A DNA stretch of 64,000 bases, taken from NCBI GenBank assembly GCA_947629925.1, contig CANRFO010000009.1:1-64000 (forward strand), in the 5' to 3' direction. The notes beneath the pieces were generated by a model that did not search any database, was not told the origin of the DNA, and worked only from the letters and a program-made list of their open reading frames with translations. This document shows, in pieces, positions 1-64,000 of this stretch (positions are counted from its first letter, which is position 1; each line of letters starts with the position of its first letter). The position numbers and the translations under genes were made by a program. The stretch is from an uncultured Ruminiclostridium sp. (GTDB lineage: Bacteria; Bacillota; Clostridia; Oscillospirales; Ruminococcaceae).

Positions 1-150
1 TTTCTTTCTCAACTTTCAGTCAGCTTTTTTATTTACTGCCTTTTGGCTTTTTTGTTGAGTTTTGCTCTTATCTAAATAATTTTAACATAATTCCTTTTAT
101 TTTACAATAGGTATCAAGGCGCGATAATATTTTTTTGCATAAAAATCAAT

Positions 151-184
151 ACCTATTGCAAAAAACACAGAAAAGGTATATAAT
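151..184 (+). promoter_or_regulatory. Promoter of the rodA-like gene
   Basis: TTGCAA (156-161) and TATAAT (179-184) are separated by 17 bp. The -35 is preceded by ACCTA and the -10 by AGGTA, the same arrangement and spacing as at the isc promoter (8630-8663). A second inverted copy, CAATAGGTAT at 106-115, lies about 44 bp upstream. The promoter lies inside the longest possible reading frame, so translation must start downstream of it. Confidence 0.7.
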
Positions 185-239
185 AAAATTGTATATCGTC
201 AGAAAGAACCTTCAAATAATTTCCAAATGGCTGAAAATT

Positions 240-1394
240 ATGGTAAAACGAATATTAAAAAGCATTTATGAATATATAAAGCGGCTGGATAAGATACTTA
301 TCCTGCTTTGTCTTGCTGCCAGCGGCTTCGGCATACTCCTTCTGTACAGTATGTACGCGAATGATTTTGCAGGTGTGACTGAGAATTACTACCAGACCCA
401 GATAATCGCTCTGTGTATCGGTGTCGCGGCAATGCTCGTTATTGCGGCGGTCGATTATAAATTCATCTCTAAAATATGGTTTATTTACGCGCCTGCCGCT
501 CTTATACTTACCCTGCTCCTGTTTACAAGCCTCGGCGTGGGAGTTGACGGCGCTGACGACATCGGCTGGCTGCGTATCGGTTCCTTTACGATACAGCCGT
601 CAGAGCTGCTTAAAGTCGCTTTCATAATGACCTTTTCCACACATCTTTATAAAGTGGGAAAGAATATGAACCGTATTCCTCATTTACTTCTGCTTTGCCT
701 TCACGGGCTTTTTCCCGTCGCGCTTATTTCAAAGCAGGGCGATGACGGTACCGCCCTTGTTTTTCTGTTCATTTTTATCGTCATGATGGTAGTCGCGGGA
801 CTTGCACTTCGTTATATAATCGCGGGCTGCGTCGCGGCACCTGTTGTTATATATATCGCGTGGAACTATCTTATGCAGCCTCACCATAAAAACCGTTTCC
901 TTGTCCTTTTTGATGAAGCCATGCAGCAGCAGGAGATAAACGGTATCTGGTTCCAGCAGTATTGGGGAAGAATAGCCCTCGGAACAGGAAAAATGACCGG
1001 CGTTGGTCTTTTCGGCGGAGATTATGTTTATACATCTCTCATAAGAAACGACTTCATATTTGCATATATCGGGAACGCCCTCGGCTTTGTCGGCTGTATA
1101 GCGACTATCGTCCTCCTTCTTCTTATCTGCATGAAAGTTTATATGAATAGCACTCAGGCTAAGGATAAAATGGCTCAGCTCATTTGTGTGGGCGTTTTTT
1201 CAATGATACTTATACATTCTGTGTTCAACATCGGAATGGTCCTTGCGGTTTTCCCCGTCATCGGCGTTCCTCTCCCGTTCATAAGCGCGGGCGGCACCTC
1301 AACGGTCGCGTTGTATGTCGCTATGGGACTTGTCCTCAGCGTTTACGGGCATCGAGAGCGAAAATATCATATGTTCTACACGGAAAAGGATTGA
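240..1394 (+). CDS. rodA: SEDS-family peptidoglycan glycosyltransferase, RodA/FtsW type
   Basis: This is a polytopic membrane protein of 384 residues from the ATG at 240, with about ten hydrophobic segments. SEDS proteins polymerise lipid II into glycan strands with a partner class B PBP. Visible family marks are QPSELLK in the first half, the extracellular loop GDDGTA containing the conserved Asp, and PFISAGGTS near the C-terminus. RodA is preferred over FtsW because no division genes are nearby, but SpoVE/FtsW cannot be excluded. The start at 240 is chosen because a clear promoter (156-184) sits inside the longer frame; no strong ribosome binding site is visible. Galactokinase follows 87 bp downstream and may share the transcript. 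Confidence 0.85.
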   Translation: MVKRILKSIYEYIKRLDKILILLCLAASGFGILLLYSMYANDFAGVTENYYQTQIIALCIGVAAMLVIAAVDYKFISKIWFIYAPAALILTLLLFTSLGVGVDGADDIGWLRIGSFTIQPSELLKVAFIMTFSTHLYKVGKNMNRIPHLLLLCLHGLFPVALISKQGDDGTALVFLFIFIVMMVVAGLALRYIIAGCVAAPVVIYIAWNYLMQPHHKNRFLVLFDEAMQQQEINGIWFQQYWGRIALGTGKMTGVGLFGGDYVYTSLIRNDFIFAYIGNALGFVGCIATIVLLLLICMKVYMNSTQAKDKMAQLICVGVFSMILIHSVFNIGMVLAVFPVIGVPLPFISAGGTSTVALYVAMGLVLSVYGHRERKYHMFYTEKD

Positions 1395-1481
1395 CAGGCG
1401 CGACGCTATGGAGCGTGTCCGAAAATTATTTGTAAATTCAGGGCATTGTCCCTTATTGAAAAATGAAAGGAAAAAAACAAA

Positions 1482-2756
1482 ATGGCAAATTCGGTATCTG
1501 TTTGTGAACTCTACGAGGAACGAGAGCTGAAGACACAGCGCGAACGCTACATTAAAGCAATAGAAAGCTACAAGGAATATTTCGGCGGGATAGGTGAGGA
1601 TTATCGTCTTTTTTCTGCCCCGGGAAGGACCGAGGTCGGCGGAAATCATACCGACCATAACCGCGGAAAGGTCCTTGCCGCAAGCGTAAATCTTGACGTT
1701 ATCGCAGTGGTAGAGCCTATTGACGTTCCCAGAATAGCTCTGAAAAGCGAAGGCTATGATGAGAGCATTATTGAAACGGAAGACATTGAGGTAAAAGAAA
1801 ACGAGAAAAATACTGCCGACGCCCTTATCAGAGGTGTAGTAGCGGGATTTAAGAAAAACGGCTATAAAGTGGGCGGCTTTAAAGCCTACACCACCACAAA
1901 CGTTCTCAAGGGGAGCGGGCTCAGCTCCTCAGCCGCATTTGAAGTCCTTGTCGGAAATATACTTAATCATCTCTACAATAACGGCATAGTAAATCCAATA
2001 AAGATCGCCCGTATTGCCCAGTACGCGGAAAACGAATATTTCGGAAAACCCAGCGGACTTATGGATCAGATGGCTTCATCAGTCGGCGGTTTTGTTGCGA
2101 TAGACTTTAAGGACATTGAAAGTCCGCTTATTGAAAAGATACCTGTCGATTTTACTTCCTTCGGACATGCCCTTTGCATTGTAGACACCAAGGGCAGCCA
2201 CGCCGACCTCACGCCTGATTATGCCGCTATACCCAACGAAATGAAAGCCATAGCGGGTAATTTTTCCGTCGAGTATCTCCGTCAGCTTTGCCGTGAGGAC
2301 ATAATGCTGAACATAAATATGCTCCGTGAAGAATACGGTGACAGAGCTGTTCTCAGAGCTTTGCACTTCTTTGATGAGAACGATCGCGTGGACAAGCTTA
2401 GTCATGCGCTCAAAGCAGGTGATTTTCCCGCTTTCCTTGATTCCATAAGAGAAAGCGGAAACAGCTCCTATAAATATCTGCAAAACGTTTTTTCCGTTAA
2501 CGACATAAGAAATCAAGGTCTCGGCATAGGACTTAACGCCGCCGAGCACGTCCTCAACCGTATGGGAGCCTGCCGCGTACACGGCGGCGGATTTGCAGGC
2601 ACTATTCAGGCGTTTGTTCCCCTTGAACTGCTGAAGGAATTTAAGATGGAAATGGAAAAGATATTCGGCGGCGGTTCCTGCTATGTGCTCAACATAAGAA
2701 GACACGGCGGCACCGAGGTAGATAAGGAAAGTCTTTTCGTCCAAGAGGAAGAATAA
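1482..2756 (+). CDS. galK: Galactokinase
   Basis: GHMP-family kinase that phosphorylates alpha-D-galactose at C1 in the Leloir pathway. The N-terminal signature appears as GRTEVGGNHTDHN, a variant of the usual GRVNLIGEHTDY seen in clostridial enzymes. The glycine/serine-rich ATP loop is LKGSGLSSSAAFE and the C-terminal GHMP motif is RVHGGGFAGTIQAF. The 424 residues are slightly longer than the E. coli enzyme (about 380). AAAGGA lies ten bases before the ATG. galT and galE are not in the window, but a cytoplasmic GH2 beta-galactosidase at 55.7 kb could supply galactose. Confidence 0.95.
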   Translation: MANSVSVCELYEERELKTQRERYIKAIESYKEYFGGIGEDYRLFSAPGRTEVGGNHTDHNRGKVLAASVNLDVIAVVEPIDVPRIALKSEGYDESIIETEDIEVKENEKNTADALIRGVVAGFKKNGYKVGGFKAYTTTNVLKGSGLSSSAAFEVLVGNILNHLYNNGIVNPIKIARIAQYAENEYFGKPSGLMDQMASSVGGFVAIDFKDIESPLIEKIPVDFTSFGHALCIVDTKGSHADLTPDYAAIPNEMKAIAGNFSVEYLRQLCREDIMLNINMLREEYGDRAVLRALHFFDENDRVDKLSHALKAGDFPAFLDSIRESGNSSYKYLQNVFSVNDIRNQGLGIGLNAAEHVLNRMGACRVHGGGFAGTIQAFVPLELLKEFKMEMEKIFGGGSCYVLNIRRHGGTEVDKESLFVQEEE

Positions 2757-2776
2757 AAAACGTTCTCCAAGTAAAA

Positions 2777-2801
2777 AACAAGCCCCTTTCTGGGGCTTGT
2801 T
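2777..2801 (-). terminator. Rho-independent terminator of hflX
   Basis: Perfect 10-bp stem AACAAGCCCC/GGGGCTTGTT with a 5-nt loop. On the minus strand it is followed by a U-run (complement of AAAAAA at 2773-2778). No U-run follows on the plus strand, so it serves hflX rather than galK. Confidence 0.75.
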
Positions 2802-2808
2802 CAGGCAT

Positions 2809-4056
2809 TTAAGCCTTATATTCCTCCGCTTCCTTTATCAGAAGCATGTCCACCAAAGCGTCCACCTTTATGCCCTTGTCGGTGTATTCCTCGGAGAACA
2901 CCTTTCCTCTCTCCCGTATTTTTGCGGTAAATCCTGCCTTTTCATATGGCAGGAGCAGGGTCATTCTCCTTGAGCTTTCAGGCAGCTTTCTTGCGACAGC
3001 TGCCAGCAGTTTGTCAAAGCCTTCGCCGCTTTTGGCGCATATCTTGACGGTATCCTCGTCTTCGGGGATATTGTATTCCACCAGATCGCACTTGTTCAGC
3101 ACGTTGAGAACAGGTATCTCCCCACACCCAAGCTCCGCCAGCAGCGTCTGAGTGGTCTGCGCTTTTTCAGCCGCCTCAGGGTCGCTTATATCGCATACGT
3201 GAAGGATAATATCTGCGCTTGCCGCCTCCTCCAGCGTTGACTTGAACGCCTCTACCAGATTGTGCGGCAGCTTGCGTATCAGTCCTACCGTATCGATGAC
3301 CAGCACCGTTCTCCCGTCAGGCAGCAACACTCCTCTCGAAGTTGGGTCAAGCGTAGCGAACAGCTTGTCCTCCGCCAAAACTCCCGCACCTGTCAGCGAG
3401 TTCAGCAAGGTGGATTTCCCCGCATTAGTATACCCCACGATAGCGGCGGTGAGAACATTGTCCTTCTTTCTTCTCGACCGTGAAAAATCCCTGCGCTTTT
3501 CCAATTCCCTGAGATTTTCCTCTAACTTCGTTATCCTGTTTCTGATATGTCTGCGGTCAGTTTCCAGCTTAGTTTCGCCGGGACCTCTCGTGCCTATCCC
3601 GCCGCCAAGCCGTGACAGGGAAGTACCTATCCCCGCAAGTCTCGGCAGTCGGTATTTGAGCTGCGCCAGCTCCACCTGCAATTTACCCTCGTTTGAGACC
3701 GCTCTCCCCGCAAAAATATCCAGTATCAGCATAGTGCGGTCGATAACTCTTATGTTCAGAATATCCTCGATATTCCTTATCTGACTTGCAGTCAGCTCAC
3801 AGTCAAAAACAGCGAGGTCAGCCTCAAGCTTTTCCGCCAGCTCTTTAAGCTCATCCACTTTGCCCTCGCCTAAAACAGTAGCAGGCTCAGGCGACGGTCT
3901 TTTCTGCAAAACTCTTGCCACAGTCTGAGCTCCTGCGGTTTTCGCCAGCTCTTCCAGCTCGTTCATAGAGGACTCGGCGTCATATTCGCCGCAGTCCACT
4001 CCCGCAAGGATAGCCCTTGCTCTTATTTCATCATTTTTGATAATATTTTCAGTCAT
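2809..4056 (-). CDS. hflX: Ribosome-associated GTPase HflX
   Basis: HflX is a translational GTPase that binds the 50S subunit and splits stalled or hibernating ribosomes. The 415-residue protein has the N-terminal HflX domain, a basic coiled-coil linker rich in Arg/Lys/Glu, then a G domain with P-loop GYTNAGKS, switch II DTVGL and NKCD. The start at 4056 is chosen from the strong TTTGGAGG seven bases upstream; a longer frame to 4092 lacks one. It is transcribed divergently from nadB. Its ribosome binding site can pair with an upstream CCAAAGGA copy, which hints at translational control. Confidence 0.93.
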   Translation of the reverse strand: MTENIIKNDEIRARAILAGVDCGEYDAESSMNELEELAKTAGAQTVARVLQKRPSPEPATVLGEGKVDELKELAEKLEADLAVFDCELTASQIRNIEDILNIRVIDRTMLILDIFAGRAVSNEGKLQVELAQLKYRLPRLAGIGTSLSRLGGGIGTRGPGETKLETDRRHIRNRITKLEENLRELEKRRDFSRSRRKKDNVLTAAIVGYTNAGKSTLLNSLTGAGVLAEDKLFATLDPTSRGVLLPDGRTVLVIDTVGLIRKLPHNLVEAFKSTLEEAASADIILHVCDISDPEAAEKAQTTQTLLAELGCGEIPVLNVLNKCDLVEYNIPEDEDTVKICAKSGEGFDKLLAAVARKLPESSRRMTLLLPYEKAGFTAKIRERGKVFSEEYTDKGIKVDALVDMLLIKEAEEYKA

Positions 4057-4064
4057 ATATACCT

Positions 4065-4120
4065 CCAAAGGAAAAATTTTTTGTGTTCTCACAGCGATGT
4101 TATCCTTTGGAAAAAGAATT
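4065..4120 (-). promoter_or_regulatory. Inverted repeat that can sequester the hflX ribosome binding site
   Basis: On the minus strand an upstream CCAAAGGA (4113-4120) is perfectly complementary to TCCTTTGG (4065-4072), which overlaps the hflX Shine-Dalgarno (TTTGGAGG). The loop is 40 nt. If the RNA begins upstream of 4120 this could hide the ribosome binding site. The pairing is seen; regulation is inferred. Confidence 0.4.
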
Positions 4121-4220
4121 TATCGTCTGCGAATTCTTAATTGTTTTTGTAAAAAATAATCATTTTTTCACCTCAAAACATAATTTATCTGCCGTAAAAC
4201 GGCGAAAGGAGATGCTGAAA

Positions 4221-5702
4221 TTGCAGCTTGAAAAATACGACGTGATAATCATAGGTTCGGGCGTATCGGGGCTTTACTGCGCCCTTAACCTGAACAGGGC
4301 GCTGAAAGTCCTTATGATATCCAAAAAGGAGCTTACCCTTTGTAATTCCGCTCTTGCACAGGGCGGCGTAGCGGCGGTGATGAACCCCAAGGACGACGAT
4401 TATTCCCTGCATATCCGAGACACTTTGATAGCAGGCGGCTACAAGAACGATATGAATAATCTGAAAATACTTGTGGAACAAGGACCTACCGATGTAAAGA
4501 ACCTGATAAAATACGGCGTCGATTTTGACCGCAATCCCGACGGCTCCATAAATCTTACCCTTGAGGGGGGACATTCGCGTCACCGCATAGCCCACCACAA
4601 GGACAGCACAGGCTTTGAGATAGTTACCTGCCTTATCGACCAGGTGATAAAGCTGAAAAACCTCACCATAATGGAAAATTCTCACCTTCTGGGACTGGAG
4701 AAGGAGGGGGAGGAATTTCACCTTGACATTCTCAAAGCGGGAGTGCATCACTATTATACCACAAATGCAGTGGTTCTTGCAACAGGTGGAATAGGACGAG
4801 TTTACGAATACACCACAAATTCCGCCATAGCCACAGGCGACGGTATCCGCTTTGCCTACAATTTAGGCGCAAGAATAAAGCACCTCAGCTACGTTCAGTT
4901 CCACCCCACCGCCTTTGCCGACAGAAAAAACCGTGAATGTTTTCTTGTATCCGAGGCGGTAAGAGGCGAGGGCGCGTATCTTCTAAACGCAAGGAAAGAA
5001 CGCTTTATGCAGAAATACGAGCCTGAGCGCAAAGAGCTTGCTCCCCGCGACGTAGTTTCCAAATGTATGATGCAGGAACAGGAAGCCGTAGGCAGCGACG
5101 AATTCTGGCTTGATATTTCCTACAAAGACCCTGAGTTTGTAAGAAACCGTTTCCCTATGATATATCAGCGTGTGCTTGAAAAAGGCTATGATATGACCAA
5201 AGAGCCTATCCCAATCTATCCCTGCCAGCATTATCTCATGGGCGGCATAGCGGTGGACGGCAACGGCGCAACTACCGTAAAAGGCTTGTACGCCGCAGGA
5301 GAATGCGCTCACACAGGCGTTCACGGACTGAACCGCCTTGCCTCCAATTCGCTTCTTGAAGCACTCGTTTTCAGCCGCCTTATTGCGGAGCAGATAAACC
5401 TCACCACTCCCGCCGCAGGGGACTACACTCCGATAGAGGCCTCAATGCCCTCTCCCGAAGGCGAACCTTTACCCAAGGGCATACGCACCGAGATACGCCA
5501 TATAATGCAAAAGGCGTATTTCGTAGTGCCCAACTACCCTGAAGCTGAAAAAGGTCTTGCCAGAGTAACAGAAATAAAAAATATGCTTGAAAGCAAAAAA
5601 TACGCCCTTACTCCCGATTATATCGAAGCCTGCTCGCTTGCGACAGTTGCGTATATAATTCTGGGAGAAGTTACCGAGCAGGGGAAAGGAAAAGAAGAAT
5701 GA
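4221..5702 (+). CDS. nadB: L-aspartate oxidase
   Basis: FAD enzyme that oxidises L-aspartate to iminoaspartate, the first step of de novo NAD synthesis. The N-terminal FAD-binding motif is DVIIIGSGVSGLYCAL. Active-site signatures are EGGHSRHRIAHH, the HPTAF stretch and the C-terminal GLNRLASNSLLEALVF. Start choice: the only good Shine-Dalgarno, AAAGGAG at 4205-4211, directly abuts the ATG at 4212 with no spacer but lies nine bases before an in-frame TTG at 4221, so TTG is preferred (493 aa). nadC follows with a 4-bp ATGA overlap. No nadA (quinolinate synthase) is present, so it must be elsewhere. Confidence 0.93.
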   Translation: MQLEKYDVIIIGSGVSGLYCALNLNRALKVLMISKKELTLCNSALAQGGVAAVMNPKDDDYSLHIRDTLIAGGYKNDMNNLKILVEQGPTDVKNLIKYGVDFDRNPDGSINLTLEGGHSRHRIAHHKDSTGFEIVTCLIDQVIKLKNLTIMENSHLLGLEKEGEEFHLDILKAGVHHYYTTNAVVLATGGIGRVYEYTTNSAIATGDGIRFAYNLGARIKHLSYVQFHPTAFADRKNRECFLVSEAVRGEGAYLLNARKERFMQKYEPERKELAPRDVVSKCMMQEQEAVGSDEFWLDISYKDPEFVRNRFPMIYQRVLEKGYDMTKEPIPIYPCQHYLMGGIAVDGNGATTVKGLYAAGECAHTGVHGLNRLASNSLLEALVFSRLIAEQINLTTPAAGDYTPIEASMPSPEGEPLPKGIRTEIRHIMQKAYFVVPNYPEAEKGLARVTEIKNMLESKKYALTPDYIEACSLATVAYIILGEVTEQGKGKEE

Positions 5703-6541
5703 AATTACCTCAGTTTTACATCGACGATATAATAAAGACCGCTCTTGCCGAGGACATAAACTACATCGACAGCACCACCGACCTGCTTATCCCCGAGGAC
5801 GACGTTTCCTCCGCATATTTTATGGCAAAGGACGAGGGGACCTTGGCGGGAATCGACGTAGCTTTGCGTGTTTTCAAGCTACTTGATGAAAACATTCAGA
5901 TTGAAACTTACTTCAAAGACGGCGACAAAGTGAACAAAGGCGATGTTATCGCCCGTTTCAGAGGGAACACCGCCGCTATGCTGAAAGCGGAGCGCACCTC
6001 CCTCAATCTTATCCAGCATATGAGTGGTATAGCCACCTACACGGCAAAATGCGCCGCCCTTGTACAAGGCACGAACGCCTCCGTCACCGACACCCGCAAG
6101 ACTCTTCCGGGACTTCGTCCCCTGCAAAAATATTCGGTAGTAGCAGGCGGCGGCAAGAACCACCGCTACAACCTTTCCGACGCCGCTATGCTGAAAGACA
6201 ACCACATCGATGCCTACGGAGGAATAACTCCCGCCGTTAATGCCCTGCGTGAAAAGGCAGGACATATGCTGAAAATAGAGGTGGAGGCGAGAACTCTTGC
6301 GGACGTACAGGAGGCTCTTGACTGCGGCGTTGATGTTATAATGCTGGACAATATGACCTGCGATGAAATGAAAAAAGCGGTACAGCTCACAAACGGCAAA
6401 GCAAAGTTAGAGGCAAGCGGCAACGTGACCCTTGAAAACATCAGACAGGTAGCCGAAACAGGCGTGGACATAATCAGTCTCGGCGCCCTGACCCACAGCG
6501 TAAAAGCCTTTGACATCTCTATGAAGTGGGATAAAAAGTAA
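5699..6541 (+). CDS. nadC: Quinolinate phosphoribosyltransferase (carboxylating)
   Basis: Converts quinolinate and PRPP to nicotinate mononucleotide with loss of CO2. The 280-residue length is standard. Family signatures include ERTSLNLIQHMSGIAT, the PRPP/quinolinate-binding TRKTLPGLR, and GGGKNHRYNLSDAAMLKDNH. The C-terminal barrel has EVEARTL and VDIISLGALTHS. The start codon overlaps the nadB stop by 4 bp, implying translational coupling in a nadBC operon. Confidence 0.95.
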   Translation: MKLPQFYIDDIIKTALAEDINYIDSTTDLLIPEDDVSSAYFMAKDEGTLAGIDVALRVFKLLDENIQIETYFKDGDKVNKGDVIARFRGNTAAMLKAERTSLNLIQHMSGIATYTAKCAALVQGTNASVTDTRKTLPGLRPLQKYSVVAGGGKNHRYNLSDAAMLKDNHIDAYGGITPAVNALREKAGHMLKIEVEARTLADVQEALDCGVDVIMLDNMTCDEMKKAVQLTNGKAKLEASGNVTLENIRQVAETGVDIISLGALTHSVKAFDISMKWDKK

Positions 6542-6582
6542 ATGTGATGCATAGAAGAAATCGGAGTTTTTCGGAGGAAAAT

Positions 6583-7107
6583 ATGAAGATTGAAACGGAA
6601 CGATTGATTCTAAGAGAATATACTATACAAGACTTCAATGCGTTATATGAAATAATGTCAGATGCAGAAACCATGCAACATTATCCTAAGCCCTTTGATA
6701 AAGACCGCACTATGAAATGGATTGAGTGGAATATCCAAAACTACAAGGAATACGGATTTGGTCTATGGGCTGTTGTTTTAAGAGAAACGGGTGAGTTTAT
6801 CGGTGACTGTGGACTGACAATACAGAATATTGATGGAGAATCACTGCCTGAAATAGGGTATCACATTCATAAAAAGTATTGGAGGAAAGGTTTTGGAAGT
6901 GAGGCAGCAAGAGCGGTTAGAGATTGGGCATTTATGAATACAGAATATGATTGTCTATATTCTTACATGAAATATACAAATATTGGTTCATATTCTACTG
7001 CTATTGCAAATGGTATGAGGAAAGTGAAAGAATACCCTGATGAAAAAAATGGGATATCATATGCGTATGCAATAACGCGTAAAGAATGGGAAAATCTTAC
7101 TCGATAA
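6583..7107 (+). CDS. GNAT acetyltransferase, RimJ/RimL type
   Basis: A 174-residue acetyl-CoA-dependent N-acetyltransferase of the acetyltransf_3 group. It begins with the typical ETERLILREY and carries the acetyl-CoA loop region KKYWRKGFGSEAARAV. The start at 6583 follows GGAGG by five bases. The substrate cannot be deduced; relatives act on ribosomal proteins, amino acids or antibiotics. The reading frame is visibly more A+T-rich than nadC before it, which may mark later acquisition. Confidence 0.8.
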   Translation: MKIETERLILREYTIQDFNALYEIMSDAETMQHYPKPFDKDRTMKWIEWNIQNYKEYGFGLWAVVLRETGEFIGDCGLTIQNIDGESLPEIGYHIHKKYWRKGFGSEAARAVRDWAFMNTEYDCLYSYMKYTNIGSYSTAIANGMRKVKEYPDEKNGISYAYAITRKEWENLTR

Positions 7108-7130
7108 ATTCTGATTTACTAAAGGAAAAT

Positions 7131-7670
7131 ATGACAGGACTAAAAACAAACACCGTACTTTTGCTCCCCCACGACAACGAATGGGACAAAATCGCCGCAC
7201 AAACCGTCACCTTAATAAAGCGCATATTGGGCGAAACCTGCACAGACGCTCAGCACATAGGCAGCACTTCAATAAAAACCATTTCTGCCAAGCCTATAAT
7301 CGACATAGCAGTTGCAGTCAAAGAATTAAACGACATTATGTCCTATATAGACGCTCTGAAAGAAAACGGCATTTTCTACCGCAAAGAGGAATACGACAGA
7401 CAGATATTATTTTTAATGGGCGATCTGGAAAACGACGTCAAAACTCATCATATCCATATAGTAGAATCAGACAGCGCAAACTGGCATAATTACATAAATT
7501 TCCGTGATTACCTGAACGCTTTTCCCGATAAAGCCAACGAATACAATGAATTAAAACAACGCTTGGCAAATCAATTTCCCACCGACCGAAAATCCTACAC
7601 CGCAGGAAAAACAGAACTTATTTCAAGATTGCTTAACGAAGCACAGCAGTGGAGAAATTCTCGAAAATGA
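7131..7670 (+). CDS. GrpB-family (UPF0157) nucleotidyltransferase-fold protein
   Basis: A 179-residue protein with the GrpB hallmark QHIGSTSIKTISAKPIIDIAVAV, in which G-S-T/S and Asp pairs form a nucleotidyltransferase-like site, followed by HHIHIV. The family function is poorly defined; several members are fused to or sit beside acetyltransferases or dephospho-CoA kinase. The ATG at 7131 has AAAGGA five bases upstream and follows the GNAT gene by 23 bp, so the two are probably co-transcribed. Confidence 0.75.
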   Translation: MTGLKTNTVLLLPHDNEWDKIAAQTVTLIKRILGETCTDAQHIGSTSIKTISAKPIIDIAVAVKELNDIMSYIDALKENGIFYRKEEYDRQILFLMGDLENDVKTHHIHIVESDSANWHNYINFRDYLNAFPDKANEYNELKQRLANQFPTDRKSYTAGKTELISRLLNEAQQWRNSRK

Positions 7671-7697
7671 CAGAACAAAAGAAAGGCATAAACCAAA

Positions 7698-8186
7698 ATG
7701 TCAGGACAAAAAATAGTATATGACACCCTTGAAGAAATGCAGATACCCTATGAAAAAATAGAACACAAGCCGATGTTTACTACCGAGGATATGGAGGACT
7801 GTCACCTTGACCCTGCGTACAAGGTGAGCAAAAACCTTTTCCTCCGCAATGCAAAAGGCGACAAGCATTATCTTGTTGTAACCACCGTTGACAAAAAAGC
7901 CGACCTGAAAGCCTTGGCGCAGGAGCTGAAAAGCACCCGTCTTTCATTCGGCTCAGAACAGCGCCTTGACAAATATCTGAAAGTAAAGCCGGGTTCCGTT
8001 TCCGCATTCTGTGTTTTGAACGATATAAACAGGGAAGTGACGGTGGTATTTGACGAGGACTTAAAGCCGCTGGGAAAATTTGCCCTGCACCCTAACGAAA
8101 ACACCGCAACGATTTACATTGACTTTCAGGACGTGGTAAAATTAGTCAAAGCCAACGGCAACGAGGTGATATATGCAAAACTTTGA
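7698..8186 (+). CDS. YbaK/ProX-type aminoacyl-tRNA deacylase
   Basis: A 162-residue free-standing editing domain of the INS superfamily (ProXp-ala/PrdX-like), which hydrolyses mischarged tRNA such as Ala-tRNA(Pro). Diagnostic stretches are HKPMFTTEDM at the start, KNLFLRNAKGDKHYLVV with the conserved Lys and Asn-Leu-Phe-Leu, and a central KPGSVSAFCVLND matching the family GxVSPF region. A weak AAAGG precedes the ATG. The downstream acetyltransferase begins within its last codons, so they are coupled. Confidence 0.85.
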   Translation: MSGQKIVYDTLEEMQIPYEKIEHKPMFTTEDMEDCHLDPAYKVSKNLFLRNAKGDKHYLVVTTVDKKADLKALAQELKSTRLSFGSEQRLDKYLKVKPGSVSAFCVLNDINREVTVVFDEDLKPLGKFALHPNENTATIYIDFQDVVKLVKANGNEVIYAKL

Positions 8187-8616
8187 AATAACAGTAAGGG
8201 AAGCGGCAAAACACGACCTGAACGGCATACTCGCCCTTTATTCCCAGCTTTACGATCAAGCGATAACGCCTGATGAAAACATAATATCCTCATGGGAAAA
8301 GCTGATGTCCTATGACAATATCCATATGATAGCGGCGGAGAAAAACGGCGTGCTTATTTCCACCTGCTGCTGCACGATCATACCATCTATAACTCACAAC
8401 GCCCGTCCATTTGCCCTTGTAGAATATGTGGTAACAGACAAATCCCACCGCAGAACAGGCGCAGGAAAAGCCTGCCTTGATTACGCAAAACGGCTTGCCA
8501 TAAAACAAAACTGTTATAAAATAATGCTGATAACAGGCAGAGAGACCGCCCACGCTTTCTACAAAGCCTGCGGTTATAAGTCCGACGGCAAAACCGCATT
8601 TGTACAGGTTTTGTAA
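8173..8616 (+). CDS. GNAT-family N-acetyltransferase
   Basis: A 147-residue single-domain GNAT overlapping the preceding deacylase by 14 bp. The acetyl-CoA-binding motif is seen as VTDKSHRRTGAGKACLDYA, a slightly degenerate Q/RxxGxG/A loop, and the C-terminal AHAFYKACGYK is typical. The substrate is unknown. No terminator is visible before the isc promoter. Confidence 0.8.
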   Translation: MQNFEITVREAAKHDLNGILALYSQLYDQAITPDENIISSWEKLMSYDNIHMIAAEKNGVLISTCCCTIIPSITHNARPFALVEYVVTDKSHRRTGAGKACLDYAKRLAIKQNCYKIMLITGRETAHAFYKACGYKSDGKTAFVQVL

Positions 8617-8629
8617 TTTTTTTTGCAAA

Positions 8630-8663
8630 ACCTATTGCAATTTCTACCAAATAGGTATATAAT
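8630..8663 (+). promoter_or_regulatory. Promoter of the isc operon with an overlapping inverted repeat
   Basis: TTGCAA (8635-8640), 17 bp, TATAAT (8658-8663). ACCTATT (8630-8636) and AATAGGT (8650-8656) form a perfect 7-bp inverted repeat with its arms at the two promoter boxes, a typical layout for a repressor operator. The same ACCTATTGCA-N13-AGGTATATAAT signature occurs at rodA. Confidence 0.65.
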
Positions 8664-8732
8664 ATCTCTTGCAGGACAAAACATACTGATTTTGTATACT
8701 TTGCAAAACATTAAAGAAAAGAGAAAAATGAA

Positions 8733-9920
8733 ATGTTCCATACAAAAATATATCTGGACAACGCCGCCACCACAAAGGTGAGTGACCGTGTCCTGAACGC
8801 AATGCTCCCGTATCTGAAAGAAGCCTACGGCAATCCCAGCTCTATCTACACCATCGGCAGAGAAGCCTCTATCGCCGTCACCAACGCCCGTGCAAAATGC
8901 GCCGAGTTGTTAGGCGCAAAGCCCGCCGAGATATATTTTACATCAGGCGGAAGCGAGGGCGACAACTGGGCTATCAGAACGATCGCCGCACAAGGCGCAG
9001 CAAAAGGCAAAAAGCATATAATCTCCAGCGCCTTTGAACATCACGCCGTTCTCCACACCTTGCAGGACCTTGAAAAACAAGGCTTTGAAGTGACGTATCT
9101 TCCTGTTCACGAAAACGGTATCGTTCGCGTTGAGGAGCTTAAAGCCGCTATCCGCCCCGACACCGCGCTTGTAACGATAATGTACGCCAACAATGAGATA
9201 GGCACGATTCAGCCTATTGCCGAGATAGGCGCCGTCTGCCGTGAAAACAAGATAATTTTCCACACAGACGCCGTTCAGGCTGTCCCTCATCTCCATATCG
9301 ATGTGGTAAAAGAAAACATAGATATGCTCTCCCTTTCGGGACACAAGCTCCACGCCCCCAAAGGCGTAGGACTTCTCTACTGCCGCAGGGGGATAAAGCT
9401 GACTCCACTTATTTTCGGCGGAGCGCAGGAAAGAGGACTCAGAGCGGGCACTGAAAACGTAGCGGGAATAGTTGCCCTTGCAGAGGCGATGACTGCCGCA
9501 GCAGAAACGATGGACGAGGCTAACGAGCGCCACAAAAAATACGCAAAAAAGATATACGACACTGTGATGAAGCTCCCTCGTGTGCATTTTAACGGTGACC
9601 TTGAACATCGTATCCCGGGAACAGTCAACTTCAGCTTTGAGGGCGTTGAAGGCGAATCCCTCCTTTTGCAGCTTGACTTAAAGGGAATTGCCGCCAGCAG
9701 CGGCTCCGCCTGCACTTCGGGAAGCCTTGATCCCTCTCACGTTCTCCTTGCCTTGGGACTTGTCCACGAGGTAGCCCACGGAAGCCTGAGAATAAGTATG
9801 AGCGAGTACACAACCGAGGAAGAGATAGACGAGCTTTGCTCCGTCCTTCCCGGTATCATAGAAAAGCTGAGATCAATGTCCCCCCTGTGGGAACGCATTA
9901 CAAAGGAGGAAAAGAAGTAA
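8733..9920 (+). CDS. iscS: Cysteine desulfurase (NifS/IscS type)
   Basis: PLP enzyme that takes sulfur from L-cysteine, forming alanine and an enzyme persulfide for Fe-S cluster assembly. At 395 residues it is the group I (NifS/IscS) size. It opens with IYLDNAATT; the PLP lysine lies in [12 protein letters not shown] and the persulfide-forming cysteine in the flexible loop SSGSACTSG. It is translationally linked to the scaffold gene, whose ATG overlaps the stop codon. The pair is the minimal clostridial ISC system; the window shows no Rrf2 regulator, HscA/B or ferredoxin. Confidence 0.95.
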
Positions 9921-10348
9921 TGGTATACAGTGAAAAGGTAATGGAGCATTTCGCCTCTCCCCATAATGTAGGCGAGATAGAGAACGCCGACGGCGTAGGC
10001 GAGGTAGGAAACGCCAAATGCGGCGATATTATGAAGATGTACCTTAAGATCGACAACGACATCGTCACCGACGTAAAGTTCAAGACCTTCGGCTGCGGCG
10101 CCGCGATAGCCACATCTTCCATAGCTACCGATATGATAAAGGGCAAACCCCTTTCCGATGTTCTTCAGCTTACCAACAAGGCGGTAGTTGAGGCTCTTGA
10201 CGGACTTCCCGCAGTAAAGCTCCACTGCTCCGTCCTTGCAGAGCAGGCAGTAAAAGCCGCCGTTGCTGATTACTACAAGAAGCACGGCAGGGAAGCAGAA
10301 GCCGAAGCTCTTCTTGCAGGCTGTGACGACTGCGAATGCTGCGGTTAA
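9920..10348 (+). CDS. iscU: Fe-S cluster scaffold protein IscU/NifU-like
   Basis: A 142-residue scaffold that builds clusters from desulfurase sulfur. The three ligand cysteines are all present: NAKCGD, FGCGAA and KLHCSVLAE. The start at 9920 (TAATG overlap with iscS) has AAAGGAGG nine bases upstream. The C-terminal tail ends in GCDDCECCG, four extra cysteines in nine residues, beyond the ordinary IscU domain. The tail may bind metal or be a clostridial NifU feature; its role is not known from the sequence. Confidence 0.93.
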   Translation: MVYSEKVMEHFASPHNVGEIENADGVGEVGNAKCGDIMKMYLKIDNDIVTDVKFKTFGCGAAIATSSIATDMIKGKPLSDVLQLTNKAVVEALDGLPAVKLHCSVLAEQAVKAAVADYYKKHGREAEAEALLAGCDDCECCG

Positions 10349-10380
10349 TGCCGCTGACTTAACTTTCTATAATAAAAATA

Positions 10381-10418
10381 ATGACCGCAAATTCATCATA
10401 TTTGCGGTCATTTTTCTA
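10381..10418 (+). terminator. Terminator of the iscS-iscU operon
   Basis: Perfect 12-bp stem ATGACCGCAAAT/ATTTGCGGTCAT with a 7-nt loop, followed by TTTTCTATTTT. It stands 32 bp after the iscU stop codon. Confidence 0.85.
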
Positions 10419-10470
10419 TTTTACGTTTTGTCAGGACATTCAGGTGAATACCGCGACAAACATCAGCGCT

Positions 10471-11499
10471 TTATTCAAACACCGAGCAGATCTTTGACGT
10501 AGCCTTTATTCCGTTTTCACCGTTTATAAGATTTTCTCCCCAGTCTGCCGAAAGGGAATTGCCCTCCCAGTCAAGGGCAATGTCAAGATACTCCACACCG
10601 CCGCCGTTGCCTTTCCACGACCAGCCGAGATAACCTATATCGTTTTCGGTGCAGTACTGCATTATAAACGCCTCGTCCACATCGCCGTCGGAATGGTTGT
10701 ATCCGAATTCGCCCACTACAACGCAAAGATCGTTGTTTATAGCATAATTGAGATTTTGCTTTATCATTCGGGCATTTTTTCCCGCTGAACCATACATATG
10801 TATTGAGAAAATTATGTTTTTGTTCGGGTCGGATTCAAACAGCTCTTTTCCGTGCTTTCCGATAGATTCTGCATATTGTCCCCAGCCTGCCGCGTCTATC
10901 ATTATAAGGTTGTTTATACCTCCGTCACGCAGCTTTTTTATTGCTTGGGAATAGCCGTCATACCAGACTTCCGCTTCCCATTCTCCCACCCATTCGTTTG
11001 AGATATTGAGAATGATATATTCTTTGTTTTTATCAAGCAAGGGCTTCAGCTCCAGCCAGTAATCAACGGTTTTCAGCAGCCTGTCGATATCGTCCATACC
11101 CGTGTTGTCATGCACTTCAAGAATACATATCATCTTGTTTGCCTTGCACAGCTCAACTATTTTTTCCACATCTTCCACAGGGTCTTTTGTCCACTGCTGA
11201 CCGTCCGACAAAACAACTCTCACCGTGTTCGCCCCTGTCTTTGCAATAGCGGGTATAGCCGTTTCAAGCTGATCCTTGAACCAGGAATGAGCGTGATTTA
11301 TCCCCCTCATAACGAAAGGATTTCTGTTAGCGTCGTAAAGCGTCGTCCCCTCAACGTAAAACCCTTCTGCAGCAGTTACATTTTCTGTCTGAGAGGTGGT
11401 TTGTGATGTCTCGCTCTCACCGTTTTCATTTGAGCAGGACGGCAATATTAAAATTGACACCGCCATAAGTAAAGAAAGTAAAGTATTTTTTAATTTCAT
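10471..11499 (-). CDS. Secreted glycoside hydrolase family 5 lipoprotein, probable beta-mannanase (GH5_8)
   Basis: An exported endo-acting hydrolase. Residues 1-22 form a signal peptide with lipobox LPSC (lipid-modified Cys22), followed by a Ser/Thr/Glu linker to about residue 45. The catalytic TIM barrel follows. It opens with GFYVEGTTLYDANRNPFVMRG and GINHAHSWFK, the pattern I associate with GH5 subfamily 8 mannanases. The acid/base Glu is in LNISNEWVGEW and the nucleophile Glu in VVGEFGYNH. AAAGGAG precedes the ATG. It lies 65 bp downstream of fucI on the same strand. The mannanase assignment is by pattern memory; cellulase or another GH5 activity is the alternative. Confidence 0.85.
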   Translation of the reverse strand: MKLKNTLLSLLMAVSILILPSCSNENGESETSQTTSQTENVTAAEGFYVEGTTLYDANRNPFVMRGINHAHSWFKDQLETAIPAIAKTGANTVRVVLSDGQQWTKDPVEDVEKIVELCKANKMICILEVHDNTGMDDIDRLLKTVDYWLELKPLLDKNKEYIILNISNEWVGEWEAEVWYDGYSQAIKKLRDGGINNLIMIDAAGWGQYAESIGKHGKELFESDPNKNIIFSIHMYGSAGKNARMIKQNLNYAINNDLCVVVGEFGYNHSDGDVDEAFIMQYCTENDIGYLGWSWKGNGGGVEYLDIALDWEGNSLSADWGENLINGENGIKATSKICSVFE

Positions 11500-11564
11500 A
11501 ATTAACTCCTTTTAAAAATTATATTTCGGCGGACAATTCCGTTGCCCGCCGAAAAATATAAGTA

Positions 11565-13343
11565 TCAGTAAAGGCTGCCGTAAGCGGCGCAGGCTCTGTA
11601 ATCCGCTCCCTCGATGTCCTTTGTTCCGAAAGCGGTCCAGGCATGAGGACGGTAGATACGGTCCTCTGAAATATTGTGCAGAGAAACGGGAATTCTCAGC
11701 ATAGACGCCAGCGTTATCATATCTGCGCCCACATGACCGTATACAAAAGCGCCGTGATTTGCGCCCCAGTTAGCCATAACGCTGTAAACATCCTTGAAGC
11801 TGTCCGTGCCTGTGAGTATAGGAGTGAACCATGTTGAGGGCCATGTCTTGTCCGTTCTGTCGAGAAGTATCTTATTGACGTTTTCGGGCAGTTCAACAGT
11901 ATATCCCTCAACTATCTGGATAGCAGGACCAAGTCCCTTTATGAGGTTGAGCCTTGCAAACGTGCAGGGCATAACTCCCTTTGTGGAATAGCTGGAGGAG
12001 AATCCGCCGCCTCTGAAATAGCCCAGATTTGCGCAGGGCCATGTGGTAGCGTCAAGGCAAGCCTTTATGTCCTCGTCCGTCATATCCCACCAGTTTTTCA
12101 TACAGTTTTCGCCCTTTTCGTTGCGGGAAGCGCCTGTGCCGTCCAAAGCGGCAGCGCCGCTGTTGATAAGGTGGATAAATCCGTTTTTGGCAACACCGTC
12201 AGGCTTCCACCCAGTAACTCTTTCTACCGCCTCAGGCGACCAGTAAGTTCTTACGTCCGCAAAAATAGCCGCCCTTGAAGTCACCTCATGGAGCAAAAGC
12301 AAAGTAGCGCCGTTAAGACCGTCATTTTCCGTAGCGAAAGGAATAGGCTCTCTCTTTCCGTTCCAGTCAAAGGTAGTATTGAGTATCGCCTCAGTAAAGT
12401 CAGCGTTAGGCATAAAGTCCGTCCAGTTGCGCTGTCCCTGGAAACCGCCTAAAATAGCGTTCCTGCCCTTAGCCTCTTCCAGCCAGCCCATTTCCGCCAG
12501 CTTGGGATTGCCCTTCATTATATCCATAACGATGCAGGTCATCTTTGCAATAAACTGCCAGTTTTCTTCTTTTTCTTCGGGAGTAAGGAATGTCCGCTGA
12601 TAGAACATTCCGTCGGTTGGATTTATGTCTATGCCCTCCTTGCAGTTTTCCTTTATCCACGCCAGTGCCTTTTCATATTCGTCCTTGTCGTAAATACCCA
12701 GCTTTTCACGGCGGATTATCTCGCTCATATCCACCCATTCGGGGTGCATACCCAGATACGAACGGAAGAAATCCTCATTACAGTATGACCCTGCGATACC
12801 CATTGCCACAGCGCCGATATTTACATAGCTCTTATTTTTTATATCTCCCACTGCGACAGCACACCTTGCAAAGCGCAGTATCTTGTCCTCAACGTCCTCG
12901 GGGATAGTCTTGTCGTCGGCGTCCTTTACGTCGTGACCGTAAATTGAAAAGCAAGGCTGACCTATCTGAGCATATGCGCTCATAGCCGCCGCAAGGAACA
13001 CGGCGCCGGGACGCTCCGTGCCGTTAAATCCCCATATAGCCTTGATAGTGTTGGGATTTTCGTCAATTACTGTTGTAACATAGCACCAGCAGGGTGAAAC
13101 AGTGAGAGTAGCCACAACGTTTTCCTTGCTGAACTTTTCGTTGCAGGCGGCGCTTTCAGCGATACCGCCTATCGTGCTGTCGGCAATAACGCACTCCACA
13201 GGCTCTCCGCTTGCGTGGCGGACCTTGGAATTGATAAGCTCCGCCGCCGCCTTCGCCATATTCATCGTCTGTTCCTCAAGGCTTTCACGGATACCGAACT
13301 GCCTCCCGTCAATGACAGGTCTTATCCCGATTTTTGATAGCAT
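11565..13343 (-). CDS. fucI: L-fucose isomerase
   Basis: Converts L-fucose to L-fuculose (also D-arabinose to D-ribulose); an Mn-dependent hexameric cytosolic enzyme. At 592 residues it matches E. coli FucI (591). The N-terminus KIGIRPVIDGRQFGIRESLEEQT and later PVSLHNISEDRIYRPHAW are typical. AGGAGG lies eight bases before the ATG. Fuculokinase, aldolase and permease genes are not in the window, so the rest of the pathway must be elsewhere. Its upstream region is a near copy of that preceding the GNAT gene at 13881. Confidence 0.93.
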   Translation of the reverse strand: MLSKIGIRPVIDGRQFGIRESLEEQTMNMAKAAAELINSKVRHASGEPVECVIADSTIGGIAESAACNEKFSKENVVATLTVSPCWCYVTTVIDENPNTIKAIWGFNGTERPGAVFLAAAMSAYAQIGQPCFSIYGHDVKDADDKTIPEDVEDKILRFARCAVAVGDIKNKSYVNIGAVAMGIAGSYCNEDFFRSYLGMHPEWVDMSEIIRREKLGIYDKDEYEKALAWIKENCKEGIDINPTDGMFYQRTFLTPEEKEENWQFIAKMTCIVMDIMKGNPKLAEMGWLEEAKGRNAILGGFQGQRNWTDFMPNADFTEAILNTTFDWNGKREPIPFATENDGLNGATLLLLHEVTSRAAIFADVRTYWSPEAVERVTGWKPDGVAKNGFIHLINSGAAALDGTGASRNEKGENCMKNWWDMTDEDIKACLDATTWPCANLGYFRGGGFSSSYSTKGVMPCTFARLNLIKGLGPAIQIVEGYTVELPENVNKILLDRTDKTWPSTWFTPILTGTDSFKDVYSVMANWGANHGAFVYGHVGADMITLASMLRIPVSLHNISEDRIYRPHAWTAFGTKDIEGADYRACAAYGSLY

Positions 13344-13351
13344 TTGTTTAG

Positions 13352-13403
13352 TCCTCCTTGTGTATTTGATTTTGTTAAATTATTTCACAGATATTTAATT
13401 GGT
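13352..13403 (-). repeat. Duplicated upstream region, copy 1 (before fucI)
   Basis: About 50 bp covering the fucI ribosome binding site and 5' flank matches the region at 13888-13938 at most positions, including a shared 16-base block TTGTTAAATTATTTCA. The similarity ends inside both flanking genes. Confidence 0.6.
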
Positions 13404-13413
13404 AAACCAAAAT

Positions 13414-13881
13414 TCAGCGAAACTTCTCCAACCGCAACAGTCCCTCGGAATCAGGCTCGGTTATCCCGTTTTTATAGCCGTATCCCATTTTAAGATAGAA
13501 CGGTGTAGCGGTAATAGAGGCAGGTATTTCTATCCGTTTCGCCCTCAAGAAATAATCGTCCTGTTCCAGCGTTTGAATGATACGCCTGCCGATACCCTGC
13601 CCTTGATATTCGGGCAATACAAATACAGTAAACAAACTGCTCTCGTCTGTTCTGCCCCAATACGAGCCGATCGCACCGCACCCGACGATCTTCCCGCTGT
13701 CACATACAACGTAAAAATGTGTCTGCGCCGCCCGCTTCAAAATATCTTCAGGCTGCAAGCACCTGACGTCGTTTTCAATATACTCCGAGGAATAGTCCTT
13801 GATATTCACAGTGCGGAGCGTTGTTGCGATCAGCGCAGAAACTTCCTCTGCGTCTTTTTCCTGAAATTTCCGAATTTCCAT
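13414..13881 (-). CDS. GNAT-family N-acetyltransferase
   Basis: A 155-residue single-domain acetyltransferase starting MEIRKFQEKDAEEV. The acetyl-CoA motif is VLPEYQGQGIGRRIIQTLE, a textbook Q/RxxGxG/A loop, and the C-terminus has ATPFYLKMGYGYKNG. GAGG lies nine bases upstream of the ATG. The substrate is unknown. It sits between the small unknown gene and fucI on the minus strand. Confidence 0.83.
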   Translation of the reverse strand: MEIRKFQEKDAEEVSALIATTLRTVNIKDYSSEYIENDVRCLQPEDILKRAAQTHFYVVCDSGKIVGCGAIGSYWGRTDESSLFTVFVLPEYQGQGIGRRIIQTLEQDDYFLRAKRIEIPASITATPFYLKMGYGYKNGITEPDSEGLLRLEKFR

Positions 13882-13887
13882 TATATA

Positions 13888-13938
13888 TCCTCTTTGTACA
13901 TTTGACCTTGTTAAATTATTTCAGAAATTTTAGTGGGT
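13888..13938 (-). repeat. Duplicated upstream region, copy 2 (before the GNAT gene)
   Basis: Near copy of 13352-13403, also ending in the ribosome binding site of the downstream gene. The two copies bracket the GNAT gene, consistent with insertion of that gene by recombination or duplication of a regulatory leader. Confidence 0.6.
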
Positions 13939-14432
13939 CAGCGGAACTTATTTTCTTTATCCAACGTCCAAGGAAAATGATGAAACAATATTTCCATCTG
14001 AATAATTGGCGTCGGAAAATCTTTTTCTTTTAAATTGATATTTTTTGAAAATCCCACCGAAAGATCTTCTGTAACGAAATACAAATTTTCATCGCAAACA
14101 GAATATGCCGTTGAGCCTTTGAGATCTGTATAACTTTTCCAACAATCGGTTTCAGATAACATTTTTCCGCAGATATGGTAAAATCCCGCATAAAACAATG
14201 ATTTTCCGTTATCCTCTGCACAGTTCACAAAAATTTCCGCAGGCTTATTTATGTTTATTCCGAATTGTGAAAAAAAGAGTAAAACTTCATTTGGCAGCTT
14301 GTCAGTTCCCGATACAAAATTATTGCACCCGTCACAATTGCAACTGTCGGTAATTATATTGGCGTTATTATAAAATCTTTTTGTGGATTCAACATCAACG
14401 TCAAGCAGATTTTTTCCTAATTTACAGATCAT
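13938..14432 (-). CDS. Small cysteine-containing protein of unknown function
   Basis: A 164-residue soluble protein I do not recognise. It contains a cysteine cluster CNCDGCNNF near residue 31, then SQFGININKPAEIFV and a C-terminal FFHHFPWTLD-like stretch (written here as seen: LFHHFPW). The C-x-C-x2-C spacing could bind zinc. There is no signal peptide or membrane segment. Its ATG lies one base after the purL stop codon, so it is translated by read-on from purL. Nothing in the sequence ties it to purine synthesis. It looks more A+T-rich than purL. Confidence 0.6.
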   Translation of the reverse strand: MICKLGKNLLDVDVESTKRFYNNANIITDSCNCDGCNNFVSGTDKLPNEVLLFFSQFGININKPAEIFVNCAEDNGKSLFYAGFYHICGKMLSETDCWKSYTDLKGSTAYSVCDENLYFVTEDLSVGFSKNINLKEKDFPTPIIQMEILFHHFPWTLDKENKFR

Positions 14433-14433
14433 A

Positions 14434-17400
14434 TCACTTAAAGTATTCGACCCCGCTCCTGAATATAGGCATCATCTTATTTCCGTCCACGTTAGCAGCA
14501 CATCTCTCGTCGCTGATACGCTCGCTGTGACCCATCTTTCCGAATACGCGTCCGTCAGGAGAAATAATGCCCTCGATAGCGTGCATAGAGCCGTTGGGAT
14601 TGTAAGCAAGGTCCATAGCGGGCTTGCCCTCCAGGTCAACATATTGAGTAGCTACCTGCCCGTTTTCGATAAGCCCCTTTATTACTTCCTCACTTGCCAC
14701 AAATCTGCCCTCACCGTGAGAAATAGGCACAGTGTACGTTTCTCCCACCTTGCACCCTGCAAGCCATGGAGATTTATTTGTACATATCTTTGTATAAACA
14801 AGCTGCGACTGGTGCCTGCCTATGGTGTTGAACGTGAGTGTAGGACTTTCAGCGGACAGTGGTCGTATCTCTCCGAACGGAACCAGCCCCAGCTTTATCA
14901 GCGCCTGGAAGCCGTTGCATATACCCAGCATAAGTCCGTCCCTCCTGTAAAGCATATCGTTTACAGCGTCCTTCACCTTGGGATTTCTGAAGAAGGCGTT
15001 GATGAATTTTCCCGAACCCTCAGGCTCGTCGCCTCCGCTGAATCCGCCCGGAACTGCAATTATCTGGCTTTCACCTATAAGCCGTGCAAATTCGTTTACC
15101 GACTCCTCCATAGCGGAGGCGTTCAGATTTTTGATAACGAATATCTCTGATTTTCCTCCGCACCTGTTGAATGCGTCAGCCATATCATATTCGCCGTTCG
15201 TTCCTGGGAATACGGGAATAAGTATTTTAGGCTCTGCCTTTTTGTTGACTGCGGCGCAGGATATCTCACAGCCCTTTTCATAGTGTATTTCTTCGGGATT
15301 GGACTTATCATCAGTAGTATTTTTGAATATCGGCTCCAGCTTTCCGTTCCATTTTTCTTCAAGCTCCGCTATATCAAGCTCCACATCACCGCATATTATC
15401 TTGTATTCCTCAATAGTCTCACCGATAAGCTGTGCGTTTTCGATTTCACCTGCCGCCTCAATGATAAATCCGCCATAGCAGGGAGTGAACAGCGTTTCGT
15501 CGTCAAGTCCGTTTAATTTTGCACCTATCCTGTTGCCAAGGGACATTTTGAAAATTCCCTCTGCAATACCGCCTGCCGCAACAGACCATACCGAAATAGC
15601 CTTTCCGTCTGCAACAGCCTTTTCCACAATGTCAAACACATACTTAACGCTGTCAAAGTCAGGCAGCTTGTTTTCATCATAAGCGGGGCTGATATAGTAC
15701 AGCTTGCTGTATGGCAGCTTGAACTCTGCGCTTATCACCTTGTCCGCCTTTGCGGTGGAAACCGCGAATGAAACCAGCGTAGGCGGAACGTCGATATGCT
15801 CGAACGTACCCGACATTGAGTCCTTGCCGCCGATAGCGCCGCACTGCAATTCAAGCTGCGCCTTATAAGCGCCCAGTAAAGCGGCAAACGGTTTTCCCCA
15901 GCGGGAAGGCTCGTTCTGCGTTCTTTCAAAATATTCCTGGAACGTGAGCCAGCATTTCTTTGCGGAGCCGCCCGCCGCAACTACCTTTGCGATACTTTCC
16001 ACGACCGCCAGCACCGCTCCGTGATAGGGCGACTGCGTGCTTATTGCGGGATTGAAACCCCAGCCCATTATGGACGCAGTATTTGTATCACCGCCAATAA
16101 CAGGTATCTTTGCCGCCATAGCCTGAACAGGCGTTTGCTGAGTTTTTCCGCTGAAAGGCATAAGCACGGTGGCAGCGCCTATCGTGCTGTCAAAGCGCTG
16201 AATAAGACCTTTCTGAGAGCATATATTCAGATCGGAAACCAAATCTTCCCAATCCTTTTTGCTGTTCTTTCTTCCTGTTGAATAATCAACTTCGGGGCAG
16301 GGAACAGCCACGGTCGTATGCTTTTCCGCGCCGTTTGAATTAAGGAATTCACGGGAAATATCGCATATCGTCTTTCCGTTCCACATCATTTTGAGACGCG
16401 GCTCAGCCTTAACAACCGCCACAGGCGTAGCTTCAAGGTTTTCGCTGTAAGCAAGCCTGATGAACTTATCCGCATTTTCCTTTTCAACAACAACGGCCAT
16501 TCTCTCCTGAGATTCAGAAATAGCAAGCTCTGTGCCGTCCAGACCGTCATATTTTTTGGGAACTGCGTTCAGATCTATTTCAAGTCCGTCCGCAAGCTCG
16601 CCGATAGCGACGGAAACGCCGCCCGCACCAAAGTCGTTGCAGCGCTTTATAAGCGTTGTAGCCTCAGGATTTCTGAACAATCTCTGCAGTTTTCTTTCTT
16701 CGGGAGCGTTGCCCTTTTGCACCTCAGCGCCGCAGGTCTCAAGGCTCTCAACGCTGTGGGATTTTGAGGAGCCTGTCGCTCCGCCGCAGCCGTCACGCCC
16801 TGTTTTTCCACCCAGCAGAATGATAATATCTCCGGGGGCGGGTCTTTCACGCCTTACATTTTCTATTGGAGCAGCGCCGATAACAGCGCCTATTTCCATT
16901 CTCTTAGCCATATATCCGGGGTGATATATCTCTGCTACGTGACCTGTCGCCAGACCTATCTGATTGCCGTAGGAGGAATATCCTGCGGCGGCGGTAGTGG
17001 TTATCTTTCTTGGAGGAAGCTTTCCGGGAATAGTGTCAGCCACAGGCAAAAGCGGGTCTGACGCTCCAGTAACTCTCATCGCCTGATAAACGAATGAACG
17101 TCCCGACAGCGGATCGCGAATAGCGCCGCCAAGGCAGGTAGCAGCGCCGCCGAAAGGCTCTATCTCAGTGGGGTGATTGTGCGTTTCATTCTTGAACATC
17201 AAAAGCCACTGCTGATCCTCGCCGTTTACATCAACGGTTATCTTGACGGAGCAGGCGTTAATCTCCTCGCTCTCGTCCAGGTCAGGTAGCAGTCCGTCCG
17301 CTTTCAGCTTTTTAGCCGCCAGCGTAGCGATATCCATAAGGCAGACAGGCTTGTTACCCCTGCCCAGCTCCTCACGGTCTATCTTATATTCCTTATATGT

Positions 17401-18138
17401 TTCAGCTATGTAGTTTGCCTTTATATCAGCGCCGTCTATTATCGTGCCGAACGTGGTATGACGGCAATGGTCGCTCCAGTATGTATCTATCATACGTATC
17501 TCGGTGATGGTAGGACAGCGGTTTTCGCTCTTGAAATAATCCTGACAGAACTTTATATCGTCCTCGTCCATAGCAAGCCCGTATTTTTTGATAAAGTCCG
17601 TAAGACCTTTTTTGTCAAGATCAAGAAATCCGTCAAGCGTAGCCACAGCGGTGGGAATATCATATTTTATCTTCAGCGTATCATACTTCTCAAATCCGCA
17701 CTCTCTTGATTCCACCGCGTTTATAAGATAATGCTTTATCTTTGCAAAATCCTCATCGGATATATTCCCCTCAAGAACGTAAATTTTAGCATATTTTACA
17801 GTGGGTCTGTCCCCCTGACATAACATCTGTATACACTGTGCGGCGCTGTCCGCTCTCTGGTCGAATTGCCCCGGCAAAAACTCCACAGCAAACACACGTT
17901 CTCCCTTTGAAAAATCGGGAAGCTCTCTGTATATATCGTCAACAGGCGGCTCACTGAACACAGTGGGTATCGCCCTTTCAAAATTTTCCTCTGAAATTTC
18001 TTCTGCGTCGTATCTGTTTATGATACGTACATTCTTGACTCCGTCAATTCTCAAAGCGGTGCGAATGTCTTCTAAAACCGCCTTTCCGTCTACGTTGTAC
18101 TCTTTCTTTTTCTCCACATAAATTCGGTAAACAGCCAT
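14434..18138 (-). CDS. purL: Phosphoribosylformylglycinamidine synthase, single-chain form
   Basis: ATP- and glutamine-dependent amidation of FGAR to FGAM, the fourth step of purine synthesis. The 1234-residue chain holds all three parts found as PurS-PurL-PurQ in Bacillus: an N-terminal PurS-like region, two PurM-type halves (ETHNHPTEIEPFGGAAT; GGDTNTASIMGWG), and a C-terminal class I glutaminase with LGICNGFQAL (nucleophile Cys) and SHGEGRF. This is the long clostridial/Bacteroides form. The ATG at 18138 is chosen for AAAGGA nine bases upstream. No other pur genes are adjacent, and no purine riboswitch fits in the short leader. Confidence 0.95.
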   Translation of the reverse strand: MAVYRIYVEKKKEYNVDGKAVLEDIRTALRIDGVKNVRIINRYDAEEISEENFERAIPTVFSEPPVDDIYRELPDFSKGERVFAVEFLPGQFDQRADSAAQCIQMLCQGDRPTVKYAKIYVLEGNISDEDFAKIKHYLINAVESRECGFEKYDTLKIKYDIPTAVATLDGFLDLDKKGLTDFIKKYGLAMDEDDIKFCQDYFKSENRCPTITEIRMIDTYWSDHCRHTTFGTIIDGADIKANYIAETYKEYKIDREELGRGNKPVCLMDIATLAAKKLKADGLLPDLDESEEINACSVKITVDVNGEDQQWLLMFKNETHNHPTEIEPFGGAATCLGGAIRDPLSGRSFVYQAMRVTGASDPLLPVADTIPGKLPPRKITTTAAAGYSSYGNQIGLATGHVAEIYHPGYMAKRMEIGAVIGAAPIENVRRERPAPGDIIILLGGKTGRDGCGGATGSSKSHSVESLETCGAEVQKGNAPEERKLQRLFRNPEATTLIKRCNDFGAGGVSVAIGELADGLEIDLNAVPKKYDGLDGTELAISESQERMAVVVEKENADKFIRLAYSENLEATPVAVVKAEPRLKMMWNGKTICDISREFLNSNGAEKHTTVAVPCPEVDYSTGRKNSKKDWEDLVSDLNICSQKGLIQRFDSTIGAATVLMPFSGKTQQTPVQAMAAKIPVIGGDTNTASIMGWGFNPAISTQSPYHGAVLAVVESIAKVVAAGGSAKKCWLTFQEYFERTQNEPSRWGKPFAALLGAYKAQLELQCGAIGGKDSMSGTFEHIDVPPTLVSFAVSTAKADKVISAEFKLPYSKLYYISPAYDENKLPDFDSVKYVFDIVEKAVADGKAISVWSVAAGGIAEGIFKMSLGNRIGAKLNGLDDETLFTPCYGGFIIEAAGEIENAQLIGETIEEYKIICGDVELDIAELEEKWNGKLEPIFKNTTDDKSNPEEIHYEKGCEISCAAVNKKAEPKILIPVFPGTNGEYDMADAFNRCGGKSEIFVIKNLNASAMEESVNEFARLIGESQIIAVPGGFSGGDEPEGSGKFINAFFRNPKVKDAVNDMLYRRDGLMLGICNGFQALIKLGLVPFGEIRPLSAESPTLTFNTIGRHQSQLVYTKICTNKSPWLAGCKVGETYTVPISHGEGRFVASEEVIKGLIENGQVATQYVDLEGKPAMDLAYNPNGSMHAIEGIISPDGRVFGKMGHSERISDERCAANVDGNKMMPIFRSGVEYFK

Positions 18139-18178
18139 GATGATTTGTTCCTTTCTTTTTTGTTTCAATACTTATTTA

Positions 18179-18207
18179 ATTATAATTCATTTTGCGGTAT
18201 TTTTCAA
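18179..18207 (-). promoter_or_regulatory. Promoter of purL
   Basis: On the minus strand TTGAAA (18207-18202), 17 bp, TATAAT (18184-18179). It lies wholly in the 75-bp gap between mtaB and purL, giving a short leader of about 35 nt. Confidence 0.65.
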
Positions 18208-18213
18208 GGGGTT

Positions 18214-19497
18214 TCACAATGTTTGCGCAGTGCAAAATTCCTCTTTTACATCGGTTATTTTCACTGTTATTATATCATGCCTTTTTGCAGTTCCGCCGTA
18301 TATCCTCACAGGGATATAATTTTCTGTGTACCCGTTTATAAAATCAGGTGAAGTCCTGCGTTCGATAAGCACTTTATGAACGCTCCCCACACTGTTTTTC
18401 CAGAAATTCTGCCTTGAACATTCAGCAATTTCACTCATTATTTTGTATCTTTTTTCCTTTATTTCATCGCTGACCTGATTTTCCATTTTCGCCGCTGCTG
18501 TTCCTGGGCGAACCGAATATGTGAACACATGCACCTTTGTAAAGCCAATGCTATTCACAAATTCCAGCGAACTTTCAAACTCTTCCTCCGTTTCTCCTGC
18601 AAATCCCACCATAACATCAGTGGTTATACCACAGTCGGGAAACGCTTTTCTCAAATTATCCACAATTCCCTTGTATTCCTCAGCGTTATAATGTCTGTTC
18701 ATTCTTTTAAGCGTCTGTGAACATCCGCTTTGCAGCGACAGATGAAAATGCGGACACAACTTTTCCACAGTGGACAGCTTTTTTATCATCTCTTTATCCA
18801 GCAGCTCAGGCTCCAGAGATGAAAGCCGCACTCTTTCTATCAGCGGCTCGTCCGCTGCCGTTTTCACAGCGTCATACAAAGTCAGCCCCATATCGCTGCC
18901 GTAACAGGAAAGATTTATCCCCGTCAGGACTATCTCCTTATGTCCGTCCTCACCGTGAAATCTCGCCTCCGCCGCTATCCTTTCAAGGCTTTTCGACCTC
19001 ACCCGTCCTCTTGCGTACGGAATTATGCAGTAAGAGCAAAACCTGTTGCACCCGTCCTCTATCTTGATGTACGCCCTTGTGTTATCGCTGTGCGCAAATT
19101 CTCCGCTTTCCTCAAACAGTCTACCGTGTTCCTTTATCTCGCAGACAGTCTTTCCTTTTATGAGAAATTCCTCCACAAGCTGCGGGATATCTTCTTTTGC
19201 GGCGTTTCCGACGATTATGTCTGCATTTTTATTTTTGCCCGCCTCATCGGGAAAAGCCTGAGGATAGCACCCCGTAAGCACGATAACAGCGTTAGGAAAT
19301 TCTTTCCTCATTTTAGAAAGTATCCTCGCTCCTTTTTTGTCGCTTGTTTGAGTGACTGTGCAGGAGTTTACTATTATAATGTCGGGCTTTTCGCCGTCTT
19401 TAACAGGCAAATGACCGTATTTTATCATATTCTGCGAAATATTATCGCTGTCACAGTGATTTACTTTGCACCCCTGAGTAAATATCAAAAACTTCAT
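18214..19497 (-). CDS. mtaB: tRNA t6A37 methylthiotransferase MtaB
   Basis: Radical SAM enzyme that adds methylthio to N6-threonylcarbamoyladenosine at position 37 of ANN-decoding tRNAs. The N-terminal UPF0004 domain starts FLIFTQGCKVNHCDSD (MtaB-type GCKVN). Further cluster cysteines appear in NSCTVT and LTGCYPQ. The radical SAM motif is CNRFCSYCIIPYARG, and a C-terminal TRAM-like stretch ends the 427-residue protein. The ATG has only a weak ribosome binding site. A strong promoter lies at 19531-19559. Confidence 0.92.
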   Translation of the reverse strand: MKFLIFTQGCKVNHCDSDNISQNMIKYGHLPVKDGEKPDIIIVNSCTVTQTSDKKGARILSKMRKEFPNAVIVLTGCYPQAFPDEAGKNKNADIIVGNAAKEDIPQLVEEFLIKGKTVCEIKEHGRLFEESGEFAHSDNTRAYIKIEDGCNRFCSYCIIPYARGRVRSKSLERIAAEARFHGEDGHKEIVLTGINLSCYGSDMGLTLYDAVKTAADEPLIERVRLSSLEPELLDKEMIKKLSTVEKLCPHFHLSLQSGCSQTLKRMNRHYNAEEYKGIVDNLRKAFPDCGITTDVMVGFAGETEEEFESSLEFVNSIGFTKVHVFTYSVRPGTAAAKMENQVSDEIKEKRYKIMSEIAECSRQNFWKNSVGSVHKVLIERRTSPDFINGYTENYIPVRIYGGTAKRHDIITVKITDVKEEFCTAQTL

Positions 19498-19530
19498 AGT
19501 ACCGTCCAGTCAAGTTTATTTATTGTAATT

Positions 19531-19559
19531 ATTATACAATATATCTGCTCTTTTTTCAA
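19531..19559 (-). promoter_or_regulatory. Promoter of mtaB
   Basis: Minus strand TTGAAA (19559-19554), 17 bp, TATAAT (19536-19531), about 35 bp before the mtaB start codon. Confidence 0.6.
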
Positions 19560-19713
19560 ACTTTTTGAATAAAAAAATAAAAGCAGATTTTTGCACGATA
19601 CTGTAAAACGGCTTTTTATTCATACATTTACATTGTTTATTATTAAGGAAAAGCTTAAATTTAGATATAATGACCAAATTTTTATAAAAATAAAAATTTT
19701 TTTAAAAAATCCC

Positions 19714-19742
19714 TTGCAATTTATTTTGAAATTTGCTACTAT
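19714..19742 (+). promoter_or_regulatory. Promoter of the HPr-like gene
   Basis: TTGCAA (19714-19719), 17 bp, TACTAT (19737-19742), preceded by a very A+T-rich stretch (about 19560-19710) resembling an UP element. The rest of the 279-bp gap holds no recognisable gene. Confidence 0.6.
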
Positions 19743-19776
19743 AAGCTTGTAAAAAATATTAAGGAGGGCTTTTATT

Positions 19777-20007
19777 ATGGTTGAATTCAAGGTAAAAATC
19801 AATACCATCGACGATGTAAAAAAGTTCGTTAACACTGTTGGAAAGTACGACTTTGACGTTGACCTCATTTCAGGAAGATATGCTATTGACGCAAAGTCCA
19901 TCATGGGTATCTTCAGCATTGACCTTTCTAAGGAGCTTGTAATGAAGGCTCACACAGACAACGCTGAACTTATCAAAGCTGACCTTGCAAGTTACATTGT
20001 AGGCTGA
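19777..20007 (+). CDS. HPr-fold protein lacking the active-site histidine
   Basis: A 76-residue protein of the PtsH/HPr fold. The regulatory serine region is intact as DAKSIMGIFSIDL, equivalent to Ser46 of HPr. The loop that should carry His15 (GIHARPAT in HPr) is replaced by a stretch without histidine, and the whole protein appears His-poor, with one HTD late in the chain. It therefore cannot relay PTS phosphate through His15 but could be a Ser-phosphorylated co-regulator, as Crh is in Bacillus. AAGGAGGGC gives a strong ribosome binding site. It has its own promoter and terminator. The fold is confident; the regulatory role is inference. Confidence 0.85.
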   Translation: MVEFKVKINTIDDVKKFVNTVGKYDFDVDLISGRYAIDAKSIMGIFSIDLSKELVMKAHTDNAELIKADLASYIVG

Positions 20008-20030
20008 TTTTTGCAAAAAAGTAAAAAACA

Positions 20031-20067
20031 GAACGAGAAGCGGATATTGCTTCTCGTTCTTTGTTTT
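20031..20067 (+). terminator. Terminator of the HPr-like gene
   Basis: Perfect 11-bp stem GAACGAGAAGC/GCTTCTCGTTC with a 7-nt loop, followed by TTTGTTTTT. Confidence 0.88.
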
Positions 20068-20087
20068 TGATATTTTGCATAAAACTA

Positions 20088-20116
20088 TTGTAAAAATTAT
20101 TGTTGTATGGTATAAT
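20088..20116 (+). promoter_or_regulatory. Promoter of hpf
   Basis: TTGTAA (20088-20093), 17 bp, TATAAT (20111-20116), with a TG one base off the extended -10 position. The leader to the hpf ATG is about 60 nt. Confidence 0.65.
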
Positions 20117-20180
20117 ATATACAAGGGAACAGCAAAATTTTTCCAAATCTGACGTATCCCTTTACAAAGGAGGAAAAACT

Positions 20181-20705
20181 ATGAAGTTACAGCTCACAGC
20201 CAAGAAAATGCAAGTCAATCAGACCTTTGCTGAATATGCGGAGAAAAAGCTCAAAAAGCTGGATCGCTTTTTCGGGGACGAGGCCGACGCAAAAATAGTG
20301 ATGTCCGCCTTTAAGGACGAAATAACGATAGAACTTACAGTAACGTATTCCAATATGTTCTTCCGCGCCGAACAGAGAGCTGCCGACAAGGAAGACGCGC
20401 TTGATGCTTGTATAGACAAAATAATCCGTCAGATAAGAAAAAATAAGACGAGGGTAGAAAAAAGCCTTCGTGAAAACGCATTTACCGAACAGTATGAAGA
20501 ACCCGTAGAAGAGCAGCAGCATTATGAGATCATAAAGCGTAAGAAGTTTACATTACGTCCCATGAATGCTGAAGAAGCGATACTTCAGATGAATATGTTG
20601 GGACACAGCTTCTTCATGTTCAAGAATGCTGACAGCGGGGAAGTTAACGTTGTTTACCGCCGCGACGACGGCAATTATGCTATACTGGAACCTGAGAGAG
20701 ATTGA
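20181..20705 (+). CDS. hpf: Ribosome hibernation promoting factor, long form
   Basis: Binds the 30S decoding region and dimerises 70S ribosomes to 100S during stasis. The 174-residue length is the long form. The N-terminal RaiA/S30AE domain is residues 1-100, starting MKLQLTAKKMQVNQTFAEYA. After a short acidic linker, the C-terminal dimerisation domain carries KRKKFTLRPMNAEEAILQM and LGHSFFMFKNADSGEVNVVY. The ATG at 20181 follows AAAGGAGG by seven bases; the longer frame lacks a site. Confidence 0.94.
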   Translation: MKLQLTAKKMQVNQTFAEYAEKKLKKLDRFFGDEADAKIVMSAFKDEITIELTVTYSNMFFRAEQRAADKEDALDACIDKIIRQIRKNKTRVEKSLRENAFTEQYEEPVEEQQHYEIIKRKKFTLRPMNAEEAILQMNMLGHSFFMFKNADSGEVNVVYRRDDGNYAILEPERD

Positions 20706-20722
20706 TGTTATTTGATCATACA

Positions 20723-20750
20723 AAAGGGGCATGTTTGACATGCCCTTTAA
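20723..20750. terminator. Terminator between convergent hpf and pyrB
   Basis: Stem AAAGGGGCATGT/ACATGCCCTTT with one bulged G and a 3-nt loop. T-rich tracts follow on both strands, stronger on the plus strand. Confidence 0.7.
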
Positions 20751-20770
20751 ATTTTATTTTCTTGAACAAC

Positions 20771-21868
20771 TCAGATAAATCTGCACTGCTCGGTAAGTAT
20801 CCTCTCGTCGCAGAACTCACATTCAAGTATGCCGTTGTTGTTCCTGAAGCTGTGAGGCAGAGAAGGTTCGGAAGCCGTGATACATTTAGGATTATGGCAC
20901 TTTATCTCAGGTATATTTTCTCCCACCAGAAGAGGCTGAGTTTGAATATCTTCGTTCAGGATCGAAAGTATAAGTGACATACGGACATACATACCGTAGT
21001 TGGCTTGCTTGAAATACAGCGCTCTCGGATCGTCGTCCACATCGAGAGCGATTTCGTCCACTCTCGGAAGCGGATGAAGAACTATCATATCTTTTTTTGC
21101 GGCTTTCATTTTGCGCTTATCAAGGCAGAAAACATTTTTCTGCTTTTCATATTCTTCGGGAGAGCCAAAGCGTTCCCGCTGTATCCTTGTCATGTAAAGT
21201 ACATCAAGCTGCGGGATAGCCTCTTCCAATGAATTGACTTCGATATATTCCTTGCCATAAGCGGTTATTCTGTCTTTTATATAAGTAGGCACTTTAAGCT
21301 CGTCGGTTGATATAAGTACAAATTTGTTGTTTTCATAGTGAGAAAGAGCCTTTAAGAGGGAGTGTACGGTCCTTCCGTTCTTCAGATCCCCGCAGAAACC
21401 CACTGTAAGTCCGCTGAGCGCGCCTTTTTCAGCCCTCAGCGTCAGCAGGTCGGTAAGCGTCTGAGTAGGGTGAAGATGTCCGCCGTCGCCTGCGTTTACA
21501 ACAGGGCAGTCAGCGGTTAAAGCCGCCGCTTTGACAGAGCCTTCGATAAAATGCCGCATTACGACAATATCGGAATAGCTGCTGGCGATTTTAGTCGTAT
21601 CCTTTATGGATTCCCCTTTTGCGACCGAGGAAGTAGCGGGATTGTCAAATCCGATTATTCCTCCTCCCAGCCTGAGCATAGCGCTTTGAAAGCTCATCTG
21701 AGTTCTTGTGGAGGGCTCATAGAAAAGAGTCGCCATTATTCTTCCGTTGCAGGCGCCTACATATATATGCTGGTTTCTTTTTATATCTATTGCAAGGTTT
21801 ATGATACTGTTCCAGGTAGATACAGGATAGTTATCCAAATCTATCAGATGAGGGAAATGCTGGTGCAT
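20771..21868 (-). CDS. pyrB: Aspartate carbamoyltransferase with a C-terminal PyrI-like zinc tail
   Basis: Condenses carbamoyl phosphate with aspartate in pyrimidine synthesis. The catalytic chain has FYEPSTRTQMSF (carbamoyl-phosphate site), HPTQTLTDLLTL and LHPLPRVDEI. After about residue 315 the 365-residue chain has an extra C-terminal segment with C-x4-C, about 20 residues, C-x2-C. Its ITASEPS-like motif closely resembles the zinc domain of the E. coli regulatory chain PyrI (C-x4-C, ISHAEP, C-x2-C). The nucleotide-binding half of PyrI is missing. No other pyr genes or PyrR-type attenuator are adjacent. Confidence 0.92.
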   Translation of the reverse strand: MHQHFPHLIDLDNYPVSTWNSIINLAIDIKRNQHIYVGACNGRIMATLFYEPSTRTQMSFQSAMLRLGGGIIGFDNPATSSVAKGESIKDTTKIASSYSDIVVMRHFIEGSVKAAALTADCPVVNAGDGGHLHPTQTLTDLLTLRAEKGALSGLTVGFCGDLKNGRTVHSLLKALSHYENNKFVLISTDELKVPTYIKDRITAYGKEYIEVNSLEEAIPQLDVLYMTRIQRERFGSPEEYEKQKNVFCLDKRKMKAAKKDMIVLHPLPRVDEIALDVDDDPRALYFKQANYGMYVRMSLILSILNEDIQTQPLLVGENIPEIKCHNPKCITASEPSLPHSFRNNNGILECEFCDERILTEQCRFI

Positions 21869-21982
21869 AACAAAAACGTCCTTTCCTTATGAAGCCTTTA
21901 AACTATTTAATTATATCATATCAGCGGATACGTTGTCAATGAAGATATTTTTAATTTTTAAAAAATAACTTTAAAAAAGGGC

Positions 21983-22011
21983 TTGACAAAAACATAAATG
22001 TATGTTAAAAT
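21983..22011 (+). promoter_or_regulatory. Promoter of tRNA-Gln
   Basis: TTGACA (21983-21988), 17 bp, TAAAAT (22006-22011), 18 bp before the mature tRNA 5' end. Confidence 0.75.
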
Positions 22012-22028
22012 TACAAAGTTGAAAAAAT

Positions 22029-22104
22029 TGGGGCGTCGCCAAGTGGTAAGGCAGTGGACTCTGACTCCACCATTTCGAGGGTTCAAATCCTTCCGCCCCA
22101 ACCA
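22029..22104 (+). tRNA. tRNA-Gln (anticodon CTG)
   Basis: Acceptor stem TGGGGCG/CGCCCCA, D arm, anticodon stem GTGGA/TCCAC with loop CTCTGAC (anticodon CUG), T arm with GGTTCAAATCC, discriminator A and encoded CCA at 22102-22104. It reads CAG codons. Confidence 0.95.
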
Positions 22105-22111
22105 GCCCACC

Positions 22112-22154
22112 ATATACAAAAACACCCTCGTTTTACGAGGGCGTTTTTGTATAT
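22112..22154 (+). terminator. Terminator of tRNA-Gln
   Basis: Long stem in which ATATACAAAAAC-CCCTCG pairs with CGAGGG-GTTTTTGTATAT (one internal A/C mismatch), loop TTTTA. The descending arm includes TTTTT. Confidence 0.75.
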
Positions 22155-22155
22155 G

Positions 22156-22275
22156 GGAAAAGGCTTCGTCCATCGCCTGACGGCTCGTCCTCAGTTCTTT
22201 TCCATGTGCAATTTTTCTTGAATTTCCCTAAAGGAAATTCATTTTGCTTCGCAAAACCGAAAAATTGCAGCATGT
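22156..22275. other. Highly structured palindromic intergenic element
   Basis: GGAAAAG (22156-22162) pairs with CTTTTCC (22197-22203). Next to it TGCAATTTTTC (22207-22217) pairs perfectly with GAAAAATTGCA (22259-22269). This encloses two perfect hairpins, GAATTTCC/GGAAATTC (22220-22240) and TTTTGC/GCAAAA (22242-22256): a clean 63-nt three-way junction. CATG at both outer edges extends it. There is no open reading frame. It could be a structured RNA, a palindromic repeat (REP-like) or a small non-autonomous element. Confidence 0.7.
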
Positions 22276-22304
22276 CTCCAAGGAGAAAGGAACATTTATA
22301 AATT

Positions 22305-22387
22305 CATCACCCAAAAATCTATTTAGCAACGACATCACATCCGCTGAGCAGCATCAAAAACGCTCCCATACCATGGGAGCATTTTTT
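22305..22387 (+). repeat. tRNA-tail repeat, copy A
   Basis: Conserved block CACCCAAAAATCTATTTAGC with ACGACATCAC, followed by the hairpin GCTCCCAT/ATGGGAGC at 22362-22380 and TTTTTT. It belongs to the family at 23535, 35277 and 46059. It lies 200 bp after tRNA-Gln and abuts the 3' end of the carboxypeptidase gene. Confidence 0.65.
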
Positions 22388-22399
22388 ATTCCTACCTTT

Positions 22400-23248
22400 T
22401 CATATATAATCTTTTATCAATGAAAGCGTAAGTTTATATCTTTCCGAATCCGTTTTACAGCCTGTCACTATTGAGATATAGGTTTTTCCATCAATATAAA
22501 ACACAGCCGCAAGACAGTTGCCGGCGCGATTAGTCGTTCCTGTTTTAAGACCTGCTGCATTTTCGTTGTAGAACTTGCTTTCAGGATCAAGCAGTTTATT
22601 GGAATTTGTCCATGTGATACACTCGCCTGATTCAAATACCACGAATTTTTCATGAGCAGAAGCGATTTCACATATCTCAGGCATTGACAGAGAATATTCT
22701 GCAAGCTTGACCAAATCGGCGGCTGTTGTATATTGAGCCGTATCATCCCAACCGTCGGGATTTACAAAATTACTGTTTTCCATGCCTATTTGATGAGCCG
22801 TTTCGTTCATAAGCTGACAAAACAGTTTTACTGCTTCGTTATCCTGAATTTCACTTTCAGAATAAACCGCTCTTGCCGTTGAAACTGCGACCGTGTATGC
22901 GGCGTCGCTGCCTGACGCCATTAACATTCCCGTTATCAGATCGTACAATGTGAGCTGCTGACCTTTTAAGATAAGGCAAAGGCTCGAATGTATATTGACC
23001 AGATCCTGTTCAGTGCCTACTGTAAGTACACTGTCAGGATCCATATATTTTAACGCAGTACACGCTGTAAGCAGTTTAGTGATGCTCGCGCAGGATATAT
23101 GAGAGTTTTCGTTTTCTGCATATAGCACTTCTTTGTCTTCAACACAGTATAACAGCTTTGCCGAAGCACTTTCTTCCGTATCTGCGCATGCGGACAAAAA
23201 TATGCTCAGCAAACCGAATATGCATAAAAAAGCGATAAACTTTTTCAT
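22400..23248 (-). CDS. Lipoprotein D-alanyl-D-alanine carboxypeptidase (S11/DacF type)
   Basis: Penicillin-binding hydrolase that trims peptidoglycan stem peptides. A lipoprotein signal ends at lipobox LSAC (Cys21). Catalytic motifs of the peptidase S11 fold are SITK (nucleophile Ser and Lys), SGS in place of the usual SxN (ASGSDAAYT), and KTGTT. The 282-residue length indicates the catalytic domain only, without the C-terminal PBP5 domain or an anchoring helix; the lipid replaces the latter. AAAGGAAGG precedes the ATG, and a promoter lies at 23289-23318. Confidence 0.9.
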   Translation of the reverse strand: MKKFIAFLCIFGLLSIFLSACADTEESASAKLLYCVEDKEVLYAENENSHISCASITKLLTACTALKYMDPDSVLTVGTEQDLVNIHSSLCLILKGQQLTLYDLITGMLMASGSDAAYTVAVSTARAVYSESEIQDNEAVKLFCQLMNETAHQIGMENSNFVNPDGWDDTAQYTTAADLVKLAEYSLSMPEICEIASAHEKFVVFESGECITWTNSNKLLDPESKFYNENAAGLKTGTTNRAGNCLAAVFYIDGKTYISIVTGCKTDSERYKLTLSLIKDYI

Positions 23249-23288
23249 ATATCAGCCTTCCTTTTAAAAAATTTGTCATATTTTTTAA

Positions 23289-23318
23289 ATTATAGCATGT
23301 TGAAAAATTTGTTGTCAA
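23289..23318 (-). promoter_or_regulatory. Promoter of the carboxypeptidase gene
   Basis: Minus strand TTGACA (23318-23313), 18 bp, TATAAT (23294-23289). The remaining stretch from 23319 to about 23500 is A+T-rich and shows no gene or repeat. Confidence 0.65.
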
Positions 23319-23504
23319 TGAAATAAGTATGAATATCATAAAAATGTAAGATTTAAAAATTGTTTATGAAAATTTAGCAATACTTTCTGTTCTGAATATT
23401 AAAACCACAATTCAGTTATGAAAATGCAGGAATAAATTTAAGAGCCGAAATCAGTTTAAAGCCGCTGAATTTATTGACAGAAAAAGATTTTTTGTCTATA
23501 ATAT

Positions 23505-23535
23505 AAAAAACATGTTTCCTTTGCTCAGAAACATG
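23505..23535 (-). terminator. Distal terminator of tRNA-Leu
   Basis: On the minus strand CATGTTTC/GAAACATG closes a hairpin followed by TTTTTTAT. It lies about 110 nt beyond the tRNA 3' end, after the tRNA-tail repeat. Confidence 0.75.
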
Positions 23536-23643
23536 ATGAGGTCATTTAAATGCTGTAATATTGTTACCAAAAAGATTTTTGGCAGTGAACATAAAAGTAC
23601 GCTCCCGTGAATTGGGAGCGTGTCGAGTGCAGCGTCACGCTGC
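23536..23643 (-). repeat. tRNA-tail repeat, copy E (after tRNA-Leu)
   Basis: Directly after the encoded CCA: hairpin GCAGCG-TGA-CGCTGC, then hairpin CGCTCCC/GGGAGCG (23600-23620), then the block CCAAAAATCTTTTTGG with ACAATAT. The first roughly 48 nt are almost identical to those after tRNA-Trp at 35277. Confidence 0.75.
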
Positions 23644-23726
23644 TGGTACGGGTAACAGGACTTGAACCTGCACGGTTGCCCATCGGAACCTAAATCCGAC
23701 GCGTCTGCCAATTCCGCCATACCCGC
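23644..23726 (-). tRNA. tRNA-Leu (anticodon TAG)
   Basis: Acceptor GCGGGTA/TACCCGT (terminal G-U pair), class II long variable arm, anticodon stem CGGA/TCCG with loop containing UAG, T arm GGTTCAAGTCC, discriminator A and encoded CCA. It reads CUA. Confidence 0.93.
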
Positions 23727-23815
23727 ATATAATATAAACATAGTTTTTATTAACACATTTATATTTCTGTTATACTCTAACACAATTTTTTTCAAATGTC
23801 AAGAAGGAGCATATA

Positions 23816-24979
23816 ATGACAAAACTTCTTATGCGTCTTTTTATAAAGCGGAACGGCGACGCGGAAGATCCGAATGTCCGCAGACAATACGGCTTTTTGT
23901 CGGGTATTGTCGGCATAATTGTGAATATACTGCTGTTTGTGTGCAAGTTTATTGTAGGTACGGCTTCAGGAGCGGTTTCGGTTGTTGCCGATGCTCTAAA
24001 TAACTTATCTGACGCAGGTTCGTCGGTCGTCAACATGGTCGGCTTTAAAATAGCCTGCTCGCCTCCTGACAGGGAACACCCTTTCGGACACGGGAGAGCA
24101 GAGTATGCGGCAGGACTTATAATATCTTTTTTTATTGTACTTATCGGAGCGGAACTGGCTATATCTTCGGTTGAAAGAATATTTTCAGCTTCCGTTCCTG
24201 AATTTGACTGTTTTACCTTTATCGTTCTGTCAGCTTCCGTATTGCTCAAGCTATGGCTTTTCTTCTTCAACAGGGAACTCAGCCGAAAGATAAATTCAGT
24301 GCCTTTGAAAGCGACTGCTTTTGACAGTATATCTGACGTGGCGGCTACTGTTTTTGTGCTTTTGGGAATAGGTGCGAACATCATATTTTCCTTTAATTTA
24401 GATGCATATATCGGGCTGCTTGTCGCTGGATTTATAATTTTTTCAGGAGTCAAAACCGCTAAGGAAAGCCTTTCGCCGCTGCTGGGGCAGATGCCTGATA
24501 AAAATTTTGTGCAGGATATAAAGGAGACAGTATGTTCATTTGACGGCATAATAGGGATCCATGACCTTATGATACACAACTACGGAGCGGGGAGAAGCAT
24601 AATTTCTCTTCATGCGGAAGTGCCGTCGTCAATGACTCTTACAGAGGCTCATTCTGTGATAGATAAGGCAGAATCTGAGCTTAAATGCAAATTCAACTGT
24701 GTTGCGGTCATACACATCGACCCTGTGGACGTTGGCGACGAAAGAGCGATTCTTCTTCAAAACCGTATAAAAATGATGATAAAAGCAATTGACCCTGCCC
24801 TTTCCATTCACGATTTCAGGCTAAAAGACCTGACTGTGAGCTTTGACATTGTAATGCCGTATAAGTTCCGTCTGACGGAGGAACAGCTCGGCAGCTCTGT
24901 GTTATCGGGTATAAAAGCGATAGATGACAGCATGATTCCTTTGATAAATATCGAAAGGCAGTTTACAGAGCTTGACTAA
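23816..24979 (+). CDS. Cation diffusion facilitator family transporter
   Basis: Proton-coupled divalent metal efflux protein with six membrane helices followed by a cytosolic ferredoxin-like domain (387 residues). The second helix carries DALNNLSD and the fifth DSISDVAAT, the paired metal-site acidic motifs. HPFGHGRAEYAAGL is the conserved loop between helices 2 and 3. The metal (Zn, Mn, Fe or Co) cannot be decided; the Asn in the helix-2 site argues for a non-canonical or Mn-type site. AAGGAGC precedes the ATG. The downstream promoter overlaps its stop codon. Confidence 0.9.
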   Translation: MTKLLMRLFIKRNGDAEDPNVRRQYGFLSGIVGIIVNILLFVCKFIVGTASGAVSVVADALNNLSDAGSSVVNMVGFKIACSPPDREHPFGHGRAEYAAGLIISFFIVLIGAELAISSVERIFSASVPEFDCFTFIVLSASVLLKLWLFFFNRELSRKINSVPLKATAFDSISDVAATVFVLLGIGANIIFSFNLDAYIGLLVAGFIIFSGVKTAKESLSPLLGQMPDKNFVQDIKETVCSFDGIIGIHDLMIHNYGAGRSIISLHAEVPSSMTLTEAHSVIDKAESELKCKFNCVAVIHIDPVDVGDERAILLQNRIKMMIKAIDPALSIHDFRLKDLTVSFDIVMPYKFRLTEEQLGSSVLSGIKAIDDSMIPLINIERQFTELD

Positions 24980-25000
24980 CACTGTAAATTGTGGTAAAAT
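24972..25000 (+). promoter_or_regulatory. Promoter of the tmk operon
   Basis: TTGACT (24972-24977), 17 bp, TAAAAT (24995-25000). The -35 overlaps the last codons of the CDF gene. Confidence 0.6.
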
Positions 25001-25045
25001 TACTATATGTGTTGATATTCTACCGATATGGAACGGAGATATAAA

Positions 25046-25702
25046 GTGGCAAGTAAACTTATTGTTATAGAAGGTCTTGACGGAGGGGGCAAAACAACTC
25101 AGCTCGAACTGCTTAAAAAAGATTATCCCGATTTCAGATTTATAACGTTTCCGAATTACAGCTCTCCTTCGGGACAGATCGTGAGCAATTATCTCAGCGG
25201 CGTTTACAATGAAAAGGATAACTCCGTCAGTGCTTATACGGCGAGCAGTTTTTATGCGATCGACCGTTATACAAGCTTTAAAACCGATTGGGAAAAGGAT
25301 TACAAAGAGGGAAGAACGATAATTTCAGCCCGCTATGTGAGCAGCAACGCTATTTATCAAATGACCAAGCTTCCGAGTGAAAAATGGGCTGAATACATGG
25401 ACTGGCTTTTTGACATTGAGTATAATAAATTTTCTATACCGAGACCCACATCGACTATTTTCCTTGATATGCCTGTTGAAGTGTCAAGAAAGCTTCTCTT
25501 AAAGCGTTATAACGGCGACGTTGAAAAGCTGGACGCTCATGAGAGTGATCTTGATTTTATGAATGCCTGCCGTAAGGCCGCGCTTTACGTTGCAGAAAAG
25601 GAAAACTGGCATATTATAAGCTGCGCTGAAAACGGTCTCCCGAAGCCTATCGAAGCAATACATGAGATGATCAAGGAAGCAATAGAGAAACTTCTCGGAT
25701 AA
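25046..25702 (+). CDS. tmk: Thymidylate kinase
   Basis: Phosphorylates dTMP to dTDP. P-loop VIEGLDGGGKTTQ, the thymidine-binding FPNYSSPSG and YTASSFYAIDRY replacing the DRY/DRH motif region, and a lid-type segment near ARYVSSNAIYQ. Start: GTG at 25046 lies eight bases after GGAG (25034-25037) and gives the usual N-terminus just before the P-loop. The ATG at 25028 would place that GGAG inside the gene. At 218 residues it is the normal size. It heads a run of six genes to 30457. Confidence 0.87.
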   Translation: MASKLIVIEGLDGGGKTTQLELLKKDYPDFRFITFPNYSSPSGQIVSNYLSGVYNEKDNSVSAYTASSFYAIDRYTSFKTDWEKDYKEGRTIISARYVSSNAIYQMTKLPSEKWAEYMDWLFDIEYNKFSIPRPTSTIFLDMPVEVSRKLLLKRYNGDVEKLDAHESDLDFMNACRKAALYVAEKENWHIISCAENGLPKPIEAIHEMIKEAIEKLLG

Positions 25703-25708
25703 ATAAAT

Positions 25709-26584
25709 ATGCTGGAATTTTATAATATAAGAATAGAGGATAAAGAGTGGGTTAAACCGCTGCTTGCTTTTTCGGACTTCAGGGGCTGCGAGTACACATT
25801 CGGAAATAATTTTCTTTGGGCAGACGCTTATGACATAAAAATTTCCCGCTACAAGGATTTCTATCTGGTGAAAAGCGGCGACGGTTTTTTCTATCCCGCG
25901 GGTCAGGGCGATATTGCTGAAGTTATCGAAATTTTGAAAGCGTATTGTAGATCACGCAGTATGCCGTTCAGGATCATAAGCTCTCCCAAAGTCGGAATGG
26001 AACGTCTGAAGGAAATGTACGGCGACAAAATAAATGTAACATCAAAAGAAGATTATTTTGATTATTGTTATAATTACAACGACCTGTCTTTTCTTGCGGG
26101 GAAAAAATTCCATTCAAAAAGGAATTTTATAAACCGTTTTGAAACCCATAGCTGGACTTATGAAGAAATAAGCAGCGATAATATAAGCGAGTGCTATAAT
26201 ATCCTTGAGCTTTGGAGCAAAGAAAACCGTGCGAACGAAAGTGCTGCCATAGCTGAAGAGGTATCTGTTGCCGCAAAGGGCCTTGACAGTTTTTTCAGGC
26301 TTGATTTTAGCGGCGGACTGTTGAAAGCGGAGGGCATTCCCGTTGCTTTCACTTATGGTGAGCATTTGAACAGCGACACTTTTGATGTTCATGTTGAAAA
26401 AGCGCTGTCCCTTTACGACGGTGCATATCCCATGATAAACAAGCAGTTTGTAAGCCGCTTGGACAATGGATACAAGTATATAAACCGCGAAGAGGATATG
26501 GGCGAGGAAAACCTGAGAAAGGCTAAGCGCTCATATCACCCTGCGTTTATGGAAGAAAAATTTATAATATCGTTTAAAGACTGA
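25709..26584 (+). CDS. DUF2156 protein (phosphatidylglycerol lysyltransferase C-terminal-like)
   Basis: A 291-residue soluble protein with a tandem GNAT-like fold as in the catalytic part of MprF and FemX-type proteins. Seen motifs are FRGCEYTFGNNFLW near the N-terminus, KKFHSKRNFINRF mid-chain and YKYINREEDMGEENLRKAKRSYHP at the C-terminus, which are typical of DUF2156. It has no membrane segments, unlike MprF. The substrate is unknown; an aminoacyl-tRNA-dependent or acyl transfer is likely from the family. It follows tmk by six bases. Confidence 0.8.
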   Translation: MLEFYNIRIEDKEWVKPLLAFSDFRGCEYTFGNNFLWADAYDIKISRYKDFYLVKSGDGFFYPAGQGDIAEVIEILKAYCRSRSMPFRIISSPKVGMERLKEMYGDKINVTSKEDYFDYCYNYNDLSFLAGKKFHSKRNFINRFETHSWTYEEISSDNISECYNILELWSKENRANESAAIAEEVSVAAKGLDSFFRLDFSGGLLKAEGIPVAFTYGEHLNSDTFDVHVEKALSLYDGAYPMINKQFVSRLDNGYKYINREEDMGEENLRKAKRSYHPAFMEEKFIISFKD

Positions 26585-26595
26585 AAGGAGCAGAC

Positions 26596-27138
26596 ATGAT
26601 ATATTGTTTTTTGGCAGACGGATTTGAGGAAATGGAAGCGCTCTGTCCTGTGGATATTCTCCGCAGAGGAGAATGTGAGCTGCTTACCGTTGGCGTCGGC
26701 GAGGAGATCATTACAGGTTCTCACGGCATAAGCGTGTGTGCGGATATAACTGCCGCAGAAATTGTTCTTGACGACAGCCTTGATATGATAATTCTTCCCG
26801 GCGGAATGCCCGGAACGCTCAACCTTGAGAAAAATCTTTATGTGCAGAAGGCTATTGATTTCTGCGCTGAGAACAATAAGTACATCGCCGCTATCTGCGC
26901 CGCACCGTCCATACTCGGACACAAAGGATTACTGAAAGATCGTTCTGCGATCTGTTTCCCCGGCTTTGAGGAACAGCTCAACTGCAAAACGTTGTCAGAC
27001 GATCATGTATGCGCTGACGGAAATATAATCACCGCCAAAGGCGCAGGCGTAGCTCAGGAATTTGGCTTGAAGCTCCTCGAAAAGCTGAAGGGCAAGGCTG
27101 CATCAGATAAGGTAAAAGCGTCGATACAATGCAGATAA
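26596..27138 (+). CDS. DJ-1/PfpI family protein (YajL/ThiJ-like)
   Basis: A 180-residue class I glutamine amidotransferase-fold protein. The conserved Glu lies in DGFEEMEA and the nucleophile Cys in AAICAAPSILG, with GGMPG as the oxyanion-side loop. Family members act as glyoxalases, protein repair factors or chaperones; which applies here is not evident. AAAGGAG precedes the ATG, and the end overlaps fau by 10 bp. Confidence 0.9.
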   Translation: MIYCFLADGFEEMEALCPVDILRRGECELLTVGVGEEIITGSHGISVCADITAAEIVLDDSLDMIILPGGMPGTLNLEKNLYVQKAIDFCAENNKYIAAICAAPSILGHKGLLKDRSAICFPGFEEQLNCKTLSDDHVCADGNIITAKGAGVAQEFGLKLLEKLKGKAASDKVKASIQCR

Positions 27139-27686
27139 AGTCTGAACTCAGAAAAAAACTTCTTTCGGAAAGAAGTGCTCTTTCGCCTGCTTTTTGCGAG
27201 CAAGCAGGCAAGGCGGCTGCAAAGAACCTGTTTTCTTTTCCTTCATTTTTGACTGCCGATCTTGTTTTATGCTATATCAGCGTTAATTCCGAGCTTCCTA
27301 CACGTGAAATAATAGAGTATTGCTTCCGAAACGGAAAGCCTGTTGCGGCTCCTGTTTGTATGGGAGATGATATGTCGTTCAGAAAAATAACAAGTTTTGA
27401 TGAACTGAAAACAGGCGCCTTTTCGATACCTGAACCTGATATAAGCTGTTCAGATGTTGTCATTACATCTGATACAGTCTGCCTTGCACCTGCGCTCTGC
27501 TATAATGGGAAAGGCTATCGTATAGGCTACGGAAAAGGATATTACGACAGATTTTTCAAAAATTCCACATGCAAGAGGATAGGGCTTTGTTATGACGATT
27601 TTATCAGAGAATTTCCTCCTGATTCTGATGACGAAGCTGTTCAGACGATAATAACCCAGAAAAGGATTATCAGCATAGATCCATGA
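27129..27686 (+). CDS. fau: 5-formyltetrahydrofolate cyclo-ligase
   Basis: ATP-dependent conversion of 5-formyl-THF to 5,10-methenyl-THF, recycling a folate storage form. The 185-residue protein has the N-terminal KSELRKKLLSERSALS and the signature GYGKGYYDRFF preceded by ALCYNGKGYRI. It overlaps the preceding DJ-1 gene by 10 bp. Confidence 0.92.
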   Translation: MQIKSELRKKLLSERSALSPAFCEQAGKAAAKNLFSFPSFLTADLVLCYISVNSELPTREIIEYCFRNGKPVAAPVCMGDDMSFRKITSFDELKTGAFSIPEPDISCSDVVITSDTVCLAPALCYNGKGYRIGYGKGYYDRFFKNSTCKRIGLCYDDFIREFPPDSDDEAVQTIITQKRIISIDP

Positions 27687-27725
27687 GATAAGGCTTGTGC
27701 CAATGCACATTGAAAGGAAAGTCAG

Positions 27726-29195
27726 ATGGACGACAGAAATGAGAACGAGCTGTTTGACATGCTCAGCAAAAATAAAGAGCGCGCACATAAAGAGCAGAGA
27801 TCTGCCGAAGCTCATAACGGCGTAGAGAAGGCAGAAGCAGGCAAAGAAAACCCGTATGCTTTCGGTTCTTCATTTGCAGAAACTTCCGAGTATGAAACTA
27901 TGGATCTGCATGACATTGATTTTGACGATACAGACAATACGGAAGAAGAACGGACCGTTAAAGCTGCGGAAGAGAAAACAGAAAAGAAATATGATAAAAA
28001 TGACGCTTCAAATGATGAATACGATTATGAGAATGATGCGGACGTCATTGAAGCGGAAAATCAGCTGTATAAACACAAGCAAAGCCGTAAAACCGCTTTA
28101 CAGGTTTTTCTTGGTCTGCTGATTTCCGCAGCGATCATTTTTATCGGCGTATCTCTCGGAAATAAGCTTTTGGGTATTGTTCTGGATTATACGGGAATAA
28201 ATACGAATGAGTTTGAAGTATTAGTAGATATACCTGATGACCCGACATTAAATCAAGTCTCCGACGCGCTTGAATCCAGCGGTATAATCACCGAACCGCG
28301 GATTTTTAAGATGTATGTTGAGATGAAAGAAAGACAGGACGATTTTGTAGGCGGTACGTTTACATTGTCCTCCGCTATGAGTTACAGCAATATTTTGGAC
28401 ACTCTCCTTGCGTCAAAAAATGCTGTGATCACAGTGGAAGTTACGATAATCGAAGGAATGACTGCGGCTGAGATCGGAGAGCTTCTTGAGGAAAATTCCG
28501 TGTGCAGGGCTGAGGATTTTGCGCAGTATTATCGCAGCAAGCTGAATAAATTTGATTTTGAAAGGCGCATCAATGAAAGCAGGGTCAAATTCAATCAGAT
28601 GGAAGGTTATCTTTATCCCGACAAATATGAGTTTTATGTAAACAATGAGCTAAAGGAAGACCCTGACGCCGAGATCGATACTTCGGAGGATGCAAGAGCT
28701 GCTGCTGAAAAGATATATTCAAACTTCAACTCCAAAATTTCCAAATCAATGTATAAAAAGATGAACGAAATGGGCTTTACTCTCGACGAGCTTATCGCAT
28801 TGGCATCTATGGTTCAGAAGGAAGTCGCTTCTCCCGAAGATATGCAGAACGTTGCTTCTGTTTTCTTGAACCGTCTGCATAACAGTGAAAGTTTTCCGCA
28901 CCTTCAGTCTGATGCCACCGTCTTTTACGTTCAGAACGATATTGAGCCGTACTACAATTCGTCTGACTTTTTGTCGTCTCTTGAAACGATATCCAATTCC
29001 TATGATACCTATGAGGCGGTAGGGATACCCGCAGGAGCAATATGCAGTCCGGGAATGGACGCTATAAACGCCGTGCTTTACGCTCCCGAAACGAATTATT
29101 TCTACTTCTGTGCAAACGACGAGGGCAAAACATTTTTCGCCAGTACAGAGGAAGAACATAATGCCAATCTTGTAGAAGCGGGTCTTGCTTCTTAA
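27726..29195 (+). CDS. mltG: Endolytic transglycosylase MltG
   Basis: Cleaves nascent peptidoglycan glycan strands and sets strand length. Residues 1-115 are a long, acidic, low-complexity cytoplasmic region, longer than in E. coli. A single membrane helix at about 118-140 follows, then a LysM-like region and the YceG catalytic domain. The catalytic Glu is in MEGYLYPDKYEF; ALASMVQKEV, ASVFLNRL and LQSDATVFY are family hallmarks. In Bacillus the homologue yrrL also precedes U32-family genes, so the order is conserved. Confidence 0.92.
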   Translation: MDDRNENELFDMLSKNKERAHKEQRSAEAHNGVEKAEAGKENPYAFGSSFAETSEYETMDLHDIDFDDTDNTEEERTVKAAEEKTEKKYDKNDASNDEYDYENDADVIEAENQLYKHKQSRKTALQVFLGLLISAAIIFIGVSLGNKLLGIVLDYTGINTNEFEVLVDIPDDPTLNQVSDALESSGIITEPRIFKMYVEMKERQDDFVGGTFTLSSAMSYSNILDTLLASKNAVITVEVTIIEGMTAAEIGELLEENSVCRAEDFAQYYRSKLNKFDFERRINESRVKFNQMEGYLYPDKYEFYVNNELKEDPDAEIDTSEDARAAAEKIYSNFNSKISKSMYKKMNEMGFTLDELIALASMVQKEVASPEDMQNVASVFLNRLHNSESFPHLQSDATVFYVQNDIEPYYNSSDFLSSLETISNSYDTYEAVGIPAGAICSPGMDAINAVLYAPETNYFYFCANDEGKTFFASTEEEHNANLVEAGLAS

Positions 29196-29202
29196 ATAAA
29201 AC

Positions 29203-29230
29203 AGCGGCGTTTGTTAAACAAATGCCGCTT
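29203..29230 (+). terminator. Hairpin between mltG and the U32 gene (attenuator-like)
   Basis: Stem AGCGGCGTTTGTT/AACAAATGCCGCT with one G-U pair and a 1-nt loop. Only TTAAAAA follows, so it is a weak terminator or mRNA processing/stability hairpin 20 nt before the next gene. Confidence 0.5.
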
Positions 29231-29248
29231 AAAAATGTGAGGGATAAT

Positions 29249-30457
29249 ATGCTTGAACTTCTTTCTCCCGCCGGCGATTACGAGTGCCTTGAAGCTGCGG
29301 TAAATTTTGGCTGCAACGCAGTATATATCGGCGGCAAAAGCTACGGTATGCGTGCCGCAGCGAAAAATTTCGACTTTGATGAAATGAAAAAAGCCGTAAA
29401 TTATGCTCATTCCCATGAAGTGAAAGTATACCTTACCTGCAACACGCTTCCTTCCAATGATGAGATAGAAGCATTTCCCGAATATATAAAAAATGCGGCC
29501 GAAATAGGTATTGACGCCGTGATAGTTGCCGACATGGGCATAATGTCCATGATAAAGCAATATGCTCCGAAGCTTGATATACATATGTCCACTCAGGTGG
29601 GAATAGTGAATTATGCTGCGGCAAACGAGCTTTACAGACTGGGAGCAAAGCGGATCGTCCTTTCAAGGGAAACAGGCATTGACGAGATCAGACGTATCAG
29701 GGAGAAGATACCTGATGACATGGAAATAGAAGCGTTTGTCCATGGAGCAATGTGTGTTTCTTTTTCGGGAAGATGTCTTTTGTCGGCATATATGACGGGG
29801 AGAAATGCAAACAAGGGTGAGTGCGCACAGCCTTGCCGCTGGAAGTACAGCCTTATGGAGGAAACGCGCCCCGGTCAGTATTTTCCCGTGTATGAAAACG
29901 ATGAAGGCTCATATATCCTGAATGCCAGGGATATGTGCATGATAGAGCATATGGATAAACTTATCGATGCAGGAGTTACAAGCTTTAAAATAGAAGGCAG
30001 AGCAAAATCCGCATATTATGTCGCCACAGTTACCAACGCTTATGCGTCGGCGCTGGAGTATGCGAAAGCAGGAAAGCCCCTTCCTCAGTGGATAAAGGAC
30101 GAGGTGTTTGCCGTAAGCCATAGAGAGTATTGCACAGGTTTTTATTTCGGCAGATACGACCCTGAACAGGTATATGAAAGCAGCGGCTATGTTCGTTCCA
30201 GAGATTTTGTAGGAGTTATCGACAAATGTGATAACGGAGAGGTCTTTCTGACTCAGCGAAATTATTTTTCCGTTTCTGATGACCTTGAAGTCCTTATCCC
30301 AAAGGAAAAGCCTGTAAAGTTCAATATAAAACATCTTTACAATTCGGACGGCGAGGAAATAACCGTCGCGAACAGAGCGACAGAAAAGCTCAGGGCAGTT
30401 TGCGGCAGGGAATTTCCCGAAAATTCAATTTTGCGCCGAGTATCAGAACAAAAATAA
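29249..30457 (+). CDS. Peptidase U32 family protein, probable tRNA hydroxylation protein TrhP
   Basis: Members of this family (TrhP, YrrN/YrrO) are prephenate-dependent factors for 5-hydroxyuridine at tRNA position 34; the peptidase name is historical. The 402-residue chain starts LELLSPAGDYECLEAA. Signatures are FVHGAMCVSFSGRCLLS and GECAQPCRW, cysteines thought to hold an Fe-S cluster, and FKIEGRAKSAYYVATV. The ATG at 29249 follows GAGGG by six bases; the longer frame overlaps the intergenic hairpin. The order mltG-U32 matches yrrL-yrrN/O of Bacillus. Confidence 0.85.
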   Translation: MLELLSPAGDYECLEAAVNFGCNAVYIGGKSYGMRAAAKNFDFDEMKKAVNYAHSHEVKVYLTCNTLPSNDEIEAFPEYIKNAAEIGIDAVIVADMGIMSMIKQYAPKLDIHMSTQVGIVNYAAANELYRLGAKRIVLSRETGIDEIRRIREKIPDDMEIEAFVHGAMCVSFSGRCLLSAYMTGRNANKGECAQPCRWKYSLMEETRPGQYFPVYENDEGSYILNARDMCMIEHMDKLIDAGVTSFKIEGRAKSAYYVATVTNAYASALEYAKAGKPLPQWIKDEVFAVSHREYCTGFYFGRYDPEQVYESSGYVRSRDFVGVIDKCDNGEVFLTQRNYFSVSDDLEVLIPKEKPVKFNIKHLYNSDGEEITVANRATEKLRAVCGREFPENSILRRVSEQK

Positions 30458-30460
30458 AAC

Positions 30461-30494
30461 AAAGCCGACATGAATTTTCATGTCGGCTTTTTAT
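30461..30494. terminator. Bidirectional terminator between the U32 gene and dprA
   Basis: Perfect 13-bp stem AAAGCCGACATGA/TCATGTCGGCTTT with a 4-nt loop. Followed by TTTTTA on the plus strand and TTTGTTTTA on the minus strand. Confidence 0.85.
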
Positions 30495-30498
30495 ATGC

Positions 30499-31725
30499 CT
30501 ATTCTTTAACGGCATATTTTGCTCCAGGTCTTGCTTCAAGGATACCTGCGATCTCCATATCAAGCAGGTAAAGTGAAACGTCATCGGGTGAAACACCACA
30601 GTCGTTGGTTATACTTTCGATCGTCTGAGTTCCGTTATCTCTTAAATATTCATATATCCTTCTGTACTCAGGTTCTTGACTTCCAAAATCGTAATTTTCC
30701 GCTGCTTCTTCGCCTGAACGTTTACTTTTTGTTTCTTTCTTGATTTCTTCGTCAGGCGCTTCTTTTTTCTTTGTTTTGGTCGGCTTAACATCAGCTTTTG
30801 ACTCTTCTGCTCTGCTGAAAATGAATCGATTATCCGGATTTATCTCATAATCCTTTTTCAAAGCGTTCAGTTTATCATTGAAAGAAGAGTAGTAGCAATT
30901 TACCACATCAAGGTAATTAAACAGAGGAATAGCTCCGTCGCGAAGCAAACCGACAACGCCGCTGTACACGGGCGAAAAAATATCTCCTGGAGGAACGCAG
31001 AAAAGGTCGCGCCCCTGCTGTATTGCGTGTGAAGCAGTGATAAGTGAGCCGCTTTGCATACTTGCCTGAAATATCATCACTCCTGAAGAAAGCCCTGAGA
31101 TTATTCTGTTTCTTGCCTGAAAGTATGTTCTTGAAGGCTCGGCGGTAGGGAACAGTTCGCTTATGCACGCTCCTCCAAGCTCGTATATCCTTTCTCTTGT
31201 TGAAAGACTTCCTCTGGGATAATCAACAGCAAGTCCGCAGGCGAGAACGCCTATTGTTCTTCCTCCTGCGTCTATCGCCGACTGATGAACTATATGGTCA
31301 ACTCCGACAGCCATGCCGCTTACAAGGACAACGCCCATTTTTGCAAGATCCATGCATGTCCTGCGGGTGAGTTTTGCGGTATATTCGGTAGCGCCTCTCG
31401 CACCGACGCCCGCGATGCATATTTCGTCATCAAGTCCGTTTATATTACCTTTGTAAAATAATACAAGAGGAGGATTATAAATATTTTGCAGTCTGAACGG
31501 ATAACCTTTGGCACCTAATGCTACGGTCTTTATTCCGCTTTTTCTGCACGCTTCAAGTATTCTTTCGGAGTTTTCCAACGAAGCGTTTGGCAATCTTTTT
31601 AATTCGACAGGCGACAAAAACTGCATATCATGTCCTTCGGCGACAGCTTCATAAGCCTCTTTAGCTGAGCCGTAATGCTGAACAAGCTGTGCCGCTTTCG
31701 GATTTGCAGTTCCCAAAAGCTGCAA
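30499..31725 (-). CDS. dprA: DNA-processing protein DprA/Smf
   Basis: Binds incoming single-stranded DNA and loads RecA during natural transformation. The Rossmann-like core shows IAGVGARGATEYT, LVSGMAVGVDHIVH, and SGVMIFQASMQSGSLITA. A Lys/Glu-rich linker (about residues 295-345) leads to a C-terminal winged helix (DML1-like). The first standard start is TTG at 31725, but homology continues upstream in frame (codons for EYYLWLL before QLLG). GGGAGG at 31755-31760 sits 7-10 bases before GTT/ACG codons at 31749/31746. No ATG, GTG or TTG exists there, so the true start may be non-canonical. Confidence 0.9.
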   Translation of the reverse strand: MQLLGTANPKAAQLVQHYGSAKEAYEAVAEGHDMQFLSPVELKRLPNASLENSERILEACRKSGIKTVALGAKGYPFRLQNIYNPPLVLFYKGNINGLDDEICIAGVGARGATEYTAKLTRRTCMDLAKMGVVLVSGMAVGVDHIVHQSAIDAGGRTIGVLACGLAVDYPRGSLSTRERIYELGGACISELFPTAEPSRTYFQARNRIISGLSSGVMIFQASMQSGSLITASHAIQQGRDLFCVPPGDIFSPVYSGVVGLLRDGAIPLFNYLDVVNCYYSSFNDKLNALKKDYEINPDNRFIFSRAEESKADVKPTKTKKKEAPDEEIKKETKSKRSGEEAAENYDFGSQEPEYRRIYEYLRDNGTQTIESITNDCGVSPDDVSLYLLDMEIAGILEARPGAKYAVKE

Positions 31726-31785
31726 TAACCAAAGATAATATTCCGTAACCGTCGCCTCCCGTTTATATTGAATAAATCAGGTAAA

Positions 31786-33450
31786 TTACTTTTTGTTGTC
31801 TTCCTGTCTTATCTGAACGCGGCGAATTTTGCCGCTGATAGTTTTAGGAAGCTCATCAACGAATTCAACTATACGAGGATATTTGTAAGGAGCTGTATTC
31901 TTCTTTACATGATTTTGCAGCTCTTTTTTCAGCTCTTCGCTGGGAGTATAATTCTTTGTGAGAACTATCGTAGCCTTTACGACCTGCCCTCTTATAGGGT
32001 CGGGAGCGCCTGTAACAGCGCATTCCAGAACAGCAGGGTGAGTTATCAGGACGCTTTCTATTTCAAAGGGTCCTATGCGGTAGCCGCTGGCTTTGATAAC
32101 GTCGTCGTTGCGTCCTACATACCAGAAGTAACCGTCCTCGTCCTTCCATGCGGTATCGCCTGTGTGATAAACTCCGTTGCTCCACGCCTCATCAGTAAGC
32201 TGCTCGTTTCTGTAATAGCAGTCAAACAAGCCGTCCTTGCCTCTTTCCGCTCTTACAACTATTTCGCCTACTTCGCCGACAGGAACGCTGTTGTCATTTT
32301 CGTCAACTATATCAACGTTGTAAAGAGGAGTAGGCTTGCCCATTGAACCGGGTCTTGGCGTCATTCCCACAAGATTTCCCAAAAGCGCGGTGCTTTCCGT
32401 CTGACCGAATGCTTCCATAAGCTTCAGTCCCGTAAACTCCAGCCACCTGTCAAACACTTCGGGGTTCAGCGCCTCGCCTGCGATTGTGGAGTATTTCAGG
32501 CTGCTCAGATCGTAGCCCTGAAGTCCTTCCTTGATAAAGAATCTGTACATTGTAGGAGGCGCGCAGAAAGAGGTTATCTTGTAATCCTGCATTATCTTCA
32601 GCATATCTGCGGGAATAAATTTGTCAAAGTCATAAACCATTACGCAGCTTCCAAGTGACATCTGACCGTACAGCTTGCCCCAAGCGGCTTTTCCCCAGCC
32701 TGTGTCGGAGATAGTAAGATGAAGTCCATCGGGATCAACATTCTGCCACCAGCGCGCGGTCTGGATATGGCAGATAGCATATTTGTGATTGTGTACCACC
32801 ATTTTGGGATAGCCTGTAGTGCCGCTTGTGAAATAAAGAAGCATAAGCTCGTTGCAGTTTGTGTCGACTCTCTCCATTGTGTCAGGCTGTTTCTTTATTT
32901 CCTCGTCAAAATCCAGCCAGTCGCCTTCAGCGCCGCCTCTGCATATGAACTTCGCATCCAGCTTCCAGTTAAGCTCCTTTTGCGCTTCGTCAACATACAT
33001 TTTAACTTCGGGATTATCATGTGTGCATACAACAGCCTTTACCGTGGCCTGCTCAAAACGGTAGGTAATGTCGTGAGTAGTAAGCAGGTGCGTTGCAGGG
33101 ATAGCGATAGCGCCCAGTTTTGTAAGACCGATGATAGAATACCAGAACTGATAGTTTCTTTTCAGTATCAGCATTACCTTATCGCCTTTTTTGATACCCT
33201 TTGACGCAAAAAGATTTGCCGCCTGAGTGGACAGCTTTGAAAGCTCACCGTAGGTGAAGCTCTTTTTCTCACCCGCTACGTTAGTCCATATTAACGCCCT
33301 GCGGTCAGGCTCCAGCTCAGCAAATTTGTCTATTATATCATATCCGAAATTATAGTTGTCGGGGCAATTGACCTCAAACTTGTTGAGTATCCCGTTCTCG
33401 TCAAACCCCTCGTTTACGAATTTTTTGTAATAGTCCCTTACTTGTTCCAT
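31786..33450 (-). CDS. AMP-forming acyl-CoA synthetase (medium-chain ACSM-like)
   Basis: Activates a carboxylic acid through an acyl-adenylate to the CoA thioester. The 554-residue chain shows the P-loop-like YFTSGTTGYPK, MEAFGQTES, hinge region YHTGDTAWKDEDGYFWYVGR, SGYRIGPFEIE and the catalytic lysine in PKTISGKIRR. The arrangement fits ACSM/benzoate-type ligases rather than acetyl-CoA synthetase (about 650 aa). It lies 41 bp downstream of an XRE-cupin regulator on the same strand, a pairing I recognise in many Clostridia. The true substrate is unknown. Confidence 0.9.
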   Translation of the reverse strand: MEQVRDYYKKFVNEGFDENGILNKFEVNCPDNYNFGYDIIDKFAELEPDRRALIWTNVAGEKKSFTYGELSKLSTQAANLFASKGIKKGDKVMLILKRNYQFWYSIIGLTKLGAIAIPATHLLTTHDITYRFEQATVKAVVCTHDNPEVKMYVDEAQKELNWKLDAKFICRGGAEGDWLDFDEEIKKQPDTMERVDTNCNELMLLYFTSGTTGYPKMVVHNHKYAICHIQTARWWQNVDPDGLHLTISDTGWGKAAWGKLYGQMSLGSCVMVYDFDKFIPADMLKIMQDYKITSFCAPPTMYRFFIKEGLQGYDLSSLKYSTIAGEALNPEVFDRWLEFTGLKLMEAFGQTESTALLGNLVGMTPRPGSMGKPTPLYNVDIVDENDNSVPVGEVGEIVVRAERGKDGLFDCYYRNEQLTDEAWSNGVYHTGDTAWKDEDGYFWYVGRNDDVIKASGYRIGPFEIESVLITHPAVLECAVTGAPDPIRGQVVKATIVLTKNYTPSEELKKELQNHVKKNTAPYKYPRIVEFVDELPKTISGKIRRVQIRQEDNKK

Positions 33451-33491
33451 AATATTTTTGTGTTTCCTTCCGAGATGTATTTTTTATATTG

Positions 33492-34052
33492 TTATATAAG
33501 TATTGCCAAGAACTGGCAGTCCTCGCCGCCGTAGGCTATCATTCCGTGAGGATTTTTGCTGTTGTAGTAAACGCAGTCGCCCGCTTCAAGAATTTCCTCA
33601 TGGTCGTTGATAACGAATTTCAGCTTGCCTGAAATAATGAAGTCCATTTCCTGACCGTCATGTACGGACAGATGGATAGGCTTGCTCTGTTCTTCCTCAG
33701 AATAGGGAGCGTCAACTATCAGCGGCTCTATCTCCTTGTTCTTGAACAGATATGCCATATGCTGGTAAGTAAAGCCTATACGTCTTTCAATAGGCAAACC
33801 GTGTCCTTTTTTGACTACCGTGTAGGTGTTCAGCTTAGGCTCAACGCCTGTAAGCAGTTCGATCATCTCAATTCCCAGCGCTTCTGCTGCGGCATTCAGG
33901 AATGAAAGGGAAAAATCCTTTTCACCGCTTTCATAACTCAGGTACTCTTCCACCGACGTATCCGTTTTCTGAGCCATAAATTCAGGGTTTATGTCCAGAT
34001 ACTCTCTTGTGCTTTTCAGTCTGGATGAAACCTCTTTAATGTTGTAATCCAT
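33492..34052 (-). CDS. XRE-family transcriptional regulator with C-terminal cupin
   Basis: A 186-residue regulator. Residues about 8-65 form a helix-turn-helix of the Cro/cI type (SRLKSTREYLDINPEFMAQKT is the start of it), and residues about 105-186 a cupin barrel with LSVHDGQEMDFIISG and EAGDCVYYNSKNPHGM, where ligands or metal may bind. It is probably the regulator of the adjoining acyl-CoA synthetase, sensing a carboxylate or acyl-CoA, and lies in the same transcript. Confidence 0.88.
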   Translation of the reverse strand: MDYNIKEVSSRLKSTREYLDINPEFMAQKTDTSVEEYLSYESGEKDFSLSFLNAAAEALGIEMIELLTGVEPKLNTYTVVKKGHGLPIERRIGFTYQHMAYLFKNKEIEPLIVDAPYSEEEQSKPIHLSVHDGQEMDFIISGKLKFVINDHEEILEAGDCVYYNSKNPHGMIAYGGEDCQFLAILI

Positions 34053-34099
34053 ACGATCGTTCCTTTCCTGTTTTTGTCTTTTGAAACTGTAACTAAGTT

Positions 34100-34128
34100 A
34101 TTATACCATATAAAAAACAGCATTTCAA
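34100..34128 (-). promoter_or_regulatory. Promoter of the XRE-cupin/acyl-CoA synthetase operon
   Basis: Minus strand TTGAAA (34128-34123), 17 bp, TATAAT (34105-34100), preceded by TGG. Confidence 0.65.
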
Positions 34129-34133
34129 CAGTT

Positions 34134-34781
34134 TTATGAAATATTTTTCCTTTTGTTTTCTTTACAAATCCCCGCCAGACAGCACCTTTCACATTCAGGT
34201 TTTCTCGCATTGCAAACCAATCTCCCGTGCCAAACAAGCCTGTGGCAAAGTCCAAGCCCTTCTTCAGGCGGCACTATCTCTCTGAGCTGTTTTTCCACCT
34301 TTACGGCGTCTTTTCCTTCTGCAAGACCTATCCTGTTTGTAAGCCTTATAACGTGCGTGTCGCATACAAAGGCAGTTTTTCCGTAAAGCTCTCCCGCAAT
34401 AAGATTTGCGGTCTTTCTGCCCACGCCCGCCAGTTTTACAAGCTCGTCCACCTCATCGGGGACAGTATCGTCGTAGTCATCATGAAGCTGTCTGCACATC
34501 TGAACGATATCCCTTGATTTCGTCTGAAACAGCCCACAGGAGTGTATATATTCCGCCACCTCCTCAGGCTCCGCCTCAGCAAACGACTGTATGGTAGGGA
34601 ACCGCTCAAACAGCTTTGGCGTCACCATATTAACTCTCACATCGGTGCATTGTGCTGAAAGTCTTGTGGCTATCAGCAGTTCATGAGGTTTTTCATATGT
34701 AAGCGCGCATTTTACTTCGGGATATTCTTTTTTCAGTGCTTCAATGACTTTTTTCGCCAGATTTTTTTTATTTTTCTGCAT
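34134..34781 (-). CDS. nth: Endonuclease III
   Basis: Bifunctional DNA glycosylase/AP lyase for oxidised pyrimidines. The 215-residue chain has the helix-hairpin-helix LAGVGRKTANLI with the catalytic Lys, the catalytic Asp in CDTHVIRL (usually VDTHV; the Val is Cys here), and a C-terminal [4Fe-4S] loop C-x6-C-x2-C-x5-C (with an additional adjacent Cys: ECERCCLAGIC). AAAGGA precedes the ATG. Confidence 0.94.
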   Translation of the reverse strand: MQKNKKNLAKKVIEALKKEYPEVKCALTYEKPHELLIATRLSAQCTDVRVNMVTPKLFERFPTIQSFAEAEPEEVAEYIHSCGLFQTKSRDIVQMCRQLHDDYDDTVPDEVDELVKLAGVGRKTANLIAGELYGKTAFVCDTHVIRLTNRIGLAEGKDAVKVEKQLREIVPPEEGLGLCHRLVWHGRLVCNARKPECERCCLAGICKENKRKNIS

Positions 34782-34817
34782 TTTGTTTATTCCTTTTTAT
34801 ATTTTTAAAGCATATTT

Positions 34818-34846
34818 ATTATACCATCTGTCGTTGATTTAGTCAA
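34818..34846 (-). promoter_or_regulatory. Promoter of nth
   Basis: Minus strand TTGACT (34846-34841), 17 bp, TATAAT (34823-34818). Confidence 0.65.
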
Positions 34847-34891
34847 TCAAAGTATTTATAAAAATAGATATAATAAAATTTTCAAAACCTA

Positions 34892-34920
34892 TTGACAACC
34901 CTATAAAATTTTGATATAAT
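34892..34920 (+). promoter_or_regulatory. Consensus promoter of the tRNA cluster
   Basis: Perfect TTGACA (34892-34897), 17 bp, TATAAT (34915-34920), 28 bp before tRNA-Lys. The -35 is preceded by AACCTA, as at the isc and rodA promoters. Confidence 0.85.
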
Positions 34921-34948
34921 ATCAACGTTGCAAATTTGAAAGTAAAGT

Positions 34949-35024
34949 GATCCACTAGCTCAGGCGGCAGAGCACCTGCCTTTTAAGCAGGGTGTCCCGG
35001 GTTCGATTCCCGGGTGGATCACCA
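34949..35024 (+). tRNA. tRNA-Lys (anticodon TTT)
   Basis: Acceptor GATCCAC/GTGGATC, anticodon stem CTGCC/AGCAG region with loop CTTTTAA (UUU), T arm CCCGGGTTCGATTCCCGGG, discriminator A and encoded CCA. Confidence 0.96.
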
Positions 35025-35059
35025 GCGGTGACCTGCATAAAACGGTCAAACCGCCATAT

Positions 35060-35136
35060 GCGCCAATAGCTCAGTTGGTTAGAGCAACCGGCTCATAACC
35101 GGTCGGTCCGGGGTTCGAGTCCCTGTTGGCGCACCA
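35060..35136 (+). tRNA. tRNA with CAT anticodon (elongator Met, or Ile2)
   Basis: Acceptor GCGCCAA/TTGGCGC, anticodon stem CCGG/CCGG with loop CTCATAA (CAU), T arm, discriminator A and encoded CCA. The first pair is G-C, so it is not the initiator. The stem CCGG-CTCATAA-CCGG also resembles lysidine-modified tRNA-Ile2; Met versus Ile2 needs identity-element comparison. Confidence 0.9.
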
Positions 35137-35149
35137 TTTCTTCTTTTCT

Positions 35150-35199
35150 CCGCTCCGAAAGGAGCGGTTTCCGCATTGGAAAGGCAATCGCCTTTCCAA
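35150..35199 (+). terminator. Two hairpins after tRNA-Met
   Basis: CCGCTCC-GAAA-GGAGCGG (35150-35167) followed by TTTCC, then TTGGAAAGGC/GCCTTTCCAA (35176-35199) with loop AATC. They separate tRNA-Met from tRNA-Trp and may terminate or be processing signals, since tRNA-Trp has no clear promoter of its own. Confidence 0.6.
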
Positions 35200-35202
35200 G
35201 AC

Positions 35203-35276
35203 AGGGGTGTGGTTCAATGGTAGAATAGGGGTCTCCAAAACCTTTGACGTGGGTTCGATTCCTACCACCCCTGCCA
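35203..35276 (+). tRNA. tRNA-Trp (anticodon CCA)
   Basis: Acceptor AGGGGTG/CACCCCT, D arm GTTCAATGGTAGAA, anticodon loop CTCCAAA (CCA), T arm GTGGGTTCGATTCCTAC, discriminator G and encoded CCA. The anticodon stem has two G-U pairs. Confidence 0.93.
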
Positions 35277-35515
35277 GCAGCGTGTCGCTGCACCCAACAC
35301 GCTCCCATATCACGGGAGCGTTATTTTTTGCTTATCACCCAAATATCTTTTTTGGTCACGATCTCACACCTGCGTGACGCTGGACCCAATGCGCTCTCAG
35401 GAAACTGAGAGCGCATTTGTATGTCCTGCTTGCTTTAAAATCTATTTGGTCACGATATCCCAGCTGCCGAGCGGCAAAAATACGCTCCCAATCCGCGGGA
35501 GCGTATTTTTATTTT
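35277..35515 (+). repeat. tRNA-tail repeats, copies B and C in tandem (after tRNA-Trp)
   Basis: This 328-bp gene-free stretch is filled by the repeat family. In order: hairpin GCAGCG-TGT-CGCTGC; hairpin CGCTCCC/GGGAGCG (35300-35320) with TTTTTT; block CACCCAAATATCTTTTTTGG plus TCACGATCTC; hairpin GCGCTCTCAG/CTGAGAGCGC (35391-35414); block AAAATCTATTTGGTCACGAT plus ATC; hairpin TACGCTCCC/GGGAGCGTA (35481-35505) with TTTTT. The last hairpins can terminate the tRNA transcript; the rest to 35604 shows nothing. Confidence 0.75.
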
Positions 35516-35604
35516 ATAATTTTCTCTTCTGCCCAAGCGTTTATTCAGCAAAAATTGAATGGATCAGCTGCTCCGAACAGCTCTGTTCTTGATTAGACTC
35601 GGTT

Positions 35605-38600
35605 TTATTTCTTTTCTGAAAACAGCTCTCTCAGAACGGACATCATCTTATCCAAGTCAATAGGTTTAGGAAGATGACCGTTCATGCCTGATTTAAGCGC
35701 ACGCTCACGGTCTTCCTCAAATGCATTGGCAGTCATTGCGATTATGGGTATTTGTGAAATATCGGGATTTTCCATGGAGCGAATTGCTTGTGTTGCGGCA
35801 TATCCGTCCATAATAGGCATTTGAATATCCATAAGTATCAGGTCGTAATATCCAGGATTTGAACCGCTTACCATTTCGCAGGCTTGCTGACCGTTTTCGG
35901 CACATTCTATGCTGAATCCCGCTTCTTTCAGTATTTCGGTGGCTATCTCACGGTTAAGCTCATTGTCCTCTGCAAGAAGGATACGTTTTCCTGTAAAATT
36001 ATTTTCAACAGGAGCGGCAGCAGCATCAGGCTCCGTTTTCTTTATATTGTGTCCCAGACTGCGCTCAAGAGTCAGATGAAGGTCAGAAGCAAACAACGGC
36101 TTGCTGATAAATCCTGTAACTCCTGCTTGACGTGCTTCCTTCTCAATATCCGTCCAGTCATATGCAGACATCAGAATTATAGGCGAATCATCACCCACTA
36201 TCTTGCGTATTTCACGAACTGTTTCTATACCGCTCAGCTCAGGCATTGACCAGTCTACTATATATACTTCAAACGGATCGGCCATTTCTACCGCTTCATT
36301 TGCTCGGGCAATGGCTTCTATGCCCGATAAAGCCCACTCCGCACGCATGCCTATCTGCCGCAGCATTTTTGAAACGCTCTGGCAGCATACCATGTCGTCG
36401 TCTACCACAAGACCCCTGAAACCGTTAAGCTCCTCGATAGGAGACATTTCCTTGTGAGCAGAAGAAAAGCGAAGCTCAAGATTTACGGTAAATGTAGTGC
36501 CTTTATCAGGCTCGCTGTTAACGCTTATAGTGCCGCCCATCATATCAACGATATTTTTAGTTATAGCCATACCGAGACCTGTTCCCTGGATACCGCTGAC
36601 AGTAGAAGTTTGTTCGCGTGTGAACGGGTCGAATACTGTTTCGGCAAATTCGGGACTCATGCCGATACCTGTGTCGCTTACCTGAAATTCATACAGTCCA
36701 CGCTTAGGGGAACGAGAAGGCTTTTGCGTTACTCGGATCGCTACGGTGCCGCCGGCAGGGGTAAATTTTATCGCATTGGAAGTAAGGTTCAGCAGTATCT
36801 GATTAAGGCGCAGCTTATCGCAGTATACCTCTTCGTCGGTCACGTCTACCGTATCGATAAACAGCTCCATTCGCTTTGCATGAACATCTGACTGGATAAT
36901 ATCTCGCAGGGTCTGAAGAATTTCCGCAAGGTTTTCGGGTCGTTCGTTTATGGTGACCTTACCCGATTCAATACGGCTCATATCAAGTACGTCGTTTATA
37001 AGAGAAAGCAGATGATTTGACGACTGTGCTATCTTTGACAGGTAATCCTGCGCCCTTTCCATATTGCCCAGATGAGTTGAGGCAAGCGCAGTATAACCTA
37101 TTATAGCGTTCATGGGAGTTCGTATGTCATGTGACATATTGTTTAAGAATGTAGTTTTTGCGCGGTTAGCGGCGTCTGCTGCCTGAAGCGCGTGAGTCAG
37201 CTCATTTGTCTTGCTTTCCAGCTCGCTTGTTGCCAAAGCTATTTTTTTCTTCAGCTGTTTCTGGTTGCGGGTCCTAACTGCTGCCATTGCTATCATGAAT
37301 AAAAGCAGCAGTATGATAATAATTCCGATCACGCTGTAAACAGGGTTCCTGTATAGAAATGCAACAAGACTGAAATCGCTTTCCCGACCTTTGTCTACTT
37401 CGCGGGATATTATAGCCTCCAGCTCAATATCTGTAAAACTGTCCGATTCCTTATCTAAAATGGAAAGAAGATAGCGCCCGCCCTTTACATTGTTCCCGAC
37501 GCCATATGAAAGGGAGATTTCTCCGAAAGCAACCGAAGAAAGACGATTGCGCACATCATGCTGAACATACATTTCAGCGGTGTAGTAGTATATGATCGTA
37601 GCGTCTACCTCACCGTCAAGAACTGCCTGAACGCAATCCTGAGTTGTTGGGTATCTTACGATGTCTTTATCCGAATAACGGCTTGCGATAACACTGTCCA
37701 GAACGTCCGCCTTTTCCATGACTGCTATACGGTTTACCGTTCCTGTAAAGCCGTCCAGCGTAAGCCGAGCAAAATTGGTATGATAATAGGGAATGGTTAT
37801 TTTATAGCCTTCTTCCTCCGCCATGTAATAATCACCCGCAAAGTCCAGTACAACATCAGCCGCTCCCTCAGCGCGAAGGTCGTAATATTCATTTCTGTCC
37901 TTTACAGGAACAAATTCATAATTAAGCTCAAGCCGCTTTGCCATAATATCGAATATCGCGGGAAGAATGCCCTGAGCCTGTCCGTCCTTGAAATAGCAGT
38001 ATGGCGCGCGGTCAGGATTCATAAGCAGCCGCAGCGGTTTGCCTGAAGCTTGAAGTTCGTCAAGAAATTTCCGCTCCTCCGCATTCATTATAACAGAACC
38101 TGAGCTGTCAGTGGCATAATATGTTTCATGAAGCTCATCGCGCCAGTTGGGATCGTGAAGATCCATTTCGTTTATAGCGGCATTTATCTTGCTCATAAGC
38201 TCGGTATTATCTTTATTCGTGCATATGTAAAACGGGCTTGAATCAAAAGATTCAAGGAGCCATTCATTATCCAACAGTCTGAGGCTGCCTGTAACGGCGG
38301 CGTCGATCTTTCCGTCCTGAAGAGCGGCGGACAGTTCATCCTGCCCGTCAAAATACACAGGATTGAAAGTGAAAGAATGTTTCTTTGCAAAATTCTCAAA
38401 GTTGGCGTTTTTGGAGTTTCCCTCCAGCATACCTACATCTATTCCGTCATAGGTGGAATAATCGCCTTCCACAATATCCTGATTGCCTGCTTTTACTGTG
38501 AAAATGGTACTGTTTGTACCGATGGACTGTTCGGAGAAAAGGAACTCCTTTTCCCGCTCTGCGGTTTTGGAAACAGACGTCACAATATCTATTTCGCCGT

Positions 38601-38889
38601 TTTTCAGCATATCCAGCGCTTCAGCATAAGAACTGTCATATCCGACGTATTCATATGACCAGCCTCCGTGTATTGCGAGCCGTTGGAGAAATTCATAACC
38701 GTATCCGCTTCGGCGGCCGTTCTCTTCTATTATATGGTAGCCTGAAAAGGCAAAAAATCCTACACGCAAGGTTTCCGTCTGCTCCTGCGCCGACACGGAA
38801 AATACGCTGAAGCATGGCATTATCAGCGTAATTGCCAGCGCAAGGCACAGTGTGCGTATCCCTGCCGTAATGCGGTTTCTTTTTTTCAT
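35605..38889 (-). CDS. BvgS-type hybrid sensor histidine kinase with two periplasmic-binding domains
   Basis: A 1094-residue membrane kinase. A signal peptide ends at about residue 34 (SVSA-QEQ). Two extracellular SBP_bac_3 domains follow (about 37-265 and 275-505; the second has RLLMNPDRAPYCYFKDG). Then a membrane helix (about 518-540), a coiled coil, HisKA with the phospho-acceptor in SHDIRTPMN (His587), HATPase_c with QGTGLGMAI, and two receiver domains with phospho-Asp at about 879 (IVDWSMPELSG) and 1021 (LMDIQMPIMDG). No HPt domain or response regulator is adjacent. The ligand is probably an amino acid or small solute. AAAGGAGG precedes the ATG. Confidence 0.93.
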   Translation of the reverse strand: MKKRNRITAGIRTLCLALAITLIMPCFSVFSVSAQEQTETLRVGFFAFSGYHIIEENGRRSGYGYEFLQRLAIHGGWSYEYVGYDSSYAEALDMLKNGEIDIVTSVSKTAEREKEFLFSEQSIGTNSTIFTVKAGNQDIVEGDYSTYDGIDVGMLEGNSKNANFENFAKKHSFTFNPVYFDGQDELSAALQDGKIDAAVTGSLRLLDNEWLLESFDSSPFYICTNKDNTELMSKINAAINEMDLHDPNWRDELHETYYATDSSGSVIMNAEERKFLDELQASGKPLRLLMNPDRAPYCYFKDGQAQGILPAIFDIMAKRLELNYEFVPVKDRNEYYDLRAEGAADVVLDFAGDYYMAEEEGYKITIPYYHTNFARLTLDGFTGTVNRIAVMEKADVLDSVIASRYSDKDIVRYPTTQDCVQAVLDGEVDATIIYYYTAEMYVQHDVRNRLSSVAFGEISLSYGVGNNVKGGRYLLSILDKESDSFTDIELEAIISREVDKGRESDFSLVAFLYRNPVYSVIGIIIILLLLFMIAMAAVRTRNQKQLKKKIALATSELESKTNELTHALQAADAANRAKTTFLNNMSHDIRTPMNAIIGYTALASTHLGNMERAQDYLSKIAQSSNHLLSLINDVLDMSRIESGKVTINERPENLAEILQTLRDIIQSDVHAKRMELFIDTVDVTDEEVYCDKLRLNQILLNLTSNAIKFTPAGGTVAIRVTQKPSRSPKRGLYEFQVSDTGIGMSPEFAETVFDPFTREQTSTVSGIQGTGLGMAITKNIVDMMGGTISVNSEPDKGTTFTVNLELRFSSAHKEMSPIEELNGFRGLVVDDDMVCCQSVSKMLRQIGMRAEWALSGIEAIARANEAVEMADPFEVYIVDWSMPELSGIETVREIRKIVGDDSPIILMSAYDWTDIEKEARQAGVTGFISKPLFASDLHLTLERSLGHNIKKTEPDAAAAPVENNFTGKRILLAEDNELNREIATEILKEAGFSIECAENGQQACEMVSGSNPGYYDLILMDIQMPIMDGYAATQAIRSMENPDISQIPIIAMTANAFEEDRERALKSGMNGHLPKPIDLDKMMSVLRELFSEKK

Positions 38890-38918
38890 GGAATATTTCC
38901 TCCTTTTAAAAAAGAGTA

Positions 38919-39042
38919 GTTCCGTAAGTAATAAATTTTTATATAAAACGTCTGTTCAAACGGCATTATCTGTATTGGAACAGTAATTATGTTCCGTAAG
39001 TTATTACACGAGTATATTATCATGAAATCGCATAAAAGTCAA
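38919..39042 (-). promoter_or_regulatory. Promoter and repeated motif upstream of the hybrid kinase
   Basis: Minus strand TTGACT (39042-39037), 17 bp, TAATAT (39019-39014). Downstream of it, GTTCCGTAAGT (plus-strand reading) occurs twice, at 38919-38929 and 38991-39001, exactly 72 bp apart, and GGAACA/TGTTCC forms an inverted repeat at 38977-38995. These look like operator sites in the kinase leader. The rest of 38890-39129 is A+T-rich and holds no gene. Confidence 0.5.
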
Positions 39043-39129
39043 GGCTGCAACAGGAGCATAAGCAAATGAACGGTATTTTTCCATTAAATTTAAATATGGA
39101 TTTACTTTATTTAATAAGTAAAATTTTTC

Positions 39130-39158
39130 TTGACATAAGGAAAAATTTATGCTATAAT
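39130..39158 (+). promoter_or_regulatory. Consensus promoter of rpsO
   Basis: Perfect TTGACA (39130-39135), 17 bp, TATAAT (39153-39158). Confidence 0.85.
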
Positions 39159-39161
39159 ATG

Positions 39162-39277
39162 TTCGCTGTTTGAAAATCAGCGAAATACCTGCCCTCGGCT
39201 TTGCGGAGCATGCCCTTTCGGGAAGCACCTTTTCCCTTAGCTGAGTGTATGGAAATAATTTTAAATGAGGTGTAAAA
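39162..39277 (+). promoter_or_regulatory. Structured rpsO leader, probable S15 autoregulatory RNA
   Basis: The 115-nt leader starts with hairpin TTCGCTG/CAGCGAA (39162-39184). It then contains GCATGCCC-TTTC-GGGAAGC and a further potential arm before GAGG at the start codon. S15 leaders that bind their own product are known in many bacteria with varied structures. Assignment here rests on position and foldability, not on a motif match. Confidence 0.5.
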
Positions 39278-39544
39278 ATGTTACTGAAAGAAGAAAAAAC
39301 CGCTATTATCGAAGCGAACCGCACACACGAAAACGACACGGGTTCTCCCGAAGTCCAGATCGCAATTCTCACTAAGAGGATTTCCGACCTTACTGAGCAT
39401 CTGAAAACTCATAAGAAAGACCATCATTCCCGCCGCGGTCTGCACAAGATGGTAGGTCACAGACGCAACCTGCTCAATTATCTGCAGAAAAAGGACATTG
39501 AGCGTTACCGTGCAGTTATCGCAAAGCTGGGTATCCGCAAGTAA
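39278..39544 (+). CDS. rpsO: 30S ribosomal protein S15
   Basis: Primary 16S rRNA-binding protein of the small-subunit platform. The 88 residues are the standard length, with the signature [28 protein letters not shown] and HRRNLLNYL. It has its own consensus promoter, a structured leader and a strong terminator, then pnp follows, the classic rpsO-pnp order. Confidence 0.97.
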
Positions 39545-39555
39545 ATTTGTTGCCG

Positions 39556-39585
39556 AAGGGCAGAACAGGCGTTCTGCCCTTTTTG
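39556..39585 (+). terminator. Terminator after rpsO
   Basis: Perfect 11-bp stem AAGGGCAGAAC/GTTCTGCCCTT with loop AGGC, followed by TTTGGG. Some read-through to pnp is possible because no other clear promoter is seen before pnp. Confidence 0.8.
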
Positions 39586-39633
39586 GGTATATTTCGGAAT
39601 TTTATTTCAGAGATATTCCCCTAAAATAAAATT

Positions 39634-39778
39634 TTGAGGAAGGCTGTCTGTTCCTAAAAAAGTGTACACAAATTTCAGCCCGAAACCGCTGTAAATGCAT
39701 TTTCGGTTTCATCAACGCCGCCGCTCTTGCGGGTTGAAATTTGTTGACACTTTTAAGGAGTCAGCCGCCTTTCCTCAA
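39634..39778 (+). promoter_or_regulatory. Long-stem leader of pnp
   Basis: Outer stem TTGAGGAA-GGCTG (39634-39646) pairs with CAGCC-TTCCTCAA (39762-39778). The main stem has 39657-39681 pairing with 39730-39754 over 25 bp, with only a 2-nt mismatch and one G-U pair. The apical stem is GAAACCG/CGGTTTC (39682-39710). The structure ends 6-8 nt before the AAAGGAG of pnp. It is analogous in position and form to the RNase III-processed pnp leader of E. coli; function is inferred. Confidence 0.7.
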
Positions 39779-39795
39779 GGAAAAGGAGAAAAAAG

Positions 39796-41928
39796 ATGTT
39801 TGAAAATTACAAGGTTTTCAAGACCACATTTGCAGGCAGAGAGCTGACCGTTGAAACGGGAAAGACCTGCGGGCTCGCTAACGGCTCTTGCTGGGTGCGC
39901 TACGGCGAATCTGTCGTTATGGTAAACGTGACCGCCAGCGAAAAGCCCCGTGAGGGAGTAGACTTCTTCCCGCTGTCCGTTGACTATGAGGAAAAGCTCT
40001 ATTCCGTGGGCAAGATCCCCGGCAGCTTCCTTAAGAGAGAGGGCAGACCCAGTGAGAAGGCTATTCTTGCCTCCCGTGTAGTTGACCGCCCTATGCGCCC
40101 CCTGTTCCCCAAGGATATGAGGAACGACGTTTCCATAGTTATGACTGTGCTTGCGGTAGACCCTGACACGCAGCCTGAGATAATCGCTATGATAGGCGCG
40201 TCTATTGCCGTTTCAATTTCGGATATTCCCTGGAACGGTCCTATCGGCGGTATTTCTGTGGGACTTGTTGACGGAGAGATAATCCTTATGCCTGACGCTG
40301 AGCAGAGAGCAAAGTCTGATCTTCAGCTCACCGTTGCTTCCAGTGAAAAGAAAGTCGTTATGATAGAGGCGGGAGCAAACGAAGTGGACGACGACACTAT
40401 GCTTGACGCTATAATGAAGGGTCACGAGGAGATAGTGCGCTCACTTATTCCTTTCATAAACAGCATTAAGGACGAGATAGGAAAGCCCAAGTTCACCTTT
40501 GAATCAATGGACGTTGACCACGATCTGTTCGAGGAGATAAAGGCAAAGTACACCGACAAGGTGAAATTCGCTCTTGATACTGACGACAAGAACGTTCGTG
40601 AGGCAAGGCTCCAGCCTATCAAGGACGAGATACACGCAGAATATGACGAGGCGTGGTCTGAGCAGATTCCTATGATAGACGAGTGCATTTATAAATTGCA
40701 GAAGGTCATCGTTCGCCGCTGGCTCTTAGACGAGCAGAAGCGTGTTGACGGCAGAGGAATGGACCAGATGAGACCGCTTGCCGCTGAGGTGGGACTTCTG
40801 CCCCGTGTTCACGGCTCAGGTCTTTTCACAAGAGGTCAGACGCAGGTGCTTACAATAACTACCCTCGGTCCTGTCAGTGACGCACAAAAGCTGGACGGAC
40901 TGGACGACGAGGAGTTTAAGCGCTATATGCACCACTATAACTTCCCCTCCTACTCCGTTGGCGAAACAAAGCCCAGCAGAGGTCCGGGACGCCGTGAGAT
41001 AGGTCACGGTGCGCTGGCGCAGAGAGCCTTGGAGCCTGTTATTCCCTCGGTTGAGGAATTCCCTTATGCTATAAGGCTTGTATCTGAGGTGCTTTCCTCC
41101 AACGGTTCTACCTCGCAGGCATCTATCTGCGGCTCAACACTGTCGCTGATGGACGCGGGCGTTCCCATAAAGGCGCCTGTTGCAGGTATTTCCTGCGGAC
41201 TTATCACCGAGGGTGACCGCTGGATGACTATGGTGGACATTCAGGGCCTTGAGGACTTCTTCGGAGATATGGACTTTAAGGTGGGCGGTACTCACAAGGG
41301 TATCACCGCTATACAGATGGATCTGAAGATAGATGGTCTTACTCCCGAAATTATAAAGGACGCTTTTGCAAAAACGCACAAAGCCCGTGATTATATACTT
41401 GACGAGATAATCCTGAAGGCTATTCCCGAGCCTCGTCCCACCGTCAACAAGTGGGCGCCCAAGATGATCTCAATGAAGGTGCCTGTTGACAAAATAAGAG
41501 AGGTTATCGGCACGGGCGGAAAGGTTATACAGAAGCTGTGCGCCGATTATGAGGTCAAGATAGACATTGACGACGACGGCAACGTGTTCATCTGCGGTCT
41601 GGACGACCAGAAGTCCAAGGACTGCGTGGATATGATAAACGCTATCGTTATGGTGCCTGAGATAGGCTCTATCTACAAGGGCAAGGTAGTGAGAGTTACA
41701 GGCTTCGGCGCGTTCGTTGAGTTTGCTCCCGGCAAGGAAGGAATGGTACACATTTCCGAGCTGGAAAACAGACGTGTTGAAAAGGTGGAGGACGTTTGCA
41801 ACGTTGGCGATGAGATAATCGTTAAGATAATCAAGATCGACCAGCAAGGCAAGATAGGTCTTTCCAGAAAAGAGGCTCTTGCGGATATCGAAAGAAAACG
41901 CAAGGAAAAAGCGGAGCAGGGTGAATAA
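39796..41928 (+). CDS. pnp: Polynucleotide phosphorylase
   Basis: Phosphorolytic 3'-5' exoribonuclease of RNA decay. The 710 residues carry two RNase PH domains (first about 1-215; second about 300-530, with SSNGSTSQASICG and DFFGDMDFKVGGT), a linking helical domain, a KH domain with VIGTGGKVIQKL and an S1 domain with YKGKVVRVTGFGAFVEF. AAAGGAG precedes the ATG. The leader forms a long stem suited to autoregulation. Confidence 0.97.
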   Translation: MFENYKVFKTTFAGRELTVETGKTCGLANGSCWVRYGESVVMVNVTASEKPREGVDFFPLSVDYEEKLYSVGKIPGSFLKREGRPSEKAILASRVVDRPMRPLFPKDMRNDVSIVMTVLAVDPDTQPEIIAMIGASIAVSISDIPWNGPIGGISVGLVDGEIILMPDAEQRAKSDLQLTVASSEKKVVMIEAGANEVDDDTMLDAIMKGHEEIVRSLIPFINSIKDEIGKPKFTFESMDVDHDLFEEIKAKYTDKVKFALDTDDKNVREARLQPIKDEIHAEYDEAWSEQIPMIDECIYKLQKVIVRRWLLDEQKRVDGRGMDQMRPLAAEVGLLPRVHGSGLFTRGQTQVLTITTLGPVSDAQKLDGLDDEEFKRYMHHYNFPSYSVGETKPSRGPGRREIGHGALAQRALEPVIPSVEEFPYAIRLVSEVLSSNGSTSQASICGSTLSLMDAGVPIKAPVAGISCGLITEGDRWMTMVDIQGLEDFFGDMDFKVGGTHKGITAIQMDLKIDGLTPEIIKDAFAKTHKARDYILDEIILKAIPEPRPTVNKWAPKMISMKVPVDKIREVIGTGGKVIQKLCADYEVKIDIDDDGNVFICGLDDQKSKDCVDMINAIVMVPEIGSIYKGKVVRVTGFGAFVEFAPGKEGMVHISELENRRVEKVEDVCNVGDEIIVKIIKIDQQGKIGLSRKEALADIERKRKEKAEQGE

Positions 41929-42094
41929 AAATAAAGGGCGGTTAAGCCGCACCACTTCTTCAGCTAATGAGAGTTAGAAGCCAAGGAATAATGACACCCA
42001 TGCGATTTTACGCCTGCTTCGACTCCACACTGATAAAAAAGTGTACAAATAATTTGAGGCAATATTTTCACAATTTTTGAGTATTAAAAAACAA

Positions 42095-42121
42095 AACCCC
42101 CTGCTCAGCAGGGGGTTATTT
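42095..42121. terminator. Bidirectional terminator between pnp and gapA
   Basis: Stem AACCCCCTG/CAGGGGGTT with a 5-nt loop. TATTTTT follows on the plus strand and TTTGTTTTTT on the minus strand. The 165-bp pnp 3' region before it holds no gene. Confidence 0.85.
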
Positions 42122-42138
42122 TTACCTAATCAGCCATA

Positions 42139-43176
42139 TTAGCCGAGTTCAGCAAAATACTTGATGGTTCTTACCATCTGTGAAGTGTAGGAGTTCTCGT
42201 TATCGTACCAGGAAACTACCTGAACCTCATACAGGTCGTCAGCGATATGTGAAACCATAGTCTGAGTAGCGTCAAACAGAGAACCGTAGGTCATACCGAT
42301 AACGTCAGAGGAAACGATAGGATCCTCGTTGTAGCCGTAGGAAGCGGAAGCGGCAGCCTTCATAGCGGCGTTTATTGCTTCCTTGGTAACGTCAGCCTTC
42401 TTGACAACAGCGGTCAGGATCGTGGTGGAGCCTGTGGGAACAGGAACACGCTGAGCGGAACCGATGAGCTTGCCGTTCAGTTCGGGGATAACAAGACCGA
42501 TAGCCTTAGCAGCGCCTGTGCTGTTAGGAACGATGTTGGCAGCGCCCGCTCTTGCTCTTCTCAGATCGCCCTTTCTGTGAGGACCGTCGAGGATCATCTG
42601 GTCGCCTGTGTAAGCGTGAATGGTGGACATGATACCGCTCTGGATAGGAGCGTAGTCGTTAAGAGCCTTAGCCATAGGAGCAAGGCAGTTTGTAGTGCAG
42701 GAAGCGGCAGAAATGATCTGGTCGTCCTTGGTAAGAGTGTTCTCGTTTACGCTGTAAACGATAGTCTTAAGGTCGTTGCCTGCGGGAGCGGAGATAACGA
42801 CCTTCTTAGCGCCTGCGTTGATGTGAGCCATGCTCTTGTCCTTGGAGCAGTAGAAGCCTGTGCATTCCAGAACAACGTCTACGCCCAGGTCGCCCCAGGG
42901 AAGATCCTTAGCGTCCTTCTCAGCGTAAATCTTGAGGGTCTTGCCGTCTACGGTGATAGTGCCTGCCTCATCGTCAGCGGCAACAGTGTGAAGATTGTCA
43001 CCGATCCTTCCGCAGTAACCGCCCTGAGCGGTATCGTACTTGAGCAGGTGAGCCAGCATAGAGGGCTTGGTCAGGTCGTTGATAGCAACTATCTCGTAGC
43101 CTTCTGCGCCGAACATCTGACGGAACGCAAGTCTGCCGATACGACCGAAACCGTTGATTGCAACTTTAACAGCCAT
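42139..43176 (-). CDS. gapA: Glyceraldehyde-3-phosphate dehydrogenase, type I
   Basis: NAD-dependent glycolytic enzyme. The 345-residue chain opens [19 protein letters not shown] (NAD fold), the catalytic Cys is in [17 protein letters not shown], and [16 protein letters not shown] closes it. AGGAGG lies eight bases before the ATG. It is monocistronic here, with its own promoter at 43233-43261, not linked to pgk-tpi as in many Firmicutes. Confidence 0.97.
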
Positions 43177-43232
43177 TGGAATATTCCTCCTGAATTTTGT
43201 ATTTTGATACTTGAGTATTTGTATCCTTATAT

Positions 43233-43261
43233 ATTATACTAAAATTTTTATGAATAATCAA
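43233..43261 (-). promoter_or_regulatory. Promoter of gapA
   Basis: Minus strand TTGATT (43261-43256), 17 bp, TATAAT (43238-43233). Confidence 0.65.
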
Positions 43262-43331
43262 GGGGTATTGGAAATTTTTGTTTGAAAAACTTCTGATTTG
43301 GAAAATAAGTCTTTTTAATGCCGCTTATACC

Positions 43332-43360
43332 TTGAATATAAGAAGAAACTATGCTATCAT
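43332..43360 (+). promoter_or_regulatory. Candidate promoter of the sigma/anti-sigma operon
   Basis: TTGAAT (43332-43337), 17 bp, TATCAT (43355-43360). No ECF-type GAAC box was recognised here. Confidence 0.45.
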
Positions 43361-43443
43361 ATTTCCGATTTAAAAAAATTCTGCGAGAAATATCAGTTTT
43401 ATTCGTCTAATAAATGAAAGGGAAAACAGAAAGGAGGAGACCG

Positions 43444-43998
43444 ATGGACAACGGAGCAAACAGCTACCGCCGATTTCTTGATGGTGACAGGGACGGTATG
43501 GTAGATATAATAAAGGATTATAAAGACGGTCTTATTTTTTATCTGAATACTTTTATAGGAAATATCACTCTTTCCGAAGAGCTTATGGAGGAGGTCTTTG
43601 TGAAGCTTGTGACAAAAAAGCCTCGTTTCAAAGGAAAAAGCTCCTTCAAAACGTGGCTTTATGCCATAGGCAGGAATATTGCCATAGACTATATCCGTCA
43701 CCGTTCAAAGCTTTCAGAAACACCGATGGAGGAATTGTATGATGAGGCACAGGAAGAAAGCGCCGAATGTTCATACATAAGAGAGGAGGACAAGCTGCTT
43801 CTTCACAATGCGATGCGTGATTTGAACCCCGAATATCGTCAGGTGCTTTACCTGATATTTTTTGAGGGATTTGACAACGGTGAGGCGGCTTTGGTGATGA
43901 AAAAAAGCAAGCGTCAGATAGAAAACCTTGTTTACCATGCGAAAATATCGCTTAGAACAAAACTTGAACAGGAGGGTTTTATTTATGAAGAACTATGA
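43444..43998 (+). CDS. ECF-type RNA polymerase sigma factor
   Basis: A 184-residue extracytoplasmic-function sigma factor with region 2 (about 15-85, including LMEEVFVKLVTKKPRFKGKSSFKTWLY read as separate stretches of that segment) and region 4 (about 125-175, LNPEYRQVLYLIFFEGF then an HTH at ALVMKKSKRQIENLVYHA). The ATG at 43444 follows AAAGGAGG by eight bases. The next gene overlaps it by 14 bp and looks like its anti-sigma factor. Confidence 0.9.
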   Translation: MDNGANSYRRFLDGDRDGMVDIIKDYKDGLIFYLNTFIGNITLSEELMEEVFVKLVTKKPRFKGKSSFKTWLYAIGRNIAIDYIRHRSKLSETPMEELYDEAQEESAECSYIREEDKLLLHNAMRDLNPEYRQVLYLIFFEGFDNGEAALVMKKSKRQIENLVYHAKISLRTKLEQEGFIYEEL

Positions 43999-44884
43999 AG
44001 AGGTCGCAAAAAGTGTTTTTGAGAAGAGCGAAAAATATTTTGAACATAGAAAAAAATGCATGAGAATTGTTAAAACGGTGACGATCTCTCTGTCATGCCT
44101 TATTCTGGGAGTAACCGCCGTATCCGCAGCGGCTGCGCTGAAGACTCCCTATAATGTGCCTGAAGAAAGTATTTTGTCCGAATATACCGCGATTTCCTCA
44201 CAGTCAGACACGGCGGATATTACTGTTACTTCTGAAGATAGTACAGACACAGAAGAAAACAATGCCGAAGTAACCGAATATACGGAAGATCCCGATATTG
44301 CCGTGGATACAGGCGAGCCTGTCCCACCTGTGGAAACTTCCGTAAATGAAGACCTTGAATGGCTTACACCTGAGGAAATATCTTTTGACACCAACGGCGG
44401 AGGTTTCGGCGTCAACAGTCCGTTTCTTATTGCTTATAACGGAGCGCTTTATGTGGGCTATGATCCTGAAGACGAAAAAACAGACCGATATTATGCGCTT
44501 ACAGGTGATATGGTACAATTATCCGAGCGGTATAACACCCCCGCATATGCTGTGAAAGATGAGCCGAATCTTATAGGAGTATTTTTCAATTTCGGAGTAT
44601 CGGAATACAGACGTCTTTTCACCTGTCAGTTTGATTTGGACGGAGTTAATTATGAAATATCATACAGCCCTATCAAGGACATAGATCTCACCTGCGGTGA
44701 AAAGGTTCTGGAAACAGATGATTATACGGTATTTGAAGCACTTGATATGCAAGGAGAGCCGATACAGGGAAAATATCTTGTAAATCTTTTTCCTTTGATA
44801 CAAGCGGAATTACCGAACTTGTTTAATGAAGCTGAAAAAGAAACTTACTCAGACATATGGTGGGTAGCTGTTCCCACCGAATAA
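43985..44884 (+). CDS. Putative membrane anti-sigma factor
   Basis: A 299-residue protein. Residues 1-25 are a short cytoplasmic segment (MKNYEEVAKSVFEKSEKYF), far shorter than an ordinary zinc anti-sigma domain. One membrane helix (about 28-48, ending in an Ala-rich stretch) follows, then a Ser/Thr/Glu/Asp-rich spacer (about 55-115) and a globular extracellular domain. The start at 43985 overlaps the sigma gene. The role as anti-sigma is inferred from overlap and topology; the extracellular domain is not recognised and may be the sensor. Confidence 0.7.
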   Translation: MKNYEEVAKSVFEKSEKYFEHRKKCMRIVKTVTISLSCLILGVTAVSAAAALKTPYNVPEESILSEYTAISSQSDTADITVTSEDSTDTEENNAEVTEYTEDPDIAVDTGEPVPPVETSVNEDLEWLTPEEISFDTNGGGFGVNSPFLIAYNGALYVGYDPEDEKTDRYYALTGDMVQLSERYNTPAYAVKDEPNLIGVFFNFGVSEYRRLFTCQFDLDGVNYEISYSPIKDIDLTCGEKVLETDDYTVFEALDMQGEPIQGKYLVNLFPLIQAELPNLFNEAEKETYSDIWWVAVPTE

Positions 44885-44899
44885 GACGGAAATAAGACT

Positions 44900-44932
44900 G
44901 TGAGGGAGTCTGTAAAGGCTCCTTCACTTTTT
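44900..44932 (+). terminator. Terminator of the sigma/anti-sigma operon
   Basis: Stem GTGAGGGAG/CTCCTTCAC (one G-U pair), 10-nt loop, followed by TTTTTG. Confidence 0.75.
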
Positions 44933-44978
44933 GATATTGATCTGATGCTGTTCTCTGTCATGAATTTGACGTACAGTT

Positions 44979-45779
44979 TTAGATATTTTTATTCATGCTT
45001 CCCATTTTATAACCGCCCAGATCCAATGTTACATAAGTGAACCCAAGCTCCTGAAAATAGTTATTCAGCTCATCTGCGGCGTTGATTATCTTCCCGAATT
45101 CCGCAGGCTCCACTTCAATACGGGCGATCTTTCCGTGTATCCTTACCCTGACCTGATGAAATCCCATATCAAGAAGTTTTTGCTCCGCCTTATCCACCAT
45201 TCTCAGTTTTTCCTCAGTAATAGTCTCTCCGTAAACAAATCTTGAAGCAAGGCAGGCGAAGGATTGCTTATCCCATGTTGAAAGCCCCATTTCCTTTGAT
45301 AAAGCCCTGATATCCGCTTTTGAAAGTCCTGCTTCTCTGAGTGGGCTTTTTATGCCGAGTTCTGCAACCGCCGTAAGTCCCGGGCGGTAGTCCCCGTTAT
45401 CATCAAGGTTAGAACCTTCCGCAACATATTCGATACCGTTTTCCGCCGCTATTTTCTTTATTTTTGTAAAAAGCTCCCGCTTGCACAGGTAGCAGCGGTT
45501 TTTGGGATTTTGCGCAAAGCCTTCGATAGAAAGCTCCTCTGATTCCACAATGATATGACGTATTCCTTCCTTTTTGCAGAAGCTCTTTGCTTCGTTCAGC
45601 TCCCTTTGCGGAAATGAACAGGAGCAGGCTGTGACTGCGATCGCTTTATCTCCAAGCAAATCATGTGCTGTTTTAAGCAGGAATGTAGAATCTACGCCTG
45701 ATGAAAACGCCACTGCAACGCTTCCCAGCCCTTTTATATACTCACAGAGATTTTGCTGTTTCTGATTCAAAGTATCCAT
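44979..45779 (-). CDS. larE: ATP-dependent sulfur transferase LarE
   Basis: PP-loop enzyme that adds sulfur to pyridinium dicarboxylate for the nickel-pincer cofactor of lactate racemase and relatives. The 266-residue chain has the ATP pyrophosphatase loop VAFSSGVDSTFLLK, NRCYLCKRELF and QSFACLASRF. The CxxC plus third Cys pattern fits the cluster-type LarE that carries [4Fe-4S], rather than the sacrificial single-Cys type; this is my inference. larA, larB and larC are absent from the window. Confidence 0.9.
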   Translation of the reverse strand: MDTLNQKQQNLCEYIKGLGSVAVAFSSGVDSTFLLKTAHDLLGDKAIAVTACSCSFPQRELNEAKSFCKKEGIRHIIVESEELSIEGFAQNPKNRCYLCKRELFTKIKKIAAENGIEYVAEGSNLDDNGDYRPGLTAVAELGIKSPLREAGLSKADIRALSKEMGLSTWDKQSFACLASRFVYGETITEEKLRMVDKAEQKLLDMGFHQVRVRIHGKIARIEVEPAEFGKIINAADELNNYFQELGFTYVTLDLGGYKMGSMNKNI

Positions 45780-45905
45780 TTTGACATTCCTTTGTAATTT
45801 TCTGATAATATTATAATTCTTTTTCTTTCAAAAAGCAAGCCCCGCTGTCGGATAAAATAGCGCTGCTTATATTTTATAAAGTTGTAAAAAATTTCTTTTT
45901 TTCCC

Positions 45906-45934
45906 TTGACAAGCAATCTTCAAAAGAGTATAAT
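45906..45934 (+). promoter_or_regulatory. Consensus promoter of tRNA-Arg
   Basis: Perfect TTGACA (45906-45911), 17 bp, TATAAT (45929-45934), 29 bp before the tRNA. Confidence 0.85.
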
Positions 45935-45963
45935 GTAATAGTGTCCCGCAAGAAAAGGTAAAT

Positions 45964-46040
45964 GCGCCAATAGCTCAGCTGGATAGAGTGACTGGCTACG
46001 AACCAGTAGGTCGGGGGTTCGAATCCCTCTTGGCGTGCCA
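45964..46040 (+). tRNA. tRNA-Arg (anticodon ACG)
   Basis: Acceptor GCGCCAA/TTGGCGT (terminal G-U), D arm, anticodon stem CTGG/CCAG with loop CTACGAA (ACG, read as ICG), T arm GGGGGTTCGAATCCCTC, discriminator G and encoded CCA. Confidence 0.95.
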
Positions 46041-46058
46041 GTGGCATAACACCGAATC

Positions 46059-46140
46059 AAATACGCTCCCAATCCATGGGAGCGTATTTTTCGTTAATTG
46101 CCAAAATCTTTTTTCACGATATCGCAGCAGATGAGCCGCT
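46059..46140 (+). repeat. tRNA-tail repeat, copy D (after tRNA-Arg)
   Basis: Hairpin ATACGCTCCC/GGGAGCGTAT (46061-46087) with TTTTT, then block TTGCCAAAATCTTTTTTCAC plus GATATCGCAGCAG. The stretch from 46141 to 46386 is A+T-rich and carries only the promoter of the next gene. Confidence 0.7.
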
Positions 46141-46301
46141 TCAATAACTCCCACAATGGAAATTCACCATTTGAAGAAACTCTTGAATACTACTAACGAC
46201 AGGTGTTTCATTAAAATTTCTTAACTTGATAAATATATTGTTGATTTTAAACAAATTTTAAGGCTTTATTTTAGATTTTTCTACAAATAAATTGTATTTC
46301 A

Positions 46302-46330
46302 TTTACTTTTATAAAAAAATGTGATAAAAT
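46302..46330 (+). promoter_or_regulatory. Candidate promoter of the diguanylate cyclase gene
   Basis: TTTACT (46302-46307), 17 bp, TAAAAT (46325-46330). Confidence 0.5.
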
Positions 46331-46386
46331 ACTTAATGGATTATAGTATATTCAACCCATCAATTTTAATAAAATGGAGACCATTG

Positions 46387-48345
46387 ATGAAAATTAGAAC
46401 AACATTTATTCTCGCATTGTCATTTTTCTCGCTTTCATCCATAATTGCCTACTCGGTATTCAGCTCCATAAATATGAACGGAAGCGCTGAACGTCAGTAT
46501 GAGCGTTTATATTCCGATATCGCGACCAGCGAAGGAAAGAATGTAACGGAATACGTTAAAAGTGTTGCCGGTACATCGTCAGTACTTGCTTCAGACACAG
46601 CTCTTACCGATTTTAATATGAGTGACAGCGGTGAAATGTCCACAGCGTTGGAAACGGCTGAGACATACATAAACAGTGCTACCGGAATTAAAAGGATAGT
46701 TTTTCTTGACAGTTCCGATTCTCTTGTGGGAAGTACGGAAAGCGGCTACGAATTGTCATATACTGATGAACAAATGGATACCGTTACAAGCGGCGGTGCA
46801 TACATCAGCCCGATATACAGCGACGAAAGCGATGGTCGTAAAGCCACAGGCGAATATGAGATCGCAGTATTCAACAAATTAAGTGACAGAACCATCGGCG
46901 TTTATTTTTCAAGCGATGCGTTCAATACGATAGTAAAATCAGGTAATTTCCCCACTAACGGTCGTGTTATATTTGTTGACGGACTCGGCAATATAATTGA
47001 TGATACCACATATGCAGGGCTTCTCTCGGATACAGGAGGAAGAGGCGAGTATGCTACTATTTATAATGCAGTATACAACGACAACTCTTTGCTCTCTACT
47101 CCTCAGAATTTTGAAATAGGAAGAAATCCCCGCATCTCCTATACTGTAAAGGCTTCGGGTTCGGATTGGTATGCGGCTTCAATGGCTGAAGTTGATAAAG
47201 CTTATGCTTACTCGTCCGGCGCGGTTGGAAGCCTTGTGGGTGTTGTAGTTGCAGTATCTGTTATATTTATCGTCTTTAACGTAATTGCCATTATTCTGAT
47301 CACCAAACCTTTGGCAGTGATTGAAGAAACTCTTGTAAAGATCCACCGCGGCGACCATGATTCAAGAATTGATATAAATTCAAATAATGAATACGGCGAG
47401 ATCTCTACCGCATTCAATAACCTTATTGATAATGTAGTTGTAAGTGAACGACGTTATCGTACTATTGTTGAAATGGCTGATGACATTGTATTTGAGTGGA
47501 ATCTGAAAACAAATAACGTTATTTTCTCCAATAACTTTAATAAGAAGTTCAGTTACCGTGCTACTTCCGACCACTTCAGCGACAGCTTCTTCCTTAAAGG
47601 AAAAGTTCATCCCGAAGACAACGACCGTTATCGTAACGATCTTGCCAAACTGGAACAGGGCGTAGATTTCAAGGATAATCAATATCGCTGGAAGAATATC
47701 TACGGAGATTACATCTGGGTATCAGTAAAAACATCTACCATTCGTGACTCTGACAACAATCCTGTTAAGGTCATCGGTGTTCTTTCTGACGTTGACCGTG
47801 CTAAGAAGGGCGAAATGAAGCTTATTCAGCAGGCAAGATTTGATGCTCTTACAGGCGTTTATAACCGTGAGACCATTGAAAATGTCATCGACAACGAGAT
47901 CCATAAGGTAGCCGACGGAAACGACGGATTTGCGATACTTTTTGTTGATATCGACGACTTTAAGATATACAATGACCTTTACAGCCATGCGACAGGCGAT
48001 CAGGTGCTGAAGTTTGTTACTGATTCTATTGGCGAGATAATTGAGGATTACGGTTTCATCGGTCGTTACGGCGGAGACGAATTTATTGTATGTATCCGCA
48101 ATACGTCTACAAATGTTCCTCAGCGTGTTGCTCAGGATATTTTGACTAAGCTGAAAGCAGGATTTGTCTGTGACAGCGACGCAAGATTGTCAGTAAGTGT
48201 CAGCATAGGAATTTATATGGTCAATTCCGCTGACAAGAGCGTAGATGAAATAATTTCTATTGCCGACGATGCCATGTACAACATCAAGAAAAACGGAAAG
48301 TCAAGCTTCGGCGTGGTAATAGATGAAAGTTCCAATAATTCATAA
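46387..48345 (+). CDS. Membrane diguanylate cyclase (sensor-HAMP-PAS-GGDEF)
   Basis: Makes cyclic di-GMP. The 652-residue chain has an N-terminal membrane helix (about 6-28), an extracellular Cache-like sensor (about 30-280), a second helix (about 284-306), HAMP, a PAS domain (about 360-480, with the PAS_3-type FKDNQYRWKNIYGDYIWVSV split over it) and a C-terminal GGDEF domain with RYGGDEFIV at about 560-568. The RxxD inhibitory site is not seen at its usual place before GGDEF. The ATG at 46387 follows GGAG; the frame's earlier ATGs overlap the promoter. No EAL or PilZ partner is nearby. Confidence 0.92.
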   Translation: MKIRTTFILALSFFSLSSIIAYSVFSSINMNGSAERQYERLYSDIATSEGKNVTEYVKSVAGTSSVLASDTALTDFNMSDSGEMSTALETAETYINSATGIKRIVFLDSSDSLVGSTESGYELSYTDEQMDTVTSGGAYISPIYSDESDGRKATGEYEIAVFNKLSDRTIGVYFSSDAFNTIVKSGNFPTNGRVIFVDGLGNIIDDTTYAGLLSDTGGRGEYATIYNAVYNDNSLLSTPQNFEIGRNPRISYTVKASGSDWYAASMAEVDKAYAYSSGAVGSLVGVVVAVSVIFIVFNVIAIILITKPLAVIEETLVKIHRGDHDSRIDINSNNEYGEISTAFNNLIDNVVVSERRYRTIVEMADDIVFEWNLKTNNVIFSNNFNKKFSYRATSDHFSDSFFLKGKVHPEDNDRYRNDLAKLEQGVDFKDNQYRWKNIYGDYIWVSVKTSTIRDSDNNPVKVIGVLSDVDRAKKGEMKLIQQARFDALTGVYNRETIENVIDNEIHKVADGNDGFAILFVDIDDFKIYNDLYSHATGDQVLKFVTDSIGEIIEDYGFIGRYGGDEFIVCIRNTSTNVPQRVAQDILTKLKAGFVCDSDARLSVSVSIGIYMVNSADKSVDEIISIADDAMYNIKKNGKSSFGVVIDESSNNS

Positions 48346-48362
48346 CATATGAACAAAAATAT

Positions 48363-48396
48363 AAAAAGCGTTACGTTTTTCGTAACGCTTTTTCTT
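48363..48396. terminator. Terminator between the GGDEF gene and spoIIID
   Basis: Perfect 13-bp stem AAAAAGCGTTACG/CGTAACGCTTTTT with loop TTTTT. The A- and T-rich ends let it act on both strands. Confidence 0.85.
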
Positions 48397-48693
48397 TTAT
48401 TTTTCCTGTTCTCTTAACTCACTGTACTTCTTTTTTGTAGCCATGCCGCCTCTGATATGCCGTTCCTGCTTATTTTTTTCCAGAACTTCCTTGACCTGTT
48501 TTTGTAAAGTCGGATTTACCTTTTCAAGCCTTGATGTTATATCCTGATGAACTGTGCTTTTGCTGATCCCGAAAACTTTTGCGGCACTTCGTACAGTTGC
48601 GCCGTTATCTACGATATACTTTCCGAGGCTTACGCATCTTTCTTGTTTTGTTCCGAATTCCTGAACCATAGACGTATTTACCTGTTGTGACAT
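48397..48693 (-). CDS. spoIIID: Sporulation transcriptional regulator SpoIIID
   Basis: DNA-binding regulator of mother-cell genes during sporulation. The 98-residue protein has the SpoIIID core SLGKYIVDNGATVRSAAKVF, ISKSTVHQDIT helix-turn-helix, LEKVNPTLQKQVKEVL and the C-terminal basic RHIRGGMATKKKYSE. The start at 48693 follows AAAGGGG by eight bases; the longer frame has no site. Its presence points to a spore-forming ancestry even if the strain does not sporulate. It is divergent from the P-type ATPase. Confidence 0.93.
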   Translation of the reverse strand: MSQQVNTSMVQEFGTKQERCVSLGKYIVDNGATVRSAAKVFGISKSTVHQDITSRLEKVNPTLQKQVKEVLEKNKQERHIRGGMATKKKYSELREQEK

Positions 48694-48855
48694 TGTTTCG
48701 CCCCTTTGCATAATATTTCGGTCTTTAAATTTATATGCAGCGAAATTACTTATCATTACAACCCTTTTAATAAAGCCTGCTTTGTACAAGTCTATTTTTA
48801 CTTCTTTTAACATATTCATTGTAAAAAGGACAAGGCAGGAAAGGATTGATTTATA

Positions 48856-51363
48856 ATGAAAGGACCACATATCGGACTTACATCAGAGCAGGCAGAAGCG
48901 TTATTAAAGCAAAACGGGCTTAATTCTATTGAAGAAAAAAAGAAAAATCCCGCTGTAAAAATGTTTTTGGGACAGTTCAAAGATGTCATGGTAATGATTC
49001 TTCTTGCGGCAACGGTGGTTTCAGTAGTAATGGGTGAGATATACGACGCTCTTACTATAATGATTATAGTGGTGATAAATGCCGTAATGGGTTTTATACA
49101 GGAATATCGCACCGAAAAAACGCTTGAAACGATAAAATCAATGGCTGCGCCTACTGCACGCGTTTATCGCGACGGAAATCTTATCACTTTGCCGGCCGAA
49201 CAGCTTGTAAAAGGTGACGTGATTGCTTTGGAAGCGGGAGATAAAGTACCCGCTGACTGCAGGATACTTGACTGTATGTCTTTGCAGTGTAACGAAGCTG
49301 TGCTTACAGGAGAAAGTCTACCTGTATCTAAATCGGTTTCACCTGTCAAAGAAGGAGAACTTAATCAATCAGGCGCAGTTTATATGGGTACTGTTGTAAC
49401 AAAGGGTCATTGTACTGCCGAAATATATGCTACGGCGAGATCCACTCAAATGGGAATGGTATCAGGAATGCTGGGAGATATAGAAGAAGAAAAAAGTCCG
49501 CTTCAGAAAAGATTAGGCGAACTTGGGAAAATAATAGGGATCGCTTGTGCTGTTATTTGCATAGTAGTAAGCGCTATCGGGATTTTTCGCGGTCATGAGA
49601 TTTTTGATATGCTGTTTGTTGGGATTACCCTTGCAGTAGCCGCTATTCCTGAAGGACTTCCCGCAACGGTCACTATCGCCCTTGCGCTTGCCGTCAGGCG
49701 CATATATAAACAAAAAGCTTTAGTAAACAAGCTTCATTCCGTTGAAACTCTCGGCTGTGCAAATATAATCTGTACCGATAAAACAGGCACGCTTACAACC
49801 AACAAAATGACAGTGGTAGAAACATATGCAGACGGTAAAGCCGAAAAAAAGCTTTCTGCATCGGATAAACCGTCAAGAATGCTTTTTATCTGCGGAGCGC
49901 TTTGCAATAATTCAGACGGAGCAAATGGCGACCCGACTGAAATCGCTCTGATAAATTCAGCTAAAGCCGCTGACGTTAATTACGCAGGTTATGTAAGAAT
50001 AAATGAAGTCCCGTTTGAAAGCGGCACACGCTTTATGGAGGTAACTGTAAAATCCCCCGCTGGTGAAACCATTGATTTTATGAAGGGAGCCACAGACGTT
50101 GTACTTTCAAAATGTTCATTGATATTGACATCGTCAGGTGTAAGAACAATATCCTCTCTTGATAAGAAAAATATAATATCCGCTATGGAAAAAATGACGG
50201 CTAAAGCTTTGCGGATCCTTGCATTTGCGTTTAAACCGCTTTCTTCAAATGGATATATCTTTATAGGTCTTCAGGGAATGGAAGACCCTTTAAGACCTGA
50301 GATAAAGGCTGCAATAAGAAAATGCGGCCGTGCAGGTATAAGAGTTATAATGCTGACAGGCGATCATATAAATACCGCTGTTGAAATCGCTTCTCAGGCA
50401 GGAATAATGAAAAAGGGAAACACCGCTATTACAGGCGCTCAACTTTCTGCCATGTCGGATGTACAACTCACACAGGCACTTAAAACCGCATCGGTTTTCG
50501 CAAGAGTGAGTCCTGCTGATAAATTGCGTATTGTAAAAGCCTTAAAAGCTCAGGGGAATATCGTAGCCATGACAGGTGACGGTGTAAATGATGCTCCTGC
50601 CGTAAAAGAGGCGGCAATAGGAGTAGCAATGGGAAAAGGCGGTACGGATGTGACCAGAGAAGCGGCAAAACTTGTATTGCTGGACGATAATTTCGCTACT
50701 CTTGTCAATGCTGTTGAGCAGGGAAGAACGGTATATTCAAACATCAGGAAATTTATACGTTATATGCTGTCATGTAATATAGGCGAAGTGTTCACAATGT
50801 TATTTGCCATGATAATGGGACTGCCTGTGGTACTTTTGCCTATTCATCTTTTGCTTGTGAATCTCGTGACGGACGGACTTCCCGCTATCGCTCTCGGAAT
50901 GGAACCTGCTGATGAGGATATAATGTCAAAACCTCCTCGCTCTCCGTCGGAAAGCATTTTTGCAGGAGGAATGCTGTTAAAGATAATTGCTCGCGGCTTG
51001 CTTATCGGAGCAGTATCGATCTTTTCGTTCGTTATTCCTTTTAACGCAGGAGACCTCGCTGCTGCCAGAACTTCTGTTCTTATAACCCTCAGCCTTTCTC
51101 AGCTTATTTTTGTATTTGAGTGTAAAAACGAATCCCGCGGAATATTTAACGCACATTACTGTTCAAATCCGAAGCTCATTCCCGCTGTACTGATAAGCTT
51201 ATTTGTAACGCTTGCCGTGGTTTTTATCCCTCAGCTCGCAGCTATATTCAGCACGGTTCCTCTTACATTTGAACAGCTTTTTATCTCGTTTGCAGCTGCG
51301 TTTGCAGTTCCGTTTATTGTTGGATTATGGAAATTGCTTGTTTCAGGAAACGACACAGAATAA
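48856..51363 (+). CDS. P-type cation-transporting ATPase, Ca2+ type (P2A)
   Basis: ATP-driven efflux pump. At 835 residues it lies in the range of bacterial PacL/LMCA1-type calcium pumps. Visible motifs are the actuator loop VLTGESLPV, the phosphorylation site CTDKTGTLTTN, the hinge MTGDGVNDAPAV, the ion-binding helix-4 motif IPEGLPATV and helix-6 NLVTDGLPAIALG. The combination of PEGLP and an Asp in helix 6 indicates a single Ca site or Mn as the alternative. AAAGGA precedes the ATG by ten bases. Confidence 0.93.
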   Translation: MKGPHIGLTSEQAEALLKQNGLNSIEEKKKNPAVKMFLGQFKDVMVMILLAATVVSVVMGEIYDALTIMIIVVINAVMGFIQEYRTEKTLETIKSMAAPTARVYRDGNLITLPAEQLVKGDVIALEAGDKVPADCRILDCMSLQCNEAVLTGESLPVSKSVSPVKEGELNQSGAVYMGTVVTKGHCTAEIYATARSTQMGMVSGMLGDIEEEKSPLQKRLGELGKIIGIACAVICIVVSAIGIFRGHEIFDMLFVGITLAVAAIPEGLPATVTIALALAVRRIYKQKALVNKLHSVETLGCANIICTDKTGTLTTNKMTVVETYADGKAEKKLSASDKPSRMLFICGALCNNSDGANGDPTEIALINSAKAADVNYAGYVRINEVPFESGTRFMEVTVKSPAGETIDFMKGATDVVLSKCSLILTSSGVRTISSLDKKNIISAMEKMTAKALRILAFAFKPLSSNGYIFIGLQGMEDPLRPEIKAAIRKCGRAGIRVIMLTGDHINTAVEIASQAGIMKKGNTAITGAQLSAMSDVQLTQALKTASVFARVSPADKLRIVKALKAQGNIVAMTGDGVNDAPAVKEAAIGVAMGKGGTDVTREAAKLVLLDDNFATLVNAVEQGRTVYSNIRKFIRYMLSCNIGEVFTMLFAMIMGLPVVLLPIHLLLVNLVTDGLPAIALGMEPADEDIMSKPPRSPSESIFAGGMLLKIIARGLLIGAVSIFSFVIPFNAGDLAAARTSVLITLSLSQLIFVFECKNESRGIFNAHYCSNPKLIPAVLISLFVTLAVVFIPQLAAIFSTVPLTFEQLFISFAAAFAVPFIVGLWKLLVSGNDTE

Positions 51364-51415
51364 AAATCTTTTGTACAGCCACCCGTTATTAACCTTCGGC
51401 ATATATTATTATGGA

Positions 51416-51512
51416 GCAGGGAATCCCGTAGGTGAGGGCGGAGGGTAATGCTTTGCATTCATGAAGAGCCACAGCCACCCAAGGAATTTGGGACTTACCT
51501 GCTTTATATAAA
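51416..51512 (+). other. Foldable 3' region of the P-type ATPase transcript
   Basis: GCAGG (51416-51420) can pair with CCTGC, and TCCC with GGGA, closing a region that contains a perfect hairpin AATGC-TTT-GCATT near 51450. ACAGCCACCC occurs twice (about 51374 and 51471). It looks like a structured RNA but matches no class I can name. The rest of the 288-bp gap holds the terminator and promoter listed separately. Confidence 0.35.
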
Positions 51513-51517
51513 AATGT

Positions 51518-51547
51518 CCCGACGGGATCACCCGTCGGGGCTTTTTT
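51518..51547 (+). terminator. Terminator downstream of the P-type ATPase
   Basis: Perfect 9-bp stem CCCGACGGG/CCCGTCGGG with loop ATCA, followed by GCTTTTTT. Confidence 0.88.
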
Positions 51548-51550
51548 ATC

Positions 51551-51641
51551 TTGCGGCAAAATATAAATTGTTGTATAATTGTTAAAAGTTATCCAACCTT
51601 TTATTTGTAAAATACACTTATTATATGCAAACCGGTTGCAA
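51551..51641 (+). promoter_or_regulatory. Promoter and candidate operator of the sigma-like gene
   Basis: TTGCGG (51551-51556), 17 bp, TATAAT (51574-51579). Further downstream, TGCAAACCGGTTGCA (51626-51640) is a near-perfect palindrome around CCGG, resembling LacI-family operators. It abuts the AAGGGG ribosome binding site, so a bound repressor would block elongation or initiation. Confidence 0.5.
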
Positions 51642-51651
51642 GGGGTAATAA

Positions 51652-53277
51652 ATGATGAACGGATACATTACGGAAGAACTGATAGAAAATACCTACCTGT
51701 TTTGCAGGAGCAGGATATATGACAGCGAGTCTGCAAAGGACATTTCACAGGATATTCTTTATGAAGCATTAAAGGCAATTGACAAGAATAAAGAATTTCA
51801 CAGCTTTTATTCTTGGTACTGGAAAATGGCAAAAAATAAAGTTGCCCGATACATAGCTTCTAAAAGCAATCCTGCGATACCTTTGGACAGCGCCGAAGGA
51901 ATAATGTCAGATCATATCCAGCCGATAGAATCTCTTATAAGCAGGGAAGAACTGAACGAGTTAAATCATTCTCTTTCCCGACTTGCCGATATTCACCGTG
52001 AAGTTATCATCAATTATTACCTAAAAGAACATTCAATTTCTCAGATAGCCTGCGAGCTTGATATTCCCGAAGGGAGAGTCAAAAGCAGGCTTTTTGAGGC
52101 TCGAAAAAATCTTAAAGAAAGGATAACGAATATGAACAACATCGGAAGATCGGCCTATGCGCCGGCGGATGTAAACTATTTTTTAGGCTACGACTGCGGC
52201 GAAGCGTCACAGATAATGAAAGGTAAAATTGCACAGCAGACGGTTGTTATTTGCCGATCAGAGCCTAAAACCGTTTATGAGATAGCAGATGAGTTGGGTG
52301 TAGCGCCTGTTTATCTGGAGGAAATACTTGAGAAAATGACAAACGCCTTGCTCCTTACAAAATCTTCACAGGGCAAATATCTTACAAATTTCTGTGTATT
52401 TCCCGGACAGCCTTATATAAACGCTCAGTACGAAACTCATGTTGTACGAATAAATAACAATTACCCCGAAAGGATAAGCAAAGCACTTTGGGAGCTGAAG
52501 GATAAAATAAAGGCTCTTGACTTTTATGGCAATGATTTCAGCTATAACTACCTTATGTGGTTTTTGTATGTTTTGGCAGGTTACAGTATAGCTGAAACCT
52601 CTGACAAAATATATTCGGCAAAATACAACTCAAAATACCCTGATGAGCCTGAACGCAGTTACAGAATGACAGCATATTTCACTCCTCCTGATGAAACGCT
52701 TGATTATTCCATGTATAAAGGTGACTGGCACGGAATGAACTGGTCAAATAGTCATGCCGTGTACAGAACCGCAAATTTTGGCAGAGTTGAATATATAGAC
52801 GACTTTGACTATGAGCCCTTTAATGATACCGTCAGCAGATATGACTGGGTAGACGGAAATAATATATCGCTTCTGATACAGCTTGCAAAAGCTCCCGACA
52901 AATCTCTCAACAAATATGAGGAGGAACAGGCGGCTGATTTTATCAAAAAAGGACTTATAACAAAAACAGACAGAGGACTTAAAGTAAATCTTCCCATAAT
53001 GTCTCGCTCTGTTTATAAAAAGATAAACGCGCTGATCGATGAAGCGTTAAAACCAATTGCCGAGGAATATGAACAAGAAATAACCGATAAAATTGAAACA
53101 CTGCTTCTTCGCTATGTCCGCAAGGATTTGATGAGCAACTTTATCCATTGGGATATGAAGATGTTCTTACAGCCTATATGCGAATCCTTCTGGTATGGTC
53201 TCAATGCGTCTGAATACCTTGAAAAGCCTGAGGATTACACACATTCCACTGCTGCCCTTTGGATAATTACTGAATAA
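51652..53277 (+). CDS. Sigma-70-like protein with a long unknown C-terminal region
   Basis: Residues 1-165 look like an ECF-type sigma factor: region 2 with DISQDILYEALKAIDKNKEF and YSWYWKMAKNKVARYIAS, then region 4 with LADIHREVIINYYLKEHS and an HTH at SISQIACELDIPEGRVKSRL. Residues about 200-250 look like a winged helix (YEIADELGVAPVYLEEILEKM). The last roughly 290 residues, rich in Tyr and Trp, are not recognised; they have no membrane segments. At 541 residues it is nearly three times a normal ECF factor. The C-terminus may be a ligand-sensing or built-in anti-sigma domain. It is monocistronic. Confidence 0.75.
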   Translation: MMNGYITEELIENTYLFCRSRIYDSESAKDISQDILYEALKAIDKNKEFHSFYSWYWKMAKNKVARYIASKSNPAIPLDSAEGIMSDHIQPIESLISREELNELNHSLSRLADIHREVIINYYLKEHSISQIACELDIPEGRVKSRLFEARKNLKERITNMNNIGRSAYAPADVNYFLGYDCGEASQIMKGKIAQQTVVICRSEPKTVYEIADELGVAPVYLEEILEKMTNALLLTKSSQGKYLTNFCVFPGQPYINAQYETHVVRINNNYPERISKALWELKDKIKALDFYGNDFSYNYLMWFLYVLAGYSIAETSDKIYSAKYNSKYPDEPERSYRMTAYFTPPDETLDYSMYKGDWHGMNWSNSHAVYRTANFGRVEYIDDFDYEPFNDTVSRYDWVDGNNISLLIQLAKAPDKSLNKYEEEQAADFIKKGLITKTDRGLKVNLPIMSRSVYKKINALIDEALKPIAEEYEQEITDKIETLLLRYVRKDLMSNFIHWDMKMFLQPICESFWYGLNASEYLEKPEDYTHSTAALWIITE

Positions 53278-53280
53278 AAA

Positions 53281-53317
53281 ATGTCTCCTTGCGATAGCAG
53301 GGAGACAATTTTTTATT
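53281..53317. terminator. Terminator between the sigma-like gene and hydF
   Basis: Stem ATGTCTCC-TTGC/GCA-GGGAGACAAT with a 4-nt loop and one mismatch, followed by TTTTTTAT on the plus strand and, on the minus strand, TTTTTTATTC. Confidence 0.78.
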
Positions 53318-54521
53318 TATCTTCAATTTTGCTTGCCAAATCAGGGAAAATCGCAATACTTCTCTTTAGTATTCCTTTCATCAAAGCAATAGCCGTGCCG
53401 TAATTGGTAATAGGTACTCCTGCGTCCTCAGCACATTTCATACGATATCTTACTTCACGTTCGTTCAGCATACAGCCGCCGCAGTGAATGATCAGCGAAT
53501 ATTCCGACAGATCCTCAGGAAATTCCGTTCCTGTTGAAGTTTTTATGATAAGGTCTTTTCCCGTATATTCCTTCAGCCAGCGTGGTATTTTTACCGTTCC
53601 TATATCGTCGCACTGCCTGTGATGAGTGCAGCCTTCGGATATCAGCACCGTATCTCCGTCCTTTAATTTGTCGATTGCCGCCGCTCCTTTGACAGCAATA
53701 TTGAGAAATCCCTTAAATCTTGCCATAAGGATTGAAAAAGAGGTAAGGGGAATATCCAAAGGAGTATCTTTTGCAACCTGCTGGAATGCCTGACTGTCAG
53801 TTATGACCATTGCAGGCTTTTTTCCGATATGTTCAAGCGTTTCTTTGAGCCCGCTTTCTTTTACAACAACAGCAACAGCGTTTGCCTCAAGTATATCCCT
53901 TATAGTTTGCTGCTGGGGTAAAATAAGTCTGCCTTTCGGCGCAGCTGAGTCTATTGGAACTACCAGAACCACAAAATCATCAGGTTTCAGCATATCACCC
54001 ACGATTTTCAGCGTGTAATCGTCAGTATTTGCCAGCTTTCCAATCCTTTCTTTAAGCTCATAAACATTTTCGCCTGTTTTTGCGCTTACATATATGCTGT
54101 GTTCTTCGTCTTTTGATTGAACACTGCATAGATCTGATTTGTTATAAGCGATTATATAAGGGATTTCCTTTTTCCTGAACAACTCAACAAGCTCTTTATC
54201 GCAGTTTGCCAGTCCTTCATTTGCATCTACCACAAGCACTGCAACGTCTGTTTTGTTTAAAACCTGCTTTGTCTTTTTTACTCTCAGCTCTCCAAGCTCG
54301 CCTTCATCGTCAAAGCCTGCTGTATCGATTATCATAACAGGTCCCAGCGGCAAAAGCTCCATAGCTTTGTAAACAGGGTCGGTTGTAGTGCCTGCAACAT
54401 CGGAAACAACGGCAAGCTCCTGCCCTGTTACCTTGTTCACAAGACTGGATTTTCCTGCATTTCTTCTGCCGAAAAAGCCTATATGCACTCTGTTGGCGGA
54501 GGGCGTTTCGTTAAGTCCCAT
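53313..54521 (-). CDS. hydF: [FeFe]-hydrogenase maturation GTPase HydF
   Basis: Scaffold on which the 2Fe subcluster of the hydrogenase H-cluster is built. The 402-residue protein has an N-terminal GTPase (GFFGRRNAGKSSLVN, DTAGFDD, NKSDL), a central dimerisation region and a C-terminal Fe-S domain with CTHHRQC and HCGGCM, the CxH...HCxxC ligands diagnostic of HydF. hydE, hydG and the hydrogenase itself are not in the window. It implies a hydrogen-evolving fermentative metabolism. Confidence 0.94.
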   Translation of the reverse strand: MGLNETPSANRVHIGFFGRRNAGKSSLVNKVTGQELAVVSDVAGTTTDPVYKAMELLPLGPVMIIDTAGFDDEGELGELRVKKTKQVLNKTDVAVLVVDANEGLANCDKELVELFRKKEIPYIIAYNKSDLCSVQSKDEEHSIYVSAKTGENVYELKERIGKLANTDDYTLKIVGDMLKPDDFVVLVVPIDSAAPKGRLILPQQQTIRDILEANAVAVVVKESGLKETLEHIGKKPAMVITDSQAFQQVAKDTPLDIPLTSFSILMARFKGFLNIAVKGAAAIDKLKDGDTVLISEGCTHHRQCDDIGTVKIPRWLKEYTGKDLIIKTSTGTEFPEDLSEYSLIIHCGGCMLNEREVRYRMKCAEDAGVPITNYGTAIALMKGILKRSIAIFPDLASKIEDK

Positions 54522-54579
54522 AGTTATCTTCCTTTCAAAAAGAAATTTACCTGCTTACCCCATTCCTTAAAATTATATG

Positions 54580-55503
54580 TTATAGTGACTCCAATTCCTT
54601 TAAATCATACGGCGTTTCCTGATATACGCAGAAGTTAAGCCAATTGCTGTACATAAGGCTTGCATGTCCGTGCCAGCTTATCAGAGGCGTCAGCTTCGGG
54701 TCGTTATTTGGGAAATAGTTTTTCGGAATATCAATATCCAGTCCCTTTTCCAGATCTCTGAAATATTCGTTTTTCAGTGTATCTCTGTCATATTCCGCGT
54801 GACCTGTAATGAATATCTGTCGGCTTGTCCTGTCTGAAATGATATAAGCACCTGCCTCGTCTGAGTAAGCGAGAATAGCAAGCTCAGGTATCATATCAAT
54901 TTCCTCCATTTTCACTTCTGTGTAACGTGAGTGGGGAACAAAGAAAACATCGTCAAAGCCTTTCATCAACGGGTGATTAAAGGCGTTGACCTTATGCGGA
55001 AATACGCCGAACAGTTTTTTCTCCAAAGGGTGTTTTTTAAGACCATAGTGATAATAAAGCCCTGCAAATGCTCCCCAGCAAATATGTACAGTGCAGAAAG
55101 CATGAGATTTCGTCCACTCCATAATTTGACAAAGCTCGTTCCAATAGTCAACTTCCTCAAATTCCAGTTTTTCCACAGGAGCCCCTGTTATGAATATCCC
55201 GTCAAAGTATTGATCCTTTACCTTATCAAATGTTGTGTAAAAATTCTGCAAATGCTCCCATGAAGTATTTTTTGGAAGGTAAGTTTCTGTATATATCAGC
55301 GTGATATCCACCTGCAACGGAGTATTGCTGAGCAGTCTGAGCAATTGCGTTTCCGTTTCTATTTTTGTAGGCATAAGGTTTACTATCCCTATTTTGAGCG
55401 GTCGTATATCCTGTCCCAATGCTCTTCCGCTTTCCATAACAAATATATTTTCCTGCAAAAGCGTTTTGAATGCGGGAAGACCGTCAGGTATCTTTATGGG
55501 CAT
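54580..55503 (-). CDS. metA: Homoserine O-acetyltransferase (MetA type)
   Basis: Activates homoserine for methionine synthesis. The 307-residue chain has the nucleophile Cys in [14 protein letters not shown] and the His-Glu pair in [30 protein letters not shown] carries Glu at the position that favours acetyl-CoA over succinyl-CoA in characterised clostridial/Bacillus enzymes (E. coli has Gly), so acetylation is predicted although the gene is named metA. The ATG at 55503 has GAAAGGA nine bases upstream; the longer frame would start at a TTG inside that site. No S-box or other methionine riboswitch is visible upstream. Confidence 0.93.
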
Positions 55504-55546
55504 AATGTTGTATCCTTTCAATGTATCTGTATAAATCCTCCTATAA

Positions 55547-55575
55547 ATTATATCATAATAATTCTTTCAATGCAA
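55547..55575 (-). promoter_or_regulatory. Promoter of metA
   Basis: Minus strand TTGCAT (55575-55570), 17 bp, TATAAT (55552-55547). Confidence 0.6.
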
Positions 55576-55607
55576 CCATAAAAATTACGATAATTTTCAC
55601 TTTTGCA

Positions 55608-55636
55608 TTGACTAAATTGTTATTTTAATGTAAAAT
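55608..55636 (+). promoter_or_regulatory. Promoter of the GH2 gene
   Basis: TTGACT (55608-55613), 17 bp, TAAAAT (55631-55636), divergent from the metA promoter with about 33 bp between the two -35 boxes. Confidence 0.6.
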
Positions 55637-55671
55637 AATAATAGTTTTATTTTTAGGTTCAAGGAGCGTTT

Positions 55672-58600
55672 ATGAGTTCAAAAAAACTTTTCTGTGACGG
55701 TTGGGAATTTTCAAAGCAGCCCTTCGGCACAGATTATTCGGATGACTTTGACTGGAAAAAAGTAGATATTCCCCATGACTGGCTTATATACGATACAAAA
55801 AATCTTTATGAGACCTCAACGGGCTGGTACAGAAAGATATTTGATCATACAAAATCAGACGCTGTTGTTTCATTAAGATTTGAAGGCGTCTATATGGACA
55901 GCGCTGTTTATGTAAACGGTTCTTTAGTTGGAGAATGGAAGTACGGTTATTCCACTTTTGAGTTTGAGATAAGCGATTTTCTACAAGACGGCAAGAATAT
56001 GGTTGCCGTAAGAGTAAACTACCAAAGCCCAAATTCCCGTTGGTATTCGGGAGCAGGAATATACCGAAACGTTTGGATAAAAGAAATGTCGTCAGCACAT
56101 ATTGCTCCTGACGGAATATACATAAGCGCGTCTCCAGAAACAGGTATTGCGACAATATCAACAGAAATATGCAGGTCTGTTGATGCTTCTTGTGACTTTT
56201 GCGTTAAACAAATTATAAAAGACCAAGAGGGAAATATTGTCGCGGAAAATACCGCTCAGACGTCCGCTCTTGATGTTTCTGCCGTCCCTATTGCTGTAAG
56301 ACAGAAAAAATACAGCTATGCCGCAATGCTCCAAAATATAAAAGTTAATAACGTAAAACTTTGGGATATTGATTCTCCATATCTTTACACGCTTGAAACT
56401 CAGCTTATACAAAGCGGCAATGTAATTGACGCAGAAACAACAATATTTGGTTTTCGCAGTATTGAATTTACCTGCGACCACGGTTTTTTCCTCAATCACA
56501 AGCATATAAAGCTGCACGGCTCGTGCGAACATCACGACCTGGGAGCGCTTGGAGCAGCGCAGAATAAAATGGCTCTTCGCCGCAGATTGCTGAAGCTTCG
56601 TGAAATGGGAATAAATGCCATTCGCACCAGTCATAATATGCCTTCTGTTGAACTTATGGAGTTGGCGGACGAAATGGGATTTCTTGTCCTTTCCGAAGGC
56701 TTTGATATGTGGGAGCGCTCAAAAACTGAATACGACTACGCACGCTTTTTCAAAGACTGGGCGGAACGTGACGTTGCGTCATGGATACGTCGTGACAGAA
56801 ATCACCCCTCTCTTATCGGCTGGAGTATAGGAAATGAAATTTACGATATGCACGCTGATTCACATGGGCAGGAGATAACTACTCGCCTTGCGTCTTTTAT
56901 AAGACAGCATGACACACGCAAGAATGCCTATATAACCTGCGGTTCTAATTATCTACAGTGGGAAAATGCTCAGAAATGCGTTGATATGTTGAAACTGGCA
57001 GGATACAATTACGGTGAACGCCTGTATGAAGAACACCACAAAAAGCACCCTGACTGGATGATATATGGAAGTGAGACCGCATCTGTTGTGCAAAGCAGGG
57101 GAGTATATCATTTCCCGCTTTCCCGTGTTGTTCTGGCAGATGATGACGAGCAGTGTTCATCTCTCGGAAACAGCACAACGGGTTGGGCAGCTCCGAATAT
57201 TGAAGGCTGCATAATCCCTGACAGAGACGCCGAATACTGTGCAGGACAGTTTATCTGGAGCGGCTTTGATTACATAGGAGAGTCTACTCCTTACAGCACA
57301 AAGAACAGCTACTTCGGACAAATCGACACGGCAGGCTTCAGAAAAGACGGTTCTTATATCTTTCAATCCGAATGGACTGATTACAAGACTGCGCCCATGA
57401 TACATATTTTCCCATATTGGGATTTTTCCGATGGGCAGGAAATAGATGTGCGTGTGACCACAAACGCACCTTATGTTGAATTATTTTTCAACGGAAAATC
57501 GTTAGGCAAAAAATATATCGACCACGCTTACGGGAAAACCTTGACCGCCGATTACCTTATTCCATATGGAAAAGGCGAGCTTACTGCAATAGCTTATGAT
57601 GAAAACGGAAAAGAGATAGCAACAGACATTCAGCGCTCATTCGGAGATACCGCAAAACTGATTTTGTCGTCTGATAAAGCAGAAATTAAAGCAGACGGCA
57701 GAGATTTGATATTTGTTGAAATATCCGCCGAAGATGAAAACGGAAATTTTGTTGCCAATGCCAATAACCGAATAAATATGGAAGTGACAGGCGCAGGACG
57801 GCTGATAGGTCTGGACAACGGGGACAGCACTGACTTTGAACAGTATAAATGCAAAAGCCGCCGTTTGTTTATGGGAAAACTGCTCGCGATTATAGCCGCA
57901 AAAACCGTTTGCGGTGACATAAACGTAAAAGTGACCTCTCCCAATTTGCCGTTTGTCGAGTTAACGCTTAAATCAACAGAAATCAGCGTTCCCGACGGCA
58001 TTTCCTGCTTGGAAGAAAATACGGATATTCCGCCTGACAGCAGGTGCGGATATGATGAAATACCTGTCCGCAAAATCGAATTGTCAGCTTCTGATTTAAA
58101 ATTAACTGCTGAAAATCGTGAAACCGTTGTAAAAACTCTTGTCAGACCCGCAAATTCATCATATGCTGATGAGATAGAGTACCGCCTTACAAACGAAGTT
58201 GGAATACCTACAAATCTTGCGGAAATAAAGTCGGTCGAAAACGGTATTGTCAGGATATATGCAAAGGGAGACGGAAGATTTTACCTCAGAGCATTATGCA
58301 AAAATGGCACTGATAAATACAGAGTGCTTACCGCCTTGCAGTTCGACGCTCAAGAACTTGGCTCAGCCTGCTTTGACCCGTATGATTTTGTGGTAGGTGG
58401 ACTTTATACAGTCAGCGGCGGAAGTATCGGAAACGGAATAGAGCGTGGTGCAGGCTTTGAAAGCGACAACGCCTGGTTTGGTTTTGAGAACACAGATTTC
58501 GGAGAAATGGGCAGCGACACCGTCACCGTTCCGATTTATGCAAACTGTACTACACCTGTAAATATTAAGTTTTATGATGGCATACCCGAACAGGGCGGCG

Positions 58601-59124
58601 AGCTTATCGGCGACTTTATGTATCACGAGCCGCCTGAATGGCTTACATATAAGCCAAATACCTTCAAGCTGACCAAAAAGCTGAAAGGCATACATACGTT
58701 CGTAATGCAGTCATCTCACCATTATCATGTAAAAGGCTTTTCCTTTGAAAAGCAAAATGATTCTTTTGAAAAGCATTTTGCAGGGAACTGCGAAAAAATT
58801 TACGGCGACAGCTTTGAAAAAAATAATACCGAAGTCATCGGCATAGGTAACAATGTTGTTCTGGATTTCGGTTTGTTTGATTTTGAAGAAAAGCCTTCAA
58901 CTGTTATCATATCGGGAAGATCCGCTCTCCCACTCAACAGTATCCATATCATTTTCAAATCGGAAAACGGAGATACTCAGCGTATTCTTGCGGAGTTTGA
59001 AGGCTGTTCGAAGTATACAGAGTGTAAATTCTCCGTCAGTGGGATCTCAGGAAAAGGTAATATTTCATTTACATTCCTTCCGGGAAGCAATTTTGATTTT
59101 AATTATTTCAAATTTGAAAAATAA
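55672..59124 (+). CDS. Cytoplasmic GH2 beta-galactosidase, multidomain
   Basis: Hydrolyses beta-galactosides. The 1150-residue chain begins without a signal peptide. The sugar-binding jelly roll (about 1-165) includes HDWLIYD and GWYRK; an Ig-like domain and the TIM barrel (about 285-600) follow. The acid/base Glu is in IGWSIGNEIYD (about 388) and the nucleophile Glu in YGSETAS (about 468). C-terminal Ig-like/DUF4982 domains and a possible carbohydrate-binding domain make up the last 500 residues. AAGGAG precedes the ATG. Together with galK it suggests galactoside use. Beta-glucuronidase or another GH2 activity is possible. Confidence 0.9.
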   Translation: MSSKKLFCDGWEFSKQPFGTDYSDDFDWKKVDIPHDWLIYDTKNLYETSTGWYRKIFDHTKSDAVVSLRFEGVYMDSAVYVNGSLVGEWKYGYSTFEFEISDFLQDGKNMVAVRVNYQSPNSRWYSGAGIYRNVWIKEMSSAHIAPDGIYISASPETGIATISTEICRSVDASCDFCVKQIIKDQEGNIVAENTAQTSALDVSAVPIAVRQKKYSYAAMLQNIKVNNVKLWDIDSPYLYTLETQLIQSGNVIDAETTIFGFRSIEFTCDHGFFLNHKHIKLHGSCEHHDLGALGAAQNKMALRRRLLKLREMGINAIRTSHNMPSVELMELADEMGFLVLSEGFDMWERSKTEYDYARFFKDWAERDVASWIRRDRNHPSLIGWSIGNEIYDMHADSHGQEITTRLASFIRQHDTRKNAYITCGSNYLQWENAQKCVDMLKLAGYNYGERLYEEHHKKHPDWMIYGSETASVVQSRGVYHFPLSRVVLADDDEQCSSLGNSTTGWAAPNIEGCIIPDRDAEYCAGQFIWSGFDYIGESTPYSTKNSYFGQIDTAGFRKDGSYIFQSEWTDYKTAPMIHIFPYWDFSDGQEIDVRVTTNAPYVELFFNGKSLGKKYIDHAYGKTLTADYLIPYGKGELTAIAYDENGKEIATDIQRSFGDTAKLILSSDKAEIKADGRDLIFVEISAEDENGNFVANANNRINMEVTGAGRLIGLDNGDSTDFEQYKCKSRRLFMGKLLAIIAAKTVCGDINVKVTSPNLPFVELTLKSTEISVPDGISCLEENTDIPPDSRCGYDEIPVRKIELSASDLKLTAENRETVVKTLVRPANSSYADEIEYRLTNEVGIPTNLAEIKSVENGIVRIYAKGDGRFYLRALCKNGTDKYRVLTALQFDAQELGSACFDPYDFVVGGLYTVSGGSIGNGIERGAGFESDNAWFGFENTDFGEMGSDTVTVPIYANCTTPVNIKFYDGIPEQGGELIGDFMYHEPPEWLTYKPNTFKLTKKLKGIHTFVMQSSHHYHVKGFSFEKQNDSFEKHFAGNCEKIYGDSFEKNNTEVIGIGNNVVLDFGLFDFEEKPSTVIISGRSALPLNSIHIIFKSENGDTQRILAEFEGCSKYTECKFSVSGISGKGNISFTFLPGSNFDFNYFKFEK

Positions 59125-59143
59125 AAGAAAAGAGGAAAATAAA

Positions 59144-59680
59144 ATGAACGTTTGGCATGACATCAATTCCGACCGTATCGACCCCTACAATTTTCTTGCT
59201 GTTATTGAAATATCCAAGGGCAGCAAGAACAAATATGAGTTGGATAAAGAAAGCGGTATACTTATTCTTGACAGGATCTTGTATACTTCTACTCACTATC
59301 CTGCAAATTACGGTTTCATTCCCAAAACATTGGCAGATGACGGCGACCCTTTGGACGTCCTTGTTTTGTGCAACGAGCCTATTGACCCTATGGTGCTTGT
59401 GCAGTGCTATCCTATCGGCGTTATAACAATGGTGGACAACGGAAAAAACGATGAAAAAATAATCGCCATTCCCTTTGAAGACCCTACATATAATTCATAC
59501 AGGAGCATAGAAGCTCTTCCTCAGCACATTTTTCAGGAAATGCAGCATTTCTTTACTGTATATAAACAGCTTGAAAATAAGCATACAGCAGTGAATGAAG
59601 TAATGGGTCAGAAAGCAGCGTCTGATATTATAAGACAATGTATAGAAAATTATAAATTAAAGTATGGGGAAAACACCTGA
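59144..59680 (+). CDS. ppa: Inorganic pyrophosphatase, family I
   Basis: Mg-dependent hydrolysis of pyrophosphate, pulling biosynthetic reactions forward. The 178-residue protein has the signature DDGDPLDVLVL with its metal-binding aspartates, plus YPANYGFIPKT and YNSYRSIEALP. The ATG at 59144 follows AGAGGA by seven bases. It lies 19 bp after the beta-galactosidase and overlaps maf by one base. Confidence 0.94.
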   Translation: MNVWHDINSDRIDPYNFLAVIEISKGSKNKYELDKESGILILDRILYTSTHYPANYGFIPKTLADDGDPLDVLVLCNEPIDPMVLVQCYPIGVITMVDNGKNDEKIIAIPFEDPTYNSYRSIEALPQHIFQEMQHFFTVYKQLENKHTAVNEVMGQKAASDIIRQCIENYKLKYGENT

Positions 59681-60234
59681 TGGGACTTATTCTTGCAAGT
59701 GCTTCTCCAAGACGCAGGGAATTGTTGTCTTTGATAACAGAAGAATTTGCTGTTATTCCTGCTGCATGTGAAGAAAAAGCGGATAAATCTCTTCCGCCTT
59801 CACAATATGTGCAGGAACTGGCAAAACATAAGGCGGCGGAAGTAGCGCTGCTCTATCCTTCGGATACTGTTATCGGAGCTGACACACTTGTATTTTGCGG
59901 CGACGAAACAATGGGGAAACCTTCATGCATTGAAGAAGCGCGCGAAATGTTACATAAATTATCAGGAAAAGCTCATACTGTTATAACTGCCGTAGCAATA
60001 GCGAAAAACGGAGAAATAGTGAAAATCTTTGCCGAAGAAACGAAGGTTGAGTTTTTTCAGCTTAGTGAAAAAGATATTGATAATTACATAAATACAGGAG
60101 AGCCTATGGACAAAGCAGGCGCGTATGGCATACAAGGCAAGGGAGCTTTGCTGATAAAAGGTATACAAGGTGATTATTATAATGTTATGGGTCTTCCTGT
60201 TGCAAGACTCAGCCGTGAACTTGAAAAGCTGTAA
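59680..60234 (+). CDS. maf: Maf nucleotide pyrophosphatase
   Basis: House-cleaning pyrophosphatase for dTTP/UTP or modified nucleotides. The 184-residue protein starts LILASASPRRRELL, with VIGADTLVF, GKPSCIEEAREML and GAYGIQGKGALLI, all Maf marks. Its start overlaps the ppa stop (TGATG), so translation is coupled. Maf and pyrophosphatase side by side fit a shared pyrophosphate-handling role. Confidence 0.93.
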   Translation: MGLILASASPRRRELLSLITEEFAVIPAACEEKADKSLPPSQYVQELAKHKAAEVALLYPSDTVIGADTLVFCGDETMGKPSCIEEAREMLHKLSGKAHTVITAVAIAKNGEIVKIFAEETKVEFFQLSEKDIDNYINTGEPMDKAGAYGIQGKGALLIKGIQGDYYNVMGLPVARLSRELEKL

Positions 60235-60254
60235 AACCTGATTTTGCCCTGCTA

Positions 60255-60283
60255 TTGCATTTTCCTTTGAAATGTAGTATAAT
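60255..60283 (+). promoter_or_regulatory. Promoter of the DUF624 gene
   Basis: TTGCAT (60255-60260), 17 bp, TATAAT (60278-60283). It gives a 160-nt leader with no recognised riboswitch. Confidence 0.6.
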
Positions 60284-60447
60284 ATATAGCGATTTTATTA
60301 TCTATATATAGAAACGGATAAAGAATTACAAATCCAAAACCAACAGGATCATACATTCGTTCAGTGACAAAGTATTGCCTTGTGTAAAATGATTATAAAA
60401 CAATTTAATTTACATGATTAAATCATAAAAAGAAAGCAGGATAAAAA

Positions 60448-61350
60448 TTGGGACTTTTTTATAATTATGAAAATTCAGGAGTCGGTATAGCAAAAAACGG
60501 ACCAAAGAAGAAACCGTTTTTTAAATTCTGGGAACAATTCATTTCAAAATTCTGGAAAATCATTTATGTAAACATACTATTCTTTATTTTCAGCGGATTG
60601 ATTCTGGCAATGATAGGTTTTACACTTGCAGGACAGACTGGAAATTCTTATTTTCTTCTTTTGGCTGTTCCGGTAATCGTCGGATTTGGACCCGCAACAG
60701 CGGCGTCAATGCAAGTCATGCGAAAGTTTACATTGGAAAAGCCCACGTTTGTTTTTGACGAATTTAAAACGGCATATAAATCAAATTTCCTTCGAGCGCT
60801 GCCGGTAGGGATTTTTGATGTTGTATTTTTTTCTTTATTTGTTTATGGAGCGACATTTTATGTTGGAATGCTCGAAAACTCAGGTAATACGGGAAATTAT
60901 GTTTTAGTCATCATTTCCACAGCGATAGCGTCTTATGTTTTTATGGCTAATTTTTATGTATATCTTGAAATAGTCAGTCTGACTCTCCCGCTTGGAAAAA
61001 TCATCAGAAACGCTTTGCTGCTTACTATAATGGGGATAAAGGTGAACATAATAAACTTTCTGGTTTCACTTGCTTTTATAGCGGCGATATTCCTACTTTT
61101 CCCGTTTTCTACGATAGTTTTGCCAATCCTTCCTTTCGGCTGGCTGATGTTCCTTTATGCTTTCAACTGTTATCCTGTTATACAGAAATATATTGTTAAT
61201 CCATATTATGAAGCAAAAGGTGAAAAAAATCCTGAGCTTCCCGATGAGGACAACGGCGGTGAAGAACCTATATTTGTAGACCGCGGCGGTTCTGAACCCG
61301 AAATAAAGAAAAAACGTCAGGCTCGTGGCTTCGGGCGCATAATCAAGTAA
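60448..61350 (+). CDS. DUF624 (YesL-like) membrane protein
   Basis: A 300-residue integral membrane protein with about five to six helices and a soluble acidic/basic C-terminal tail ending KKKRQARGFGRIIK. The pattern KFWKIIYVNILFFIF near the N-terminus and VFGPATAASM-like (seen as GFGPATAASM) after the second helix is that of DUF624/YesL. The family often neighbours carbohydrate transport genes, but its function is unknown. The start is a TTG with a modest AAGCAGG eight bases upstream; no in-frame ATG precedes the first helix. Confidence 0.8.
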   Translation: MGLFYNYENSGVGIAKNGPKKKPFFKFWEQFISKFWKIIYVNILFFIFSGLILAMIGFTLAGQTGNSYFLLLAVPVIVGFGPATAASMQVMRKFTLEKPTFVFDEFKTAYKSNFLRALPVGIFDVVFFSLFVYGATFYVGMLENSGNTGNYVLVIISTAIASYVFMANFYVYLEIVSLTLPLGKIIRNALLLTIMGIKVNIINFLVSLAFIAAIFLLFPFSTIVLPILPFGWLMFLYAFNCYPVIQKYIVNPYYEAKGEKNPELPDEDNGGEEPIFVDRGGSEPEIKKKRQARGFGRIIK

Positions 61351-61386
61351 CATAGTTCTTATATTTTGCAATAAAGGGGTGAAAAA

Positions 61387-62229
61387 ATGAAAGCTGATCT
61401 GCATTGCCACACAACATTATCTGATGGTTCGCTTGGCATTGAAGAGGTGATTGCTCAGGCGAAGCGAAACGGGATCGATTATTTGGCGATAACCGATCAC
61501 GACTGCCTTTCGTCTGTATCAAGAGCTACGGTTCTGGGACAGCGTTATGGGATAGAGATAATTCCTGCTGTTGAATTTTCCGCTTTTGACAGTAAGCGCG
61601 GAAGTAAGGCTCATATACTGTGCTATCTACCTCAGAAGCCTGACAGACTTGAAGGACTGTGTATGCGCAACAGCGAAATGCGCCGTCAGCGCGGCAAGAA
61701 GATGGCTATGAGAGTTTTGGAAAGATACCCCATAACGCTTGAAAATATTGCAAAGTATTCCGCAGGAAGCAAGGCTATATATAAAGGACATATTATGCAC
61801 GCCCTTATGGATTACGGTTATACCACCGAATTATACGGAGATGTGTATAATGAGCTTTTTGATTTAAAAACAGGACTTTGTGCCGATGAAGTGAGTAATG
61901 AGACAATGTCAAATCCCGAAGTACATTTTGTGCTGGAGCTTATTCATTCGGCAGGAGGTCTTGCTGTGATCGCTCATCCAAGGGTATTTGACAACTTTGA
62001 GCTTATTGAAGAACTTGCAAAAGAAGAAAAACTGGATGGTGTTGAAGTATGGCACCAGAGCCTTAAAGCGGGCGACGAAAAAACCCTGCTTTCAATGTGT
62101 GAGAAGTATGGGCTGATTGCTACTGGCGGAAGCGATTTTCACGGATTTTACAATCATTATCCTATATCAATAGGATATAACCTTACTCCTCAGGAATCGC
62201 TGGAAAAAATAATGTTACATAAAGGATGA
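61387..62229 (+). CDS. PHP-domain metal-dependent phosphoesterase
   Basis: A 280-residue PHP protein of the TrpH/YciV group; characterised relatives remove nucleotides from RNA 5' ends (RNase AM) or hydrolyse 3',5'-bisphosphonucleotides. Metal-binding motifs are ADLHCHTTLSDG, LAITDHDCLS, VIAHPRVFD and GGSDFHG. It lies five bases before the malic enzyme gene and 36 bp after DUF624. The exact substrate is undecided. Confidence 0.88.
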   Translation: MKADLHCHTTLSDGSLGIEEVIAQAKRNGIDYLAITDHDCLSSVSRATVLGQRYGIEIIPAVEFSAFDSKRGSKAHILCYLPQKPDRLEGLCMRNSEMRRQRGKKMAMRVLERYPITLENIAKYSAGSKAIYKGHIMHALMDYGYTTELYGDVYNELFDLKTGLCADEVSNETMSNPEVHFVLELIHSAGGLAVIAHPRVFDNFELIEELAKEEKLDGVEVWHQSLKAGDEKTLLSMCEKYGLIATGGSDFHGFYNHYPISIGYNLTPQESLEKIMLHKG

Positions 62230-62234
62230 TTTAA

Positions 62235-63665
62235 ATGGATATAAAGGAAGAAGCACTTAAAAAACATTACGAATGGCAGGGAAAAATAGAGGTAATATCC
62301 CGCGCGCCTATAAATACAAGGGAAGACTTGTCTTTAGCGTATACTCCCGGGGTAGCTGAACCTTGTCTTAGAATACAAAAGGATCCTGATTTATCATATT
62401 CTTTGACACGTCGTTCAAATCTTGTTGCTGTGATAACGGACGGAACTGCAGTGCTGGGGCTTGGCGACATAGGCGGACTTGCAGGAATGCCCGTAATGGA
62501 AGGAAAATGCTGCTTGTTTAAAGAATTTGCGGGTATTGACGCATTTCCTCTGTGTGTTAAGAGCAAGGACGTTGATGAAATAGTCAGAACTATTGAGCTG
62601 ATAAGCGACAGCTTTGGAGGAATAAATCTTGAGGACATAGCGGCGCCCCGCTGCTTTGAGATTGAAAAAAAGCTGAAAGAAAAACTGGATATTCCTGTAT
62701 TTCACGATGATCAGCATGGAACTGCCGTTGTTGTAGGCGCTGCGCTTATAAATGCTGCTAAATGTGCAGGCAAGACAATTTCTGATCTGACTGTTGTAAT
62801 AAACGGCGCAGGCGCTGCGGGAATCGCTATCGGTTCATTTTTGCTTGAACTCGGCATAGGAGATCTTATAATGGTCGATCTTTGCGGCATAATAAACAAA
62901 GACGATAAGTATGAAAATCCCGCTCATGCGGAAATAGCGCTGCGTTCAAATAAAAATGTACGAAAGGGAACGCTTGCCGACGCCGCCAAAGGCGCAGATG
63001 TTTTGATAGGTGTATCAAAACCCGATTTATTTACCGATGAAATGATAAAGTCAATGGCGGATAAACCTATAATTTTCGCAATGGCAAACCCTGTCCCCGA
63101 AATAATGCCCGATAAAGCAAAAGCGGCAGGGGCGTATATCGTTGGAACGGGAAGAAGCGATTTTCCCAATCAGATAAATAATGTCCTTGTATTCCCGGGA
63201 ATATTTAAAGGAGCATTGTCAGTCAGAGCAAAGGAGATCACCGAGGGAATGAAACGCGCGGCTTCGTATGCTATCGCCTCTGTTATACCTGATAATGAAA
63301 TAACTCCCGAAAATATAATCGCAAGCCCTTTAAATAAGGAAGTTGCAAATAAAGTTGCTGAAGCTGTTGCAAACGAATGGAAAAATGAAATAAAAACAGA
63401 AAGGAAGCGAAATAAAATGACTATTGAGTACACACCCCAGGGAGTATGCTCCCGCAAAATGATGATCGAAGTTGAGGACGGCATTGTCAAGGACATTTCC
63501 GTTATAGGCGGCTGCAACGGAAATCTTAAAGGAATATGCAACCTTGTTAAAGGAATGAAGGTTGAGGATGTTATCAAACGCCTTGACGGAATAAAATGCG
63601 GATTTAAAAATACCTCTTGTCCCGATCAGCTTGCTCAGGCATTAAAACAGGCACAACAGCAATAA
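62235..63665 (+). CDS. Malic enzyme fused in frame to a TSCPD domain
   Basis: Residues 1 to about 390 form an NAD-type malic enzyme (malate to pyruvate and CO2), with SLAYTPGVAEPC, VAVITDGTAVLGLGDIG, FHDDQHGTAVVVGAAL and Rossmann GAGAAGIAI. From residue 395 (the ATG codon at 63418) the chain becomes an 82-residue TSCPD domain (TIGR03905-like): YTPQGVCSRKM, IGGCNGNLKG and KNTSCPDQLA. AAAGGAAG lies nine bases before that internal ATG, so the TSCPD protein may also be made alone. No stop codon separates the two parts; a lost stop or real fusion is possible. Confidence 0.87.
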   Translation: MDIKEEALKKHYEWQGKIEVISRAPINTREDLSLAYTPGVAEPCLRIQKDPDLSYSLTRRSNLVAVITDGTAVLGLGDIGGLAGMPVMEGKCCLFKEFAGIDAFPLCVKSKDVDEIVRTIELISDSFGGINLEDIAAPRCFEIEKKLKEKLDIPVFHDDQHGTAVVVGAALINAAKCAGKTISDLTVVINGAGAAGIAIGSFLLELGIGDLIMVDLCGIINKDDKYENPAHAEIALRSNKNVRKGTLADAAKGADVLIGVSKPDLFTDEMIKSMADKPIIFAMANPVPEIMPDKAKAAGAYIVGTGRSDFPNQINNVLVFPGIFKGALSVRAKEITEGMKRAASYAIASVIPDNEITPENIIASPLNKEVANKVAEAVANEWKNEIKTERKRNKMTIEYTPQGVCSRKMMIEVEDGIVKDISVIGGCNGNLKGICNLVKGMKVEDVIKRLDGIKCGFKNTSCPDQLAQALKQAQQQ

Positions 63666-63669
63666 TCGG

Positions 63670-63697
63670 CAGAAGCGGCTTTTTAAAGCCGCTTCTG
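63670..63697. terminator. Palindromic hairpin after the malic enzyme gene
   Basis: Perfect 13-bp stem CAGAAGCGGCTTT/AAAGCCGCTTCTG with a 2-nt loop. Only ATTTAATT follows, so termination is probably partial and ruvX may be reached by read-through. Confidence 0.6.
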
Positions 63698-63730
63698 ATT
63701 TAATTCAGTATTGGAAAGGGAACTGTTATA

Positions 63731-64000
63731 ATGAAAATAATGGCAGTTGATTACGGCGACAGTCATACTGGACTTGCCTGCTGTGACAGAACTGAGACTC
63801 TGGCATCTCCGCTTGGAGTTATAAATGAAAAAAACTTTAATATATGCGTTGAAAAAGTAGCGGCAGCGTCAGTCGAATACGAAGTCGGACTTATCGTTGT
63901 GGGAAATCCTATAAATATGAACGGCAGTGAGGGACCTCGTTCTCAGCTTTGCAGACAGTTTGCCGATCTTTTGCAAAATTATGTTGAGGTACCTGTCGTT
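63731..64000 (+). CDS. ruvX: Holliday junction resolvase-like RuvX/YqgF (5' part, runs off the window)
   Basis: Ninety codons are present and open to the end of the window. The RNase H-like start MKIMAVDYGDSHTGLA carries the first catalytic Asp, and the second strand ends IVVGNPINMNGSEGPRS, the YqgF signature. AAAGGGA lies nine bases before the ATG. YqgF acts in 16S rRNA 5'-end maturation and possibly recombination. In Bacillus the homologue yrrK lies near mltG (yrrL) and the U32 genes; here those are 34 kb away. Confidence 0.88.
   Translation, partial: MKIMAVDYGDSHTGLACCDRTETLASPLGVINEKNFNICVEKVAAASVEYEVGLIVVGNPINMNGSEGPRSQLCRQFADLLQNYVEVPVV

Follow-up and report, generated by a model that had tools for sequence, protein, structure and literature searches.

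Genomic islands classically land at tRNA genes, by means of tyrosine integrases. The SCC elements of staphylococci, with recombinases CcrA, CcrB and CcrC, share with the elements described here a recombinase of the serine superfamily, insertion at the 3' end of a gene, tandem arrays, non-autonomous members and defence cargo. They differ in occupying a single chromosomal site (rlmH), whereas many tRNA and tmRNA 3' ends, or the right ends of cassettes, are occupied here. SCC recombinase models are 442-558 aa long as against ∼283 aa here, and we know of no ∼90-nt terminator-only cassettes in SCC. The best NCBIfam match of the short recombinase is CcrB (E 1.9e-36), far under the cut-off, and against NF047343 it scores 125.8 bits where the cut-off is 900, which places it outside CcrA/CcrB/CcrC as defined by that model. 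Integron cassettes likewise form arrays in which each cassette ends in a recombination site and newcomers enter at the proximal end, but integrons rely on a tyrosine integrase, folded attC sites and docking at attI rather than on a serine recombinase and tRNA ends. BOX, REP and MITE-like repeats are comparably short, hairpin-rich, non-coding and numerous, although they lack the fixed docking at tRNA 3' ends and the candidate autonomous partner that are seen here.

Islands of the Islander/TIGER kind also integrate at tRNA and tmRNA genes and form tandem arrays. They split the tRNA gene and then restore it (PMC4383910, PMC12424338), whereas here insertion occurs after CCA, nothing is rebuilt and a serine recombinase is linked to the elements. 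A 2014 database paper describes serine recombinases as not known to target tRNA genes (PMC4383910).

Hairpin-rich repeats follow four tRNA genes in the window, by which we mean the whole 64,000-nt stretch of DNA analysed, from an uncultured Ruminiclostridium sp. We propose that these repeats very probably belong, as non-autonomous members, to a family of mobile cassettes whose site-specific insertion takes place exactly behind the CCA of tRNA and tmRNA genes, and that full members of the family carry a short serine recombinase together with cargo.

Repeat units at tRNA 3' ends

The initial annotation described a common repeat design near the Gln, Leu, Trp and Arg tRNA genes, and the design is confirmed at all four places (Table 1). 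The family was recovered by reading tRNA tails, by BLAST and with a covariance model (CM) that, like the accompanying alignment, was built from 14 hand-picked units and finds all of the units described in the window. A 23-nt block pattern, allowing ≤3 mismatches, matched only the Trp copy within the window. Each unit is ∼90 nt long, begins at the base after CCA and runs in order through a hairpin, a terminator and a conserved right end, with the core AAATCTTTTT and final letters that are mostly CA; units often stand in tandem. The conserved block and flanking hairpins of the annotation are present, but their division is different: a unit closes with the block as its right end, and the next hairpin opens the following unit. 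At the Gln locus the same block is found, but it ends a different cassette of 235 nt, which is followed by a worn unit. Cassettes resembling this type 2 cassette also lie after tRNA-Ser(gct) and tRNA-Arg(cct) and on contig C19.

Table 1. Docking tRNA genes and the cassettes that follow them at the four window loci.
Feature	Position	Strand	Evidence
tRNA-Gln(ctg), docking tRNA	22029..22104	+	ARAGORN; Rfam
Type 2 cassette, 235 nt: long terminator hairpin, body with TTTTGCTTCGCAAAAC hairpin, right end ..AAAAATCTATTTAGCAACGACATCACA	22105..22339	+	
Worn type 1 unit (hairpin, terminator)	22340..about 22390	+	CM 36.2 bits (22340-22430)
tRNA-Leu(tag), docking tRNA	23644..23726	-	ARAGORN
Type 1 unit: GCAGCG/CGCTGC hairpin at +1, CGCTCCC/GGGAGCG terminator, right end ..AAAAATCTTTTTGGTAACAATATTACA	23554..23643	-	CM 78.1 bits
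tRNA-Trp(cca), docking tRNA	35203..35276	+	ARAGORN
Type 1 unit 1 of Trp array, right end ..AAATATCTTTTTTGGTCACGATCTCACA	35277..35368	+	CM 70.7 bits
Type 1 unit 2 of Trp array, GCGCTCTCAG/CTGAGAGCGC terminator, both stem sides changed	35369..35462	+	CM 50.9 bits (35372-35462)
Type 1 unit 3 of Trp array: hairpin and terminator, without clear right end	35463..about 35515	+	CM 46.4 bits (35463-35545)
tRNA-Arg(acg), docking tRNA	45964..46040	+	ARAGORN
Type 1 unit, first hairpin worn, right end ..AAAATCTTTTTTCACGATATCGCA	46041..46126	+	CM 45.9 bits (46054-46126)
Remnant hairpin (GCAGATGAGCCGC) of second unit after tRNA-Arg(acg)	46127..46139	+	

The Trp tail folds with a z score of -8.5 (0 of 200 dinucleotide shuffles as good) and the Leu tail with -4.1 (1 of 200). 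A terminator-like hairpin lies in the first 90 nt of 80 of 128 tails, compared with 19 of 128 farther downstream. Folding of 20 distinct left ends gave a long stem followed by T's in every case, 18 of them by a strict rule. The initial annotation also raised the idea that the units are small RNAs released from tRNA transcripts. Compensatory changes in the unit hairpins are as expected of terminators or processing signals; in a pair test, the number of pair types did not exceed that of shuffles (188 of 500), which counts against the cassette proposal. Rfam searches of the window and 12 loci gave gathering-score matches to tRNA and tmRNA only, and the units match no family.

The recurrence of the tails is more than a chance resemblance. 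At 22 of 43 tRNAs in the window's genome, and at 23 of 44 and 20 of 41 in two relatives, the 60-nt tail matches that of another isoacceptor in register (BLAST), whereas the control gave 0 of 128 at each of three offsets with the three genomes pooled. These counts cover tRNAs whose CCA is encoded and that have ≥60 nt of sequence after them (8 of 49 entries of one relative, G029, were dropped, most from contig C16), and the positives include a few simple repeats that are not units. The CCA of tmRNA also bears the unit, in three tandem copies, and some unit arrays have no tRNA in front. By covariance-model score the first unit exceeds the last in 15 of 19 arrays, and CA precedes the unit in 77 of 108 matches, including 34 at a tRNA end, where the tRNA supplies the CA; both figures are based on 108 of 144 model matches, the 36 omitted including weak matches and opposite-strand echoes.

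Elements with a short serine recombinase

Among the matches listed, 18 loci in several genera contain a short serine recombinase (≥54% identity, with a short or broken frame; one 56% fragment in G011 was left out). The left end adjoins a tRNA CCA (nine loci) or a right end (seven loci) in 16 of the 18, in the window's genus and five other genera. At E≤1e-85 the recombinase was found in at least 10 of 396 genomes, 8 of those with a short frame, which suggests that the family is widely spread. The sole close copy in the window's own genome is broken, and phage and plasmid records (E≤1e-30) yielded only recombinases of <60% identity.

Domains PF00239 and PF07508 are present in all three intact proteins scanned, serine 13 is invariant in nine of nine aligned sequences, and the match to PDB 3g13 has an E value of 4.3e-39. 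Eleven aligned short proteins (∼283 aa) stop no more than about 40 residues past the Recombinase domain, unlike four relatives of 536-544 aa that continue further, and the zinc-ribbon/coiled-coil C-terminal part of large serine integrases is absent from all eleven. This lack of the C-terminal DNA-binding tail of the well-studied large enzymes, like the broken state of the sole close copy in the window's own genome, counts against the cassette proposal, in which the activity of the short protein is a predicted one. The short recombinase is under purifying selection, with dN/dS values of 0.03-0.14 in six computable pairs and 0.07-0.14 in the three with dS <1 (ten pairs were tried; four gave no dS and three more had dS above 1.6). 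PADLOC scans of 12 of the 18 loci, not always covering every gene, matched cargo to anti-phage proteins in 9 of the 12, including dGTPase, TIR, Avs2-like, IetAS, DRT2 and Cas3c-type CRISPR-Cas, among others.

Tiny type 1 and type 2 cassettes carry the right end RE1 (..GGTCACAATATCACA), whereas six of ten recombinase elements with a right end carry RE2 (..TGTAAAGGTTAGACA), three carry others and only one is RE1-like (G037 C89, in which the recombinase is frameshifted), a mismatch that counts against the cassette proposal. In G210, from another genus, recombinase elements and tiny cassettes carry the same right end, and identical right ends flank both sides of the G468 element. A right end was sought and not found for the G252, G321 and G061 elements. 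In all likelihood, judging from sequence, the short recombinase moves its own element; it is predicted to be active, with CA as the putative crossover dinucleotide, and the tiny cassettes may be mobilized in trans by it or by a related recombinase.

The units might instead be moved by full-length large serine recombinases, with the short-recombinase elements as passengers that share the site. Pairs of serine recombinase genes do lie upstream of right-end-like sequences followed by units (G000 contigs C4 and C19 and G033 contig C14), and in G049 C111 four such genes occur, the final one some 4 kb ahead of a right end and a unit. However, when the 500 nt upstream were inspected, a tRNA or right end preceded six of six short recombinases but none of 24 more distant serine recombinase genes from the genus (39-50% identical; 6 of these have open frames of <500 aa, and for 4 whose catalytic motif could not be placed the start of the match served instead). 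This, together with the purifying selection on the short recombinase, makes the large enzymes unlikely movers.

Insertion junctions behind CCA

A small mobile element targeting tRNA ends was one possibility raised by the initial annotation, and it is supported by precise empty and filled junctions at CCA and by recombinase elements that use the same boundaries. Orthologous tRNAs of sister species carry different tails. Comparison of these tRNAs gives six filled/empty pairs in which the break falls exactly at CCA. Their inserts reach 3,329 nt and finish in CA: 76 or 84 nt at Leu(cag), where the flanks are 96% identical, 91 nt at Ser(cga), 228 nt at Pro(tgg), two units at Pro(cgg), one unit at Ala(ggc), and at Ala(cgc) a 3,329-nt element encoding a 283-aa serine recombinase and a defence-type gene. 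The right ends in these six pairs have CA alone in common with the tRNA and include no displaced tRNA 3' fragment; beyond CA, no sequence common to tRNA ends and right ends was seen. Some right ends terminate in CG instead of CA, and in type 3 elements the right end is reversed beside CCA; both observations count against the cassette proposal. Duplication of tRNA tails, also suggested at the outset, fits the tandem arrays and nothing beyond them. tRNA fragments are present at C3 and G005 C2, where they appear to belong to other islands.

Homologous recombination or gene conversion among tRNA flanks could also have spread the tails, as a favoured terminator module and with no dedicated enzyme. 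The units resemble terminators, as the hairpin counts given above indicate, and unequal exchange can yield tandem copies, but the edges are base-exact at CCA and ..CA, and quite different bodies (types 1, 2, 3 and 4 and the recombinase elements) use identical edges, so that we regard such spreading as distinctly improbable. Considerably less credible is a retro-type mechanism in which reverse transcription is primed from the tRNA 3' end, or its products are received there, in the manner of SINE/LINE pairs that share a 3' end. The copies begin exactly at the tRNA CCA, mainly the far end is common and the bodies vary, yet the same edges bound elements of multi-kilobase length that encode a serine recombinase and carry several genes, and the one reverse transcriptase encountered (Drt2-like, in G252) looks like defence cargo. 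Single-strand transposition of the IS200/IS605 or REP/RAYT type would suit short, hairpin-rich repeats with fixed edges but is barely conceivable, since the Y1 transposase (PF01797), rejected as a partner, has 0 matches in the window's genome (G000), with the control positive in 5 of 14 known genomes.

Cassette model and distribution

Under the favoured proposal of site-specific cassettes, recombination would link the terminal CA of the tRNA with the CA of the cassette's right end, so that no tRNA sequence would be copied. The incoming cassette would open with a transcription terminator that substitutes for the one severed from the tRNA, and after insertion its right end would constitute a new docking site. 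Later cassettes would thereby build tandem arrays in which the newest adjoins the tRNA. Full members would add the ∼283-aa serine recombinase (resolvase and recombinase domains) and cargo, mostly for anti-phage defence. We further think it reasonably likely, with less confidence than in the cassettes themselves, that this is an unnamed integron-like system of gut Clostridia. In such a system tRNA 3' ends would be universal ports. Cassettes headed by a terminator would enter there through the action of short serine recombinases, by a CA crossover behind CCA, and right ends would be the next port; the system would spread anti-phage defences and seed ∼90-nt cassettes behind about half of the host tRNA genes.

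If this is correct, a serine recombinase family that lands behind many tRNAs without harming them, by way of cassettes that bring their own terminator, would represent a new safe-site strategy for mobile DNA. Such a family would also give defence genes a new means of transport and would be a candidate tool for placing DNA at many natural safe sites. A caution would follow too: in genomes of this kind, a 'tRNA terminator' can turn out to be mobile DNA.

Units are also found in G055, G035 and G030 (at least 16, 6 and 2, respectively, by covariance model with 37 candidates scored per genome), where no serine recombinase was detected at E≤1e-20; this fits old immobile copies and also another mover. 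A search of viral contigs with the unit pattern gave 0 matches. In genome contigs there were eight stretches, all in two MAGs with isolate names beginning 'Lapin', a name that we read as pointing to rabbit gut.

A repeated unit behind tRNA genes

The tails read behind the tRNA genes of the window's genome (G000; 2.37 Mb, 44 contigs, 46 tRNA matches) reveal a repeated unit (type 1), base 1 of which is the first base past CCA. The unit opens with a 13- or 15-nt hairpin (for example GCGGC-TGA-GCCGC, GCCGC-TGA-GCGGC or GCAGCG-TGA-CGCTGC); after a spacer of a few bases come a CGCTCCC/GGGAGCG terminator, complete with T-run, and a right end similar to CACCCAAAAATCTWTTTGGTMACRATATCACA, which a second unit can adjoin directly. 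The hairpin-block family that the initial annotation placed at tRNA 3' ends recurs after further tRNA genes of the genome. The 89-nt unit consensus has 51 whole or partial matches genome-wide (E≤1), among them three units in tandem behind the tmRNA CCA and arrays apart from tRNAs, several of which again start behind a ..CACA end. On contig C3 (∼68200), the 3' half of tRNA-Leu(taa) is present as an extra copy, trailed by a unit and 11.4 kb away from the intact gene; the arrangement looks like a unit cut off from its tRNA by an ordinary tRNA island. In the relative G005 (locus L081), two units likewise stand behind a tRNA fragment of this kind.

An in-register tail common to a different isoacceptor was found for 22 of 43 tRNAs in G000, 23 of 44 in G005 and 20 of 41 in a second relative, G029 (counts that include a few simple repeats, not units), compared with 0 of 128 at each control offset of 400, 500 and 600 nt further on. 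With a covariance model, units were detected in 17 of 119 genomes searched, G000 included, all 17 belonging to one genus. With 37 candidates scored per genome, at least 37 copies were counted in G000, at least 33 in G029 and at least 27 in G005, with few in most other genomes. This patchy copy number points to mobility.

The first hairpins exist in nine distinct, fully paired versions among 41 tails from the three genomes, their stems varying with compensation. In an alignment of 14 units of our choosing, pairing holds in 94.7% of cells, against a mean of 91.1 in shuffles and at most 53.9% when the alignment is slid. Five pairs are altered on both sides, a number attained by 4 of 500 shuffles; the count of pair types was not above that of shuffles (188 of 500).

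Insertions directly behind CCA

What follows CCA often differs between species at orthologous tRNAs, and the change is exact in six pairs. At tRNA-Leu(cag), G029 reads CCA directly followed by CCAGCG.., and inserts of 76 nt (G000) and 84 nt (G005), both terminating in ATCACA, precede the same downstream DNA, which is 96% identical over ∼160 nt. A 91-nt insert at tRNA-Ser(cga) of G029 is absent from G005, and tRNA-Ala(ggc) has one unit in G029 and is empty in G005. At tRNA-Pro(tgg) of G005, a 228-nt cassette with another body (type 2) separates CCA from a unit that adjoins CCA in G029; at tRNA-Pro(cgg) of G029, two units separate CCA from an element with a third body (type 3) that adjoins CCA in G000; and at tRNA-Ala(cgc) of G005, 3,329 nt separate CCA from a unit. 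The new piece adjoins the tRNA in all six pairs and, in line with this, the first unit outscores the last against the model in 15 of 19 arrays (a hand-entered subset). The repeats at tRNA ends are real, general and mobile; the six exact differences agree with the earlier suggestion of a small mobile element, and direct comparison of sequences argues for reading the tails as mobile cassettes. In type 3 elements, a reversed right-end-like sequence adjoins CCA, followed by a TTATGCCC../..GGGCATAA hairpin; these may be inverted or two-ended members of the family.

The two edges have just CA in common: the left edge is ..CCA of the tRNA and the right ..CACA, ..TACA or ..GACA, or in some places ..CG. 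A two-base overlap is the known mechanism of serine recombinases, as opposed to tyrosine integrases, and the CA overlap fits the former.

Elements with a short serine recombinase

The 3,329-nt insert (locus L118) starts with AGTTGAAAGCTACATTTTTAGTGCA and ends with AAAAATCTATTTTGTAAAGGTTAGACA. It encodes an HD protein of 625 aa as well as a 283-aa protein that combines a Resolvase with a Recombinase domain. A left-end search across the genus, allowing two mismatches, gave 16 matches in 10 of 71 genomes, and none with a reversed control. The short recombinase gene, whether intact or disrupted, was followed at eighteen loci. At nine, the element starts immediately after a tRNA CCA (G005 Ala, G033 Gln, G037 Met, G061 Thr, G173 Gly, Leu(caa) in G252, G321 and G245, and Leu(cag) in G210) and at seven immediately after a right end (G029 twice, G037, G049, G000, G210 and G468); the G343 locus has a transposase gene upstream, and that of G018 lies behind a CCA not called as a tRNA by ARAGORN. 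Eight loci, in seven genomes and six genera, are outside the window's genus; the seven that fit represent five genera.

A tRNA or right end lies within 500 nt upstream of 6 of 6 short recombinases, as against 0 of 24 more distant ones (39–50% identical; 18 with frames of at least 500 aa). Eleven aligned short proteins stop within ∼40 residues of the recombinase domain; four relatives of 536–544 aa extend past it into a cysteine-containing and a helical part. The short-recombinase dN/dS is 0.03–0.14 in six computable pairs, with high dS in three of them. On folding, all 20 distinct left ends give a long stem with T's after it (a strict rule admits 18), so that a tRNA severed from its terminator would receive a new one. 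Together, the boundaries and controls argue strongly for a serine recombinase as the mechanism. Serine recombinase pairs also occur upstream of right-end-like sequences (AAATCTTTTTTGTCAGT..CACA on C4 and G033 C14) followed by units, and possibly mark larger elements at the same ports.

A right end was located for ten recombinase elements: six carry RE2, the TTTTTTGTAAAGGTTAGACA form (G005, G000, G029 C13, G210 twice and G018), two a third type or a close variant (G468, G245) and one another form (G033); in G037 C89, where the recombinase is frameshifted, an RE1-like end precedes a type 1-like hairpin. RE1 (GGTCACAATATCACA) is the right end of the window's type 1 and type 2 cassettes, and it is a docking site, since recombinase elements have landed behind RE1-type ends at five loci. 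What moves the window's own cassettes is the weakest step. G210, from a different genus, connects tiny cassettes with large ones: a tandem set of four cassettes of 166–173 nt, with a hairpin at each start and without a long reading frame, has the RE2 right end of the recombinase elements, give or take one or two letters, and is directly followed by one such element. Identical third-type right ends flank the G468 element on both sides.

According to a 2014 database paper (PMC4383910), no targeting of tRNA genes by serine recombinases was known. Passages of the 2025 TIGER/Islander note (PMC12424338), Integrase-On-Demand (PMC12884075) and an IME review (PMC5704250) mention no case of this kind; in a figure legend of the review, IMEs with a serine recombinase have their site inside a gene. 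Literature searches of open-access PMC, which lacks most subscription papers, showed no title or abstract on such tRNA-end cassettes.

Cargo and associated loci

PADLOC matches below 1e-30 were obtained at 9 of 12 loci with scanned cargo; where an AAA ATPase matches PtuA or PD-T4-4, the assignment is to family level only. The second G210 copy gave a weak match to PDC-S21 (1.8e-8), and neither the one gene scanned of two in G037 C89 nor the two proteins of G000 C19 (211 and 356 aa) had a PADLOC match. The latter, of which the 356-aa protein has only a sub-cut-off Pfam hit, are by position candidates for an undescribed defence pair. Right ends were looked for and none located in G061, G343 and G252, and cargo there was therefore assigned by neighbourhood.

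Cargo of recombinase elements matched by PADLOC
Genome	Cargo	E value
G005	dGTPase	4e-85
G029	TIR-TM	1.8e-94
G033	Avs2, SIR2-like N-terminus	0
G061	MkoC, helicase on opposite strand	<1e-30
G210	PtuA-like ATPase (family-level), with an FRG protein	<1e-30
G343	IetA and IetS	<1e-30
G468	PD-T4-4-like ATPase (family-level)	<1e-30
G252	Reverse transcriptase Drt2	<1e-30
G018	Cas3c	<1e-30

Recombinase elements are followed by CRISPR-cas-like genes at tRNA-Leu(caa) of G252 and of G321, and also in G018, where a right end comes after these genes (loci L249, L250 and L260); the scan covered Cas3 of G252 and G018 (Cas3c), and the remaining cas genes were named by eye. A dense tRNA gene cluster in G029, in which CCA is not encoded, is perhaps from a phage or plasmid.

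Coordinates of further loci
Feature	Locus	Position
Type 3 element, tRNA-Tyr	L010	1684-1900
Type 3 element, tRNA-Pro(cgg)	L027	1578-1900
Type 3 element, tmRNA (G037, by resemblance)	L211	5480-5950
tRNA-Leu(taa) 3' half and unit, G000 C3	L077	1608-1750
Recombinase element, G000 C19	L072	2683-4527
Serine recombinase pair	L206	2592-7301
Serine recombinase pair	L207	9779-12680
Serine recombinase pair	L219	1-14001
tRNA gene cluster, G029	L156	C16:1-2000
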